Source of the DNA: Tribonema minus | Lineage: Eukaryota; Sar; Xanthophyceae; Tribonematales; Tribonemataceae | Length of the DNA stretch: 64,000 bases | Direction: 5' to 3' | Assembly (NCBI GenBank): GCA_017506865.1 | Contig: JAFCMP010000522.1 | Location: 434,001 to 498,000 of the forward strand | Part shown: piece after piece, positions 1 through 64,000 of the stretch | How positions within the stretch are numbered: the first letter of the stretch is position 1 | Layout: every line of letters begins with the position of its first letter | Notes under the pieces: generated by a model | The model's input: only the letters and a program-made list of their open reading frames with translations | What the model was told of the DNA's origin: nothing | The model's database searches: none | Translations under genes and position numbers: made by a program

Positions 1-233
1 CTGTACTCAGCCAGACTTCACAGTTGAAGTTAAAGTTCAAGTCCAAGTTCAACATGGTACATCTCAAGATCCTGAGCGCAAAAAAAAATCTTTCTTCCAT
101 TTATTTACTTCTAGGCGTGAATATCACACCCATGTCATCACAATTGAGAGAAGTCCATTTGCAGAGTTCACCCGCATGGGTCCCGTTTTGAATACAGGTC
201 CCGTTTTTCGCAATTCAAACGGTCCCTGTGAAG

Positions 234-308
234 CGCAGCGGGAATGGGCGCCGTACTGGAATGGGCAACACGTACAGCAGCCGCGATGCTCAACGCCGTC
301 GGGGGAAA
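234..308 (+). repeat. Direct repeat, copy 1
   Basis: A GC-rich segment of about 75 bp that recurs at 1314-1383 in the same orientation with a few substitutions and a small indel. Both copies run from CGCAGCGGGAATGGGCGCCG to GCCGTCGGGGGAAA. It may be a fragment of a dispersed element or of an old coding sequence. No function can be assigned. Confidence 0.75.
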
Positions 309-743
309 GGGATGCGTTTTTCGGTAGCGCAGCGAGAGATAAATGCAGTTTTTTGGACCCAAGAATGGGGCCACCGGTTTTAGGAGGGTCTACCGCAGGA
401 AACTTTCGCCGCGGCAGCGCGGCAGCCATTCGCTTCACACGGAGGCGAGATTTTCGCCAGTTCTACCGGGACGCGTGCCTCATGACGGACCGCCTGACCC
501 ACTGGCAGACTGCCGACAGTGGACGCCACACGCATGGCAAAACCAATGCCGGATCCGGACCCGCTCTGCTGAGGTGGCACTACCTGGATGAGGACAGGCT
601 GCCTCGCAGTGGACTGGGTGATAAGAGAACAACGCCAAGGCCCCCACACAACACCTTGATCAGTCAGTGTGCATAGGTATATTGCCCTGCTGCTCTAGAG
701 TGAGAAGAACATGTAAGGGTACACCAACAGGTCATGTGAGGGG

Positions 744-772
744 TAGGGTTAGGGTTAGGGTTAGGGTTAGGG
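744..772 (+). repeat. Interstitial TTAGGG telomere-like tract
   Basis: One TAGGG followed by four exact TTAGGG units. Coding sequence lies well downstream and ordinary sequence lies on both sides, so this is an internal tract and not a chromosome end. TTAGGG is the telomere unit of many eukaryotes including several algal groups, but the lineage cannot be fixed from this alone. Confidence 0.85.
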
Positions 773-893
773 ACAGCTGCTGGTCACAGACGTCAGCAAC
801 TCGCCTTGCAACTGTTGGCTGAACAGAACACAATATGAAAGTTCAGGGGTGGCCAAATAGGCAAGAGTCAGACTCGCTGGCAAGGCCGAGTAA

Positions 894-1412
894 GACTCGC
901 CCGGCGAGCCAGTTCGGCTCACCGACTGGGTTCGGCACACTAGATGTGGTGCCGAACGAGCTAGGAAACTCGCCAAGTGGTGGTCAGAGTCACCACAGCT
1001 CGCGGAGCACGGCATCGAGGTGCCGGAGCTCAACTTGACAGCCATGCTGGCGATGCTGACGAAGAGCAACGCGGCGCACACGCTGCTGCGGACTGCCAGC
1101 GCCGCGGCGGAGCAGCGCAGGCGGGGCACGGCGGCGGCAGCGGCGGCGGCGGCGACGGCAGCGGCGGGCGCGGGGGCGCAGGCCGCAAACTTCAAACGCA
1201 TGCGCTTCCCGGGGGGCCAGCGGGGGCAGGGCGCCGCGGCGTACGCGGCGTCGTCTTCGATGCAGCCGGGTACATTTGTGGCGCAGCAGGGGGGCGCGCC
1301 CACCGCAGCGGGAATGGGCGCCGTGCTGGAATGGGCAACACTACAGCAGCCGCGCGGCGATGCTCAACGCCGTCGGGGGAAAACTCTCTGTGGTCCCTGT
1401 ATCGGCCTCTGA
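894..1412 (+). other. GC-rich exon-like open frame, unidentified
   Basis: An open frame without an early stop runs from 894. Around 963-1110 it reads like real protein (for example AKWWSESPQLAEHG, then ELNLTAMLAMLTKSN), then turns into an alanine-rich run and a Gly/Gln/Arg-rich tail. Composition is clearly more GC-rich than its surroundings, as in the real exons of this window. I do not recognise a family and could not link it to other exons. It may be one exon of a gene whose remainder is degraded, or a relic. Confidence 0.3.
1314..1383 (+). repeat. Direct repeat, copy 2
   Basis: Second copy of the 70-75 bp repeat at 234-308. It lies at the 3' end of the GC-rich exon-like frame. Confidence 0.75.
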
Positions 1413-3538
1413 TTGGTTCCGATTTAGTTGGTTTTAGTTCCGCCGTTCCGCCGAGTCTCCGGCAAAATCGTGCCATCCTGGAAACTTTACTGGACTGCCG
1501 CTGCCGCCAGGTGGTTCAGTGCTGCCGGTGCTACTGCTGCTGGAGGGCATCACGCAGCTGGGTCTCTCACAGGTGAAAATTCAAGCAATGTATGGCAATC
1601 TAAGCTGACGCAACGACGTGGTGTTACAGTGGCAATTCTGTAAGCCGCTACCTGCTCAGGCTGCCTCAAGATTAATTCTTACGTATTAGCAATCAAGCGC
1701 GCGCGCAAAAAGGGCTTTTCTTCGGCTGTCTGTGCAAGGCAACGATGCATCGAAAGCGGCGATGTGAGGTGTATGGAACTTCAACGTTGACGGAATCGCT
1801 GATGTTGACGCACACTGTTGCCACACGATAGTGCTGCCAAAAAAGCATCTGTCAACGTCTTTGCTGTAACAGTCGTCGTCCAGCAAGCTTAGGCAGCTAC
1901 AGCTGCTGTTGAATGCTTGGCGCACTCTGTTGCATCAACGCATAGGCGCAGCAGTGGGTGGCGCGCGTTTTGATCCGCATGGACGCGGCTTGCTAGCTGA
2001 GCGCATCGCATGTAGTACTATGCGCCTCGCATTCGATTTGCACATAATGTCATCAAGTATCATACTAGTAGTGGCGCAGCACAGTGACTGTCACAGTGGC
2101 ACATCCAGACAGACTGAGTTCTGAGAGCAGGAGCCAGAGATTGCCAATTTGCTAAAAACCTTTAAGCTTGATGATATAGATGTTGACGTATCACAAGTAA
2201 GATATCAGATGATCATTACGATAACTGCAGTGCTGATGCCATTACTAATAGGAAACCACAATGCCGACCGTCATTGATTGCAGTGCGAGCCGCCACACAC
2301 ACAGCGGCATCGACACCGTGACAACGTCGTCACACAATGTCATTTCGGCTGTCACGTCCGACACACTCTAGACAGCTGTACTGCAATCGCTGCGGCACAC
2401 ATGCTGCAGCAAGCACACTGACATTGCACTACCCCGCTCCACGAGTCTTGCTGCTACTCTGAGCTTACCTAAGGCTTAAAGTTGAAGGAGGTTCGAGGTA
2501 CGGTAAGCGTCGTCCAGAACCACTAAGGTTTGCAGTAAAAAAACAATTTCGTACGCGCAACAGCCTCAGGATCATACTCTCTTAGGCTGGCGTTACTAAC
2601 TTGAAGTAGTAAACTACCGTCGTGTGCCTGATACGACTAGTGACTATTACTACGATTACCGTACCTTTGACAACTGTTACAGTTGCTGCAGTGCCACTGG
2701 CAGCTACCGCAGAAGCCTGCAACTCCACCAGTATACCCAGAGCACAAGAAAGCACCCCCCTCCTGAAGGAATGGGGGGCCGAGCGACCCGGAAACAGACA
2801 GCCTCTAAAATTTGTAAGTTGTGCTTAAAGCAAGGTCAGAGACCATCACCTCAACATTTGCTGGAATCTGAAACATGTGCATCACCACATGTTTCTGTTG
2901 CATTGAGATCATGTTGTGCGCATGCTGCGGGATTACATCTGCAGTACCAACAAGCCGTCCTGCCACGCTTAGCACATCAACACCATCACGCTCTGGCGAT
3001 CAGCGCCAAAAAGGGTTTCTGGCCTGACCATAAGTAGCCCTAGCCCTACTCAGTAAGTGGAGGGTTACCAATAGGCCAGAAGCGAAGATGCGCGTAACGA
3101 AGTAGAAGGTCGAAGTGAAAGCAGAGATGTGAGCCCTCGAGAGCTCTGCAGGCCGCGAAGTGCGGCCGCAGGCTTGAGAGTGCAGTACAGTACGTGCTAA
3201 GCGCCGCACAGCTGCATGCGCTCAGCGCCGCCTTTGCAGCAACACCTCGCAAGCTGGAGAGCTAGCGCCAAAATAAGCTCGCAGCTTCCTGGGTGTTCCC
3301 GTCTGGTCCATGAGCGGCAACTGACCCCAGTACGCTGATTGGTGAACGGTTGTGCTAGTAGCGATACGCACGTACGCATACCCACATCGCAAAGTTCAGC
3401 AAGTGTAGCATCACCCAGTGCATCAGTAGACTAAGTGCGGAGACTTGCGCGCGCCATGACTTAAGAAGGCTCGCGCCCTGACGGGTCCCTCGCCTATAAC
3501 ACATCTTTGAATCTGCTTCCATACGCAGGCACGCCAGC

Positions 3539-4028
3539 ATGACGCTGCTGGGGCGCGCAAGCCTTGCGCTGGTGGCGGCCGTCATCCTGGCCCGGGGACA
3601 GCTGCGGTGCGTCACTTTTGCTCAGCAGCTGTCACAGTGTGAGGCCGACACAGCCGCGGCGCCCGTGCGCATTGTAGACGCGCTGCAGCTGCAGACGCTT
3701 GCAGCGCAGGAGAACGCCGGCACCATCCAGCTCACCATTGCGGGGCTTGTGCCAGTGGCCGCCACAATTAGAGTGGGCATCAACACCTGCATTTCAGTGG
3801 TTGGGTCCGGCCCCGACACAGATGGCTTCGAAGGTTTCGGTGAGGTGCCGCTATTTCGGGTTCTGGGGGGGCTGTCGCTGAAGGGCCTGGCACTACGCGG
3901 GGGCATGGCTCGTTGGACGCAAGGATTCGGGGTGCCATTCGGCAGGGGTGGCGCCGTTTTCGTCAATGACAAGGGGACACTTGCGCTCGATAATGTGGTG
4001 GTCGAGGGCAACACTGCGGAAGTATCAG
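3539..4028 (+). CDS. Gene A exon 1: signal peptide and start of beta-helix
   Basis: Residues 1-163. The ATG at 3539 is followed by a hydrophobic leader (LASLVAAVI-like core) ending near GQLRC, a good signal peptide. The first Pmp-type motif, GGAVF, appears near residue 141 and FxxN-like VVEGNTA near 153. The donor is TCAG|GTTGGT, phase 1. Confidence 0.85.
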
Positions 4029-7000
4029 GTTGGTACATGCCTCAAGGTGTGCAGTTACTGTAGCAGTGTCCAACTTGAATGCTCTTGCACTAGGTGGTGC
4101 TATTACATTATAATATTCAATCATGAAAGCAGAGGTTTGCGATGCCAGTGGACCACGGTGACCGTTACGTGGCGGTCGCGGGTACGCCACAGTAATGCGT
4201 TCAGGTTTGTGTCAAAGTATGCAGTCACTGTAGCAGTATGTGATCTCTGCACTTGGCGTACATGTTTGTCGCATGTTGAGGTTGGTCCTTGGTGAGCACT
4301 GACGTGCCCACTTTAGACAGGGTTCGCATCGTGGTCCTAATTCACTTCGTTCTGTAGCAACACATGCTCTCGTCAGTTGTGTCTGCTTGGCTGCTTGGTT
4401 GTCCACCTCTGGCACGGTGGTGGCGCTATGCGCTGTCAGGTTATGATGCCTTGGGTTAGCGCAGAGGGAGCTGCACTCCTCTCGCCATGAGGGAGGGCAG
4501 GCTTGGGACAACAAGCACGAAGTCCCCAGCTACGCCGCCACTGGGTGATCAATGAGTGGAAGCGTGGACAGGGCAGGATTGCCTGTCCTACGCGATATGC
4601 GTGAGCAGCAGGAGTTCTACAGCAGAACGGCTTAGTTCACTGGGTTCAGCATCACGCAAAAGCAGCGGAGACGGCATAATTTGGTCAGCATTTGAGTCAC
4701 CCCAGCGCTGGGGCAACGCAGGCAGTCGGCAACCGCGCAGGGCTTGGTTCGGTACCCTCTGGCGCAATGTAGGCACAGCGCAGAGGCTGGTGCTGCGGTC
4801 GACCTAAGACCTTAGGCCTGTGCGACAGATACCAATGCCCGGCAGGGCATGCGCGTGCTCACGCTGAGCTGATGGCGATCACGGACCGGGAACAGGACTG
4901 CGGGTGGAGCGGGCCATGCATGGAGACGGCTATGCAGCATAGCCGTGACAACAGCTTTCCTCGTGCTGGAGGGAGCTCGGTCGCCAGGGAGGGCGGCAGG
5001 TGTCGGCTGCACCTTCGCATTCAGGGAGGGTCGGCAGCATTGGGCAAGGCATGCTTGCGGAGCATGGTCTTGTGGAGGTGCCTCGCGGGCACGGATGGCG
5101 AGGGCACGTTGGCGGGCAAGCACGCCTGCTGGATCTAGCGAGATCCGTCTCTTCCGGGGGACGTTAAACACCGTGGCACGGCGCTGGGGCACGTATTGTC
5201 TTTCGAGCGAGGCCCGTCTCTTCCGGGGGACGTTAATCACGGCGCTGGGACACGCATTGTCTTTCGAGCGAGGCCCGTCTCTTCCGGGGGACGTTAAACA
5301 CGGCGCTGGGACACGCATTGTCTTTCGAGCGCACGACGGCGACCACGACCGGCGGTACGCACCGTCTGGTTGGGCGCAGGCGCGATGGTCGGGCGGCCAG
5401 AGGATGGCGCGCAGCGGCTGGACAACACGCGAGCATTGCGGCCAGAGTATGGCGCACAGCAGGAGCTTTGCGGCCAGAGCATGGCGCGCAACAGCGGAGT
5501 CAAGAATGCAGCAGAGGCTTGGCGCTTCACGGCGCTGTAGTTCTTGAGAGTGCTTCACAGCACAGTTGTTTGCAACAGCGTAGTGGTTTTTGCAATGAGT
5601 TTTCCACTGCACACAGCAGTTCAAACAGTTTGAGGTGCACACCGTTTGCATCAGATAGGAAGAGCACCCGGCTCATACCTTCTCATCGGTTTCAGTCCAG
5701 TCATTATGCAAGGTGTTGCAAATGCCTGAGGGAGGGTGATGGAGCAGAGCTCAGCACATGTTGAGGTTGGCCCTTAGTGAGCACTGACGTGCTGGTCACA
5801 CCGACGTGCTGGTCACACCGACGTGCTCACCACACCGACGTGCTGGTCACACCGACGTGCTCACCAAGGACCAACCTCAACATGTGCTAACCGACGTGCT
5901 CACCACACCGACGTGCTGGTCACACCGACGTGCTCACCAAGGACCAACCTCAACATGTGCTGAGCTCTGCTCCATCACCTTCTCTCAGGCATTTGCAACA
6001 CCTTGCATAATGACTGGACTGAAACCGATGAGAAGGTATGAGCCGGGTGCTCTTCCTATCTGATGCAAACGGTGTGCACCTCAAACTGTTTGAACTGCTG
6101 TGTGCAGTGGAAAACTCATTGCAAAAACCACTACGCTGTTGCAAACAACTGTGCTGTGAAGCACTCTCAAGAACTACAGCGCCGTGAAGCGCCAAGCCTC
6201 TGCTGCATTCTTGACTCCGCTGTTGCGCGCCATGCTCTGGCCGCAAAGCTCCTGCTGCACGCCATACTCTGGCCGCAATGCTCGCGCGTTATCCAGCCGC
6301 TGCGCGCCATCCTCTGGCCGCCCGACCATCGCGCTTGCGCCCAACCAGGCGATGCGCACCGCCGGTCGTGGTCGCCTCCATGCGCTCGAAAGACAATGCG
6401 TGTCCCAGCGCCGTGTTTAACGTCCCCCGGAAGAGACGGGCCTCGCTCGAAAGACAATACGTGTCCCAGCGCCGTGTTTTACGTCCCCCGGAAGAGACGG
6501 ATCTCGCTAGATCCAGCAGGCGTGCTTGCCCGCCAATGTGCCCTCGCCATCCGTGCGCGCGAGGCACCTCCACAAGACCATGCTCCGCAAGCATGCCTTG
6601 CCCAATGCTGCCGACCCTCCCTGAATGCGAAGGTGCAGCCGACACCTGCCGCCCTCCCTGGCGACCGAGCTCCCTCCAGCACGAGGAAAGCTGTTGCCAC
6701 GGCTATGCTGCATAGCCGTCTACATGCATGGCCCGCTCCACCCGCAGCCGTCCTGTTCCCGGTCCGTAATCGCCATCAGCTCAGCGCAAGCACGCGCATG
6801 CCCTACCGGGGCATTGGTATCTGTCGCACAGGCCACAGGTCTTAGGTCGACCGCAGCACCAGCCTCTGCGCTGTGCCTACATTGCGCCAGGGGGTACCGA
6901 ACCAAGCCCTGCGCGGTTGCCGACTGCCTGCGTTGCCCCAGCGCTGGGGTGACTAAAATGCTGACCAAATCATGCCGTCTCCGCTTGCTGTTGCGCGATG

Positions 7001-10000
7001 CTGTACCCAGTGAACTAAGCCGCTCTGCTGTAGAACTCCTGCTGCTCACGCATATCGCGTAGGACAGGCAATCCTGCCCTGTCCACGCTTCCGCCCATTG
7101 ATCACCCAGTGGCGGTGTAGCTGGGGACTTCGTGCTTGTTGTCCCGAGCATGCCCTCCCTCATGGCGAGAGGAGTGCAGCTCCCTCTGCGCTAACCCCAG
7201 GCATCATAACCTGACAGCGCATAGCGCCACCACCGTGCCAGAGGTGGACAACCAAGCAGCCAAGCAGACACAACTCACGAGAGCATGTGTTGCTACAGAA
7301 CGAAGTGATTAGGAACACGATGCGAACCCTGTCTGAAGTGGGCACGTCAGTGCTCACCAAGGACCAACCTCAACATGGGCTGAGCTCTGCTCCATCACTG
7401 TGCATCAGTGCACGCCACTCTGCACCGGCCGAACGTCCGAGAAGAGCTCAGATATATGTCAAGCTGATGTTAAGTGTACTGACTGTGAATGTTGGTGCAC
7501 TGACTGTCGGATGCTGTAGGGTGAGCATCAAAGACGCTCAAAGGTATCTGAGAAGGGACGGGTGACTCACTTTACAATTCTTGTCATAATTCCGTTTTAT
7601 TATGCACGCTTGAAGTGATTAAGGCGCTGCTATGCCCGCTGTAGTGCTCCTGGCTTTACCACTGATTCAGAACTAAAAAGCTTGTGCACACATGGCAGGG
7701 TAGCCGCCCCCTGTTGGGGTGGCAGGATACCGCATCAACTATGGTGCTCCTGGCTTTACTACTGAGCTAGCTAAAAAGCTTGTGCACACTTGGCCGGGTA
7801 GCGTCTCCTTCTGGGTTGCCAGGATACCACACCGCAATGTGAATCATCGGGTTGACTCAGAGGCTAAGATCAAATTGCTGCTGAACACAATGCGCACGCG
7901 TACGGTATGCGGTGCATTCTCCGCTCATCTGTCCAACTCATCTTTTGGCTTGATTCCTCCTTGTTCATCACTGTTTTCTCACCACGCATCTACATGTATG
8001 AACTGGTATGCACATGTCCTAGTAGGTTGCCATCTAGCTACAGCGTGCCGTTAGCTGCGGAAGTAATAGCTGCATGAGCCTCAACCGAACTTGCAATGCT
8101 GACTCGAACCATTGCAGATTTTCAATCTGTTTCCATACATGCTCTCCGGTATACTGTACACATTGAATGTCGGCCACCCGGGCACTGTTTGCCTCGCTAC
8201 GCCTGACACTTCATATCGTATTCCTGCCCCCTGTGTGCCAGGTGGTGCCCTCTACCTCAATCGTGGCAGTAAGACCACTATTCAACGCACCATTTTCACT
8301 GGCGACACTGCTCAAGGCCCTGCGGACACCAAGCATGGCGGCGGCGCGATCTTTCTGGGCTCCCGAGCTCAACTCATCATGTCGGACTCTGAAGTGACGC
8401 GCTGCAAGTCGGACAAGGGCTCTGCCTTCAAGCTCGACCGCTTGTCTGATGCCACATTAACACGTGTGAAGATCTCCTTCAACGCAGGTGAGGCTCGCAG
8501 GTCATTGCCATGGTCCCGGCGGCATCGCGGAGTGTAATTATCGTGCATGTCCTTTATATTGTGATAAACAAGGGCTGCGATTGGTTGTGTGTTTCGAGGC
8601 CAGCTGCTGCTGCAGCAGCTAAGGCCTTACAAAGCAGGGCTGTTGGCACATGTCAAAGAGTTCACGCCCTCGTACTCTTATATCATAAGGCAACATATCA
8701 CGAGCCTCAAGCCAGCTTAATGAAATGCAACGAGCAATAACCTCATTGGTGCTGGCACGCTGAACTGGCAACAATGAGAGTGCGCAGTGGACGGCCATGA
8801 AATAAAGATTACAACAAATTACGCTCTGTGTTGTGTGTGCGAGGCTGGTTACGGGCCACCTGTTGCTGATGCAGCAGCTGTGGACTCTCACAGCTGAAGG
8901 CGTGCCGTTGGCCCATGTTTGAGTCACAGATGCAGACTTGAATATATCATGAGGCCGACCTATGCAACAATCCAACTGTTTGTTTTGGTGGTTGCTGGCA
9001 GGCTACACTGACAACAGCGAGAAAAACCGCGAGGGTGCGCTTTGGACAGCTGGAATGACGAAGCTCACTGACGTGTCATTTGAGTCAAATTTGCACGACA
9101 CTGGTGGGGCCATACAGCTAGTGACGGAGAAGGGCAACTTTAATGAAATCCCATCGTCGTTTGTGGCAGACAACTGCAGGTAAGTTTTTTGGTGCACGGC
9201 ACAAGTACTTTCTAATTTAGTCACTGTAGCATAATTCGGTCGGACAGCAACGCTCACGGTGTGAATAAAAGTGGCTCACTGCGATAGACTAAGGTCCATC
9301 GCACTCAAGGCTGCACATTTCTAATGTTCAGTGCAAAGCATTTGCCACTCAATGCGCTTAGTTTCTTGGTAATCATGCAACAAGGTTAGGCTTATTTTAA
9401 GCTTCTTGTCTATGAAAAAAGTACTTTCTATGTCACCTTAGCGTTGTTGTTTGGGTTGCAACACACTTATTCTTACCTGACCATCGCTGATTCCACAAAA
9501 CATAACGCACATTTTCTTAGAAAGGGAAAAAAAATTCAGTTCACCCGCTGTGCCAATCTTGGTAATGCGTTTCAACGATGCTTCCAGGCCAATTCGAAAG
9601 GCCTTGCTATCAGTGTAGGCGACAGCTGTACCAGTATGGCTCAGTGACACAATATATGTCTATCCTACTCGTCATGAACACAAGCACCATTGCGTTTTTT
9701 TTTCCTGAGAATATCATCCTGATGATCACAATCATGCAGCTGCACTGGTCACGCTGATAGCAGCACACACATCACGTTTGTGCTCCATTTGGTTCTGGCT
9801 TCAAGAAGTTCATGAGGCAGGCTCATAAACACTTTGCACCTTTGAAAAATCCATTGCCACGTGAAGCTGGTGAGTCGATGTACGCGACAATGACGGCTGC
9901 GGTCAGATTGACCACGTGCATCTTTGGACTCTGAGGCAATACAGCCACAGTTTTGGCCGCACTGATGGCCGCACAAGCATATGCATATACAATATTGCAT

Positions 10001-13000
10001 TGTTCTGCGCTCGCTCTCTTTTCTGACTCCCAACATAGGTTCACAACACCTCTGCCACTCGTGGGGAGCCATTGCCATGTACGCGCCAGAGGAGGCTGCG
10101 GCCAGCTTCACCAACTGCGCCAGTCCTGGCAACACGCCACAGTTTCGGCCAAACTGATGGCAGCAACATGAGTTGCGTTGTTTTGTGCTCCCTCTGATCC
10201 TGATTTCTCGATACAGGTGCACACAATAATCTGCCGCCTTCGGGGAGCCGTTGCCATGTACGCGACAAAGCAGGCGGCGGTCAGCTTCACCAACTGCGTC
10301 TTCCGCGGCAACACAGCCACAATTTTGGTCAACTGATTGCAGCTCACACGTTGCATTGTTCTGTGCTCTCTTTGACATGGCTCCTCAATTTGACCACAAA
10401 AACATAAAAGACTCTGCACTCTTTGCAGAGCCATCCCATAAGGCAACACAGAAGGCTGTGGTCAGCTTCCCGATATGCGCTTTTTGCGGCAGTACAGCCA
10501 CTGTCACAGTGGCAGCCGCAGATTCGGTCACACTGATTGCAGCACACGCACTGCATTCGTTGTGCTGTCTTTGGTTCTGACTCAAATCCAGGTTCATAGA
10601 GAACTCTGCTAGATTAGGGGGAGCCATCGCAATGTACGCGACGGAGAAGGCTGCGGTCAGCTTCACCAACTGCGTCTTTCGCGGGAATACTGCCACGGGC
10701 GCCAGCGGTGAGTGCATTGCTGTGACACGCCACTCTGCAGTAGGCTGGCTGAGGGTTCTCAAGAGCAGATACTAACACTTGTGAGCCAACAAGCTACAGT
10801 TACTGTGCTGTCAAGAGGCAAGCTGCATTTTCGAATCGTCTTTGCATCTTAATGCAGCTGGGTCAAAAGTCCGTCAGGCCACTAGGTGCTTCAGAATGTG
10901 CACACACCGGCAATGTGTGTGGGGGGCTCAGGGTAATGCTGGCGCTGGTGCTGCGACAGAAAAGCTCTATACAGCTTCTGGCTATTTGCGGAAGCGACTG
11001 CTCTGCAGTGGCTACACTGCCTTTGAGTTGGGTTGTATGATGCAAGCTTGCTCTTTTCTGACGAGTTTCGCAAAGTCGCATAGCTGCCCTGACAATCATT
11101 GGCTATTGCCTCCACCCATTGCAGGTCGCTGCCATATGTTTCTTGTGAAGAAGCCGTCTAGTCCCTTATACACGTCTTCAGCTGTCTATTTATACTGCCA
11201 CTGAGCTGTCCGCATATACTTCAGTTTTCAATATGGCGGACGAGCCCCGCTGGAAATTACAATGCAGGTGTAGTGAGGCAACCCTAGGTGGAGCAGTAGT
11301 TAAAGTAGGGCATGAATTGCGAATGCCTTCTGCGCTATATAAGACATGCAGGGGGCGATTGCAGTGAGGCAACCCTAGGTGGAGCAGGCGTTGAAGTAGG
11401 GTTTGAATTGCAGCAGAAGTGGCGGGAGTATTGGGCGGCGCATACGCTTCACGAGCAGCAGCGCCTTTGTGAGCAGCAGGCGCATTATGAGGCGGTGCAC
11501 GGAGGGCGCACAAGCAAGTGCAAGCGTGGCGCTGGCGTGCAGCCGTCAGACACATCAGCAGCGGATGTGTGCAGCGGCGCACGCACATGTGCAACTGTGT
11601 CGTCCAGCAGTAACTAGGCTGTTCACAGCACGTATTGTGCTGATATTTGAGACACGAATGGCGTCAGCTCTTTTTTGTGCCATGTGTCTTGCCAGTGCAA
11701 CTTGAGCATTTCGGTTCATGGGCGCTTGCAGCCCGCACGCACAAGTGCAGCTGTGTCGTCCGGCAGCGATCAGGCTGTTTATAGCACATATTGTGCTGAT
11801 ATTTGTGAGACACAGATGGCAGCAGCTCTTTTTTGCGCCATGTGTCTTGCCAGTGCATCTTGAGCACTTTGGTTCAAAGGCGCATTCAGCGCTGTCTATC
11901 GCATGTGGCAGCGCTCAGCAAGCTGTGCGTGCACCATGGTAGGGGGTGTTTGCAGGTTCAGTGTTGAGCCTGTACGTTTAGACACCACACCGCTGGCATC
12001 ATATCAGCAGTGTAGTGTCTGGGGGCGATTGTCGTACAGGTCATGATGCGCTGCAATGACCACCTGGGTGCACAAACCCACCCGCCCACCCTTTCGTTTC
12101 AGTTGTACATAGGCACTTCTTCTGCAAGTGTTACACAAGCACTGGGGGCGGGGAACAAGTGCGCAGTGCTAACATGTCGGGGGCGTACATACTATAGTAG
12201 CAGTAGAATGGAGGCGCGCTTGCTTGCGTTGGTTGCGCAGTGCCAACATGTCGGGGGTGCGTACAGCAGCGGAGCAGATTGCTTGCTTCCAAGTTTGTCT
12301 GCGACAACAGTAGGATATAGTATTGTTTGCAACAACGCACTGCAGCTGCCTAGGTGCTACTCTAGCCAGATGCATCGCAGTTTTTCTGGGACTTGGCGGT
12401 CACGGTGTTGGAGATTTAGTTGTATATGCCATGCGCCCGTGTTCTTTAAGAGTTGCGGTAGCAGAGGGAATCAGATGCTGTGCTTGCACTTCGTAGCAAT
12501 ATTGCATGTGTAGTATGTAGGGCGCCTCACATGAGTGCATGGTTTTCAACGTGCGGAGTAGAAGAGCCATGCAGGGGGCGATTGTAGTGAGACAACCCTA
12601 GGTGGAGCAGGAGTTGAGGTGGGGTTTGAATTGCGAATGCCTTTTGTCCTGTAAAAGACATCTGACACCATGACCTCCTGACACGACTTTTTCACTGCCT
12701 TGGCTGCTGGCATTGCTTCCATTTCACATGGGCTTGCACACAGTACATGGGCGTGTGGAACTGAGGTCTCAGGAGTGCTGAGGTGTGTATTAAACTAGCA
12801 GTAAATCATGTACACAGCAGTGAGGCAACTCATGCTCAATATGTGACCACCTGGGTGCACACAGGCTCTTGCGTGCTGTTGTTGCCAGTCTCAGGGCAGA
12901 GTTACAAGGCCGGCAAGGAGACGGGGTCTGCAGGGACACAGACCTCGTGTCCACGCTGCTCACGTGCTGTTGCCGCCTGCAATTAAAGCAGCGTGATGCA

Positions 13001-16000
13001 AAGCACCTGCACTAAGATCTGCAGGGCCCGTCAGGACTCATCCGACTGCACTTTAGAAAGGACGCAGGGGCTGTGTCCCTGCTCCCCAGATGCAAGCACA
13101 AGGGCAACAGTACACTATGAGATCTCTCATGCAAGCAACACACTCAGCTCCTCCACATCTTATAAGACAACGTCTGCCCTACATGCATTTACCCCAACGC
13201 TGCCCCCATCTGTCTGCATTGACATCGCACTGCTCCGAGCACCGAGCGGTTCTTGCGCCATTGTGGTCTTTGCTGCAGGCAGCACAATATAATTTGAGAC
13301 AGAGGCGCCTGTCGCCATCGTTGACATCTGCTTCATCGCCAACATCCCGGCTGCAGCAGTTTAGGATGGCATTCAGCCCTCACTATACGTGCTTTCAGCT
13401 GTGTTTCTTTCACACTGGCGCTGCACTGGCTGCAGTGCTCTCGCACTGTCCCCAAGCACTGAGCCAACAGCTACACTTGCACCATTGTGCGTCGTTACAC
13501 AGGCAATATGCTGCGGAGTCGCTGCAATGCATTGCCTGTGAGGATCGTGCTCAGACTAATAGCCCATGCTTGTTAAGTCTTCAGCTGTGTGTTGGGTTTC
13601 CCTTCAATCCGCCACTGTGCGGATGGACTTGTATTCGTAAAGGCCCAAGGGATGCCACGTTGCCTATGCAAATAGAAAAGCTTGCGTCAACGCAGCAGCC
13701 TAGGCTGCGCTGCCCTAGGAGCTTGGATACCGGCGCTGCAACACAGCCCAGCATTCGCGCTCTGCGTATGTACGCCGTGACTGTGCTCTCTGCGTTGACG
13801 TGGCACTGCTCCAGAGCACTGATGAGTCGAGCTGCAAGGTCTCCTGTACCAGAGTTTTCTTTTTTCCAGCGTCTTTGAACATCAGCGCATTATGGAGGAT
13901 TCCATTGAACAAAGACTGTTATCGCCATCAATGGTGCGATCTGCCGTTAGCTGTGGTTGGCAATAGCGACACCTCTGTCAATAGGCCGCCTACCTTGAAT
14001 TCGGGGGGGGGGGTATTCAGCTGAATATCCCAAGTGATAAGCAAACGTTGCTGCACAGAGGCGTGCATCCAATAGACCGCAGGCATGTTGACAATTTCCT
14101 GGGGGCCATTTTACTTGCTTTTTTCCCCTTGCTTTCAGCAGCAGCACGAGCAGGTGCGGTGGCCTCTGCACCGTCATGGTGCTCTGGAAAGTGCTGCCAG
14201 GAGTTGTCAATTGCATAACAGGAGCCACCATTTGGTGGAGAGCTCGCCACGAGCCCACTACTGCTGCGATGACAGCACAAACTCATGCCACACTAGCTTC
14301 AACAACAGCATTGAAATAACTTCAACAATGTCAAAGAACTGCAATTTTGCCCCCCTGGACTATACTATGGTGACTTCAGGAATGTGACACTCCACATTCT
14401 TGAGAACGTTGAATAGTCCGGCCTGCACTAAGGCCATTGCTCCAGCATAGCAAATGTCACATCACCCCTTGGACTGTCGAGGGCCACCGGGGGATCTCTG
14501 GTAGTTGCATGAGCCTGAGTGGCCTTTCTTTGAATGTGTTGCTCTTCGCTGCAGGGAGCGGGTGCTTTATGACAGAGACGAGCCTGTTGATCGCCAGCAG
14601 TGTAGCCGGCCTCCAGTTAGAATGGCGTCTAGCCCTTACTTTACGTATTTTCAGCTGCTTCACTGTCCCTTTGCTGTGCCTCTGAGTCGTCCGCATCGAC
14701 GTTGCAGTACCCACGAGCACTGACCATGGGGCTTCTGCTTGCACCACTGTGCTCTTCACTGCAGGGGTCGCAATATATTCCGACAAGGAGGCACCTGTCA
14801 CAATGGTTGACAGCTGGTTCATTGCCAACACTGCGGTCGCCTCAGGGGGGGCAGTCAGCGTCCCCCCAGCGTCCAGTTGGACCATGACCCGTGTTCACTT
14901 TGTGGGCAACACAGGTGAGTTGACGCTGCTGCGCAATGTGACAGTTTACCTGACTCAGGGAGGAGCAGTCAGCTCAAGGAGTTCCCTGGAGAGTCTACTT
15001 ATATTCTCACCTAAGTTCAGCTCGTGGACAGTGTCAGTGAGTTGGTGCTGCTGCGCAATGTGAACCGCAGGCAGCGTTGGCACAAGTCATGGGGTGCTTA
15101 TCTTAGACATGGAGCAGGGGCAGTGCTATGAGCCAGGAAGTGGAACATGGTGTGCACTGGGCCGGATATGGCTGAAAGCTGATCACAGATACGTCCGCGA
15201 GCAGTTGAGTCGTTGTGTATGTGAGAGATGGCCCAGGGTTTCACAGCTCCGCTGCTGAGATCAGCAGGCCGCCCAAGGACTCAGTTTCTTGGTCATTTCT
15301 GACCAGATACGCTACAAACGCTGCCCATTGGCAGTTCGGCCATCAGGGCTGGACGCTGTTGACATATGGCGGAGGAGTTTACGGCACAGATAGTGCCGTG
15401 GACAGCGCACGCGGTCAGAGGCATGTGTCTGGGACTTAGTGTTGGCACTCCTGCAGGAAGGACTTTAGGCACGAGTCCTGGCGTACTTCTTCGACACGAA
15501 CGGGAGGGGATGTAATAAAGGCGGAGGTACAAGCTTGCATATACTACAAATTGGAAATGACTGGTCGCCACGCATTCGCCACGCATTGTATGTCAGCCAG
15601 CAACTGAGTTGAGAGACGGGCGGTTGACGCCCTGTCTGAGTTTGGTGAAAGTAGTCCAAGCTGTTCGTTGACGATGACACCGATAAGCCATTCTTGCAGT
15701 CCGCAACCACAGGCCTGAGGCAAGTAGCGTGGAGCCGCGCATTTGCTATGGGTTGGTACTACGCTTTCTTCCTGCCAGCAGGGCAAATTTTGAGCATAGA
15801 CATCAAGGATCATCAAAACCTCCTGCCCCTACGCTCTTGTCCGCCATTCAAAATGGTGGGGCATCATTTTTGCAGTACAAAGACACACCCGACAAAGCAC
15901 TCTGCAGCGGCCTGCTATTGTCAATGCCGTGTTGTCGACAGACAATGCATATGTTGTACAGAGGTACATTGAGGCTGAAAGGGCCCCACCCCCTGCGCTA

Positions 16001-19000
16001 CACCATGTTGTTAAATAATATATAGCGGCTCATACTTGAAGCGCCCCACCCCCTGCATTACACCTTGTTGCCTGCCCAGACAGCTGGGCGCGCAGAGGCG
16101 CTCCTGGAAACTGACAACAGCCACCAACAAAGCACCGTGCAGCAGCGTGCAATCATCGATTCTACTTAGCTGAAGCACAGTGCGTGCATATTGACCGTCA
16201 CGTTCGCACCACATGCGCTACATTTCGTTGCTCGCGCGAGCAGCTCAGGGGCGGGGTGGCGCTATCAAAAGATGACAACAGCTACCAACAAAGCGTCATG
16301 CAGCAGCAGCATGCTATCAATCATGCTGCCTACCTGAAGCACAACTCATGCATATAAACGATCGCACTACCTGCGCTACACTTCGTTGCTCACGCAAACA
16401 GCTGAGGGGCGGGGTGGCGCTCTTTCAAAAGACAATGCATGTACACCGAGGCTTATACTGTCAGTGCTTTACCCCCTGCGCTTCATTTCGTTACTCTCTC
16501 GAGCAGCTGAGGGGCGGGGTGGCGCCCTCGAGCTCAGGCCATCCCCCGACACCAACCTGACCCTGACCGACGTGCAGTTCGACAACAACCAAGCGAGCCA
16601 GGGCGGCGCCATGGTACTGCAAAATGAGTCGCCGGGCACGGCCACCAACTGCACGTTCACCAACAACTACGCGCCGGGCGGCGGCGGCGCCATCAAGGCG
16701 GACGCGGGGCCCCCCTTCAGATTCGAGGCGTCGCTTTTTGAGGGTAACAGTGCTGACGGGCCGGGCGGTGCAGTGTTGCAGGGCGATGCGGCTTCGATGG
16801 TTGCCCTGGGCACCAATGAGTTCAAGGACAACGCTGCCACTTGCTGCAATATTGGCGGCTACGGGTCTACTGACTGGGCAGCCGCCGGGGGCTCGTGCAT
16901 CGACGTGGATTCTGAATCGGGCATCAGGTAAGCGCGCGCTTCAATGACAACATGAGCATACGCAGTGCTCTACTGAGGGCTATGCAGCTTCTGAGTGGGC
17001 CGGCTTGTTTAGCCACCATTGACATCATATGAGGCCGCGTTAATGGCAGCCAGGTTACCAATCAGGAGTGAAGTCAACTGCCAGTTTGCGCATGCTAGCT
17101 ACGCAGGAGCCGGCAAAGGCTCAAAACGGCGTACCGGGCCAGGGAGCTAGTGATACATACTTGTTGGTCCCCATATACAGGCACACGTATCCTTGCCACG
17201 TGTCAATCTTTGTTGTTTGTCGCAGGCTTTGAGAGCACAGGTGTTAGTCTGCGTATTCTTCGCTAGGTAGCGCAGTAGAAGTATGTTTTATAAAGGTTTC
17301 TGTCAAATTACGTACACCAGCATGTCCTGTGTTGCAGGTAAAGTGTATTTCGTTGGCGCTATAACATTCTACTGCACGCCTGCAAGCAATCCGCAGCAAT
17401 TGGTCGGCCGATGAAGGTGTGACTAAGTCATTGAATATTGTGCAAGGTCAAAAGTCACTAGGCTGTAGCGGATCACGCGCTTGTGCATTGCTGATGAAAT
17501 GAATTTCTTGACCGTTCTGAATGCCAATCACCGACCTCCTCCTCAGAATTACAAGCCTCTTGAACACATTGATGTACACACCTGCAGCTTCCAAACTGCA
17601 GGTGTCACATTCACAAACAGACATGGTGGCAGCAGTTCAATTCAGGCGCTAGCGTTTGCCCAAAATTCTGACTGCTCCAACCAAAATTTGCAGCTTAAAC
17701 GCTCCACACAAAGCTTGAACGCTCCACCCAAAATGCCCGGAATCAAGTCAAACATCAAAGCCCACGGCATTGACATGCCAGAACGGTCTAGAGCCCTATG
17801 CACACCTGCTTGCTACTGCCTGATGCTTCAACAGCTGCTTGTCCATCATGCAACCCAGCAGGTGCTGCCAGAGATCCGACTATCTAGACGCAATCAGGAT
17901 AACAGCAGGGTTTTACGAGGTACTTGCCAAATCCGCGAGAAAGGATCAGACAGAGGTTGCGATCCCAAGCGTGTCATTGTACAAATTCAAAAGTTCCTAG
18001 TTGCGATCCTCTTACCAAACAAGAACCAGTGTTGCATGGCCTGTTTTGGTTTGATTTTACAATGCCGCATCTGACCCATGCTGATCAGGGCCTCCCAACT
18101 GACGCTGTTGAGTGCGCAAGCAAGGCATGCATGAGTTATACTCATCCAGGCATGGAAGGTCTGCAAATGAAGGAGCATGTGCGATTGTCTCTTTGGTGAC
18201 CGCAGCAGCAGCTGACAATCAAAGCACTACCTGCAGGTAGTAACTGATCTGGTCTGCTTCCACTGCACTGGGTCTGATGCAGGCCGTCAAGTGCAGTGCG
18301 CAAGCAAAGTACGCGTGATTGATGCTACTTCAGGCATTCCACAGCTTGCAACTCACAAGGTTTGTGCAATTCTCTCGTGTCTGCGGAGACTGCAGGAGCT
18401 GCTGCCAGAAGGGCAACTACATGGGCGCAGATCAATGCGTGACCTGCGACACCGAGGTACTCGATTGCCAGGTGCCAGGTGTCACCATCAAGACCCTGCC
18501 GCTGCGGAAGGGGTGGTGGCGCGGAAATCTCACCCTCGCGCAGGCAGACATCCTGCCATGCTGGAACGCTGATGCCTGCATCGGCGGCGCGCCGAGTGAC
18601 AGCAACGGCTACTGTGCTGATGGCCATGAGGGGCCATGTAAGTCTGTCAGTGTCCACCCGTTTTGACCTGGAATCTAAGTAGAGCCACAGTGATCAGGAA
18701 ACGCACACAAGGCGGTCGAGACAGCCCCAGCAAGCACAAAAGCACAATTCCAAAGAAATAACCGCGACAGGCAACCACACACATAACGACTCATGATGCA
18801 CAAGGCAGAAGTGTACAAGCTTAAGGGCCCAGAAAGTGCAGTAGTCTGTAACAGGCAACTGGGATTGTCATTTTTCTGACCGATACCCTTCTAGCCTGAA
18901 ACGCTGTTAGGGCGCTGATGGAAGACAAGAGTTGCCAGTGGATGTAGACATGGAGCCAAATCTACAGTTGATGGGTGGGGCTAAAAAGCCCAAACAGGGA

Positions 19001-22000
19001 AGACGTCGAGCTGTTGCTAGTGCAAGCGAATGACACTACAGGCAGCTTGCACTGTAGTGTCTGACAGTGGGCTGCTGTGATGAAGGCAAGGCATGATTCT
19101 GCATGCCAGTGCCCAGCGATGTTGACAAGGGCTTCCTTCAGATTGTTTCAGCCCTGGAGTCTCACGGAATTTCTTGCAGTAAAAGCGGCACACAAATGCG
19201 ATGTGTCTCTGACGGTTGTATCGAGGAATCTGGTAGTGGCAGCAGCACAGCGGCGTGTGGGTGACAGGCAGTCCTCTGCAGCACCATCAGGCGATTCGCA
19301 ACCAAGCAATAGCAGACCTTACCATCAACCTTGCTGCAGGCTACTTTGGGTACTTCTGATACCCCAGTTTGTTAATAAAAGTAAAAAAAACCATTTGCGG
19401 AGGTGGAGAATTCTGAGGATCCTTAGGAAAAAATTCCTAACCTCACTTTGTGATTTTACCCAAAATAAAATCGAGTTGCAGCTAATGGTAGCTGGCCAAT
19501 GGTCAGCAAGTGGCCAAATACACAGCTGGCTGCAAGGATTTGCTTGTTTGTAAAGTATTGCAGGCGTTGTACATGTTTGAGCCGCTGAGTACTTCAGAAC
19601 CATGTGTATGCAGGGGTAGATGCTGAATGCACACAAAGCAGGTTTCATGCTGCTGCAAGCAGCCCCAGCGTGCATCATGAGGCGCAACGAGCAAGCGCAA
19701 GCCATTAAGCACGACCCAATTCTCACCGACCGTTTCATGCATTGCAGCAGTGGCAATGAAGTGATGTACTCAGTGACAGCGAATCATCAAGCGGTGACTC
19801 GCTGCTGCAAAATGTGCGCACTAGAAGTATAAATTCCTCGAGTGGACGCGAAAAGCTGGACGCGAGAAGCTGCCAACCCTGGATGGCAGGTATTCAGTTG
19901 TAGACTTGGGAAGCATCAGCTTTTGGTCATTGGTGGAGCAAGCACTGTTGTCGGCCCACCATTGCGTGCAAATGCCTCATCATATTCATATGCAACATAT
20001 CATCACGCAAAGGTGCTGATGGCATTACGCCACGTGTGAAGCGGAATCGCCTTGTGCTCTCATCTGCTGCCTGCCGACCGGCTGCCGCTGCAGTCTGCAG
20101 GGCGGTAAAAACATTCTTAATAGGCCGCCAGTGCTGTCTGTTCTCTTCGTTTTGCGTGGAGGGCTGTACTGTAGTAGCCCTATGTAGCAGTGCTGACGCT
20201 GGTGAAATGCTGCTAGGGAACAGGCGCTGATGTCAGTGCGCCATGTACGTTTCAACCTCTTGTTGAATGTTGCCTCTGCTAAGCACTGCAGACTGCGCCG
20301 TCTGCTGCAAGGGGTACACGTCCTTCATAGGGCGTCAGTGCTGCATGCTTTGTGTGTCCGCTATATGTAGCAATGATACCATCACTTGTATGCTGCGAAG
20401 CCATGCATGCTGCAAAACCTAGTGTGGCCTGCTGCAGACTGCGCTGTCTGCAGCGAAGGTTATGCGTCCTTCATAGGCCGCCGGTGCTGATTGTAGCTCT
20501 ATCTAGCAGTGATGACACCACACATAGGTATGCCTCGGAACAACAGACACTGACACCAGTGCGTATGCATGTAAACCCTTGTTGTACGATTGCCTGCAGA
20601 CTGCACTGTCTGCAGCGAGGGGTACACATCCTTCATAGGTCGCCAGTGCTACCAATTTTGTTCGTTTGCAGGGAGTGCTGCTCTTTCCTCATGCAACAAT
20701 GACATTGATGATATGCTGATTGTATAGCGCCATGCATGTTGTGCTGTGTTGGTACATCGCTGCCTGCTGCAGATTGCGCTGTCTGCAAAAAGGGGTACAC
20801 CTCCTTTATTGGCCGTCAGTGCTACCCCTGCACCAGCGCCAGGCCCGTGGCCTACAGCATTCTCGCTGTGCTGGTGCTGGTGCTACTGCTGGTGTTGGTG
20901 GCCATCTTGGCGTCTGGTGCATCTGCGTTGGACTCGCGCTCTGAGGTCGGCCTGACGTCCGCTCGCGAGGTGCCCGCCAACGAATCGATCATGGGCATGG
21001 TGAGAGCTTCATGGATCTGAACCACAAAAATTATGTATCAGCGTGATGCCCCACCAAACAGCAATTTGCTCAGTATCAGTCGAGCCCTGACGGGCCATGC
21101 AGATCTTAATGCAGGTGCTCACGTGCAGCATGAAACATTCGGGACTTTCGCCGACAGACGCTGACGCGAGGTAGCATGCATTAAGCCAGACCGTCCATTT
21201 TACTTTTTTGTCCATAGCGCAAGGGCACAGCAACATTTTTGAAGCCAGTGTCCCTGGTACACGACGTCGAAATTAAATTCAAATTGTGGTTTGTATCTCA
21301 GCGCCATTTCCTCCGGCACAGAGAAACAGTTGTTGTTGGTGCGAACCGCACCTTTCAGACCCGCCTCTACCGGCTCTATCACTGCGCTGCAGCTGTGGGT
21401 GCACACTCTCACGTGGCTGCTTAAAACATTATTAGTGATAACGCATACAGTGCGCACGGTAGGAATATAGTCGTAACACCGCGCACTCTGCGCATGCAGT
21501 GCCCGTACCAATCACCAAACTGATAATTAAACTGTCTTCAATACTCAATGCCCATGCTCCACATTTCCATCTGCCCTGCATGTGGACATGTTTGAGCATG
21601 AAAAGCAATGGTGCAGCTGATTTCGGATGTCGATGCACTACATGCAACGCCAATTCGTGAAGCGCCTATCGAGGGCAATATTCGTGGGGCTTCCGGCCCT
21701 ACACCTACAGCCTGTGAGCCCCGCTCCTGTCCTGTGAGCCTGGCAACTACGCATCGCGCTTTGTTTCCGGCCGCTCCGACATTGCACAAAAATGCTTGGG
21801 CTGTCCCATATGTTGCCCTGGTGTCGGATATGCATCAAGCAGACTACGACCTAGGGGGGCTGCATACACGAACAGGACTTGTACTTTGTGATGCATGAGC
21901 CTTGTCTGTGCGTTGTGCTCCATCGCAATGCTTCAGCAATGGACATGACCATGCTGGGCTACTTTCAAACGTGTTGTACACTATGCGGGACAGTGAACAC

Positions 22001-25000
22001 CAGGATGGGCACCACACAAGCAGGCGAGCTGCGTATGCTTGGTGTCCGCCCCTTCAGTGGGTGTCGATACGTAAGAGATGGGCATTGTCACGGCCCATGC
22101 AAGAATAGTGAAAACTTAATGAAGCGCAATGCTGTATGTGTACCAGCAATGTATGTGTACCAGCAATGTACATATTGAGACATACACACCCGACCAACGA
22201 CATGCGCGGCGGCAGCGGGTGGTGCAGCTGTTGGTGGGGGGAATAGCCTGAAGCCAACAGCCGCGCTGCTCGCCGCCGCTAGCAAATGTGGTCCCACACG
22301 CAAAATCCTCGGATGCGAGCACCTGGGGGTGGACCCCAGGCAAGCCCATGCATCTACGTTGGACGGTGTGGCAGTTGCGCCGCTGCCGAGACTGACCCGG
22401 AGCAGCACAATGGGTGTGCTGCCTGGCGAAAGTCGTGCTAGCGATAGCGGCGCAACGATGTCAAGCAACGATCGTGTGCCCAGCACACCTGGCAGTGCAG
22501 CAGCTGCTGTCGCAGCGGGCGCTCAGTCTAGCGAATGCCCCAGGGACCCGACGGGATCTCACTGGCAAGGCTTGCTGGGGGCGGCTGGCGCACTCGCGCG
22601 CAGGGTACGTGCACTGGCCCTTGCCCCCAATCGGGCACGCGTCACGGTGCTTTGCGCTTGGCCGACGGGTACCAAGCTTGAACCCTGCTGCACGTCACGC
22701 CGACTGCACGCGCCAGCAACACAGACCCTGCTGGGCCGGACTCCCTGCGCACCGCTGGTGAATCAGATGCATGACCTGACGGTCACGTTCAGCTTGCTCT
22801 CCCTCCGAGAAGAGGGTAACGACCTGGCAGCGGTGTTTGACCAACTCTCCCTTAGGGAACCGGTCGTTGCCAGGTCGCCTCGCCAGCCAGCCGGGAAACA
22901 TGGCGAGTCAGACGTAACGCAGGCCGGTGATAACAGCACCCACGCAACAATGACCGAGACAGCATCTGCCACGGCTATGGTTGCCAGTGGAAAGCGCAGT
23001 CGACGCAGAGGTAAACACAGACGGCGGACGCAGGAGCGACAGGCCCAGTGCGACAATTCTCCTGCACCCCTAGGGCAGCTGGCACCAGCCACCACACCGC
23101 CAAGGGGCGGTGCCTCTGCCCCCTCAGCACCAATATCCGGGCCGGCGAAGGTCACCACCGCGACGGTGGCGACCCGGATACCCTCAACCGTGTGCCATAC
23201 AGTCACCGTGGAGGAGCAGCAAGACGCGCTGGCAAAAGCCACCAACTATGGTGTTTCCACTTGGCACACGGGCCTGCAGGCACTCCACAAACAGGCGCTT
23301 GGGGAAAACACAGCGACGCTAGCACGTGGTGGGGAGCTTCGCCCCGTGAGCAACGTGGGCAACGGCAACTGCCTGATTCATACAGCTCTACACGGCATAG
23401 GCAGCGTCGCAGTTGAGCACGGACTGCCGGCCCCAGCGCTGGTGATTGCCATGCGAGAGGCACTGCTGGACGGGATGGTGGCATACGTCACGCAGGGGGC
23501 GGGCAAACAAGGGGCCAGCATGTCATCGATGCGTCAACTGACCGCGCATGCCGCAGCCCAACCTGCAAGTACACGTGAACAATTCGACACGTACGGGACA
23601 CGCGCTCGCTGCCTCGCAATCGAGTACGGCACAAATGAAACGGATAGCAAGGACAGCGGGCACACGCTCCTGCTGCAACGCCTACAGGAAGAGGGCGTGT
23701 GGGGACGGCCCCTCGGTTTGTCTGTGTGGGCCATTGTTGCAGCGGTCTACGCGGTCTCGGTGACGGTGTGGCAGGCCAAGCCTCAGGCCACTGGCAGCAC
23801 GCAAAAATCAACAGGGCTGGTGCTGGCACAACTGATGGGGCTGCCAGCGGTATTCGCACCGGCGACTCCAGCTCAGCCTGACTGCCATCTGGATGTGCTG
23901 TGGACGCCGCCTGGGCTATATACAAATGTGGGACACTTTGAACTGCTTGTCGCCCCTGCGGCACCTCCGCCCTTGCCAACCACTATGACAGCGTCGGCGA
24001 CCACTCAAGCTGACAGCACCCACATCACGGCTCCGAGTCGGACACAGCCCCGTACTGCGCTGCAGTTGCCACAGCGGCCTGAGCCACTGAGGTGTCCACT
24101 ATGCACACTGGCATTTTGGCAGCTTGGTCAGAAAGAGGACAGCAAACAGCGAGGCAAACTGTCAGCTGCGAGCCGCATGGCACCGGTAGTGGCCCACTTC
24201 AACGGTGGTAGCTGCACGAGGTCGATGCTGAACCCTGAGGCGAGCACATCACACTGTCAGCAAAATCCGGCGGCAGCATACGCCAAGGGCATCCGGCAGC
24301 AGGTTGATCACGACCCATCCGGTGACCGTGCCCCTTCAGGCAGCAGTACCTGCAGCACTGGGGCACACCATGCCAAGCATGTGCAGGAGATGAGCACCAT
24401 GTATGGTTGCACGGCAGAAGACTTCCTACGGGCGGTAAGGAAGCTGAGTGCATGCACAGGTGCCTGCGGCCTGGTCCATATGTCAGCCAGCGCGGGGCAG
24501 AGGCAATGCGCGCTGACCTCGCCATGCCACACGTGTCGACGGAATGGAAGCGCCCCCACGCGCGCACGCCCGGCAGTACCCCCGGGCCAGTCCGAGGGCG
24601 GGGGTGCGGGTAGCGACGGCGCGGCCGCGGCGGCGGGGGCTGCCGCAGCGACACCTCCAAAACTACCGGCGGTGCCGGCTAGTGGCGCTGCCAACTCAAA
24701 GTCTAGCAAGAAACGCCCGGCGGCCACGGCAACCGGCGCGCAACGCCGGCGCCGAACGGCAGCTGCTGCGGCACCGCCTAGCAGCGCCGGCAGCCGCACT
24801 CAGTCTGACAGCCTGAGGCTGCAGGACAGCAGCCCCCCCCACGGGACGGCCGTGGGATGGGCGGACATGGACGTGGACCCGCCGGACGATGCCGCGTCAC
24901 CGCCCCCCCCGACCACCACCACCAGTGGCAGGCCCTCAAAGCCCCAGGCACGAGCATCCCTGGCTTGGGACCTCTCGACGCCCTCGGTCGTCCACGCACT

Positions 25001-28000
25001 TGACCAGACCAATGAGGCGGATCTACTGCTGCTGCGGTTCACCACGACTGCCAACCCCTTCCGCACTCAGCTGCAGTGCACCCAGTGGGCACGGCTAGTG
25101 GAGCACGCCACACGACTACTGGCGGACACCACAGACAGTGCACGTGAGGCGGCACGGGTGCGCCTCCACCATGGTGCAGGGGCGTTTGCTCATCAGGTTT
25201 CTCAGACTCTAGTGCAGCGCGGCTACAGGCTGCTGCACCTGCTAGCAGCGATGGCCTTTGGTAGGCAACCGGAGGGAACCGGTATGCCGCCTGCGGCCCG
25301 GCTGGCAGCGTTGCTGTCTGGCGACTTCGCGGAGCTACTGAGAAAGACGCTGTCAGCAGCAGCGGCGCTGCGGGCCCCCAAACCAAACAACGCAGCTATG
25401 GCGTCGGCACAAACGAACTTCGATGCCGACTGGACGGAGGCTGACTCCAGGCAGCAAACAGCATGCGCTGCCCTCTCAGGCAAGCGACGGGGAGTAGGCT
25501 TGGCTGCCGCACGACTAGAGGCGCGTGAAGCATGCGCCCCAGCAGACGAGGTCACGGCACAGGTGCTGGCAGCAAAGCACCCTGAAACTGGCACCCGGCC
25601 GGGGGTAGTCGATACGCCAATGGAGCAAGTGCGCGGCCTGGTACGCGACGCCCGGCGGCACTGCTTACACAGCGCAGGGGTGGCAACGACCACCGGGCCA
25701 GCTGGCAGCGGCAGTCCTGTCTTCGAATCGGGTCAGGCACATGATCACAGCGATAGGCCTGAGGATGCTGCCAGCGCAGCCGGACGGCGCCTCGAGGTGG
25801 AGGCGGCAGACATACTGTCGACCTTGTCCGCAGCAGGGGCGGGGAAGGCAGGAGGGCTGGACGGCCTACGCTATGAACACCTCTTGATGGCCGCTGGGCC
25901 TGGTGCACCAGTGAAAGCAGCCACCCGCCCCGTGAGCAGTGCCTCGCCAGGACTAGCTGGTGATTCAGAATCAGATGTGATGGAACCGGCATTCGCCCAT
26001 CAACTGGCCAAGGTGTTCACGACGCTGCTTGTTGAGCCCGAACTGCTGCCGGAGCAATCGCAACGGCTTCTCCGCGCCGCGGCCCTCTCAGGCATAGGAC
26101 AGAAGCGGCGTCCGATCGCCTGCTCCAGTGTCTGGCGCAGACTCCTCGGGTCCACAGCGGCACGGAGTGTCAAGGGCAAGATATCGGGGCTGCTGGCCTC
26201 CATGTCGCAGTTTGGCGTAGGATACCGGTCTGGCGTCGAGCATGTGGCAGCGCGCGCGCGCGTGTGGCACGAGCTGTATGGCACCACTATCCAACTGGAC
26301 TGTGAGAACGCATTTAACAGTGTGGATCGCGCCGCCATTGTGCGGGGGCTTATGCTCTTCTGTCCGGAGCTGCTCCCGCACTTTGAGTCCGTATACTGTG
26401 GTGACACTGCCCCAGAGATGCGGGTGGAGGTGAACGGTGAAGCTCGCATTATCTGCTCCCACCTAGGGTGCCAGCAAGGGGACCCTCTAGGGCCGCTGTA
26501 CTTTGCAGTGGCAGCGGCCTTCCTACTCTTCTACCCTGATGGAGTGAATGCGACGCCCGGCAGTATGCCGGCCTACGGCCACAGCACAGCGGAACCGCCA
26601 GCCCCGCACTGCGCTTTCCTGGATGACCTCAACGTGCTGCAAGCTGCCTACTTCGACGATGCAGCGGCCGCTGGGGTGGCAGAGGTGATCCGCCGGCTGG
26701 CGGCAGGGGGCCTGCGCGTTCGACCAGACAAGTCGCTGGCCATTGCCATGCGCGGCACAGTGTTTGATGAAGCGGCCAGAGCACGCCTGCGCGCCCTTGA
26801 CATACCGTTTGTGGACACCACCATGCCAGAATCCAGTCAGGGCTTTACGTCGGTCGGGGTACCGGTAGGGCACCAAGCCTATGTGCACGCTGCCATGAGC
26901 AAGCATCTTGTCGACGCAGGGACATGGCGATTGTCGTGGCAGCTAGCTGGAATGGCGCGGCATCACCTACAGGCAGCACAGTTCATTCTACGCAGGTCAC
27001 TGACGAAGCGCATGGGCTTCTTAGCTCGGGTCGTTGACACGGCTTTGAGTGAGACATGGTTGCACGCGTTTGACGGGTTCTGTGCATGGACGCTCGAACG
27101 CATGCTGCATCTGCACGGCTGCTCTACCGCGGCAGCCATGAAGTCACACCTGCTGGCCGCCTGCACTGCTGGTGACAATGAGGAAGCCAGCAGTGGCAGC
27201 GTGCTGGTATTGCCGCGCTTGGGCCCGCCAGAACTCACGGACATCGCAGTGCCACTGCGGGCGTCACGGTTGCCGGAGCGACGAGGCGGTCTGGGCATGC
27301 CGCTTTTGGGGCTACTGGCACCAGCCGCATACACGGCCCAGGCATGCACAACACTGAGGCCGGCAATAATTCATGCCACTGTGGCAGCAGGGGCCCTGAG
27401 GCTCGGCACTGACGAACACGGCGCAGTCACCTGGTTCGCGCAGCACTCATGCGCAATACGCGAGGACCAGGGACTGCCGCCAATCATCGAGGCCGTGCGA
27501 CGCTCTACGCGAGCGCTGACAGCTGATGGCGGCGAAAAATCACGCACAGCTGTGGCCGAGCAGCTCCCAGCATCGTTGCTACGGTGGGCAGCAGATACGA
27601 CGGCCGCAGCGTCGACGCTCCCCACTGCGGTGCAAGCGATCTACGCCGCAACTGCCGTCACGGAGACAGTGACCACTGAGCCAGCCCCACACACCCACGG
27701 CATTGTGCCTGGCGCCGAGGCGGCCGCTGCGGCGGCGACCGTACCTGGCCCTCAAGCCGCTGCCGCGGCTGCCCCTTCCACGCCCGCTAAAACACAAACT
27801 AGCGCGGAAGAAAGCAGCTGCAGCGGCGGGCAGGAGGACGACGACGACGACTGGGAGGCCTATGCTGACGAGATCTGCAGGAAGGTAGTGCCCCGCCGCC
27901 GGCGCGGTCACTTCACGCACGGACTACAAGCCGGCCTTTCAAATGTTCTTCGACGTCAATACGAGGATTGCCTGGTGGAGGACCTAGAGGCTGCCTCGGC

Positions 28001-31000
28001 TGGTGCCGTGGGCAAGCCGACGCAGGCTGCACCTATTGGTGACTTGCGCGACACCAGCCGCCGCCGCCAACAGGCTAGCGCACGGGTCCTGGCGCAGCTG
28101 CGCAGCCAGCGTGCGTCCGGGGCAATGGCGTGGATGAGCGTGCCACCCACTGCCAATGACCGCCCGGGTGCGGCGCCCATGTCCAGTATGGCAGCAGCCA
28201 CGATGATTTTGATTGCGATCTTCATAGACGGGTGGGGCATACAGGGCGAGGTGTGCCCATGGCGGTGCAGTGATGTGAGCCCCACCTCCACGCATGCGAT
28301 CAGCTGCCCCAGCCAGCACATACGGGGGCACAACGCGACACACACTGCCCAAAAGCGGTGCCTGCAGCGCATCTTGAGACAGCACCATGTCTCTATTGTC
28401 CGCAATGAGGACGCTAGCGTCTTCAAGGTACCGGGGTATCGGGCGGACACAGTCATTGACCCAGGGTGTCTGCACTTTAGCAGTGCATACCGTAACAAGG
28501 GAATAGTGCTAGACACAAGTGTGCGCGCGCCCACAGCGAGCTCGTACCTGACAGGCAAAACAAATGCCTCGAACACGGACGGCTATGCTGCTGGGGTGGG
28601 GGAGGACGCGAAGGTCAAGCACCACACCGGCACCTTGACGTCATCTTGGGCTTTTGTGCCATTCGTGCAGGAGTCGTACGGACGGCTGGGGAAGCAGACA
28701 AGCCTTTTTGTTAAGGAGTTGGCAATGCACTCAGCACTGTGCTCAGGGGGGGGGAAGGCAGATGTGTTACGCAAGGCCGGGTTAGCTAAGCGTCAGATCC
28801 TCATTGAGCTGAGCATGTCGCTGGCGCGGGAGTTGGCGGAGCGCGTCATGGCGTACACACGTGGAGCGCGAATGCTGGGCTGTGTTGCGGCGCCGGTATC
28901 CAAGCTCCTAGGGCACAGCGCAGACTAGGCTGCTGCGTTGACGCAAGCTTTTCGATTGCATAGGCAACCCGGCCTCCCTTGGGCCTTTATAAATACAAGT
29001 CCATACGTACATATTGAGTCACAACGGCGTGCTTTACTCCGCATCTGCGCTGAAAGTAGGGGCTGTGCATAGCACATGGAAGTACTTCACTTTTTTTCAC
29101 AAGTTGCTTAATTGCTGGACTTGCAGATGCACCCGAGAAGATCGCCCTAAGCTGCAGTCTGCTTTTATGCATTCAACTGCCCTAGGCTGCAGCCTGCTTC
29201 ATGCATGTCGCATGGACAGGATGTGTAGCATGCACGAGCCTTGTGCTGCTTGTGCCTTGCACTCCATCGCGGTGCTTCAGCAATTGTCCTGCTGCGCTGC
29301 TCTGAGACGTGTTTTACACTGCGCGGGATAGTGGGACAAGGGTTACAGCCCATTGAACAGGAGAAAGAAGAGGGAGGTGAAAGATTGACGTGGACTGGCG
29401 CGGAGATGGCTGGTTTTACCTACAGACATACCAGCTACAGCTGGCAGTTGAGTTGGTGTGTGCATCAGGAATCGGCAGTTTTGCGCCCAATGCAAGAGCA
29501 TCACACAGTAAATCACCACACTTTCTATACCGCCACAATAATGTGCTGTGCTCCATGTCCATGCTGCAGGTGGGGGCCGTGTTTATCAGGATATTGCGAG
29601 CGTTGCGCATCCCAGTGGTGGTGCTGCAGCTGCTGGCCCAGTATGCCGCCATCACCGGTAAGCCCTACGAAGCACGTGTAGAGAAGGCGGCAGCCAGCAT
29701 CTAACGCGGGAATGCCCGGTGTACATTTCTCAATGCACTAGCTGACGGCATAGACGGATACTGCTCACCATTTCAAATGTTGTCACACAAATCTGATGGA
29801 CAGTGAGGGAATGACGACCCCAAGCTCGTGACAACCACCGTATACGCTACCGTAGTATGTGCGTAGTATTTGGCGTTGCACAAGCCACTCTTGAAGTAAA
29901 ACACATGATCAAAACTTCAAATCTGCTCAAGACCCAAAGATCTGCTGTGCCACGTGCTAGAAGCAAAAGATAGGCCATCACTCATGTTCTACAACCAGGA
30001 CAGTTGTACCTTGCCCCTGTGGCTGTTGGGTCTTTCAACAAATTTGGAAGCAGACACTACAACATCAAGTGATGTGTCACTGTCACGCCCTATAGCATAG
30101 TTTCAAATGTCATGCTGGAATGATTAATAGCAGTTTACACCGCTGCTACACAGCGTCGCCTGCAGCAGCGTCATTCTGCTTGACTCTCCCAGTGCTTGTC
30201 CTCCGCGCAGGCATTATAATATTACATTCCCCGAGGCATATGCCAAAATTACCCGCCTGCGCTGACCTCGGCAACTTTGACTTCACCAGTCTGCTGTCAG
30301 CCAGTCGGGACACTGTTGGGTTGGCTGCTTTCTGGGCGGCTGCAGTAGTGCGCGCCAGACACCACCGTACTTTTGCAGCGACTGCCTTGGCTGCTATTAA
30401 GACGAATACTAAGCACGCAGTCTTAAGCAATGTGGTACTTTTGTGCGCGCAAAGGGGCAACTGACAAAACATGCAACATATGCGGCTCATATGGTTGTGC
30501 AGTGCCCGTCTCTGTGTCGCACTGTCCTGCTGGCATGCCTGCAGCTATCATGCACTGGCACAAACCCATAAGTGACGTCATGCACGCTGTTCTGCCTCGA
30601 CTCTCGCAACGTTCGTCCTCCGAGCAGGCGCCACCTTCCCCGAGGCGTACGCCAAGTTCCTTGCCTTCGCCGACTTCATCAACTTCGCCTCGTGATGACT
30701 TCCGCACGCTATGCTTGCGGGCGCCGGCCGCGCTCGTTGACGCGGCGCTCGGAACGGTCGGCGACTCCGCTGACTTCAGCTTCAGCGGCTTCCGCCTGCG
30801 CATCACCCGCGCTGGTGACATGAGCGCCCCGGTCACGGTCACCGTGCGCGGCGCGCCGGCGGCGTGGTCTGCAGCGCAGCTTGCAATGCTGCTTGCGCCC
30901 GCACTCGCAGCTCCTGGCATGCCCATCGCGCCGGTGCGCTTGCGGGCGGGCGGCGGCGGCACTTCCGCCGCCTTTCTGCTGCTGGCCAGCGCTCTGAAGA

Positions 31001-34000
31001 CCTGCGGCGTAGGCATTAACGGTGCGGCCTCATCCGCGGCGCCGGCGTCGGCGGCATCGCCAGGCGCCGCGGGTGTTTGGGAGCTAACAGTGGTCCGCGG
31101 CGTTGCGCGGCGACTCGCGCACTCGGTCCTATGCGCGGTGGACGGCACGGAAGTAGCGCTGCGGCTGCTGGGCCCTGACAATCTGACAGCGTGCCCGTCC
31201 TGCCTGCGACGGCACTTCACGCGCCCGGGTCAGCAGTGCCGGGCAACGCGCTGCGCGCACACCACGCTCCCCGCGGCCTGCACCACGCCAGCCGCCGCCA
31301 CTGGCACAGCCGCCGGTGCCCCTGCGGTAGCCACGGCTGCAGCCGCCGCGGCGGCAGCCGCCGCGACGCAGCGTGCGCCCACCGGCGCCGCCGCCTCGCA
31401 CCCCCCAGCGCCGGCGGCGACCGGCGCCGCCGCGACGGACGCTGCCGCCGCCTCGACGCCCGCGCTGGCGAGCGCGTCGCCGGGCGCCTCGCCGCCGCCG
31501 CCGGCGGCCGACGCGGACCCTGCGCAGCTGGGCCAGGAGCAGCGCATTCAGCAGCTGCAGGGGGGCATCCTGGAGGGCAGGACCGCGCGGAAGGGGCTGC
31601 AGCAGCAGGTCAAGGCACTGACAAAGCTGCTGGCAGCCTCCGAGGCGGGAAAGCGGGCTGCTGAGGCCGATCGCGACCGGTCTCTGGCAGAGCAAGTTCG
31701 TGCGGAGCGGCTGGCGGCGCAGCAACGGAGCCTGCGCGAAGGAGAGCAGGTGCGCAACGCTGCGGCGACCGCTCGACTCGAGGCGCAGCTGACAGCGGAA
31801 GCGGCGCGCGCTGCGAGCGTGGCGGTGCCGGCGGCGGACGCCGCCGGCGCGGTGGCCACCACGCCCGTGGCGGGAGACCTTGAGGCTAGCTCTGCAGCGG
31901 CTGGCGCTGCGGCGGCGGTGGCGGCGGACGGGGCAACGGCGGCGGGCGCGGCGGCGGCAGGCGCGGCGGCGGCGGGCGCGCCGCCGCCTGCTGTAGGTGC
32001 TGCCAGCGCAGCAGCGGCAGCGGCCGCAAGCGCGGCAGCGGACCTTGCGGTGGCACTGGAGGCAGCGGCGGCGCCGCGGCAGCCGCCGCGCTCTTGCTCA
32101 CGCGGGCGCTCGCGGTGTCGGCGCGCATCGTCGCCAGCGGCTCGGCACGGCAGCGACTGCAGCGCCTCCCCCTCGCGCAGTAGGCAGCCCCCCATGCCTG
32201 CCAGTGACAGCAGCGCGCTTATGTCCGACAGTGGCACACCCCGCGCCAGCCGCAAGCGCACGGCTGCTGAGCGCACGCCGGGCTCGGCGGCGGAACCCCC
32301 CGCTGCACGCCCCGCGCGCGGGCTGCCCCAAGGTCAGTCCGCCGCCGACCGCTTCCTCTCCACCTCGACGGCCCAGCCGCCGGCACCGGAGGGAGGCGGC
32401 GGCGCCTCGGGCCTGTAAGCCGCCGGTGCGGCGCTCCCCTCATCCACCGTAATGATGTCTGACTCTTATTCAGGGGGAGCCGCACCGGCGGCCATTGCGG
32501 CAGCTGCTGCTGCAGCAGCGGCTGCCGCGGCGGGCATAGACCCTACGCAGCCTGAGGCAGTGCAGGCGCCCGCTCAGCCTGCAACGGCTGCCATCTATCC
32601 GCGCTGCCCTTTATATGACACTGGCTGCCTCTTTCGGGTGCCAGTGCCCAAACCGCGCCTCCGCCGGAACGGGGAGGCGAACACGCTCACGGCGCAGACG
32701 TCGGCGTCGCTGGCGCTGGCGCGCCGCATCGCCACGACGCTGGCGGATCACCAGCGCCGCGAGCATCCGAATGTGCCTGCCGACTTTCTCGCGCGTATGC
32801 AGGCGGTCGACGATGAGTGTTTGACTCTCCACCGAGCCGGCGCGGGCACCTACTACGCCGTGGAACCCGAGCTGCTACTCTGCGCATGCGCCTCGTGCGG
32901 CGAGCCAGGGTGCGTGCGCACGAAATTGCACCAGCGCGACCACCTGTACAAGTCCCGGGGGGCGGCCGCAACGCAGCGGCCACACGGGCCCCGCGTCGCG
33001 CCTCTGCCCCCCATCCTCTCCCTCTCTACAGCCAGCGGCGGCGCGCGCGGCCCCGGCGCCCGCGCAGCTGCCGCTGTGGCTGCGGCAGGGCCAACATGGC
33101 GCAGCGCGCTTCCGCTCTGGACGCTGGCGCCGCTCTCGCCCGCGCGCGCAGCGCTTGACGACCTCTCCTTTGACTATGTTCTGCAGCAGCAACTGGTGGT
33201 CGGCCGCTGCATTCGCCTGGAGCACCGCTCGGACTTCACAGCCGCCCTGACGGCCACGCTGGCGGGCCTCCGGGAAGCGCAGACGGCGGTAGCGCAGGCA
33301 CACGGGGTTGAGGCAGCGGCACAGGCGTCCGCCACAGCCGGTGCATGGTGCAAGCTGCTGCATCTGCTGCCGTGCCTGCTGCTTGTACCCGACGGCTCCC
33401 TGCCGCGGGCGCACCGTTTTGCGGCCTTCGTGGCAGGCGACCTGGACCTGCTCACGCGCACAGCGCTGGCCTTCTGCCGCCGCGGCGCCGCCCGTGCGGG
33501 CACGCGCCGCGCTAGGTCTATGACGGAGGCGGCGGCGGCAGTGCGGGAGCGCGCGGCGGCGACGGCGCGGCAGCCGGGCGGCGTCGGGCGCGCCGCGCGG
33601 CTGCTGGCGGAGGGTGCTGACACATCTGCCCCCCGCGACTCCGCTACCTTGCATAAACTGCAGGCTAAACACCCAGCTGGCGATGCGTCTGCGAAGCTGG
33701 ATGCCGCGGCATCGCGGGCGCGCAGCTTGGTGGCGGCGGCGGCGCTGGCGGCGCCGGCACCACTCAACTGCGCTTCATTCACGGCGGACGGGCTACGCGA
33801 GGCCATCCTCGCCGCCAACCCTGGCTCGGCCGCCGGTCCCTCTGGGCTGCGCAACTCCCACCTCCAGCAGTGCGTCCGGCACACGGCGCACACGTCGGGG
33901 CGCACGGTTGACTGGCTCCTTGAGCTGCTGGCGTGGCTGGGTACCGCGGTGTACTCCACCCCCGCCGCGCTGCCCGCCCCCTTTTGGCGCCTTCACGCGG

Positions 34001-37000
34001 CCGCGCGCCTCAGCGCTGTGGGCGAGAAGGCGCGCCCCATCGCGTGCGGCGACACCATCCGCCGCCTGTTCGCCCGCACCTTCTGCACGGACACCCGGGA
34101 CCGCGTCTCCGCGCTGCTGGAACCAATTGGCCAGTTTGGGGTCGGCGCGCGGGGGGGCGCAGAGAGAGTGGCGCTCATGGCGCAGCTCACGCATGAGTGC
34201 GGCGGCGTGCTCCTTGCCATTGACGGCAGTAATGCCTTCAACGCGCTGTCGCGCTCGGCAGTCCTCACCGCGGTGGCCGAGCATCTGCCTGGCCTGTACG
34301 GCTACGTCGAGCACATCTACGGCCCCGGCCGGGCCCCTTGGCTGCAATTTGGCCTAGATGGGCACGCCGACGCCGCCATCATCCTCTCCCAACAGGGCGT
34401 GCAGCAGGGCGACCCATTGGGGCCGCTGCTGTTCGCGCTGGCACTGCGCGGCACCATGGTGGCTGCCCGCGCCAAGTTCCCGCAACTGGCGCTTCCGGGC
34501 TACCTCGATGACCTCACCATCATGACGCCCAGCTGTGACGCGCCGGTGCTCGGCCACGTTGGCCGCGCGTTCTGCTTCATACAACGGGCGCTGAGCGAGC
34601 TCAACATTCAGGTCAACGTCACGAAATGCGCGGCGCTGGTGCCGGCCTCAGGCGGCGCCCGCGAGCGCGCCGCCGCCGTCTTTGCCGCCGCCAATGTCCC
34701 CGTACCAGTATGTGACGACGGCATCACGCTGATGGGGGTGCCGGTCGGCACCGAGGGCTTCGTGCGCGCGCAAGTGGCGGCGACCCTTCGTGCCCCCGGC
34801 ACCGACCGCCTGGTTGCGGAGCTTGTGCAGATGGAGGATGTGCAGGCTGCCTTCTCCATTCTGCGTCTTGCCGTCCCCGCCCGCGCAGGGCATGTATCGC
34901 GCAATACAGCGCCATCCCTCACGCACGAGGAGCTACGGCGCTTCGACGCCATCACGCTAGCGGCCGTGGCCGCGCTGGCGCAGGAGCCATCGGCGGGTCT
35001 TACGCCGCCGGCCCACCAGCGCGCGCCGGCGGCGGGTGACGATTGCCGCGGCCCGCCGGCGGTTTCGGCGGCGGCGGCGCCGCCCTCTCTGTGGGCGGCG
35101 GCAGTGGCATGGGTACGCGGCGCCGACTGGGGTGGCGAGGCCCCAGTGACGCTACCAGCACATCAGCAGGTACGCGTGCATCTGCGGCTGGGGAGTGGTG
35201 GCTTTGGCGTGCTGGGCGCGGCGCCCCGTGCATGTGCCGCATTTGCTGCACGTTCCCTCGAGTGCATGGGGCCGGCACTGGCGGCATTTCCAGTGGCGGC
35301 ACGCAGCCGCGTCCTAGAGCATGCCCGCTATGGCTTCACCTTCACCCAGATAGCTACCTGCCTGCAGCAGCTGCGCAGCGGCAGCGATGAGGCTGCAGCG
35401 GCCCTCGCACTGCTCCTGCCCACGGTCTGGTACCAGGACTGGCGCCAGGACGACGGCGCATGGCGGGCGCTGCGCGATCTGCTGCAACGGGCAGGCGGAG
35501 CTGCGGGGCCGGGCATGCGGACTCGCGCCGGCGCGCGCCGCGCTGCTGCGCCAGCGGTGGCGCGCGAGCCAGGCTCTGCCCAGGCCCCGCCGGCCGCCGT
35601 GCTGCCGCGGCGTCAAGCGGCGCTATCACGGGTGCTAGACGCAGCGCTCGCCGCCACGCAGCTGCGTCGGCTTGAAGCAGCAAATGCGTTGGAAGCAGTC
35701 GCGGCGTGGCGCAGCGGCGCCTCTAAGGGGGCCATGGGTTTCTTGGCGCAATTGCCGAGCACTGACCCAGCGGAGACCATGTCCCCGCCGGAATTCCGCG
35801 AGACGCTGCGGCGCCACCTGGGCGTGGAGCGCCCCGCCCCCGCTGCGGCGCGGTGCCCCAAGTGCCATAGACCAGTGGACTCGGGTGCCCACCTGCGCCG
35901 CTGCACACAAGGGCTTAACGTCACGCGACACAACTTGCTCGCAGACGCGCTCTTTCAGCTGCTCAAGCAGGTGGCCCACCTCCGCGGTCTCGACCGGGAC
36001 ACCCTTGCCCCCTTCCGCCGCTACGCGGCGCGCCACGGGTTCAACAAGTTCATGGACATCGTCTTTGGCAGCAACCAGGTCTGCCTTCCAGTCCCTAAAG
36101 TGCAGCCGAGCGCCGACGCGGTAGCAGCAGGCCGGTGCACTAAACTGCGCGGCGGCTTTGAAGTAGCTTGTTGCATAGACGTCACCATACGTGACAGCTC
36201 ATGCCCCTCCCGCCTCCGTCAGGCTCAGGGGGGCGCGCGCGATGTGCAGCGCGTGCTTGAATCGGCTTCGCAGGAAAAGATAGACACATACGTAGTCTCA
36301 GGGGCCCTGGACCCCACTACACACACCCTATTTTCCGCAGCCTTTGACCACTTCGGCGCTATGTCACGCGACACCCAAGCGCTGCTACACGCACTCGCCG
36401 AGCAGAGCTCGCAGGGCAGCTACAATCTCGCGCAGCGCGTTGCCTTCTGGCGCCGCCGCACCTCCCTCGCGCTACAGCGCGCGCTCACACGTGTCGTGAT
36501 CGACAACTGGAACGCAGTCATCGCCCCTGATGGCGACGTCAGCGCTTACCGCCGCATCGCACTGTTGCAAGTGCCGCGGCCCTCGCCGGCCAGCGCCGAA
36601 CCGCCGGCCCCTCCGTAGATTTAGTTATTGCAAGCCCGATTTATCGTGCGCGCAGCCCATGCGGTCCAGGACATAATATACAACTTCGACTTCACCATTC
36701 TGCTGTCCCCGGGCTGCCTGGTGAACTTCAACTATTACGACAAGCTCCTGGCAATCACTCTCGCCCCGTTGGGGGTGCTGGCGCTGCTGGGCCTGGCCTA
36801 CATGCTCAGCAGCTACCGCTCGAGGGCAAGGGGACGGCAGGGGCGCCTGTACAGCCTGTTTGTGGAGAAGGGCGCGATGCTCGCGCTGTCCTTCAGCTTC
36901 CTCATCTTCTCCACCACTTCGACCGTGGTGTTCCAGGTGCGTGCGTCTGTCCTACCCTCAACAGTATCAAATACAAATAACTCAACTGGTGGCTTATACG

Positions 37001-40000
37001 TACCGGACCAGCTTAAATTACTTGTTACTCCTTCTTGCGGAGGGCCAAACCTGCCGGTCTATCATGTGTACACAAAAGTCATTGGCATCCTCACCTTCTT
37101 GATGGTGTTTAGGTGACCCTACTTTCTGTTGGCACTTGCTGCTGCTATTGTCAGCATATTTCAAGTAGTCAGAAGTGGCCGCTCAAGGTCAACAGGACGG
37201 CGGCGACGCCTGTACCGCCTGTTTGTCAAAAGGGCATGCTGCTGGCGCTGTCCTTCAGCTTCATCTTTTCCATGGCCGTGATTGTCCCAGGTGGCTCTTC
37301 TACCACCTGTTGCTGCTGTTGCAAGCATGTCGCGTGTTGGCAACAGCTACAGCTCGAGGGCAACAGGACGGCAAGGACGCCTGTACTGCCTGTTTGCTAA
37401 CAAGGGCGCTCTGCTTGCCCTTTCATTCAACTTGATCTTCTCCACCACCGCAACCATAGTGTTCCAGGGGACTGTTCCTACCTTCCACTTGGCACTAGCT
37501 GGCGTCGGTATATTGCGAATGCACCAACTCTAAACACCAATTGCTGTATTTTATCACCAGTGTAGGTTTCTCCTCTAGCTCCAGCATTGATGGCTGCAGG
37601 CGTCAAACGCTTTGCAGTGCATGAAAGGAGAGTTTTGCATGATCATGTGTTTCAGGCGCGTGTGCAGCTGGCATGTAATATGATCGAGAAAGCTGAACCA
37701 AACTGCCCATCTTAGCGCTCACAGCACACTGATTACCTTACTGGAGGTCAGTCTTAGTATCTCCACCTTTTCTTGCCTTTAATGGTCGCTTCTTGGCACT
37801 TGCGTTGAGCATGAAATTTCTCTCATGACCACACAAACCTAAGAGCTAGCTGACGGAAGTCTGAGTGGTTGCGCTACCAGCTACTCAGGGGCCGGTCCAC
37901 ATCATTCACGTTTTCGGCTGGCATTGCTGCTGCAGTCATCAGACCACTGTACGTGCACCTACTTGGACTGCCACATGCATGATGATCTGCATGAGGTGGT
38001 GTAGTTTTGCATCGTCCTCTCCGAAAAGTATGGTCCGAAGCGTAAATCGATGCTTCGTACTATGAGCTGATGTGGCTAGCACAAACATGGTAGAAGGCTG
38101 ATTACGAACATTAGCAGAAGCAGGAGGACAAAAGCTACTTGTACACCAACTGCTCGATGATACAGTAGTATTTTCATGCTCACGAGATGAAACTTTGCGG
38201 ATGTTGTGTGGGGCATGACAAGTGCGCGTTTGCAGACAGTTGCGTGCGACGACAACCTGGACCTGCAGACTGGCAGCAGTTACCTGCATGCCGATCATTG
38301 AATGTCATGATTGTAATTTGATTTTCACGATGACATCATTCAAAGACGCCGGGTGGCAACCGACACCTGTACATTGACTTCTCTATGGCATGCAGCTAAT
38401 GTGACACTCCGCTCATGGCGTGTGCCTGCTTGCAGAGTTTGCGTGCGATGACAACCTGGAGGTGCAGGACAGCCTGCAGCTACATACCTGTACGTTCATC
38501 ACTGTATGTCATAAGGCTGAATTGATGCTCACGATGAGATGATTTTGGGACGCAGGGAGGCAACAAATGCCTGTGCGCTGACTGATTCTTTGCGCTGACT
38601 ATTCTATGGCATGACTGCAGCTCTGTGCTGATAACATGACATTCTGCGCATGGTGAGTGCGCGCTTGCAGTCAGTTGTGTGCGATGACAATCTGGAGCTG
38701 CAGGACGGCCACAGCTACCTGTACGTTGATGCTCACTATGATTTGATATGTCGGCGCAAAATGAAAGCCGCTACGTGAACGCAAACATTCTGCTACAACG
38801 TACAATGTAACTGCAGCTTTGTGCTCACAATCTGACCTTCTGTGCATCACATGTGCGCGCTCGCAGACGTTTGCCTGCGACGACAACCTGGAGCGGCAGA
38901 ATGGCCACAGCTACCTGTATGCGGACTACTCCGTCGAGTGCTACACCCCGCAGCACACGCACTACCGCATCTACGCTGCCTCTTTTGTACTCGTGTATCC
39001 CGTCGGCATCCCGCTCACATACTTCGTGCTGCTGCGGCGACACCGCAAAGCCATTGCGAACGTCTCTGATGCCGACCCGTCCGGTCGCACATCGCTGGGA
39101 ACACGCTCGTCTCTGGGGGCACAGTCATCGCGCGTGGTCCTGCACCAGGATCTGCAGTCCTGCGCATTCCTCTGGCAGCCGTACAAGAGGGACGCATACT
39201 ATTGGTACGTGTATGCCTAACGCCTGTTGCAACACCTGTGTAATCGCCAAAAAGGCAATCTCCCCGCCAATCAACTTCATCTTCCATTTCCTTAGGCGTA
39301 ACCCCCCGCCCCCACCTAATGCAAAGCCATGGACGCCATGACCTTGTCATCTGCAAGGTTGTTGCGCTGCACTTCCATGCAAGTGTTTGGACAAATGTGG
39401 CACATCACATGACTCTGCATGACTGACGCGCAACTGGCGCAGCTTGGACAGTAGAGCCAGTGGGCCGTAAGTTGAGCAGGTGGTGAAACAGAGCACACCC
39501 ACTCACTCCCCCACACACTCAGATAATGTTACTGTGATGTAATGCGCCTACAATCATGAACTGAAAAAAGGATGCATGCCATGATCTGAATCATGTGGAT
39601 GATGGAATGTTCTGTTTTTGTCGCAATGTTTTTGTCACGAAGAAAGCAAAGGATGTGGTCACTACATACATAAATGTGAAATGAATTAAATTTAAATCAT
39701 CTGTAACTTTTTCGATTTTCATCTTATCACTTACATTTTTAATACATAAATGTGAAATGAATTAAATTTAAATCATCTGTAGCTTTTTCGATTTTCATCT
39801 TATCACTTACATTTTTAAAACATGATCTAATATCGATATTGCAAGAGAGAGTACTAACCTGCGGCCGCCTTGATCAAGGCTTCTGCGGCCTAATGACGGC
39901 GGACCAGCCCCGCAAAGAAACGCTTTGCGTCGATGAGTAGTATTAGCCTTACAGGACATGGCAGCTGAAGGGCGGCATATATGCTCTTCTTTTTTTGGCA

Positions 40001-43000
40001 CTCAAGTGTCGGAACCCTATGGACGCATGAAACCTGTAGCATGTGCACCTTGGCTGCTTGTGCGGCGCCCGTTTCAGTGTTCCACTGGCCTGCTAGCATG
40101 TCGGCATCTGGCTGCTGGCCCAAGTAACTGGGAGTGGATGCTTGTCACAAATGTGCATGGTCAGGTTCCATCCCCAGCAAACCTACACCTGAACCGCGAG
40201 GGCCCTCGCTGCTGTCCCTACTGCCTCTGCGACTGCTGTAGCCTGCTGCTGCCACTGACAAGTGTGATGCCCTATGCAGAATAACGATATTGATGTAATG
40301 TTCATCGTTCTCGCATGCGGCGCAGAAATGCCCATCTCTCACGTGCACATGAACTCAACCGCTAGCTGACATGTCTGATCGTGGTGTAATTAAGGAGTGG
40401 AAGGCAGTAGCTGCATAAGCCTGGGCCGATCTCACACCACACAACCTTCAGGGCATAACCGCCCTTTGCATTTATTTCCGGACCAACTAAGTAAATCATA
40501 ACATGAAATTATATGTCAATCATAACCTACAATTAAATATCGCATCATTGTGCCCATTTCCCGCTGTACATGCTGCTGCCACGCCACTGACTTTTTTGTT
40601 GACTTTTTTGTTTTCGCGCCTGCAGGGAGGTGGTGGAGTGCGTGCGTCGCCTGCTGCTCACCGGTGTGCTGGTCTTCATCTGGCCAGGCAAGTGCACACA
40701 TGTAGAACAACCTGACAAGCCTTACACAAGCATACGCGTTGCACGTGGTATGTGTGTCATAGTTTCATGTGGTGTATGTGTCATGGTTTTGTAGGATTTC
40801 CGCCACTGAGTAAGTGAAAATCATACATGCACACCTGAAGTGACACCAGTAACTCAACTAAGAGAGCTTGCACTGGTATGTGTTGGGCATTTCTGCAGGT
40901 CGCATGTTGCATAGATCTTGGCTGTAAAAGTGAGAAAAAAAAATGGGGGGTTCAAGATGACCTGGATTGGCCCGGCGGTGGCTGGCGGCCACTCTGAAGA
41001 TCTCAGCTTGCAGCTGCATTTGGATGTACATAAAATAGACATAAGTTTTGCTCTTTACCATTAGCGAACAAGGAGGAATCAATGGCTGGTGACCACTCAC
41101 ATAGGCGACCTACTACTCTAACTGCCTCCTGCTTTGCACATACTTAGTTCCACTATAGAGACAGACATGCTTCGGGCCCCCAATATGGCTGTCGTACTCT
41201 TGCGTTGTTGTGTCAACAGCACATGCTGCCACTGTGCTGCACCTAATGCAATGGAACATGATGGCTGCGCGTGTGGGCCGCCCAACCTAGGCTTTCTGCT
41301 GTGTACCTTCATCACAGCCACATCTCATTTCGTTTCACATCTCATTTGTTTCTTTGACGCATCAATCAACACATGCAGCTTTGTACTGTTGCGGCAGCCC
41401 AAAAAAGTCTTCGACCACACGGCATAGCTTTGACTTGAAAGAGCTGCAGCTGCCTACAGAAGAAAAGCCGCACCAAGACACCGAAGCGCTTGCCATGGAT
41501 GAGCATGGGATGCGGTGGCTGTGCTCTAGGGCCGTGCAGCCCAGCGTTGATGCACTGCTAGTTGTTGACGCGCATTTCACATGTTGAGGTGTCATGGCTG
41601 CGCTGGTAACCCATGTCATTCAGGCAGCAAACAATGTGCGTGGTGCTGTTTGCGTAACAAACTTGCCCGTCCCTCCGGCAAATCCGAGTCGCTGATCGGG
41701 CAGTATCCCTTGCTCAAGAACCCAGTGCTTAGTGATACTTTGGCATTGTTGTTGGATGTCCGCTGCAGCATGTGGACAAAGAAGTCGCTGCCACTGCGGT
41801 GCGCGACTTACATTTTTTCACACAAAGTCTTCTGATGCATATTGTTGTCTGCATTGGGGGAGCGTTGCTTGCGGGCAATTGCAGCCAGGCCCGCCTCTCA
41901 ACAGCTGCCAGCGCGGTGCCCCATGGCGTCAGCTGAGACAGCCTGCACATTTGCGCGAGTTGAAGTTGAAATTCATGCGGCGTACATAAGTTACATAGAA
42001 GTAGAAGATTGTACAAATGACAAGGTTCTGCCCACAAGTGCAAGTGCACAAAACGCATGCCGGCGCAGGGGCGGCCGTTATCCACTCAGTGACACGCAAG
42101 CTGGCAGTTGAGTTTGTGGCGGGCATGTTTATGCATGCAGCATGTTCACCCCCATACGAGAATGTCAGCGTGTACGTGCAGTCAAAGATGGCTGACCACA
42201 TCACTTTAGACTCTTTTGTGTGCCGCCGCTGCCACCTAATGAACGCACGCCGCAGGTTTGGTTCTCACAGTCTATCTATCGCAGTTGCTGATCGCCGCTT
42301 CCAGAACATGCTTGACGCAAAGGTCGCTGATTGTTGCAGATTCATGTATCTGTATGTCTGCGGGATCTCAACATTGCTCGCCATCGATGTCAACCTGCAC
42401 GCATGCATGAAGACACTTGACTGTGATGTCCGGTGGTGCCGCTGCCGAAACATCACCGTGTTTTCAGGCTCAGCTTGTACTTGCTGTCCATCCACGCCTG
42501 CGTCTTCGCATACTTCAGCATGATTGTCTACTGTACGTGCCTCACCTCAACGTCCTGTGTCGCCGCAGCCGCTGCTCCAACTCATGTTGCAGGCTTATAC
42601 TCGCAGCTCAGGCACGCCTGCGTCTTCGCGTGCTTTGCCATCTTGGTCTACCTGCACGCGTATTGAAAGTATGCTCCCTCGATGCTATGTGCCGCCGCTG
42701 CTGCTTCATCAACGCGCGTTGCAGGCTCGTACTCGCAGTCCATCTACGCGTGCATCTTCGCGTACTTTGCCATCATCGTCTACCTGCGCACGCAGCCGCA
42801 CGCCCACCGCGCAGACGGCGCCCTGTACCTGCTCGGCGCCACTTCCGTGTTCCTGAACCCCATGGCTGCATTGGCCATGGAGGGTCTGAGTTGGGATGGG
42901 GCGGATATCGGCGCGCAGCAGCAGGTCCTGTCGTGTCTCCTGATCATCATCACTATGGTAAGTGCCAAGCAATCGAATGCTGAAGAGCAATATAGAGGTG

Positions 43001-45431
43001 TCTATCGGTACTTTAACCCTAAAGGAGAGCTCCTCATTATACTGGATGCACATATGTATGGCGCGCAGCAGCAGGCCCATATCGTGTATCCCGATCATCA
43101 TCACTTTGGTAAGGGCGGAATAGAGTACCATGGCTTACCAGAGCAGTCAGTGTTCTGAAGCTGAATGTCGCCACGACATCACACCGGATACTCATTGCAC
43201 GATGCGCAGCAGCAGGTCTCGTTGTGGCTCCTGATCGCCATCACCGTGGTGCAGGCCGAAGTGACCGATTACTACCCAAGGATACCCTGTCTAGAGCATC
43301 GTATCAAACCATACATATGCTTGTGCACGAGTCAACCGCGCGGACGGCGCCCTGTACCTGCTCAACGCCACTTCCGTGTTCCTGAATCATATGACTGCGT
43401 TGGCTATGGAGGGCTGAGCTGGGATGGGGCCGGTGTAGGCGTGCAGCAGCAGGTCCTGTCGTGTCCCTTGATCGTCATCACCGTGGGGAGCGCCGAGTCC
43501 TAGAGCCCTATACAGGTCTTGTAGATGTACTCGTATTCATGAGTTTCTGGTCCCGAAGGAAAGAGCCTCATTACAGTGTACACACATATGTATGGCGCGC
43601 AGCAGCAGGCCCGTATTGTGTCTCCTGATCGTCATCACCGTGGTGAGGGCCGAGCAATCGAATACTACAAGAGTATTACAGAGGTATTTACAAGTACTTT
43701 GACAAGTACCTCAACCCTGAAGAACAGTTTTTCATTATACTGGATGCACATTGCTTAGCGCGCAGCTGCAGGTCCTGTCATGCCTCTTTTTTGTCATCAC
43801 CGTGGTAAACGCCAAGCACTTGAGTACCACAGCAGAAGTATCAAAGCGGTGGTAGTCGGTATTGTGCCTGAGAATGTCATCACACTGTCAGGCCGGATGC
43901 ACGTGTGCACGGCGCGCAGCCAGGTCCTGTTGTGCCTCCTGATCGTCATCACAGTGGCAAGCGCCAAGCGATTGAGTACCACAGCAGCAGTATCACAGCG
44001 GTATTAACCAGTGTCGCAGCCCAGAACGTCATCACATCATCACTACGGATACACATGTGCACGGCGCGTAGCAGCAGGTCTGGTGCTGTCATCACTGTGG
44101 TGAGAACCATTTAGTTCAGTACCACAGCAGAAGTATATAACCGCAAACTACCATGTTTGTCAGTGTTGGAAGGCAAAACGTCATCATATAGCACACAATC
44201 TCATGGCGCGCAGCAGCAGGTCCTGTCGTGTCTCCTGGTCGTCATCACCGTGGTAAGGGCTGAGCAACTGAGTACCGCAGCAGAAGTGTTTAGCGGAATC
44301 CTAAGGATCCTCTCCGCTTATCCGCGACTCTGAAAGCCAAGAAGCAACAAGTTGTCCAGTAGTGAAGTGTCCAGGGCAGAGCTGGAAGTTGGGTTATGCG
44401 GAGCGGATCCTGAAGGCTGTGGCTGTACACATGAGGCCAAACACGCCGGCTTGATCTTAAGGCAGCACTACACGCCCATGCTGATGATCAACGTGCTACT
44501 CTGTGTGAGGCTGCTACAAAGTGACACTACGAACCTATCATGGGTCAACAGAGATGGCAGCAGCTGAGGCAGCTGTAAGCTATCTGATATCGCCTGAATG
44601 TCCCCGCTGTGCTGTGCGCTTGAGTACTCCCGACACAAATACGCGCAGCAGCCTACAACGTTGCTTCAAAAGAGCGCTGCTGGCGGTCGGCGACTGTAGA
44701 ACAATTGAACTGTTTCAAACCGGCACTGACGCAGCTTGGAGTTCACCCACGCGTAACAAGCTAAGGGCTTAAATAGGGGCAAGACCTAGTGATGTACAGC
44801 TCGTAACGCCCACTTTGTGACCTGTCAAGTTGATCATCAGGGCAAGAGGGCTGATCTCGTCCTTCTATGTCTATTGTCTCCCTGCACCTGCCGCACGCCA
44901 CACCACAACGCGCCCGCACGCCGTGTTTCATATTACAGAGGGATTCTACCCCCATAGACATCAACCACAAGCTACAGTCCTTACATGGTCACGCTTTTAC
45001 TCGTAGCCAATCGGGGCTGACCCGACCGTAATTTTTCTATGAAATACCCAATCTTACGACTGTACCTTCACCTGGAACAGGTCCTCCTGGTGGGAGCCCT
45101 GGCGCAAGCCGTGCTCGTGGCGATCACCATGGCCCGACCCGGCGGCCCCCCTCTGCAACACCCCCCCGAAGACTCCCTGCCAGGCTTTGATGGTCCGCGG
45201 CGCAAGTTCTCCGAGCCCGGGATGCCCAGCTTCAAGGCCGCCAGCCATGCACTCAGCAAGAGGTACAACTCCGTGAAGAGCGTTGTGCTGCCGCCGCAGC
45301 CGGAGGCGGATGCGCACCCGCGGCGTAACAGCGCGGGGGGCAACGCGGGGGGGGCTCCTTCTGAGCACAACTTGAACATGACCGTGTGGCGTCGCCCATC
45401 GGTACAGGCTGAGCCTGGTCCTGGAATGTGA
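3539..45431 (+). CDS. Gene A: beta-helix (Pmp-repeat) multi-pass membrane protein, 14 exons
   Basis: Exons: 3539-4028, 8242-8487, 9002-9179, 10592-10707, 14765-14914, 16507-16927, 18360-18637, 20773-20999, 29570-29657, 30628-30686 joined to 36688-36936 (exon 10, split by a LINE), 38867-39204, 40626-40687, 42725-42957, 45081-45431. Lengths sum to 3,486 bases, 1,161 aa, with matching phases at every join. Residues 1-20 are a signal peptide. About 130-530 form a right-handed beta-helix with GGA and FxxN repeats like chlamydial polymorphic outer membrane proteins. About 535-680 is a Cys-rich EGF-like neck (GPYCAVCKKGY). About eight membrane helices follow, including the WEVVECVRRLLLTG signature, then a Ser/Pro/Arg-rich tail. 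Similar ectodomain plus multi-pass proteins are known from algae and other protists; the role (adhesion or sensing) is inferred. With the LINE in place, translation would stop two codons after residue 751, so this allele is probably disrupted. Confidence 0.85.
4272..7377. mobile_element. Foldback element with 1.5 kb inverted arms
   Basis: The left arm (4272 to about 5790) and right arm (about 5915-7377) are near-perfect inverted copies separated by about 125 bp of short tandem repeats (units with CACACCGACGTGCTGGT). Both outer and inner arm ends carry the same motif, CATGTTGAGGTTGG on the left and its reverse complement on the right. Inside the arms is a tandem unit of about 63 bp (GTCTCTTCCGGGGGACGTTA), three copies on the left and two on the right. 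No transposase and no convincing target-site duplication are visible. The open frames in the arms look like repeat-driven frames. It is probably a non-autonomous foldback or MITE-like element, or a large inverted duplication. Confidence 0.8.
5790..5915. repeat. Tandem-repeat spacer of the foldback element
   Basis: Alternating GTGCTGGTCACACCGAC and GTGCTCACCACACCGAC units of about 19 bp form the loop between the inverted arms. An extra copy of the arm-end motif (CCAACCTCAACATG) sits at about 5870-5884. Confidence 0.75.
7644..7835 (+). repeat. Two-copy 100 bp tandem duplication
   Basis: Both units start GTGCTCCTGGCTTTAC and contain AAAAAGCTTGTGCACAC and a GGTAGC then GGATACC pair. Period is 100 bp with moderate divergence. 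It lies in intron 1 of gene A and has no apparent coding role. Confidence 0.75.
8242..8487 (+). CDS. Gene A exon 2: beta-helix repeats
   Basis: Residues 164-245. Joining to exon 1 restores SGGALYLNRG. A second motif, GGGAIFL, follows about 30 residues later and the exon ends SFNA. The donor is GCAG|GTGAGG, phase 1. Beta-helix coils are read from the GGA spacing of 25-35 residues. Confidence 0.85.
8488..9001 (+). repeat. Gene A intron 2 with a two-copy repeat
   Basis: A segment beginning near 8571 (ATTGGTTGTGTGTTTCGAGG) is echoed from about 8821 (TGTTGTGTGTGCGAGGC), period about 250 bp. Both copies run through a GCTGxTGCAGCAGCT core and a TTGGCxCATGT motif. The second copy ends just before the acceptor of exon 3. 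Confidence 0.55.
9002..9179 (+). CDS. Gene A exon 3: beta-helix repeats
   Basis: Residues 246-304. It contains REGALWTAG, VSFESN and GGAIQLV and ends ADNC. The donor is TGCAG|GTAAGT, phase 2, and the split Arg codon is completed by exon 4. Confidence 0.85.
9748..10591 (+). repeat. Four decayed tandem copies of the exon 4 acceptor region (intron 3)
   Basis: Units of 180-200 bp each contain a copy of the polypyrimidine region (TTTGGTTCTGACTC), the CAG acceptor and the first two thirds of exon 4. The anchor GTCAGCTTCACCAACTGCG is at 9902 (decayed), 10102, 10280, 10461 (decayed) and 10656 in the real exon. Each copy breaks off after GCCAC, before the true exon end, and carries stop codons or lost splice signals. 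The final unit runs into exon 4. Confidence 0.85.
10592..10707 (+). CDS. Gene A exon 4: one beta-helix coil
   Basis: Residues 305-343. It reads FIENSARLGGAIAMY, then VSFTNCVFRGNTATG, a textbook Pmp-type coil. The acceptor is AATCCAG and the donor AGCG|GTGAGT, phase 1. Only this last member of the tandem array continues correctly to a donor. Confidence 0.85.
10708..14764 (+). repeat. Gene A intron 4: several families of local repeats
   Basis: A 4.1 kb intron. A unit with CAACCCTAGGTGGAGCAG occurs at 11262, 11345 and 12568. A unit of about 156 bp with GTGTCGTCC and TTTTTTGxGCCATGTGTCTT is repeated at 11580-11735 and 11736-11890. A 73 bp pair with AACATGTCGGGGG lies at 12164 and 12237. Decayed copies of the exon 5 acceptor region lie near 13200-13370 (CTTTGCTGCAG then AGGCGCCTGTCGCC) and about 14520-14640. 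No other coding exon fits the splice phases here. Confidence 0.6.
14765..14914 (+). CDS. Gene A exon 5: beta-helix repeats
   Basis: Residues 344-393. It reads GVAIYSDKEAPVTMVD, then WFIANTAVASGGAVSV and ends FVGNT. The acceptor is CACTGCAG, the donor ACAG|GTGAGT, phase 1. The donor-side sequence GTGAGTTGACGCTGCTGCGC is repeated about 118 bp downstream. Confidence 0.85.
14915..16506 (+). repeat. Gene A intron 5 with exon-edge copies at both ends
   Basis: Just after exon 5 the donor-flanking sequence is duplicated (14915 and about 15033, shared core GCTGCTGCGCAATGTGA). Ahead of exon 6, decayed copies of its acceptor and first codons lie at about 16060-16100, 16231-16272 and 16386-16430, all with AGCTGAGGGGCGGGGTGGCG or a degraded form, period about 158 bp and then about 110 bp to the exon. 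Nothing else coding was recognised between about 15070 and 16000. Confidence 0.8.
16507..16927 (+). CDS. Gene A exon 6: main block of beta-helix coils
   Basis: Residues 394-533. It contains four successive motif pairs: GRGGALEL/VQFDNNQA, QGGAMVL/CTFTNNYA, GGGGAIKA/SLFEGNSA and PGGAVLQ/NEFKDNAA, then CCNIGGYGSTDW. This is the clearest evidence for the Pmp-type right-handed beta-helix. The donor is CATCAG|GTAAGC, phase 2. Confidence 0.9.
16928..18359 (+). repeat. Gene A intron 6 with a decayed copy of the exon 7 acceptor region
   Basis: A 1.4 kb intron. A segment at about 18106-18230, starting GAGTGCGCAAGCAA, is a diverged copy of 18290-18410, which spans the exon 7 acceptor and its first codons. 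The long open frame at 17481-18074 lacks composition or motifs of the real exons and has no phase-compatible splice sites that I could find. Confidence 0.6.
18360..18637 (+). CDS. Gene A exon 7: Cys-rich neck
   Basis: Residues 534-626. Cysteines are dense: CGDCRSCCQKG, CVTCD and PCWNADACIGG, with the motif LRKGWWRGN before them. The pattern of a GWWR-like stretch, a C..GG stretch and DGHEGP is typical of the module that links beta-helix ectodomains to multi-pass regions in protist surface proteins. The acceptor is TCACAAG, the donor CCAT|GTAAGT, phase 1. Confidence 0.85.
18638..20772 (+). repeat. Gene A intron 7: four decayed copies of the exon 8 acceptor region
   Basis: Copies of the acceptor plus the first 50-60 coding bases of exon 8 lie at about 20071-20140 (most decayed), 20284-20350, 20430-20490 and 20593-20653, ahead of the real exon at 20773. 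The shared core is CTGCAGACTGCxCTGTCTGC, then TTCATAGG. Periods are about 150-200 bp. Each copy has lost the continuation into the membrane helix. The first half (18638-20000) shows no recognisable feature. Confidence 0.85.
20773..20999 (+). CDS. Gene A exon 8: EGF-like end and first membrane helix
   Basis: Residues 627-702. The join restores EGPYCAVCKKGYTSF, an EGF-like Cys pattern, followed by CYPC and a strongly hydrophobic helix (ILAVLVLVLLLVLVAILASG), then a polar segment. The donor is ATG|GTGAGA, phase 0. Confidence 0.9.
22168..22179 (+). repeat. Target-site duplication, left copy
   Basis: GTACATATTGAG, identical to 29007-29018. It flanks the OTU-type LINE. Confidence 0.85.
22180..29006 (+). 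mobile_element. OTU-type LINE (non-LTR retrotransposon with restriction-like endonuclease)
   Basis: A 6.8 kb element bounded by an exact 12 bp duplication, in the same orientation as gene A. One frame is open from 22179 through 28928, nearly the whole length, leaving only about 80 bp of 3' UTR. The frame carries an OTU-like cysteine protease domain, Cys/His zinc motifs, a reverse transcriptase and a C-terminal CCHC plus restriction-like endonuclease. No poly-A tail is visible. Clean ends and an intact frame suggest recent insertion. Family placement is inferred: an early-branching LINE group with RLE (CRE, R2, NeSL, Utopia or Dualen-like). Confidence 0.85.
22410..28928 (+). CDS. LINE polyprotein: OTU protease, zinc fingers, RT, restriction-like endonuclease
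   Basis: 2,172 aa counted from the first in-frame ATG at 22410; the frame is open upstream to the element edge, so the true start may differ. The OTU domain is at about 305-515, with GNGNCLIHTALHG (Cys near 321) and the general-base His in VGHFELLV near 508. Zinc-type clusters are RCPLC near 560 and CALTSPCHTC near 700. The RT spans about 1140-1470: GLDGLRYEH, RPIACSSVWRR, motif A LDCENAFNSVDR, motif B GCQQGDPLGPLYF, motif C FLDD. Near 1949 is CPWRC with H and C, followed by the endonuclease core with RADTVIDP and VLDTSVRAP (about 2010-2040). OTU proteases are known in some LINEs; their role there is not settled. Confidence 0.85.
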   Translation: MGVLPGESRASDSGATMSSNDRVPSTPGSAAAAVAAGAQSSECPRDPTGSHWQGLLGAAGALARRVRALALAPNRARVTVLCAWPTGTKLEPCCTSRRLHAPATQTLLGRTPCAPLVNQMHDLTVTFSLLSLREEGNDLAAVFDQLSLREPVVARSPRQPAGKHGESDVTQAGDNSTHATMTETASATAMVASGKRSRRRGKHRRRTQERQAQCDNSPAPLGQLAPATTPPRGGASAPSAPISGPAKVTTATVATRIPSTVCHTVTVEEQQDALAKATNYGVSTWHTGLQALHKQALGENTATLARGGELRPVSNVGNGNCLIHTALHGIGSVAVEHGLPAPALVIAMREALLDGMVAYVTQGAGKQGASMSSMRQLTAHAAAQPASTREQFDTYGTRARCLAIEYGTNETDSKDSGHTLLLQRLQEEGVWGRPLGLSVWAIVAAVYAVSVTVWQAKPQATGSTQKSTGLVLAQLMGLPAVFAPATPAQPDCHLDVLWTPPGLYTNVGHFELLVAPAAPPPLPTTMTASATTQADSTHITAPSRTQPRTALQLPQRPEPLRCPLCTLAFWQLGQKEDSKQRGKLSAASRMAPVVAHFNGGSCTRSMLNPEASTSHCQQNPAAAYAKGIRQQVDHDPSGDRAPSGSSTCSTGAHHAKHVQEMSTMYGCTAEDFLRAVRKLSACTGACGLVHMSASAGQRQCALTSPCHTCRRNGSAPTRARPAVPPGQSEGGGAGSDGAAAAAGAAAATPPKLPAVPASGAANSKSSKKRPAATATGAQRRRRTAAAAAPPSSAGSRTQSDSLRLQDSSPPHGTAVGWADMDVDPPDDAASPPPPTTTTSGRPSKPQARASLAWDLSTPSVVHALDQTNEADLLLLRFTTTANPFRTQLQCTQWARLVEHATRLLADTTDSAREAARVRLHHGAGAFAHQVSQTLVQRGYRLLHLLAAMAFGRQPEGTGMPPAARLAALLSGDFAELLRKTLSAAAALRAPKPNNAAMASAQTNFDADWTEADSRQQTACAALSGKRRGVGLAAARLEAREACAPADEVTAQVLAAKHPETGTRPGVVDTPMEQVRGLVRDARRHCLHSAGVATTTGPAGSGSPVFESGQAHDHSDRPEDAASAAGRRLEVEAADILSTLSAAGAGKAGGLDGLRYEHLLMAAGPGAPVKAATRPVSSASPGLAGDSESDVMEPAFAHQLAKVFTTLLVEPELLPEQSQRLLRAAALSGIGQKRRPIACSSVWRRLLGSTAARSVKGKISGLLASMSQFGVGYRSGVEHVAARARVWHELYGTTIQLDCENAFNSVDRAAIVRGLMLFCPELLPHFESVYCGDTAPEMRVEVNGEARIICSHLGCQQGDPLGPLYFAVAAAFLLFYPDGVNATPGSMPAYGHSTAEPPAPHCAFLDDLNVLQAAYFDDAAAAGVAEVIRRLAAGGLRVRPDKSLAIAMRGTVFDEAARARLRALDIPFVDTTMPESSQGFTSVGVPVGHQAYVHAAMSKHLVDAGTWRLSWQLAGMARHHLQAAQFILRRSLTKRMGFLARVVDTALSETWLHAFDGFCAWTLERMLHLHGCSTAAAMKSHLLAACTAGDNEEASSGSVLVLPRLGPPELTDIAVPLRASRLPERRGGLGMPLLGLLAPAAYTAQACTTLRPAIIHATVAAGALRLGTDEHGAVTWFAQHSCAIREDQGLPPIIEAVRRSTRALTADGGEKSRTAVAEQLPASLLRWAADTTAAASTLPTAVQAIYAATAVTETVTTEPAPHTHGIVPGAEAAAAAATVPGPQAAAAAAPSTPAKTQTSAEESSCSGGQEDDDDDWEAYADEICRKVVPRRRRGHFTHGLQAGLSNVLRRQYEDCLVEDLEAASAGAVGKPTQAAPIGDLRDTSRRRQQASARVLAQLRSQRASGAMAWMSVPPTANDRPGAAPMSSMAAATMILIAIFIDGWGIQGEVCPWRCSDVSPTSTHAISCPSQHIRGHNATHTAQKRCLQRILRQHHVSIVRNEDASVFKVPGYRADTVIDPGCLHFSSAYRNKGIVLDTSVRAPTASSYLTGKTNASNTDGYAAGVGEDAKVKHHTGTLTSSWAFVPFVQESYGRLGKQTSLFVKELAMHSALCSGGGKADVLRKAGLAKRQILIELSMSLARELAERVMAYTRGARMLGCVAAPVSKLLGHSAD
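29007..29018 (+). repeat. Target-site duplication, right copy
   Basis: GTACATATTGAG, identical to 22168-22179. Confidence 0.85.
29570..29657 (+). CDS. Gene A exon 9: first intracellular or linker segment
   Basis: Residues 703-731. It reads VGAVFIRILRALRIPVVVLQ and ends AAITG after joining. It is amphipathic and basic, consistent with the loop after the first helix. The acceptor is ATGCTGCAG, the donor ACCG|GTAAGC, phase 1. Frame and phase match exons 8 and 10. Confidence 0.75.
29658..30627 (+). other. Gene A intron 9
   Basis: A 970 bp intron. It holds the decayed exon 10 copy at about 30165-30300. Otherwise no feature is seen. Confidence 0.65.
30211..30300 (+). pseudogene. Decayed duplicate of exon 10 with an empty LINE site
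   Basis: Preceded by a copy of the exon 10 acceptor (CTTGTCCTCCGCGCAG), it resembles the start of exon 10 (CCCCGAGGCATATGCCAA) but has a stop and a frameshift. At 30272-30284 it reads CAACTTTGACTTC without interruption, exactly the position where the functional exon is split by a 6 kb LINE. It is both an exon-edge duplicate and a record of the pre-insertion state. Confidence 0.8.
30628..30686 (+). CDS. Gene A exon 10, part 1 (before the LINE)
   Basis: Residues 732-751: FPEAYAKFLAFADFINF preceded by GAT. The acceptor is CCGAGCAG. It stops at the LINE insertion point; in the unoccupied state it would continue directly into the sequence at 36688. Confidence 0.85.
30680..30686 (+). repeat. Target-site duplication of LINE B, left copy
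   Basis: CAACTTC, identical to 36681-36687. Part of it could be the 3' end of the element, since the related copy at 47531-50939 also continues ATATACAACTT. Confidence 0.6.
30820..32418 (+). CDS. LINE B ORF1: alanine-rich coiled-coil nucleic-acid-binding protein
   Basis: 532 aa from the first in-frame ATG inside the element; the frame is open further upstream to the insertion border. A compact N-terminal region (to about 120) precedes a Cys cluster, CPSCLRRHFTRPGQQC, near 126. Long Ala/Pro-rich stretches surround a predicted coiled coil at about 239-332 (EQRIQQLQGG, then VKALTKLLAASEAGKRAAE). The C-terminus is Arg/Ser-rich (RSCSRGRSRCRR near 423). The layout fits a LINE ORF1 protein that binds the RNA template. 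The assignment rests on position and features, not on a recognised family. Confidence 0.6.
   Translation: MSAPVTVTVRGAPAAWSAAQLAMLLAPALAAPGMPIAPVRLRAGGGGTSAAFLLLASALKTCGVGINGAASSAAPASAASPGAAGVWELTVVRGVARRLAHSVLCAVDGTEVALRLLGPDNLTACPSCLRRHFTRPGQQCRATRCAHTTLPAACTTPAAATGTAAGAPAVATAAAAAAAAAATQRAPTGAAASHPPAPAATGAAATDAAAASTPALASASPGASPPPPAADADPAQLGQEQRIQQLQGGILEGRTARKGLQQQVKALTKLLAASEAGKRAAEADRDRSLAEQVRAERLAAQQRSLREGEQVRNAAATARLEAQLTAEAARAASVAVPAADAAGAVATTPVAGDLEASSAAAGAAAAVAADGATAAGAAAAGAAAAGAPPPAVGAASAAAAAAASAAADLAVALEAAAAPRQPPRSCSRGRSRCRRASSPAARHGSDCSASPSRSRQPPMPASDSSALMSDSGTPRASRKRTAAERTPGSAAEPPAARPARGLPQGQSAADRFLSTSTAQPPAPEGGGGASGL
32452..36618 (+). CDS. LINE B ORF2: reverse transcriptase with restriction-like endonuclease
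   Basis: 1,388 aa, starting 33 bp after the ORF1 stop. N-terminal Cys/His clusters lie near 51-105 (CPLYDTGC, later HQRREH) and 142-165 (CASCGEPGC, HQRDH). The RT spans about 445-760: GPSGLRNSHLQQC, RPIACGDTIRRLF near 528, motif A AIDGSNAFNALSR near 588, motif B GVQQGDPLGPLLFAL near 649, motif C YLDD near 684. A CCHC knuckle, CPKCHRPVDSGAHLRRC, is near 1136. The endonuclease core follows (FNKFMDIVFGS, then FEVACCIDVTIRD, near 1195-1250). It nicks target DNA and primes reverse transcription by analogy with R2-type elements. The frame is uninterrupted. Confidence 0.88.
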   Translation: MMSDSYSGGAAPAAIAAAAAAAAAAAAGIDPTQPEAVQAPAQPATAAIYPRCPLYDTGCLFRVPVPKPRLRRNGEANTLTAQTSASLALARRIATTLADHQRREHPNVPADFLARMQAVDDECLTLHRAGAGTYYAVEPELLLCACASCGEPGCVRTKLHQRDHLYKSRGAAATQRPHGPRVAPLPPILSLSTASGGARGPGARAAAAVAAAGPTWRSALPLWTLAPLSPARAALDDLSFDYVLQQQLVVGRCIRLEHRSDFTAALTATLAGLREAQTAVAQAHGVEAAAQASATAGAWCKLLHLLPCLLLVPDGSLPRAHRFAAFVAGDLDLLTRTALAFCRRGAARAGTRRARSMTEAAAAVRERAAATARQPGGVGRAARLLAEGADTSAPRDSATLHKLQAKHPAGDASAKLDAAASRARSLVAAAALAAPAPLNCASFTADGLREAILAANPGSAAGPSGLRNSHLQQCVRHTAHTSGRTVDWLLELLAWLGTAVYSTPAALPAPFWRLHAAARLSAVGEKARPIACGDTIRRLFARTFCTDTRDRVSALLEPIGQFGVGARGGAERVALMAQLTHECGGVLLAIDGSNAFNALSRSAVLTAVAEHLPGLYGYVEHIYGPGRAPWLQFGLDGHADAAIILSQQGVQQGDPLGPLLFALALRGTMVAARAKFPQLALPGYLDDLTIMTPSCDAPVLGHVGRAFCFIQRALSELNIQVNVTKCAALVPASGGARERAAAVFAAANVPVPVCDDGITLMGVPVGTEGFVRAQVAATLRAPGTDRLVAELVQMEDVQAAFSILRLAVPARAGHVSRNTAPSLTHEELRRFDAITLAAVAALAQEPSAGLTPPAHQRAPAAGDDCRGPPAVSAAAAPPSLWAAAVAWVRGADWGGEAPVTLPAHQQVRVHLRLGSGGFGVLGAAPRACAAFAARSLECMGPALAAFPVAARSRVLEHARYGFTFTQIATCLQQLRSGSDEAAAALALLLPTVWYQDWRQDDGAWRALRDLLQRAGGAAGPGMRTRAGARRAAAPAVAREPGSAQAPPAAVLPRRQAALSRVLDAALAATQLRRLEAANALEAVAAWRSGASKGAMGFLAQLPSTDPAETMSPPEFRETLRRHLGVERPAPAAARCPKCHRPVDSGAHLRRCTQGLNVTRHNLLADALFQLLKQVAHLRGLDRDTLAPFRRYAARHGFNKFMDIVFGSNQVCLPVPKVQPSADAVAAGRCTKLRGGFEVACCIDVTIRDSSCPSRLRQAQGGARDVQRVLESASQEKIDTYVVSGALDPTTHTLFSAAFDHFGAMSRDTQALLHALAEQSSQGSYNLAQRVAFWRRRTSLALQRALTRVVIDNWNAVIAPDGDVSAYRRIALLQVPRPSPASAEPPAPP
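36681..36687 (+). repeat. Target-site duplication of LINE B, right copy
   Basis: CAACTTC, matching 30680-30686. Confidence 0.6.
36688..36936 (+). CDS. Gene A exon 10, part 2 (after the LINE)
   Basis: Residues 752-834. It begins DFTILLSPGCLVNFNYYDKL, then a helix (AITLAPLGVLALLGLAYML), a basic loop (SRARGRQGRLYS) and another helix (MLALSFSFLIFSTTSTVVF). The donor is TTCCAG|GTGCGT, phase 0. Length and phase agree with part 1 only if the LINE and one target copy are removed. Confidence 0.88.
36937..38866 (+). repeat. Gene A intron 10: copies of exon 10's end and exon 11's start
   Basis: On the donor side, two decayed copies of the last 110-130 bp of exon 10 plus donor lie at about 37153-37290 and 37330-37470 (GGGCAxxCTGCTGGCxCTGTC-like core, encoding ALSF). 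On the acceptor side, three copies of the exon 11 acceptor and first 50-60 bp lie at 38231-38290, 38431-38500 and 38665-38735 (core TGCGATGACAACCTGGA), spaced 200-235 bp and leading to the real exon at 38867. Between 37500 and 38220 nothing is recognised. Confidence 0.85.
38867..39204 (+). CDS. Gene A exon 11: Cys loop, membrane helix and cytoplasmic loop
   Basis: Residues 835-946. It reads TFACDDNLERQ, SYLYADYSVECY, then helix SFVLVYPVGIPLTYFVLLRR, then a Ser-rich cytoplasmic loop and YKRDAYYW. The D/C/H pattern before the PVGIPL helix is characteristic of this protist multi-pass family. The donor is TATTG|GTACGT, phase 2. Confidence 0.9.
39205..40625 (+). other. Gene A intron 11
   Basis: A 1.4 kb intron. 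It contains an AT-rich two-copy 76 bp tandem repeat (39668-39819) and nothing else recognisable. A region near 40060-40120 resembles 30500-30560 at low identity and may be a dispersed repeat. Confidence 0.6.
39668..39819 (+). repeat. AT-rich 76 bp tandem duplication
   Basis: Two almost identical units (39668-39743 and 39744-39819) starting ACATAAATGTGAAATGAATT. Very AT-rich compared with everything else in the window. The near identity suggests a recent duplication. Confidence 0.9.
40626..40687 (+). CDS. Gene A exon 12: WEVVE membrane signature
   Basis: Residues 947-967. Joined to exon 11 it reads WEVVECVRRLLLTGVLVFIW. This W-E-x-V-E, R-R and L-L-x-T-G pattern is a recurrent signature of the multi-pass part of these proteins. 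The donor is CCAG|GCAAGT, a GC-AG intron, phase 1; only this choice restores WPGSYSQ with exon 13. Confidence 0.88.
40688..42724 (+). repeat. Gene A intron 12 (GC-AG) with copies of the exon 13 acceptor region
   Basis: Decayed copies of the exon 13 acceptor plus its first 60-70 coding bases lie at about 42252, 42337, 42465-42535 and 42589-42664, ahead of the real exon at 42725. The shared core is TCCAxCxACGCCTGCGTCTTCGC-like. The rest (40688-42240) shows no recognisable feature. Confidence 0.8.
42725..42957 (+). CDS. Gene A exon 13: two membrane helices
   Basis: Residues 968-1045. It reads SYSQSIYACIFAYFAIIVYL, a polar loop with HAHRADGALY, helix LLGATSVFLNPMAALAM, then QQQVLSCLLIIITM. The donor is ATG|GTAAGT, phase 0. 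Confidence 0.9.
42958..45080 (+). repeat. Gene A intron 13: eight tandem copies of the exon 13 donor region
   Basis: Copies of the last 50-60 bp of exon 13 plus its donor lie at 43061, 43201, 43438, 43594, 43758, 43911, 44063 and 44203, period about 150 bp. The core is GCGCGCAGCAGCAGGTCCTG, then ATCATCATCAC-like. The copy at 43330-43495 is longer and includes most of exon 13. Several keep a plausible donor (GTGGTAAG). The last, 44203-44260, is the least decayed. Nothing recognisable lies from 44300 to 45080. Confidence 0.88.
45081..45431 (+). CDS. Gene A exon 14: last helix and cytoplasmic tail
   Basis: Residues 1046-1161. Helix VLLVGALAQAVLVAITM continues from exon 13, then a long polar tail rich in Pro, Ser and Arg (PGFDGPRRKFSEPG, VLPPQPEADAHPRRNSAGG), ending PGPGM and TGA. 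The acceptor is GGAACAG, phase 0. Confidence 0.9.
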   Translation, partial: VLLVGALAQAVLVAITMARPGGPPLQHPPEDSLPGFDGPRRKFSEPGMPSFKAASHALSKRYNSVKSVVLPPQPEADAHPRRNSAGGNAGGAPSEHNLNMTVWRRPSVQAEPGPGM

Positions 45432-45780
45432 GGAATAATAGCTTGGGGGGCGCCATGCGGGGCAGGCGGCGCCTGCTGAGCACTATGAAGTTGTGTGGCG
45501 CGCGCCCATGTGTAGGATAGCGCGACCCTAAAGCAAAAGAAACAACAGCCCGGGGGGGCGAGGCGGGGGGGCCGCCCCCAGGCTGAGCACACCGTAATCG
45601 TGTGGCGTGCGCCCAACCGTACAACGCTGTCCTGAACTCAGTCTGTGAGGAGTAGCAGCCTGGGGGGGGCGGCGCAGGGGGGCGGAGCCGCCTCCGGCTA
45701 AGCACAGCGCGACGGTGTTTGCGGCATTGAGTGCAGACGCATTCGTAAGGCGCACCGGTGTGCACGGTATTCGTACAGCG
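45432..45780 (+). repeat. Decayed tandem copies of the gene A coding end
   Basis: Two to three diverged copies of the segment 45356-45450 (last codons, stop and following GGGGGGCG-rich sequence) follow the stop codon at a period of about 120 bp, recognised by GCTGAGCAC, then GTGTGGCGxGCGCCCA, then a G-rich run. They probably form the 3' UTR or lie just beyond it. Confidence 0.75.
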
Positions 45781-47530
45781 CTGCCCTCGGATGCGCCAGT
45801 GTCATTGTCTCCGTTTATGACATCGAGCGCAGTCTTGTGCCGCCCAGTTCTAAATCAGTGTACCCTCGTTTTATCGGATGAACGTTTTTGATTCTGACAT
45901 TCGGCACAGTCTCGAGCCGCACGCACCTAGCACAGCGTACCCTCGTTTTTCTGTTGAGATGTCGTGCTGCTCACGTCCAGCGCAGCACCCTTGTTTTGAT
46001 TAGGGCAACCGTTACAGCCCCAGCAGCAGTAGCCGTCACTCGCTTGTCTCGCCGACGGTCAATACGTCTCCACTGCCACCTTCATCAGGCGGGCGGCAGG
46101 TGATGCTCGGCCCAATTTGTAGAGCAGCTAGCGCACCGTGTCTAATGTGCTCGGTGTGGGCTGCAGCGTCTTTCTTGTTGTGGGTTGCCGCTTTTGTGGT
46201 TTTAGTGCTGCAGGCCCCAGGCTGAATGCGTAGCAGCTGAACTTTGCGGCCGCACCTGTGCCCTGCTCAAAAGGCGCGTCTGCCAGTGGCAGCGAACCGT
46301 GCCTGTGTCGCAGCCTTGACACAAGGTGTAGAGACAAGGTTTTGGGCATGGTGATTGACAGATGAGCGGCGCACATGATGGCAAGATCGGCACTTCAGAC
46401 TGTTTGCTGTGCGCTTCAGCTTTCATTGGCATATTCAGCTTTTAATTCAGCAGTCAGCGTTACTTTATACTAATTTGAAGGTCTTGCTCAAAATATGAGA
46501 ACGTTTATTTCCCCCTGCAACCACTACAGCTCAAGTAACGTGAGATGCAAGTGCCTGCTTTCAATGATTTCTTGCAGCTCACAACGCCGTTGTGCCTTTT
46601 GCTCTGCTGTTCGTGTTCGGCCAACTCATCCTGATGCCTTCAATTGCCGGTGTTTTCTGGGCACAGAAAAATTCTGGTCTCAGACTGTATAGTCCGGCGC
46701 ATCCAGAGGTCCCAGTGAGCATTGACTTTTGACTTTTGTGCACCCGCGCAAGTGGTCCCCCCCCCCCCTAGGTTAAAACTAGCCAGATACGGGGGGGGGC
46801 GCTTACTACATACGCCCCCATCCATCGACTCCCAAGGTCACAAGGATCCATACAAAGTCTACCGACAGCGCACATCCAGTGCTGTTGTGCCACCAGTCTT
46901 CAGTGTTCAAAATTCAAATGCCATTGTTCCTTGAACCATGTCCCCCTGCGCACATTTTTGGAACAGCTACTACACAGTATGCATATGCTTAGTAATACAT
47001 TTGCCCATGGTAAAGGTGTACCGCCTTTCTGGCTGGTGGACAAGAAGGTTACGCAGGGCATGTGGCGACGCTGGAAAATACCAATGCAGTGCAACAGATG
47101 GCTCAGTCTCTGCGCCACCATTTTGCATACATGAATGTGTGCCTTGTGATGCTTTGCATTGTGCCACCGTGGCCTGCTCACTGCTGTGCCATACGCTCTC
47201 ACATTGCCCGTATCCTCCAAAAAAAACCACAATGCTGCACTGCCTGTGCTTGACTGCAATGTCCTGGGTGGTGCACATGTGCATGCCTGCTGATTTGGCG
47301 CTGGTGAAGCATGACCTACATCAATTTCTCAGGCTGCTTGATTAACCGTAGGTTATGACCTACTCATTTACACACTCGACACCCATCGCCGCATTCACCA
47401 TAGCTTCAACTTGAAGTTGCCCTACTTGGATCAGGGTTTCATGGTAAGACGCCCGCTGTCGAAGATCATTCCCTTCTATAATATGGGCCATATGGGTGGT
47501 TCGGTTCAGTGGTTTTCGGTTTCCAAGTTG
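45780..47530. other. Intergenic region between gene A and the antisense LINE
   Basis: No gene recognised. It includes opposed C and G homopolymer runs near 46757-46800 (CCCCCCCCC, later GGGGGGGG) and otherwise unremarkable mixed sequence. Open frames are short and unsupported. Confidence 0.4.
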
Positions 47531-50500
47531 TATATGATGTCCTGGACCGCATGGGCTGAGAGCACAATAAATCGGGCTTTGCAATAACTACATCTAAGGA
47601 GGGGCCGGCGGTTCGGCGCTGGCCGGGGAGGGCCGCGGGCACCTGCAACAGTGCGATGCGGCCGGGCGGTAAGCGCTGACGTCGCCATCAGGGGCTATGA
47701 CGGCGTTCCAATTGTCGATCACGACGGGTGTGAGTGCATGCTGTAGCGCGAGGGAGGTGCGCGGCGGCGCCAGAAGGCAACGCGCTGCACAAGATTGCAG
47801 CTGCCCTGCGAGCTCTGCTCGGCGAGTGCGTGTAGTAGCGCTTGGGTGACGCATGACATAGTGCCAAAGTGGTCAAAGGCTGTGGAAAATAGGGTGTGTG
47901 AAGTGGGGTCCAAGGCCCCTGAGACTACGTATGTGTCTATCTTTTCCTGCGAAGCCGATCCAAGCACGCGCTGCACATCGCGCGCGCCCGGCCCCCCTGA
48001 GCCTGACGGAGGCGGGTGCGGCATGAGCTGTCACGAATGGTGACGTCTATGCAACAAGCTACTTCTGAATCAAAGCCGCCGCGCAGTTCAGTGCACCGGC
48101 CTGCCGCTATCGCTTCTGCGCTCGGCTGCACTTTTGGGACCGGAAGGCAAACCTGGTTGCTGCCGAAGATGATGTCCATGAACTTGTTGAACCCGTGGCG
48201 CGCCGCGTAGTGGCGGAAGGGGGCAAGAGTGTCTTGGTCGATACCGTGGAGGCACCGGTGGGCCACCTGCTTGAGCAGCTGAAAGAGCGCGTCTGCGAGC
48301 AAGTTGTGTCGTGTGACGTTAAGCCCTTGTGTGCAGCGGCGCAGGTGCGCCTGAGTCCATTGGTTTAGGGCACTTGGGGCACCACGCCGCAGCGGGGGCG
48401 GGGCGTAGAGCGCCCAGGTGCACGGTGCGCCATGGCGCCGCAGCATCTCGCGGAATTCTGGCGGCGACATGGTCTCCGCTGGGTCAGTGCTCAGCAATTG
48501 CGCCAAGAAACTTTGAACCCATGGCCGCCTTGGAGGCGCCGCTGCGCCACGCCGCGACTGCCTCCAACGCATTTGCTGCTACAAGCCGGCGCAGCTGCGT
48601 GGCGGCGAGCGCTGCGTCTAGCACCCGCGATAGCGCCGCTTGACGCCGCGGCAGCACGGCGGCCAGGGGGGCCTGGGCAGAGCCTGGCTCGCGCGCCACC
48701 GCTGGCGCAGCGCGGCGCGCGCCGGTGCAATTCCGCATGCCCAGCCTGAGCCCCGCAGCTCCGCCTGCCCGTTGCAGCAGATCGCGCGGCGCCCGCCATG
48801 CGTCGTCGTCCTGGCGCCAGTCCCGGTACCAGACCGAGGGTAGGAGCAACGCGAGGGCCGCTGCGGCGTCGGCGCTGCCAGTGGCACTGCGCAGCTGCTG
48901 CAGGCAGGTAGCTACTAGTATCTGTGTGAAGGTGAAGCCGTAGCGGGTGCGCTCCAGGACCTGGCTGCGTGCCGCGACTGGAAACGCCGCCAGTGCCGGT
49001 CCCATGCACTCGAGGGTGCGTGCAGCAAATGCGGCACATGCACATGGCGCCGCGCCCAGCACGCCAAAGCCACCGCTCCCCAGCCGCAGATGCACGCATA
49101 CCTGCTGATGTGCTGGCAGCGTCACTGGGGCCTCGCCACCCCAGTCGGCGCCGCGTATCCATGCCACTACTAGTAGTACCGCTGCCCACGGAGAGGGTGG
49201 CACCGCAGCCGCCGCGACCGCCGGCGGGCCGCGGCGATCATCACCGGCCGCCGGCGCACCCTCGTACCAGTGGGCCGACGGCGTAAGGACTGCCAATGGC
49301 TCCTCCTCCAGCTGAGCGCGGCCACAGCCGTTAGCGTGATGGCGTCGAAGCGCCGTAGCTCCTCATGCGCGAGGGTCGAGGCCGTGTTGCGTGCGACATG
49401 CCCTGTACGGGCGGGGACGGCAAGACGCAGAATGGAGAAGGCAGCCTGCACATCCTCCATCTGCACCAGCTCCGCAACCAGGCGGATGGTCGGTGCCGGG
49501 GGCACGAAGGGTCGCCGCTACGTAGGCACGCACAAAGTCCTCGGTGCCGACCGGCACCCCCAACAGTGTGATGCCGTCGTCACATACTGGTACCGTAACG
49601 GGGACCTCGGCAGCAGCGAAGACGGCGGCGGCGCGCTCGCGAGCGCCGCCCGAAGCTGGCACCAGCGCCGCGCATTTCGTGACGTTGACCTGAATGTTTA
49701 ACTCGCTCAGCGCCTGTTGTATGAAGCCTTCAAGCAGAAGGCGTGGCCAACGTGGCCGAGCACCGGCGCGTCACAGCTGGGCGTCCTGATGTGTGAGGTC
49801 ATCGAGGTAGCCCGGAACCGCCAGCTGCGGGTACTTGGCGCGGGCAGCCACCGCGACCGTCCATGGTGCCACGCAGTGCCAGCGCGAACAGCAGCGGCCC
49901 CAACGGGACGCCCTGCTGCACGCCCTGTTGAGAGAGGATGATGGCGGTGTCGGCGTGCCCATCTAGGCCAAATTGTAGCCAAGGGGCCCGGCCAGCCTGA
50001 GGGCCGTAGATGTGCTCGACGTAGCCGTACAGGCCAGGCAGATGCTCGGCCACCGCAGTGCACTCATGAGGACTGCCGAGCGCGACAGCGCGTTGAAGGC
50101 ATTACTGCCGTCAATGGCAAGGAGCACGCCGTCACACTCATGTGTGAGCTGCGCCATGAGCGCCACCCTCTCTGCCCCCCCCCCGCGCGCCGACACCAAA
50201 GTGGCCAGTTGGTTCTAGCAGCGCGGAAACGCGGGGTTGGGTGTCCGTGCAGAAGGTGCGGGCGAACAGGCGGCGGATGGTGTCGCTGCACGCGAGGGGG
50301 TGCGCCTTCTCGCCCACAGCGCTGAGGCGTGCGGCCGCGTGAAGGCGCCAAAAGGGGGCGGGCAGCGCGGCGGGGGTGGAGTACGCCGCAGTACCCTGGG
50401 CCAGCTACGCCAGCAGCTCAAGGAGCCAGCTGACTAGTCCACCATGCGCCCCGACGTGACACGGGGACCCTGCGCGCCGTGTGCCGAACGCACTGCTGGA

Positions 50501-50939
50501 GGTGGGAGTTGCGCAGCCCAAAAGGACCGGCAGCCGAGCCAGGGTTGGCGGCGAGGATGGCCTCACATAGCCCGTCCGCCGTGAACGAAGTGTAGTTGAG
50601 TGGTGCCGGTGCTGCCAGCGCCGCCGCTGTCACCGGGCTGCGCGCCCGCGATGCCGCGGCGTCTAGCGTTGCAGCCGCATCGCCGGCTGGGTGTTTAGCC
50701 TGCAGTTTATGCAAGGTAGCGGAGTCACGGGGGGCAGATGCCACAGTGTGTCAGCACCCTCCGCCAGCAGCCGCGCGGCGTGCCCGATACCGCCCGGCTG
50801 CCGGGCCGTCGCCGCCGCACGCTCCCGCACTGCTGCCGCCGCCTCCGCTGCAGTCCTGGCGCGGCGCGCGCACGCACGGGCGGCGCCGCGGCGGCAGAAG
50901 GCCAGCGCTGTGCGCGTGAGCAGCTCCAGGTTGCCTGCC
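47531..50939 (-). mobile_element. LINE B copy 2, 5'-truncated and broken
   Basis: Reverse-complement copy of 33432-36680 of LINE B: the C-terminal two thirds of ORF2 plus the 3' UTR. It ends at GACATCATATA like copy 1. The 5' truncation is typical of incomplete reverse transcription. A possible 5 bp duplication, GTTGT, lies at 47527-47531 (overlapping the border) and 50940-50944. It is old enough to carry many indels but remains clearly similar. Confidence 0.9.
47594..50939 (-). pseudogene. Broken ORF2 fragment of LINE B copy 2
   Basis: The reading frame is carried in pieces on different frames. It still shows motif A (AIDGSNAFNALSR), motif B (GVQQGVPLGPLLFAL, with Asp replaced by Val), the YLDD region shifted into another frame, and endonuclease sequences with FNKFMDIIFGSNQVC. 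I count at least six frame breaks. It cannot make a working protein. Confidence 0.85.
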
Positions 50940-50944
50940 GTTGT

Positions 50945-52135
50945 GAAGTTCAACTTTTGCTGACACACAAAATTTAGTGCCTGCACGAAGTAGAAGGCGT
51001 GCACGGCGCGCGCTCGCTTGCGCTCGCTCGCGGACCGTGACGCTCGCCGATAATAACTATTATTGCCAGGTGCCAATGTCTTGGTGTCAAATACACACCG
51101 TCAGCCTTGTCTACCTGCCCTCCCCGATCTTCGGGTCATATAATTTCACAGAGATTTGCCATGACAAATATTTGTGAAGCGCACTGTGGACAGAGTGGAG
51201 TGTGTATTGTTCAGCGTTACGCCCTGAGGTATTACAGAGCAGTTGCTCCAGAAATCCATCTTTGAAGCCGCTGCCAAATTGAATGCGACCATCATGCAGT
51301 TTCCACGTCAATTGCCATGCCTGCAGTCTCTACGCGCCCTCCCAATTTTACGTCACTGACGTTTGCACAAAATTGAGAGCACGTCCAATGATGGTCCCAA
51401 CAACCACTGTGTTCGCCAGTTATTGCAATAACCTATCATTCGCACCGGTCACAGGGACAACATTTGACATTGAGCGGCTCTCATGACTGTCGATAAGTGG
51501 TGGCACTGACCATGCAGGATATCATGCAGTGGCAGACAAGCACAACACACAGGGCTGATTAAGAACAAATCAGCATTGCTAAGCCTTCAATAACACGTAC
51601 AGGCAACAAAATTGGGCCAAAGTGGCGGTGGACAAGACAAACAACAACTTGAAACACAACACAGACCAAATGCAACAATTCATGGATCTTGAAAGAGCGT
51701 GCACAACTGCTATATTGAGGGCATTGGCTGCTTGTGTGTGTGCGCATGCACTGGCATCTACTAGACCAGCACCATAGAATATCCGGCAGAAACCATGAAG
51801 ATGTATCTCCCTGCGCGTGTGCTATAACATGTGTGTGCCAAGCGGGGGTTGGGGTGGGAGGCCACGAATCGGTGCCGTAGGTTCAGGTACTACTAGGTAC
51901 GCTATGTACATCACCCCTGTTCTCCAGTCATGTGCAGCAGCCAAAAACAGGCCACTACGCACGCAACCAGTGAGGTCCGCAGGCAAACCTGCAGACCCCT
52001 GGAAGTATTATTATCTGGCTGCTGCCTGTGATGTAGCCTACATACTACGTACCACGAAGCAGTTGCCATGCAGCGCCCCGAAACAAAGGCCGGGACAGTA
52101 AAGGAAAGCGAGTGAAAACACAGCATGCACTACTA
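50945..52135. other. Intergenic region downstream of gene B
   Basis: No gene recognised. It holds a short imperfect repeat GCGCTCGCTTGCGCTCGCTCGC near 51010-51032 and then AT-richer sequence up to the gene B stop codon. Confidence 0.4.
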
Positions 52136-52498
52136 CTAGCGCCGTGACGAGACGCCCGTCTCCGCCGCCGACACATGCCGAGAGTGCGCCGTGTGCGGGG
52201 GGAGTGCCATAGTTGAAGTTTTCCGTTGCAGCAGCTTGGAGGAGTTGAAGTCTATGCCGAGCCTGTCGCTCTCGGCGTAGCCCACGTGCCTCATCAGCCA
52301 GATGAAGCACGTCGAAACGAGTGCCAGGAATATGCCCACCAGGACAAAGCCGACCATGGCCATGAGTATGTCTTGCGTGCCGCTAGTGCAGATGGCGCCC
52401 TCCACCCCCTGCACATACATGGGGTTGATCTCGCGGCAGCGGATCTCCTTGGAGAGATAGCCCGTCTCGTCCTTGATGTTTGCCAGCGCGGCGGCGAC
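52136..52498 (-). CDS. Gene B exon 12: helix 5 and cytoplasmic tail
   Basis: Residues 900-1019. KEIRCREINPMYVQGVEGAI and CTSG precede helix 5 (AMVGFVLVGIFLALVSTCFI), then a short tail with GIDFNSSKLLQRKTS. Stop TGA. The paired Cys before helix 5 match the second-loop disulfides expected in prominin-like proteins. Confidence 0.87.
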   Translation of the reverse strand, partial: VAAALANIKDETGYLSKEIRCREINPMYVQGVEGAICTSGTQDILMAMVGFVLVGIFLALVSTCFIWLMRHVGYAESDRLGIDFNSSKLLQRKTSTMALPPHTAHSRHVSAAETGVSSRR

Positions 52499-55400
52499 CT
52501 GTCGTGAGCAAGGGGGTGTGAGACAGCAAGGGGGGCCAGTCAGCCAGGGCAGGGGTCAAGGGGGGGTGCACAGGGTTTGTGGCCAGGGGACGCTGTGGTG
52601 GGTGCAACGAGTCAGTCGGACACGCAGCATGGGTCCCATGGGCACGATGAAAGTGCTGAGGTGAATTGTTGCGTTTACATGCGTGAGCGCATTCTCAGGG
52701 TGCAGCATATGTTCATTGCGGTTGTCCATGTTACTGAGCAGCTTGCGCCGATTGCAAGCAGCATAGCATTGCAACGTTCAGCGCTGCTCCACACTGCTTC
52801 AGCCCGCAGCACCTCCAGACCAAGGTACTACTTCAAGGTTGAACTCACCCGGTCTTTGGCGGGAGCCAGCGCGGGGCACTGCTGCGCATAGTCCTTGAAA
52901 TCGGCGCTGTTCAGCTCCCCCTTGGCTATAAATGTGAAGAGGAAGCCCTGCTCAATGAGCTGTGCAAAAACGTTGGTGCCATCGCATGTGACGTAGTAGC
53001 GCGCTGTGTCCGCTATGACGTCATTGGTGAAGGCGCGCACTATGTTCTGCGCGCGGGGCGCAAGGCAGAGCGGAAGAAGCAGGCCATGAGGGTCACGTAT
53101 AACACACAAGTACTCAAACACTTACAGGACTTGATGGACGGCATAACAAAAAATGGGGCCATCCAAATGTTGTTGATGTTTTGGCACAGCCCTTTTAAAA
53201 ATAACCTTGACGAGCCTCCCTCTGAGCTGGTGGCACGTTTTTGCTATGAGTCTACATCTGCTCTACTGGTGTCAAGTTGAGAATGCAGGGCAGGCACAAA
53301 TGCCTTGTGACCCAATGTGAGTATTATACGCCATGCCCACAATAGCCATGCCAGTATCACTGTATGCAATGCATTTGACGCAAGACACAACACAAACGCA
53401 CCATCCGTTGCTTTCAAGATTAATCCTGAAGGTTTACTTTCAGCTGCCAGGTAGGTCAACGTAAATAATTCTCAAGTATGCTGGACAGCTTAGGTTTCAG
53501 GACAGCTTAGCAGAGAAGTGGCAGCAGTGTCAGCCATGAGCGCAGCGGCAGGGGCTGCAGCAACCTTGTTCTCATCCGCATAGGTCATGCAACCTTGCTT
53601 GATTGCATTGTAAGTCTGCTCCTGGCGCTGTGTGTTGAGACACTGCACAATAATCAGTGCTTACAACATTGAAAAAATCACGCAAGATCACCGCTGCCAC
53701 AACAAATGCAGAAGGTATCGGCAGCAGGCACCGTGGCCCCATGCTGCTTGCACGGCGTATTCGGTCAAAGTACTTGTACTCGAGAGTGTGAAGCATATGC
53801 TGCATGCAAGGGAATGCGCTTGGGTATGTGCAGGCGGGACTCACTTGGCGGGGATCAACGCAGATGTCAGCGGCAACGAGGCCCACGGTTGTGAGAAGTC
53901 CAGCCGACACCCAGCTGCACACTACCAGGAGGATGGACACTGGCAGTAGCACCCACTTGCTGAACCTCAGGCTCCGCTTCACCTGGCGTGCATGGCGGAA
54001 GTGACGGTTGGTGAAGGGTATCAGATTGGTTTTATGCACAGTGTGTGGGGATTGATTGATCAGTCAAATGTGATGCATATGTTTTGAAGCGATTGCGCTG
54101 TTGAACATGCACCATCATCGGTCCAATGGCCCGCCCTGGCGAGTGTACGCAAGTATGACACCATCGCATTCGTCCATTGAGCACTGACACACCACGATTA
54201 CTAGCAGCTGATACAGAGGGGCGTCCAGACAGCAACGCGGCTAAACAAAAGCCAGCGCTTGTGAGTTCCCAAGCTGATTCCTTGGCGCACTTGGGGGCCG
54301 TGGCTGCATAGCATAGTGTGCATAGCACGGCCAGACACATATGGCAGACCGTTCATTGGCCACTTACCCGCATGACGGCCGTGTGATCGCTGCCGCGCCT
54401 GACGCTGGACAGCACCCACGACGCCATGCCTATGTAGCTGGCCGTGATGAAGATGATGATGGCGCTGACGATGACGCCGATGATGACGCGGATCATGTGC
54501 GTTGATGCCACCCAGTGCGACACGGCCATGATGTCATCGCCCAGACCCTTGAAGTTCTTGGCAATGAAGGCCTTGACGCTGTCGCCGGCTGAAGCCAGGT
54601 CACCACTTACCTGCCGACCGCCAGGCAATAAATGCAGAATTTAAATGAATTAAGGGCTGACTGCGCAAGCATACATACAGTCTGCCTCTCTATATCTACC
54701 TAATTTGACAAAGGTGGCTGTCTGCAAATGACTCAAGTGGCGCTGGCAGTCAAAGAGCGCAGCATGCAAGCTGTCGATGGGGGGTGTTAATGACTGCGGG
54801 TGTAAGAACTGGTACGCCACACGAATTACGGAGGCACTCCATTTGCTGAAATGCGCCGCATCCGCAATGTTGGTAAGACTACAAAAAGCGAATGCGATGC
54901 TGAACGTGTCTGAATTCTTACTAGCCAGCACTACAGTATGCCATTACTTAGCCTCAGGTCAACAAAAGTGAATTCAGTGACTCATCATGACTCATTGACT
55001 CATCATGACTCATTGACTCATCATGACTCATTGACTCATCATGACTCATTGACTCATCACGACTCATCATTACAGCTCTGATGAGCATCGAGTGATGGCT
55101 ATAATATATGTACTGCACACCACCTGTGACTGCTTACAAACCGTTCGCGCACACGACACAGGTATGAGATCCAACTTGAACAATGACTCACTTCCTTCTC
55201 ACATGCCGTCGTGACCAAAAGTGCCAAATAAAACACGTATTGCCATGTACCTGCTTGATGCTGGTCTCAAAGTCCGTCTTGGCATCGCAAGTGCTCAGCT
55301 CCGCCAGGTCGGTCTGTGTGGTGTTGAGCGCTGTGTCAAGCTTAACAGCTGCTTCGTGCGCATCGATCATCAGCCCTGCAGCGTGGTCCAGCTCGTGGCG

Positions 55401-58400
55401 CACTGTTTCAGAGCAATAACCCACACAAATATAGGGCATGTCAGGGGCAAGTACCCACACAAATATAGGGCATGTAAGGGGTGTAAGTACGTTGTGTAAA
55501 GTAGTGCAGCTGCACGTCAACATGGACACCGTTGTGATACAGAAGTACTGAGCAGACACTCCCACAGAGTCATCATGGGTGCTGGAAACGCGATTGCGAC
55601 CCTACTACATGTACCTCAAAATCTAGCCCACCACATGTACCTCCAAACCTAGCCCACTTTACTTGAGTGGAAAACGTGCAGTCCTTCTTTGTATAAGAGC
55701 AAGGGGTCCAGTGCAAATATATCACCAGTAGACACAGATGTGAACACACAAGGCACGAAGGCGATTCATGAGGTCAAGATGTGTATTGAGATTGTGTGGA
55801 GGGGGGAGGGGGGGGGTATGTATTCCCCTGATTTCTGGGGTCCGACCGCGTTTGCGCCTACGCTTTCTCCCGCCCCTCCCCCCTTTGCTCTAACCTCGCC
55901 GAGTCCTCGCCCACTCTTGACCAAGAAAAAGGCGTGGGTGGGTGGTAATGTGTCTCGCTCCACAGGGTACGGTACATTCCTCAATATTCTTGCTGATCTC
56001 TGTCGTTCTCTTGGCTCCAAAAAAAGGCCTCTTCTCTCCATCACTTGTCACTAACTTGACTCAATGACTCAATGACTCACTCACTCACTCACTCACTCAC
56101 CTATGGTGAGGTCCTCGTCCAGTCGATACGACCCCACCAGCGCCGTCACCGCGGCGGCCATGGTGATCACGCAGCACGCCGAGAACAGCGCAAACACCCA
56201 CGTCCTGTACACGCGCGTCGCGCCGTGCGCATCCGCTGACGAAACCGCCATCGCGCCCTTGCTGTAGCGCCGCCGCCGCTGCCCGCACGCGCAGTAGCCT
56301 ACGGCGGGCATCACTACGAAGGCCAGCACCAAACCCAACAGCGCAAACGGTATTGCGGCGCACGCCACGCCAACGTAGTAGTCGCTGCCGAGGTCCCAGG
56401 AGTTGTCGCCGCGGATGCGCGCCCAGCTGTGCATGGTGACGGCGGCGCGCGGGGGGGTGTAGGTGGGGGGGGCATAGTCGCCCTCGTTCCAGGGGGTCTG
56501 GGGGGGTTTGGGGGGGGGGAGCGAAGTGTGTGAACACGACAGTGTGCGCTCACAACACGTGCAAGATACCCCGACATGCAATGCAGCCATAACATCAACA
56601 AGGGCTGCACGGTTGAAAAGCACTGCACGGCCTTCATGTTGTGGCGGCATACCAGGCAGCAGAGACAGTGTACCTGCAAAGCCAGTACCAAATGAGGCCA
56701 TGAGACATTCATTTGACTGTTTTGCATACGCAGCTGCGCTGCATACAACAACTGTAACTCCCAAACTTCAATACCTTGATATTGAAGCAGATGTCCGTTG
56801 GCGCTGGCGGCACTGCCACAGGTGCCGCACCACAGGTGGCATCAGAGGGTATGTTGGCTATGTCGCCATCGCCAAGGCAGTAAGGTCTCCCGTTCTCTGC
56901 AATCCAGCAGCCAAATGCGTTGCTGTGCACATTCACCCAGGCCTGCGGCGGGGGCGGGGGGGGGGGGGGGGGAGGGGGAGGGGCACATGTAGGTGAAGGA
57001 CACCAGGTTTTACACTCTAATTGAGTACTTCTACTCTTAGGGCACAGTTTTTGCAATCTGTACATTAGTACTCTATGATGGGAGTACTCTATGTATATGG
57101 TCACATACTGCATTGATAGAAAACAAGACACATTTGATATCGTGTCAAATGGCATGAGCACCGCCGCTATCATGTGAATGGCTGGCTTGTCATCCTAGCA
57201 CCAACAGTAGGAAGGTCCATTGGCAATGTGACATAGTACGCTTCTGAACTGTGGCACTTGAACACATCTCTATAGGCAAAAAGTTCAATAAATCTGCACA
57301 AAGAGTTGAATTTGAGGCAAGTGCAGTTCTCTACCACTGCACCTAACTGCAGCAGTCTTGACAAGGTGTGAAGTACCAGTTCTGGTGCGTCCTGAACAGC
57401 CGGTGACGAGCGTTAACAATGACATATTTGCGACCTATGAAGAGATCAGCACCTACCAATTTCGAGGCCTCTGGGTCAGGCTTAAACTAGTGTCTGCCGC
57501 CTTTGAACTGTCAAAGGTCTTGCCTTAATTGCACAGCAGAACATCAGGCAGTACTGCCCGCCATTGCGTGGCGGTTGCCACAATTACATCACAGCACCAG
57601 CACATCTCAGGCACTGACTGCATCACACCAACATTTTCGCACTTTACGATGCTACAGGCGCACAGCATTCACTGCATGTCACCACTACAACTGTAGTACT
57701 TCAACCCAGCACCTTGAAGTTGACGCAGCAGCAGCAGCAGCACCCACCAGCAGCACGCCCGCCTGGTTCATGGCGGCCACCAGCAGCGCATTCTCCACAG
57801 CGCTCGTAGGCGCCCCAAACACCGACCCCGCTGCGCACACCGGCACGTCACCCCCCAACCCACCCCCCTGCCCCGCACTCACGCTCCACGCCCCCCTATC
57901 CGCCGCCGCCACGCACGCATAGTAGTACTGCTGGTCGCCTAAGCAGGGTACGTCTGTCCAGCGGCCGTTGGTGAGGGCGTTGGCGACGGCGCAGGTGTTG
58001 GGGGGGGGCAGCGGCTGCGCCGGCGCGTTCTCTGCCCACGACCAGATGGTAGAGGCCAGGAGGGGGGGGTCCAGGCGGTCAAAGGTGGGTATGAAGCCGC
58101 AATTCATGGCCTCGGGGACGAGCTCTGCGCTGAGAAAGTCGGTGGGGTCGGGAGGGTCTGAGAAGAGGACCTGGCGAGGGGGGAGGGGGGGGGGGGGGGG
58201 GGGGGGTCAGGAATAGTTTGCAGCCTGCAGGAGGTTCACAATGAGGTGGGCTGTCGATGTCATTGAGTTCTGCAGCGCAATTGATAATGGGGGCAATCAC
58301 TGCGTATAAGGCCTACATATATGATTCATGAGCGACTCATAGATGTGGTGCTCCCCTGGAGACATCTGCCGAAGAAATGCTTCTGTACTACTCACATCGC

Positions 58401-59745
58401 CATTGACGGTGAGCTGTATCGACACGGCATCTCCCTGCGCGCGATTAAACCCCGTGGGGTACAACCCATTGCACAGCGGCGTCAGCTGATTGGGCTTCAC
58501 CACGTGCTCCTCCATAGCCAGCACCAGCATAGACTGCTCCAGAATGCTCGCAAAGACGATATTCTTGCCCCGCGCCACCAGGTCCCCCACAGTAGGCCAC
58601 ACTGCACCGTCCACCACAAACTCCTCCGCTGAGTACACGCGCTCCGCGCCGATCACGAGCCCAATTTCGTCGGAAATGAGCTGCTCGTGGCCGTTGCTGT
58701 ATGACTCCAGCTTGACCACGAGAAACTCCTTGCTGTTCCCCGGCAGGTTGAGCCACTCGCTGATGATGAGCAGCTGCGTGCGGAAGGTGGGCGCGTCGCT
58801 GCGCAGCGGGAGAGATTGCGACAGGCGCTGGTTTCGGTACTCAGACTACAAACGCAGCATACATACGCAGCATGTAGACTGACAGCACAGCATTATTGTT
58901 GCTATTTTTCACCAGCGTTCATCTGCTTTCTCAAGACGAGGCCTGTGTGGTCCTCACACTGCAGTAGCCTTGGCTGTTGTGTGGCATGAGCCGCCGTTCA
59001 ATTGACGCAGCATGGTTACATGAGTGTGCATTGACACATCAGCATGCTAGCAAATTCACAGGAGGGAACCAGGAGCTGACAGCTGCAGACCAAGCAGCCA
59101 GGGTGCCGCCTTCATTATCAAGGGCAGGTTCAAAGGAGTGCGCAGATGAGGACTCACGCTCTGCAGGTGGTCGCAGTTGGTCCAAAGTCCGGCACTCCGC
59201 ATGCATTGCATGTTTTCCACCCAATATTGCTGCAGAGCTGCATCAGCACAAACATCGGCAGCACACAGAGCAGAGGTACTGTCAGCGTTGCGTTCGAACA
59301 GTGCAACTTGAACCATTCAAAGCATCACGGTAAAAGCAAATGGCAATGTATGCAATATGAGACTTGCCTGATAAGCCTGCTCTGAAGCGGTAGACCCGGC
59401 ATGGCAGACACGAAGGGCTGATGCGTCGTTGTCGTCGGCAGCCAACTCGGCGATAAAATGGATGTCGATTTCTATTCCTCTGACCCCCAAGCAGTTTAGT
59501 TGATCATACAGGTCGTAGCGCTGATTGGTGACTATTTCGAAGTAGCTGTGGGTAGCAGGGGTCATGTCGCTGCTATAGGAGTTGTGGGTTGCTGCATAAG
59601 TGTGGGTGTCGACGGGCCGGACGTCATACCCCAAAAATCGCTGCAGCTGGCTAGCCCTGAGAAGCCAACCAGATGTCTCCGTCTGTCCTCTCGCTGCCGG
59701 TAATCCAGCAGCACAGGCCGCCAGCAGCACAAGTAATCGCGTCAT
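52136..59745 (-). CDS. Gene B: PI-PLC X-like domain fused to a five-helix prominin/Tweety-like membrane region, 12 exons
   Basis: Exons from the start: 59745-59368, 59229-59158, 58845-58396, 58170-57748, 56942-56775, 56497-56101, 55402-55251, 54610-54368, 53982-53845, 53642-53565, 53046-52849, 52498-52136. They sum to 3,060 bases (1,019 aa) with agreeing phases. A signal peptide (1-20) leads into a PI-PLC X-like phosphodiesterase region: THNSY (His54), VRGIEIDIH (Arg89, Glu92, Asp94) and CHAG (His115), the expected catalytic positions. A Cys-containing segment (about 340-497) follows. Five helices lie at about 539-563, 597-619, 718-747, 770-796 and 943-968. Two long loops separate helices 2-3 and 4-5, and short basic loops join 1-2 and 3-4, as in prominin and Tweety proteins. 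Predicted: a surface enzyme or lipid-binding protein; homology of the five-helix part is inferred from topology only. Confidence 0.82.
52849..53046 (-). CDS. Gene B exon 11: second extracellular loop, part 2
   Basis: Residues 834-899. NIVRAFTNDVIADTARYYVT, C, then FAQLIEQGFLFTFIAKG and CPALAPAKDR. The acceptor is CGCGCAG, the donor CGG|GTGAGT, phase 0. Confidence 0.8.
53565..53642 (-). CDS. Gene B exon 10: second extracellular loop, part 1
   Basis: Residues 808-833: CLNTQRQEQTYNAIKQGC and ENK. Phase 0 at both ends. The donor AAG|GTTGCT is weak but is the only phase-compatible site seen before the frame loses similarity. Confidence 0.65.
53845..53982 (-). CDS. Gene B exon 9: helix 4
   Basis: Residues 762-807. 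VKRSLRFSKW (basic, cytoplasmic), then helix VLLPVSILLVVCSWVSAGLL, ending DICVDPRQ. The donor is CAA|GTGAGT, phase 0. Confidence 0.85.
54368..54610 (-). CDS. Gene B exon 8: loop end and helix 3
   Basis: Residues 681-761. KAFIAKNFKGLGDDIMAVSH leads into helix 3 (MIRVIIGVIVSAIIIFITAS), then the basic loop SSVRRGSDHTAVMR. The donor is CGG|GTAAGT, phase 0. Confidence 0.85.
54978..55070. repeat. TGACTCA-containing 18 bp minisatellite
   Basis: About five units of TGACTCATCATGACTCAT in the intron between exons 7 and 8 of gene B. The unit contains the AP-1-like TGACTCA palindrome, probably by chance of the repeat. Confidence 0.9.
55251..55402 (-). CDS. Gene B exon 7: first extracellular loop
   Basis: Residues 630-680. 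RHELDHAAGLMIDAHEAAVK, then AELSTCDAKTDFETSIKQ: a helical loop, as between helices 2 and 3 of prominin. The donor is CAG|GTACAT, phase 0. Confidence 0.8.
55419..55485. repeat. Two-copy tandem repeat next to the exon 7 acceptor of gene B
   Basis: Two units of about 32 bp starting ACCCACACAAATATAGGGCA, lying in the intron upstream (in gene sense) of exon 7. Confidence 0.85.
56073..56100. repeat. TGAG microsatellite overlapping a splice donor
   Basis: ACTC units on the + strand give GTGAGTGAG repeats in gene B sense, starting exactly at the exon 6 boundary. Confidence 0.85.
56101..56497 (-). CDS. Gene B exon 6: helices 1 and 2
   Basis: Residues 498-630. Helix 1 is VGVACAAIPFALLGLVLAFV, the basic loop CGQRRRRYSKG, helix 2 WVFALFSACCVITMAAAVTA. 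The donor lies in a GTGAG microsatellite (56076-56100, + strand CTCAC units), phase 1. Confidence 0.85.
56775..56942 (-). CDS. Gene B exon 5
   Basis: Residues 442-497. It reads WVNVHSNAFGCWIAENGRPY and CLGDGD, then a Pro/Ala linker and TDICFNIK. Phase 0 at both ends. The donor AAG|GTATTG is weak. The acceptor lies behind a C-rich tract. Confidence 0.75.
57748..58170 (-). CDS. Gene B exon 4: end of the PLC-like region and Cys-containing segment
   Basis: Residues 301-441. STIWSWAENAP suggests the final strand of the PLC-like barrel. GRWTDVPCLGDQQYYYACVA resembles the end of a C-type-lectin-like fold, only weakly. The acceptor follows a long C-run (a G-run on the + strand, 58185-58206); donor CTG|GTGGGT, phase 0. 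Confidence 0.8.
58185..58206. repeat. Homopolymeric G run
   Basis: 22 consecutive G on the + strand. In gene B sense it is the C-rich tract ahead of the exon 4 acceptor. A comparable run lies at about 56949-56973 ahead of exon 5. Confidence 0.9.
58396..58845 (-). CDS. Gene B exon 3: second half of the PLC-like barrel
   Basis: Residues 151-300. LLIISEWLNLPGNSKEFLVV matches the barrel strand region of PLC-like enzymes, followed by KLESYSNGHEQLI, GDLVARGKNIVFAS and a Cys near CNGLYPTGF. The donor is GAT|GTGAGT, phase 0. Confidence 0.85.
59158..59229 (-). CDS. Gene B exon 2
   Basis: Residues 127-150, 24 codons: QYWVENMQCMRSAG, then NCDHLQS. Phase 0 at both ends, donor AGC|GTGAGT. Two cysteines may pair with those in exon 1. 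Only the CTGCAG|CAATAT acceptor keeps the frame. Confidence 0.7.
59368..59745 (-). CDS. Gene B exon 1: signal peptide and PLC catalytic core
   Basis: Residues 1-126. The start chosen is the Met of MTRLLVLLAACAAG, which gives a clean signal peptide; an upstream in-frame ATG (59793) would add a charged stretch. It contains THNSY, NQRYDLYDQL, GVRGIEIDIHF and RVCHAG. The donor is CAG|GCAAGT, a GC-AG intron, phase 0. Confidence 0.85.
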
Positions 59746-59799
59746 GCTTCCTCGGCCAGCTCGCCGACGCGAGCAGGTTTGCTGATCAGGCACACGCAG

Positions 59800-60520
59800 C
59801 CAGTGACGGTACGGTGACCGGTGTTGCCTCAGCCACAGACCTGGCCGAATGCAGGACCTGCTTGAGAAGGGCAGGCGAGCCGCTGGCTTTCAATCAACTC
59901 TCGGCATAATCACAAACTTCAAGTTCAAATTCTCCGCCGAGGTCGAGGTCATCACGTGCACCGTTCGTGATGAGTGAGCGGAGCAAACCACACGCAACGT
60001 CGTCGCTAATCTACACGATGATCTGGACGCTTTCGACCTGCTGCGCTGTGAAGTGGCAGATGTGCTGAAAAAAGCGCCAGGGTCTGTAGTAAAACACTCA
60101 GCAGGTCCTGCCCTAACCCACTCAAGCCACTCAAGCCTCGCAAACTAGTTGCAGCTGGGCTCGTGCACCACCCATCAAGTAGGATCCTGTAAACAAGAAA
60201 CTCGTGAGCACGCTTAGAACAGGACAGGCAATAGGGCTGTGATCACTGAACAGCAAGGCATCGATCACTTTCTAGCAGCTACCATATATGTCATGGTTAT
60301 GTTCATCGGAGGCGACATGCTGAGCGATGCGGACCTGATATTTGTGTGTGTGTGTGTGTGTTTGGTTGTCAAAGTGACATCACTCAAATGCCTTCAAGTT
60401 TAAGGCTATGAATGACCCGAGCACGCACGCGATGCTTGGCCTTCTCTAACTGGATGTCGACATTCTCCAGAGTTGGCTGACAAGCGATTGCTTTCTGTCG
60501 TCGTCGACAACAGTACTTGT
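59800..60520. other. Region upstream of gene B
   Basis: No gene recognised. It should contain the gene B promoter, but no clear TATA or initiator could be assigned. A TG dinucleotide run is at 60343-60361. Confidence 0.4.
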
Positions 60521-60526
60521 TGAACT

Positions 60527-61245
60527 GTATGATACATATCATACAGTTCATGGGCTGTATGTCTCTGTGTGGCAGTCAGTGCATGTGCTGTATGTCATTC
60601 AGCGTACATATCATACAGTTCATGTGCTGTATGTCTCTGTATAGAATCAGTGCATGCGCTGCATGTCTGGTACAGGTGCTGCACGATACAGGCCGTAGGC
60701 TGTATGTCCTGTGTGATCTATGATGCATAGGGTAACATACAGTTCGTGGTCTGTATGTCTCTTTGTTTCTGTTGTCCCTGTGTGGCATGTAATGCATCAT
60801 GGACTGTATGTGTTTCAAGTGCTATATGTCTGATACATGTCATGGGCTGTATGTCCCTGTGTGGCGTGTAATGCATAACTATCATACAGTTTATGGGCTG
60901 TATGTCATGTGTGTCAGTCAGTTCATATGCTGTATGTCATTCACTGCATGTGCTGTATGTCTCAGAGTTCATGGGCTGTATGTCCCTGTGCAGCATGCAA
61001 TGCATGTGCTGCATGTACACATCACGCAATTCGTGGGCTGTATGTATCTGGGTAGCATTCAGTACATGTGCTGTATGTCTCATACACTTCATGTGGCTGT
61101 ATGTCCCTGTGTAGCATGCAATGCATGTGCTGTATGCAATGATTGTATTATTTAGTGCTTGGGTTGTATGTCACCTGCATAGTGTATCACAAAGTCATGG
61201 GCTGTATGTCCCTGTGTAGCATACACTGCAATTGCTGTCTTGGTG
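60527..61245. repeat. Minisatellite of about 720 bp
   Basis: Degenerate units of roughly 30-45 bp built from GGGCTGTATGTCCCTGTGT, GCATGCAATGCATGTGCTGT-like and CATACAGTTCATG blocks. It makes Cys/Met-rich open frames (repeated GCMSLC, CMCCMS) that I regard as artefacts of the repeat. Confidence 0.9.
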
Positions 61246-61446
61246 TCTTGGTCTGCCGTCCGCGAGACATGCATGCTTGCAATGTTGTCATAAAAGGCAG
61301 CACATCACAGGGGAAGACAGTCATCACAGGGGAAGACGAGTGTATTGTGTTGATAACCCGACAGTAGCCCCAAGAGTAGGCCTAGAGCAGGCCGAGAGTA
61401 ACCCGAGAGTAGCCCAACTTGCTATCTTGCTTCCGCGGTGCCCGGT

Positions 61447-61902
61447 TTACCGCCAGACATACACCCGCGGTATCCAGTTCACCGGAACAGCTGCGGGCTG
61501 AAACGCAATGTGTTTGAGAGTGACACCGGTAGGCATGTCAAAGAGGCTGTCTACCCCTCGCGTGTTGAAGTCATTGATGCTCGTCCACTTCACAATCTCA
61601 GGGTAGAAGTCGTCATCATAAGGCGATGCGTCCCCCTTGACGAACCATGGAAGCACACACACATCTCTCCAGCATCCTATGACCTCTCCATTGTGCCTGA
61701 CGTCCAAATCGAAGTGTCCCTCCATCCCGTGGAACCCTATGACGATGCAGTGGCAACTTCGTAACGTCTGTTGCTTTGTCCACTGCAAGAAGGCGAGGGC
61801 GGCACACAGTGCTGTCTTTGCACTTGCAATGATGTCAACCGTGGCCGTGTCGACCGTGGCCATGTCCACGACTGTGCTAGTGTCAGAGTCATAATCAGAC
61901 AT
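61447..61902 (-). CDS. Small hypothetical protein, 151 aa
   Basis: A single-exon frame from MSDYDSDTSTVV to a TAA stop. It has an acidic start with a short TVDxATVD repeat, a middle with CHCIVIGFHGMEGHFDLDVR and a C-terminus ending RVYVWR. No signal peptide or membrane helix. Length, composition and an ATG in reasonable context support coding, but I do not recognise the family and cannot exclude a chance frame or missing exons. Confidence 0.5.
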   Translation of the reverse strand: MSDYDSDTSTVVDMATVDTATVDIIASAKTALCAALAFLQWTKQQTLRSCHCIVIGFHGMEGHFDLDVRHNGEVIGCWRDVCVLPWFVKGDASPYDDDFYPEIVKWTSINDFNTRGVDSLFDMPTGVTLKHIAFQPAAVPVNWIPRVYVWR

Positions 61903-61959
61903 GGTCCAGGTTCGTGAGTATGGAGTGAGTGAGGGACTGAGACTGCCGCACAAAAGATT

Positions 61960-64000
61960 CGGCAGGCCAATTTAATTTGAGTTTATTCAATAATATACCC
62001 CTGCAAACCACAAATCATCAGGTCAGGTTCAAGTTGAAGGAGACCACGAACCTTACAACAGATGTCAGGGGCTTCCCCCCAGGGGGGGTGCTTCTGCTGC
62101 TCCTTTGGCCTCGCATGTTTTCATGTTCTCATAAGAAATCAGGAGCAGCAACGGCATGTAGTGTATGAAGTGTGTGAGGTTCTCATATTTCAAACGCTTA
62201 AGGTCAGTGAGATTCTCATATCAGATAAAGGCCTGTCTGACCAGGTCGTACACTGAGCAATGTTCTTGTTTTATAAGAAATCACAACCATGAGACATGTT
62301 AAGTCACCAAGTCTCTGAGGTTCTCATATTTCAGGTGTACAGCGTCAAGCACATGCAGAGGCATGATGAGTGTGCCAGAACAGTCTCACCTCAGCCTACT
62401 CTTATTAACTTCATGAAGATGGCGCAAGCGCAAAGCGTAGCAAGGAAACACATTCTGCATTTAGTGTGTGTGTGTGTGTTGCTGCTACGTGTTGCGCAGT
62501 GGTGTGGTGGGAGGCGATGTCGTGGGCGCCGGAAAGTGGCACTTGTCGGCAATCAAAACATAATGCAAGTAATGTCCTGTCTTTTCAGACAAGTGAATAA
62601 TTTTGGAAGGTACACATTGAGCTTGGTTTCCACGCTTCTCTGGCCTTTTTTGTCCCTTACCTGCGGCTTGCCTCTGCCTCTGACACAAAGCCTTGTGTGC
62701 ATGCGGTTTTGATTTGCGTGTTGAGTTCTGCACTATAATAATTGCATCAGCCTTGGCTTTAGCGGCGCCTGTACCAGACTGGCCCAATCAGGCTAGGGCA
62801 ACTGTGAAACATGTTGCATCCTGGCAATTGAGAGTGCTGTTTCACACGTCACATTGATACACATGCCAATCCTGAGCACTTTTGTAGAATACGGGGTAAA
62901 ACATGTGCCCCCGGGCTCCTCTGCTTAACATGAGTGCGCCTCATGATGTGCACTGTACAAGGGTAGCCTGACTGTATGCCGTTAAAAGCCTTTCTAATAA
63001 TCAGTCGTGCAAAGGAAGGCTTGAGCGCAAGTTCAAAATCCCCTAGTCTCATGTGTCTGACCAAACATCAGTAGGATCAGTAAAGCTTGGTGTTTAAGCT
63101 TTCCCTATTCAAATGTCTCGATCAAATCAGTAGGGTATATGTTGGGTGAGTGTGTTTCAGGTTTCCCCTACTAGTATGTGTAGTACGTAAGTTCACATCT
63201 TTGTGGCAGCCCTCCTGCATGATGTTTTGATTTGAAGATCCTGAGTCCGTGAGTCAACAAAGTAGCACATGACTTCAAACGTAATCACAATACTTAGTCT
63301 TGCCGAGGTAGACTACCTCGGATCAGGAGGCTGCACATGGTGAGTACTGATAATAGGGAAGGCTAACGCTCCATCAGGCTTGATCTTACCTACAGATTCG
63401 AACTTCAACATTGATCCACTGTGATTCACAAAAAAGTCTAGCGAGCATCATACCTCGCCCACTTAGGGTCAGTCTCTGAAAACAGCTTTTTACGATCAGC
63501 ACAGGCTCAGGAGCTTCAATGACTTCATAAACTTCAACTTTGTAGATAGGGTGCATAACGCGAGTACGCATGTTGGGCAGCCCGATCTTATCATGATATT
63601 TGCCATTCCTGGTAGAGTTTTAAAAATGACTGCATATACCAGGCACATTGCCAAACAACGGCAACTGTTACAGAAGGCAGAACACCAGAACACCCTCGCC
63701 TCTTCAAAGTATGTGGGGACTCTTCAAGTATTAAAACCTTCCTACTACACACAGCATGAAGCAATTGTGCATCAGGAACTTACACTCTGATAACTTCCAC
63801 AGGCACCCAGAGCATGCACGCCACAGCGCCCTAGCCAATTCGTTGAACTGCTGATGTTGCAGGCACGGCGCACGATGCAGTATCATACCCTTGACAGTGC
63901 CCTGGACCGCACTCAAGGCCTGCTTGTGTTGTTGCCCATGTGCCCTACGCCTGTGTAGTAGAAACCGGCAGGGCCATCCTGCACACTCTATGGAGTGCAT
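61960..64000. other. Terminal region without recognised genes
   Basis: Only short frames. The motif GAGGTTCTCATATTTCA recurs around 62178, 62210 and 62318 with variation, and a TG run lies near 62466. Nothing else is supported. Confidence 0.4.

Follow-up and report, generated by a model that had tools for sequence, protein, structure and literature searches.

How introns grow and come to differ in length is an old question, and it is raised in a concrete form by a gene of Tribonema minus (Xanthophyceae). This gene extends over some 42 kb in the window, that is, in the whole stretch of DNA analysed, which is 64,000 nucleotides long (positions 434,001 to 498,000 of the forward strand of contig JAFCMP010000522.1, assembly GCA_017506865.1). 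The original prediction, based on a reading of the sequence, was that several of its introns contain decaying tandem copies of a segment spanning the adjacent splice site, that these introns had grown by repeated duplication across splice boundaries, and that this growth would explain the length of the gene. The questions are therefore whether such copies exist, whether they account for the size of the gene, and whether they are peculiar to this gene or to splice edges.

The gene model was assembled from open frames and splice borders in this 158 Mb genome. Its 14 exons (see the table) are bordered by GT-AG throughout, save for one GC-AG, and the spliced frame is open as far as the stop codon at 45429-45431, encoding 1,188 aa rather than the 1,161 aa first given. 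Pfam finds a right-handed beta-helix (Beta_helix, 1.3e-16) and a PMP repeat (Chlam_PMP, 3.5e-9) in the N-terminal part of the product, which is followed, as judged by eye, by a Cys-rich part and a hydrophobic C-terminal part. The open frame, the standard borders, and the Pfam matches mean that the gene had been recognised essentially correctly.

The exon edges, each taken as 20 bases of intron and 70 of exon, were compared with at most 3 kb of the intron beside them, and 100 shuffles were run for every edge. Of the 25 edges searched, 10 have diverged copies of themselves in the neighbouring sequence, nine of them clearly and one, the acceptor of exon 3, weakly. Copies of the acceptor edge number four before exon 4, one before exon 5, two before exon 6, four before exon 8, three before exon 11, and two before exon 13; copies of the donor edge number two after exon 10 and eight after exon 13; and the stop codon of exon 14, which had also been said to be copied, has one copy that scores well above its shuffle maximum. 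Copying had been claimed at exons 4, 5, 6, 7, 8, 10, 11, and 13, and it is found at all of these except exon 7, the acceptor and donor of which scored 26 and 24 in the edge search, with no supported copy; in a retest, the corrected acceptor reached 29.5 (shuffle maximum 24.5) and the donor 23.5 (shuffle maximum 25), and both were again unsupported. The range of two to eight copies per array needs a slight correction at its lower end, since exon 5 has only one, whilst the eight copies at the donor of exon 13 stand. The donor of exon 5, with 32 against a shuffle maximum of 26, fell below the threshold of the edge search, and the donors of exons 1 and 9, scored apart from the 25-edge search, both gave 19, under their own shuffle maxima.

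Features of the host gene and of its surroundings in the window (positions are those of the window)
Feature	Position	Strand	Evidence
Host gene, 14 exons	3539..45431	+	open frames and splice borders
Host gene exons 1-7	3539-4028, 8242-8487, 9002-9179, 10592-10707, 14765-14914, 16507-16927, 18345-18637	+
Host gene exons 8-14	20773-20999, 21218-21398, 36656-36936, 38867-39204, 40626-40687, 42725-42957, 45081-45431	+
Weak possible acceptor-edge copy of exon 3, borderline	8747..8779	+	score 34 against shuffle maximum 28
Acceptor-edge array before exon 4	9878..10591 (copies 9878-9906, 10021-10106, 10211-10285, 10428-10466)	+	self-BLAST, edge search
Repeats within intron 4, away from exon edges	11269..12661 (11269-11411 with 12565-12661; 11570-11892)	+	self-BLAST
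Lone acceptor-edge copy of exon 5, 1.5 kb upstream	13259..13344	+	80% identity, score 78.5 against shuffle maximum 28
Acceptor-edge array before exon 6	16224..16506 (16224-16262, 16382-16423)	+	self-BLAST, edge search
Acceptor-edge array before exon 8	20061..20772 (20061-20135, 20286-20342, 20427-20488, 20594-20653)	+	self-BLAST, alignment, edge search
Donor-edge array after exon 10	36937..37482 (37230-37293, 37402-37482)	+	self-BLAST, edge search
Acceptor-edge array before exon 11	38218..38866 (38218-38294, 38421-38492, 38657-38723)	+	self-BLAST, alignment, edge search
Young 76-bp tandem duplication in intron 11, off-edge, 97% identical	39666..39823	+	self-BLAST
Acceptor-edge array before exon 13	42451..42724 (42451-42531, 42578-42659)	+	self-BLAST, alignment, edge search
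Donor-edge array after exon 13, eight copies	42958..44267 (43057-43116, 43204-43250, 43416-43497, 43591-43662, 43758-43823, 43910-43975, 44062-44109, 44205-44267)	+	self-BLAST, edge search; six copies aligned
Last codons and stop of exon 14, copied downstream of the gene	45584..45667	+	79% identity, score 53 against shuffle maximum 34

At a score of at least 36, 8 of 26 splice edges of the host gene match their own intron. The controls give 1 of 24 for the wrong-side intron, 0 of 288 for non-adjacent introns, and 0 of 26 for reverse-complemented queries. The sole wrong-side match is that of the donor query of exon 4; this exon measures only 116 nt and its acceptor copies extend over 88-90 nt of it, so that the query overlaps the copied part. 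With this exception, the predicted rule holds that acceptor copies lie before an exon and donor copies after it, as does the position of the working exon at the edge of the array, beside the unduplicated remainder of the exon. Self-BLAST reveals local direct repeats where the arrays had been placed, and alignment of the arrays to their exons puts the splice site within the copied unit.

That the arrays explain a gene of 42 kb is, however, not supported. Recognisable edge arrays make up about 4.6 kb of the 38.3 kb of host-gene intron, or 12% (summed by hand). Intron 9 takes up 15,257 of the 38,326 intron bases and carries two long open reading frames that match reverse transcriptase, and self-BLAST finds a 2.2 kb inverted repeat in intron 1. 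Edge duplication is therefore not the main reason for the length of this gene, contrary to what had been proposed.

In a search of the genome for chaperonin (PF00118) and kinesin (PF00225) genes, extra partial matches of one segment of the profile were noticed beside some exons. These matches raised the question of whether edge copying extends beyond the host gene. Twenty regions were taken, 11 spanning ten chaperonin loci and 9 being kinesin loci, and 17 of the 20 gave a total of 45 introns modelled in frame. Copies were present at 30 of the 90 edges of these introns at p < 0.001 (60 dinucleotide shuffles each). At a score of at least 30, 27 of the 90 splice edges matched their own intron. 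Searches of introns from other loci gave a match in 12 of 3,736 cases, those of the wrong-side intron in 0 of 40, and those with reverse-complemented queries in 0 of 90; queries from exon interiors gave 3 of 90. These 90-edge counts include two edges that were mis-set onto copies (the donor of L017 at 5054 and the acceptor of L025 at 6721), and the corrected edges have copies too. The loci with edge copies, 14 of the 17 with modelled introns at the score of 30, are spread over many contigs. In a second batch of four kinesin regions, in which five exon pairs were skipped on account of non-contiguous profile positions and several splice models were low-scoring, 8 of 18 edges had copies. Edge copying is thus not confined to the host gene, to which the original prediction had limited it; about a third of the tested splice edges carry copies, in unrelated housekeeping genes across the genome. 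The enrichment of exon-edge similarity in flanking introns, for which a genome-wide comparison had been suggested, is seen in these sampled loci. With the shuffle, other-locus, wrong-side, and reverse-complement controls all far lower, chance similarity, low-complexity sequence, or assembly error has next to no chance of being the explanation, even though simple repeats do occur in introns; moreover, most copies are 3-25% diverged, many of them with indels, unlike assembly duplicates.

The anatomy of the copied unit was studied in the host gene and the first batch of loci, where 32 of 114 edges carry a total of 80 copies (in these counts, and in those of repeat clusters below, the acceptor of L025 is set 3 bases off; it is exact in the codon-position counts). 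The exon part of the copies has a median of 52 nt (5-95% range 22-110, where 110 is the query length), the spacing of the copies has a median of 143.5 bp, and there are from 1 to 8 copies beside a working edge. In 207,723 bases of gene regions, TRF gives 32 rows with a period of at least 50, some overlapping, all of them at 60-182 bp; there are no rows at 200-500 bp and none in shuffled sequence. The copied units hold intron as well as exon sequence: of 70 same-array pairs of intron parts, 42 lie above the 99th percentile for a set of 1,000 unrelated pairs. Several arrays have copies of similar exon depth. Some copies match only the exon part and 5-8 donor bases. The AG is kept in 27 of 33 copies and the GT or GC in 30 of 33; the combined 57 of 66 slightly exceeds the share of 0.77 that overall identity predicts (p = 0.04), although alignment through the site favours the kept ones.

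Introns with copies are longer than those without, with medians of 778 and 474 bp (n = 24 and 21, p = 0.001), although longer introns also give more room for copies. Repeat content rises with intron length (Spearman 0.41), and there is a weak link between intron GC and repeat fraction (Spearman 0.31, p = 0.04). Together with copied units that hold both intron and exon, and with the homology of their intron parts, the greater length of introns with copies supports the idea of repeated duplication across splice boundaries.

The preferred reading, to which a probability of roughly 80% is given, is that short tandem duplications are frequent throughout the genome and are seen at exon edges because the outermost splice site still gives an intact exon, so that no targeting is needed. 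A genome-wide process would repeatedly make short tandem duplications (of 60-182 bp where TRF detects them) in or near genes. If the duplicated stretch crosses an exon border, an intact exon would still be spliced through one of the two copies of the site, so the duplication would do little harm, and the other copy would be left inside the intron to decay. Repetition of these events would build an array, with the working exon at its edge beside the rest of the exon, and the intron would lengthen. The process would still be running, and most of its duplications would be neutral and not aimed at splice sites; the molecular cause may be replication slippage or flap or fork repair.

An important question is whether splice edges are nevertheless special, as the original prediction implied. 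In a sliding scan with 80-nt windows, the fraction with a local copy is 0.33-0.42 for windows centred on an edge, 0.15-0.47 in the intron interior, and 0.11 or less in exon windows at least 80 nt from an edge. Interior windows being about as repetitive as edge windows, the introns are repetitive as a whole. Against this, 17 of the 28 repeat clusters in the 45 introns touch an edge, where random placement of a 140-bp unit in introns of present-day lengths predicts 7.8, and some clusters classed as interior end a few bases from the acceptor (L023 4382-4555, L026 2639-2861, L031 3270-3527). These observations lend some weight to the strongest of the other explanations, in which splice junctions are the target of the duplications, perhaps through a co-transcriptional, R-loop, or spliceosome-linked mechanism, and duplications do not simply fall at random along introns. 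Yet the excess could reflect shorter ancestral introns or the easier detection of exon parts: for a 140-bp unit and an ancestral intron of 300 bp, simple arithmetic has about 64% of randomly placed duplications crossing an edge. In addition, purely intronic arrays exist, and the stop codon of exon 14, which is not a splice site, is copied. Stop-codon edges elsewhere have copies in 2 of 14 cases at a score of at least 30 (L008, L041, and L042 lying outside these tests), and with copies at 3 of 15 stop edges (host gene included) and at 35 of 108 splice edges, the two kinds do not differ significantly (p = 0.39). Special targeting of edges is unnecessary given the sliding scan and the stop-codon copy, though the cluster count leaves room for a bias towards edges; aimed duplication is considered unlikely.

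Another possibility is that the copies are exon fragments pasted in or gene-converted, i.e., templated insertions rather than tandem duplications. This would suit the copies that consist of an exon part with 5-8 donor bases and those arrays in which a far copy matches best (L034 at 3892; host gene at 44205). It would not suit the regular spacing and the TRF arrays of 60-182 bp, or the similar exon depth within several arrays, and the homology of the intron parts in 42 of 70 pairs disfavours the insertion of exon sequence alone. Templated insertion as the general explanation is accordingly regarded as improbable, to a greater degree than aimed duplication. Age order along the arrays was also considered: similarity to the working edge is 0.887 for the nearest and 0.848 for the farthest copy (p = 0.07), with 12 of 19 in the expected direction, so that the age gradient is weak rather than clear.

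It is also conceivable, if slightly less probable again, that the copies are used, either as alternative or mutually exclusive exon ends or as decoy splice sites that regulate splicing. The retention of AG and GT in 57 of 66 sites and the better conservation of exon parts than of intron parts speak for this idea, as does the excess of third-position differences, which in exon 8 had led to a suspicion of purifying selection on the copies. However, the exon part carries a frameshift in 39 of the 80 copies, and the copies are partial and run on into intron sequence; in a chaperonin, an extra partial segment would probably break the fold. Between the working exon and its copies, differences number 98 in 1,218 at positions 1 and 2 (0.080) and 110 in 608 at position 3 (0.181), a ratio of 0.44 (95% CI 0.31-0.65); between copies, they number 142 in 1,179 and 122 in 594, a ratio of 0.59 (0.39-0.80). 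These ratios are for 35 copies in 14 arrays, 11 of 45 having been omitted for indels (two of which are the whole short exon 6 array) and one added. With all 46 copies in 15 arrays, they become 0.54 (0.37-0.74) and 0.73 (0.55-0.86), so omitting copies with indels lowers the ratios somewhat and leaves their reading unchanged. A free copy set against a constrained exon should give about 0.5 and copy-copy comparisons 0.5-1, whereas two free sequences should give 1 and two strongly constrained ones far less. The signature of selection in these ratios fits copies that would be free to drift beside a working exon that would change mostly at silent sites. Given the ratios and the frameshifts, there is no need to invoke purifying selection on the copies; they resemble decaying, frozen snapshots of the exon rather than spare exons.

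One set of data sits less well with tandem duplication followed by free decay. Over the first 40 bases of the exon part, identity is about 0.85; in the intron part, at 10-40 bases from the splice site, it drops from 0.72 to 0.60, and unrelated units give a baseline of about 0.5. The exon parts stay more similar than a simple model predicts from position 3, and this counts against the simple model. The weak age order along the arrays, the surplus of clusters at edges, and the slightly high retention of AG and GT weigh on the same side. Indels and the mode of copy detection probably explain part of the faster decay of the intron parts. The copy at 3892 in L034, with an identity of 1.00 in its exon part and 0.55 in its intron part, is of a type that detection favours; a few such copies are poorly explained, and tandem duplication may be supplemented by local gene conversion or by pasted-in copies. 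In two pairs of homologous segments (L048/L049 and L050/L051), a single indel of at least 20 bp was found, which partially matches its neighbouring sequence and is not known to be intronic; this comparison gave no sign that the process is active today.

The closest known case is the "sequence (exon) stuttering" described by Hron et al. on the dot chromosomes of the chicken (2026, Genome Biol Evol, PMC12954441). In that case, introns hold tandem blocks, imperfect and tens to hundreds of bases long, whilst coding exons stay intact, and in some cases the lateral part of an exon is copied together with the splice donor or acceptor through the adjacent intron (PMC12954441). The paper counts 236 such introns, spread over 115 genes; 190 of these introns lie on dot chromosomes, where they make up 3.4% of introns. 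It also describes, as a main feature, extensive variation in intron length between individual birds, and it mentions gerbil genes as data not shown (PMC12954441). The alga resembles the chicken in its local imperfect tandem repeats in introns (32 TRF rows, 60-182 bp), in the presence of the lateral exon part and splice site in the proximal intron (27/90 in the own intron, 12/3,736 in others, 0/40 on the wrong side), in its intact coding exons (an open frame of 1,188 aa, with 3/90 exon-interior matches), and in the exon part, with a median of 36 bp in the chicken and, for queries of no more than 110 nt, 52 nt in the alga. The two differ in that the chicken cases lie mostly on dot chromosomes, which are small and GC-rich, whereas in the alga about a third of the tested splice edges are affected, in unrelated housekeeping genes at 14 of 17 loci on many contigs, with a weak GC link (Spearman 0.31) in the one genome. 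The algal case looks like a widespread version of exon stuttering, alike in anatomy, in a distant lineage. The literature searched, with most subscription papers outside its reach, holds no such report from algae.

Other systems are less similar. Minisatellites and expanding simple tandem repeats share the head-to-tail arrangement with drift, but the algal arrays have few copies (1 to 8) of a unit that consists of unique local exon and intron sequence and is side-specific at exon borders. Mutually exclusive exons would be expected as complete, in-frame copies, whereas those found here are partial (median 52 nt) and 39 of 80 are frameshifted. Introner elements are dispersed mobile elements that create introns, with a genome-wide effect on algal introns. 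They resemble the present case in this genome-wide effect on intron sequence, but the copies described here are local: only 12 of 3,736 edge searches matched an intron of another locus, and comparison of the 45 modelled introns with each other gave 3 between-locus pairs, all involving one intron of L036. Intron gain by tandem genomic duplication makes a new intron from exon sequence; a potato RdRp gene is a reported case (PMC4974935). There too, tandem duplication of genic DNA shapes introns; in the alga, however, the copies lie in existing introns, which lengthen.

The report on bird chromosomes and the alike picture in an alga suggest a wider mechanism. A tentative extension, which the authors hold to be somewhat short of an even chance, is that the process seen so far on avian dot chromosomes (and, as data not shown, in gerbil genes) is a mutational process general to eukaryotes that runs genome-wide in this alga, where it would be a main builder of introns, supply spare splice sites, and leave a dated series of the earlier states of an exon. 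If so, spare splice sites would be supplied continually, and dated exon states would lie beside each exon. Alternative splicing can draw on duplicated splice sites, which can also mislead gene prediction, and past states of the exon are preserved in the frozen copies. With physical traces of growth at about a third of the tested splice edges, the rate of the process, the size of its unit, its edge bias, and its effect on splicing become measurable. As for the genome itself, it encodes light-harvesting proteins and PsbO, and their PDB matches, together with the 18S sequence, suggest a photosynthetic, stramenopile-like alga whose plastid is of the red lineage; another LHC fragment has no PDB match.

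A large share of intron 9 of the host gene is occupied by two long open reading frames that match reverse transcriptase, with E-values of 7.3e-7 (slightly below the Pfam cut-off) and 3.8e-8. A relative of part of this region lies in inverted orientation downstream of the gene. Intron 1 holds a large inverted repeat, itself containing tandem repeats, which is probably a mobile element.

Features in and downstream of the host gene (window coordinates)
Feature	Position	Strand	Remarks
Long ORF, intron 9	22179-28928		reverse-transcriptase match
Long ORF, intron 9	32419-36618		reverse-transcriptase match
Inverted relative of 33432-36689	47522-50939	-	88% identical; downstream of gene
Large inverted repeat, intron 1	4272-6511 / 5203-7377		about 2.2 kb, 88%

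Among the surveyed chaperonin and kinesin loci (L017-L036), the share of windows with repeats varied strongly from locus to locus, from 0.00 (L019) to 0.49 (L020). The segment pairs L048/L049 and L050/L051 (contigs C90 and C179) are homologous and collinear, at about 95% and 89% identity, and stem either from the duplication of a region or from haplotypes that have diverged. The Cys-rich part of the host gene belongs to a large family with relatives on many contigs of the genome: 96 exon matches were found, including the gene's own, most of them at ~30-55% identity.

On the minus strand, the interval from 52.1 to 59.9 kb holds six ORFs, which gave no Pfam matches or only sub-threshold ones. 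The window also contains 5-6 units of telomere-like AGGGTT (739-772), 5.2 copies of an 18-bp unit at 97% identity (54974-55067) and, beyond the gene, a dense, diverged tandem array with periods of about 23 and 62 bp (60525-61238).
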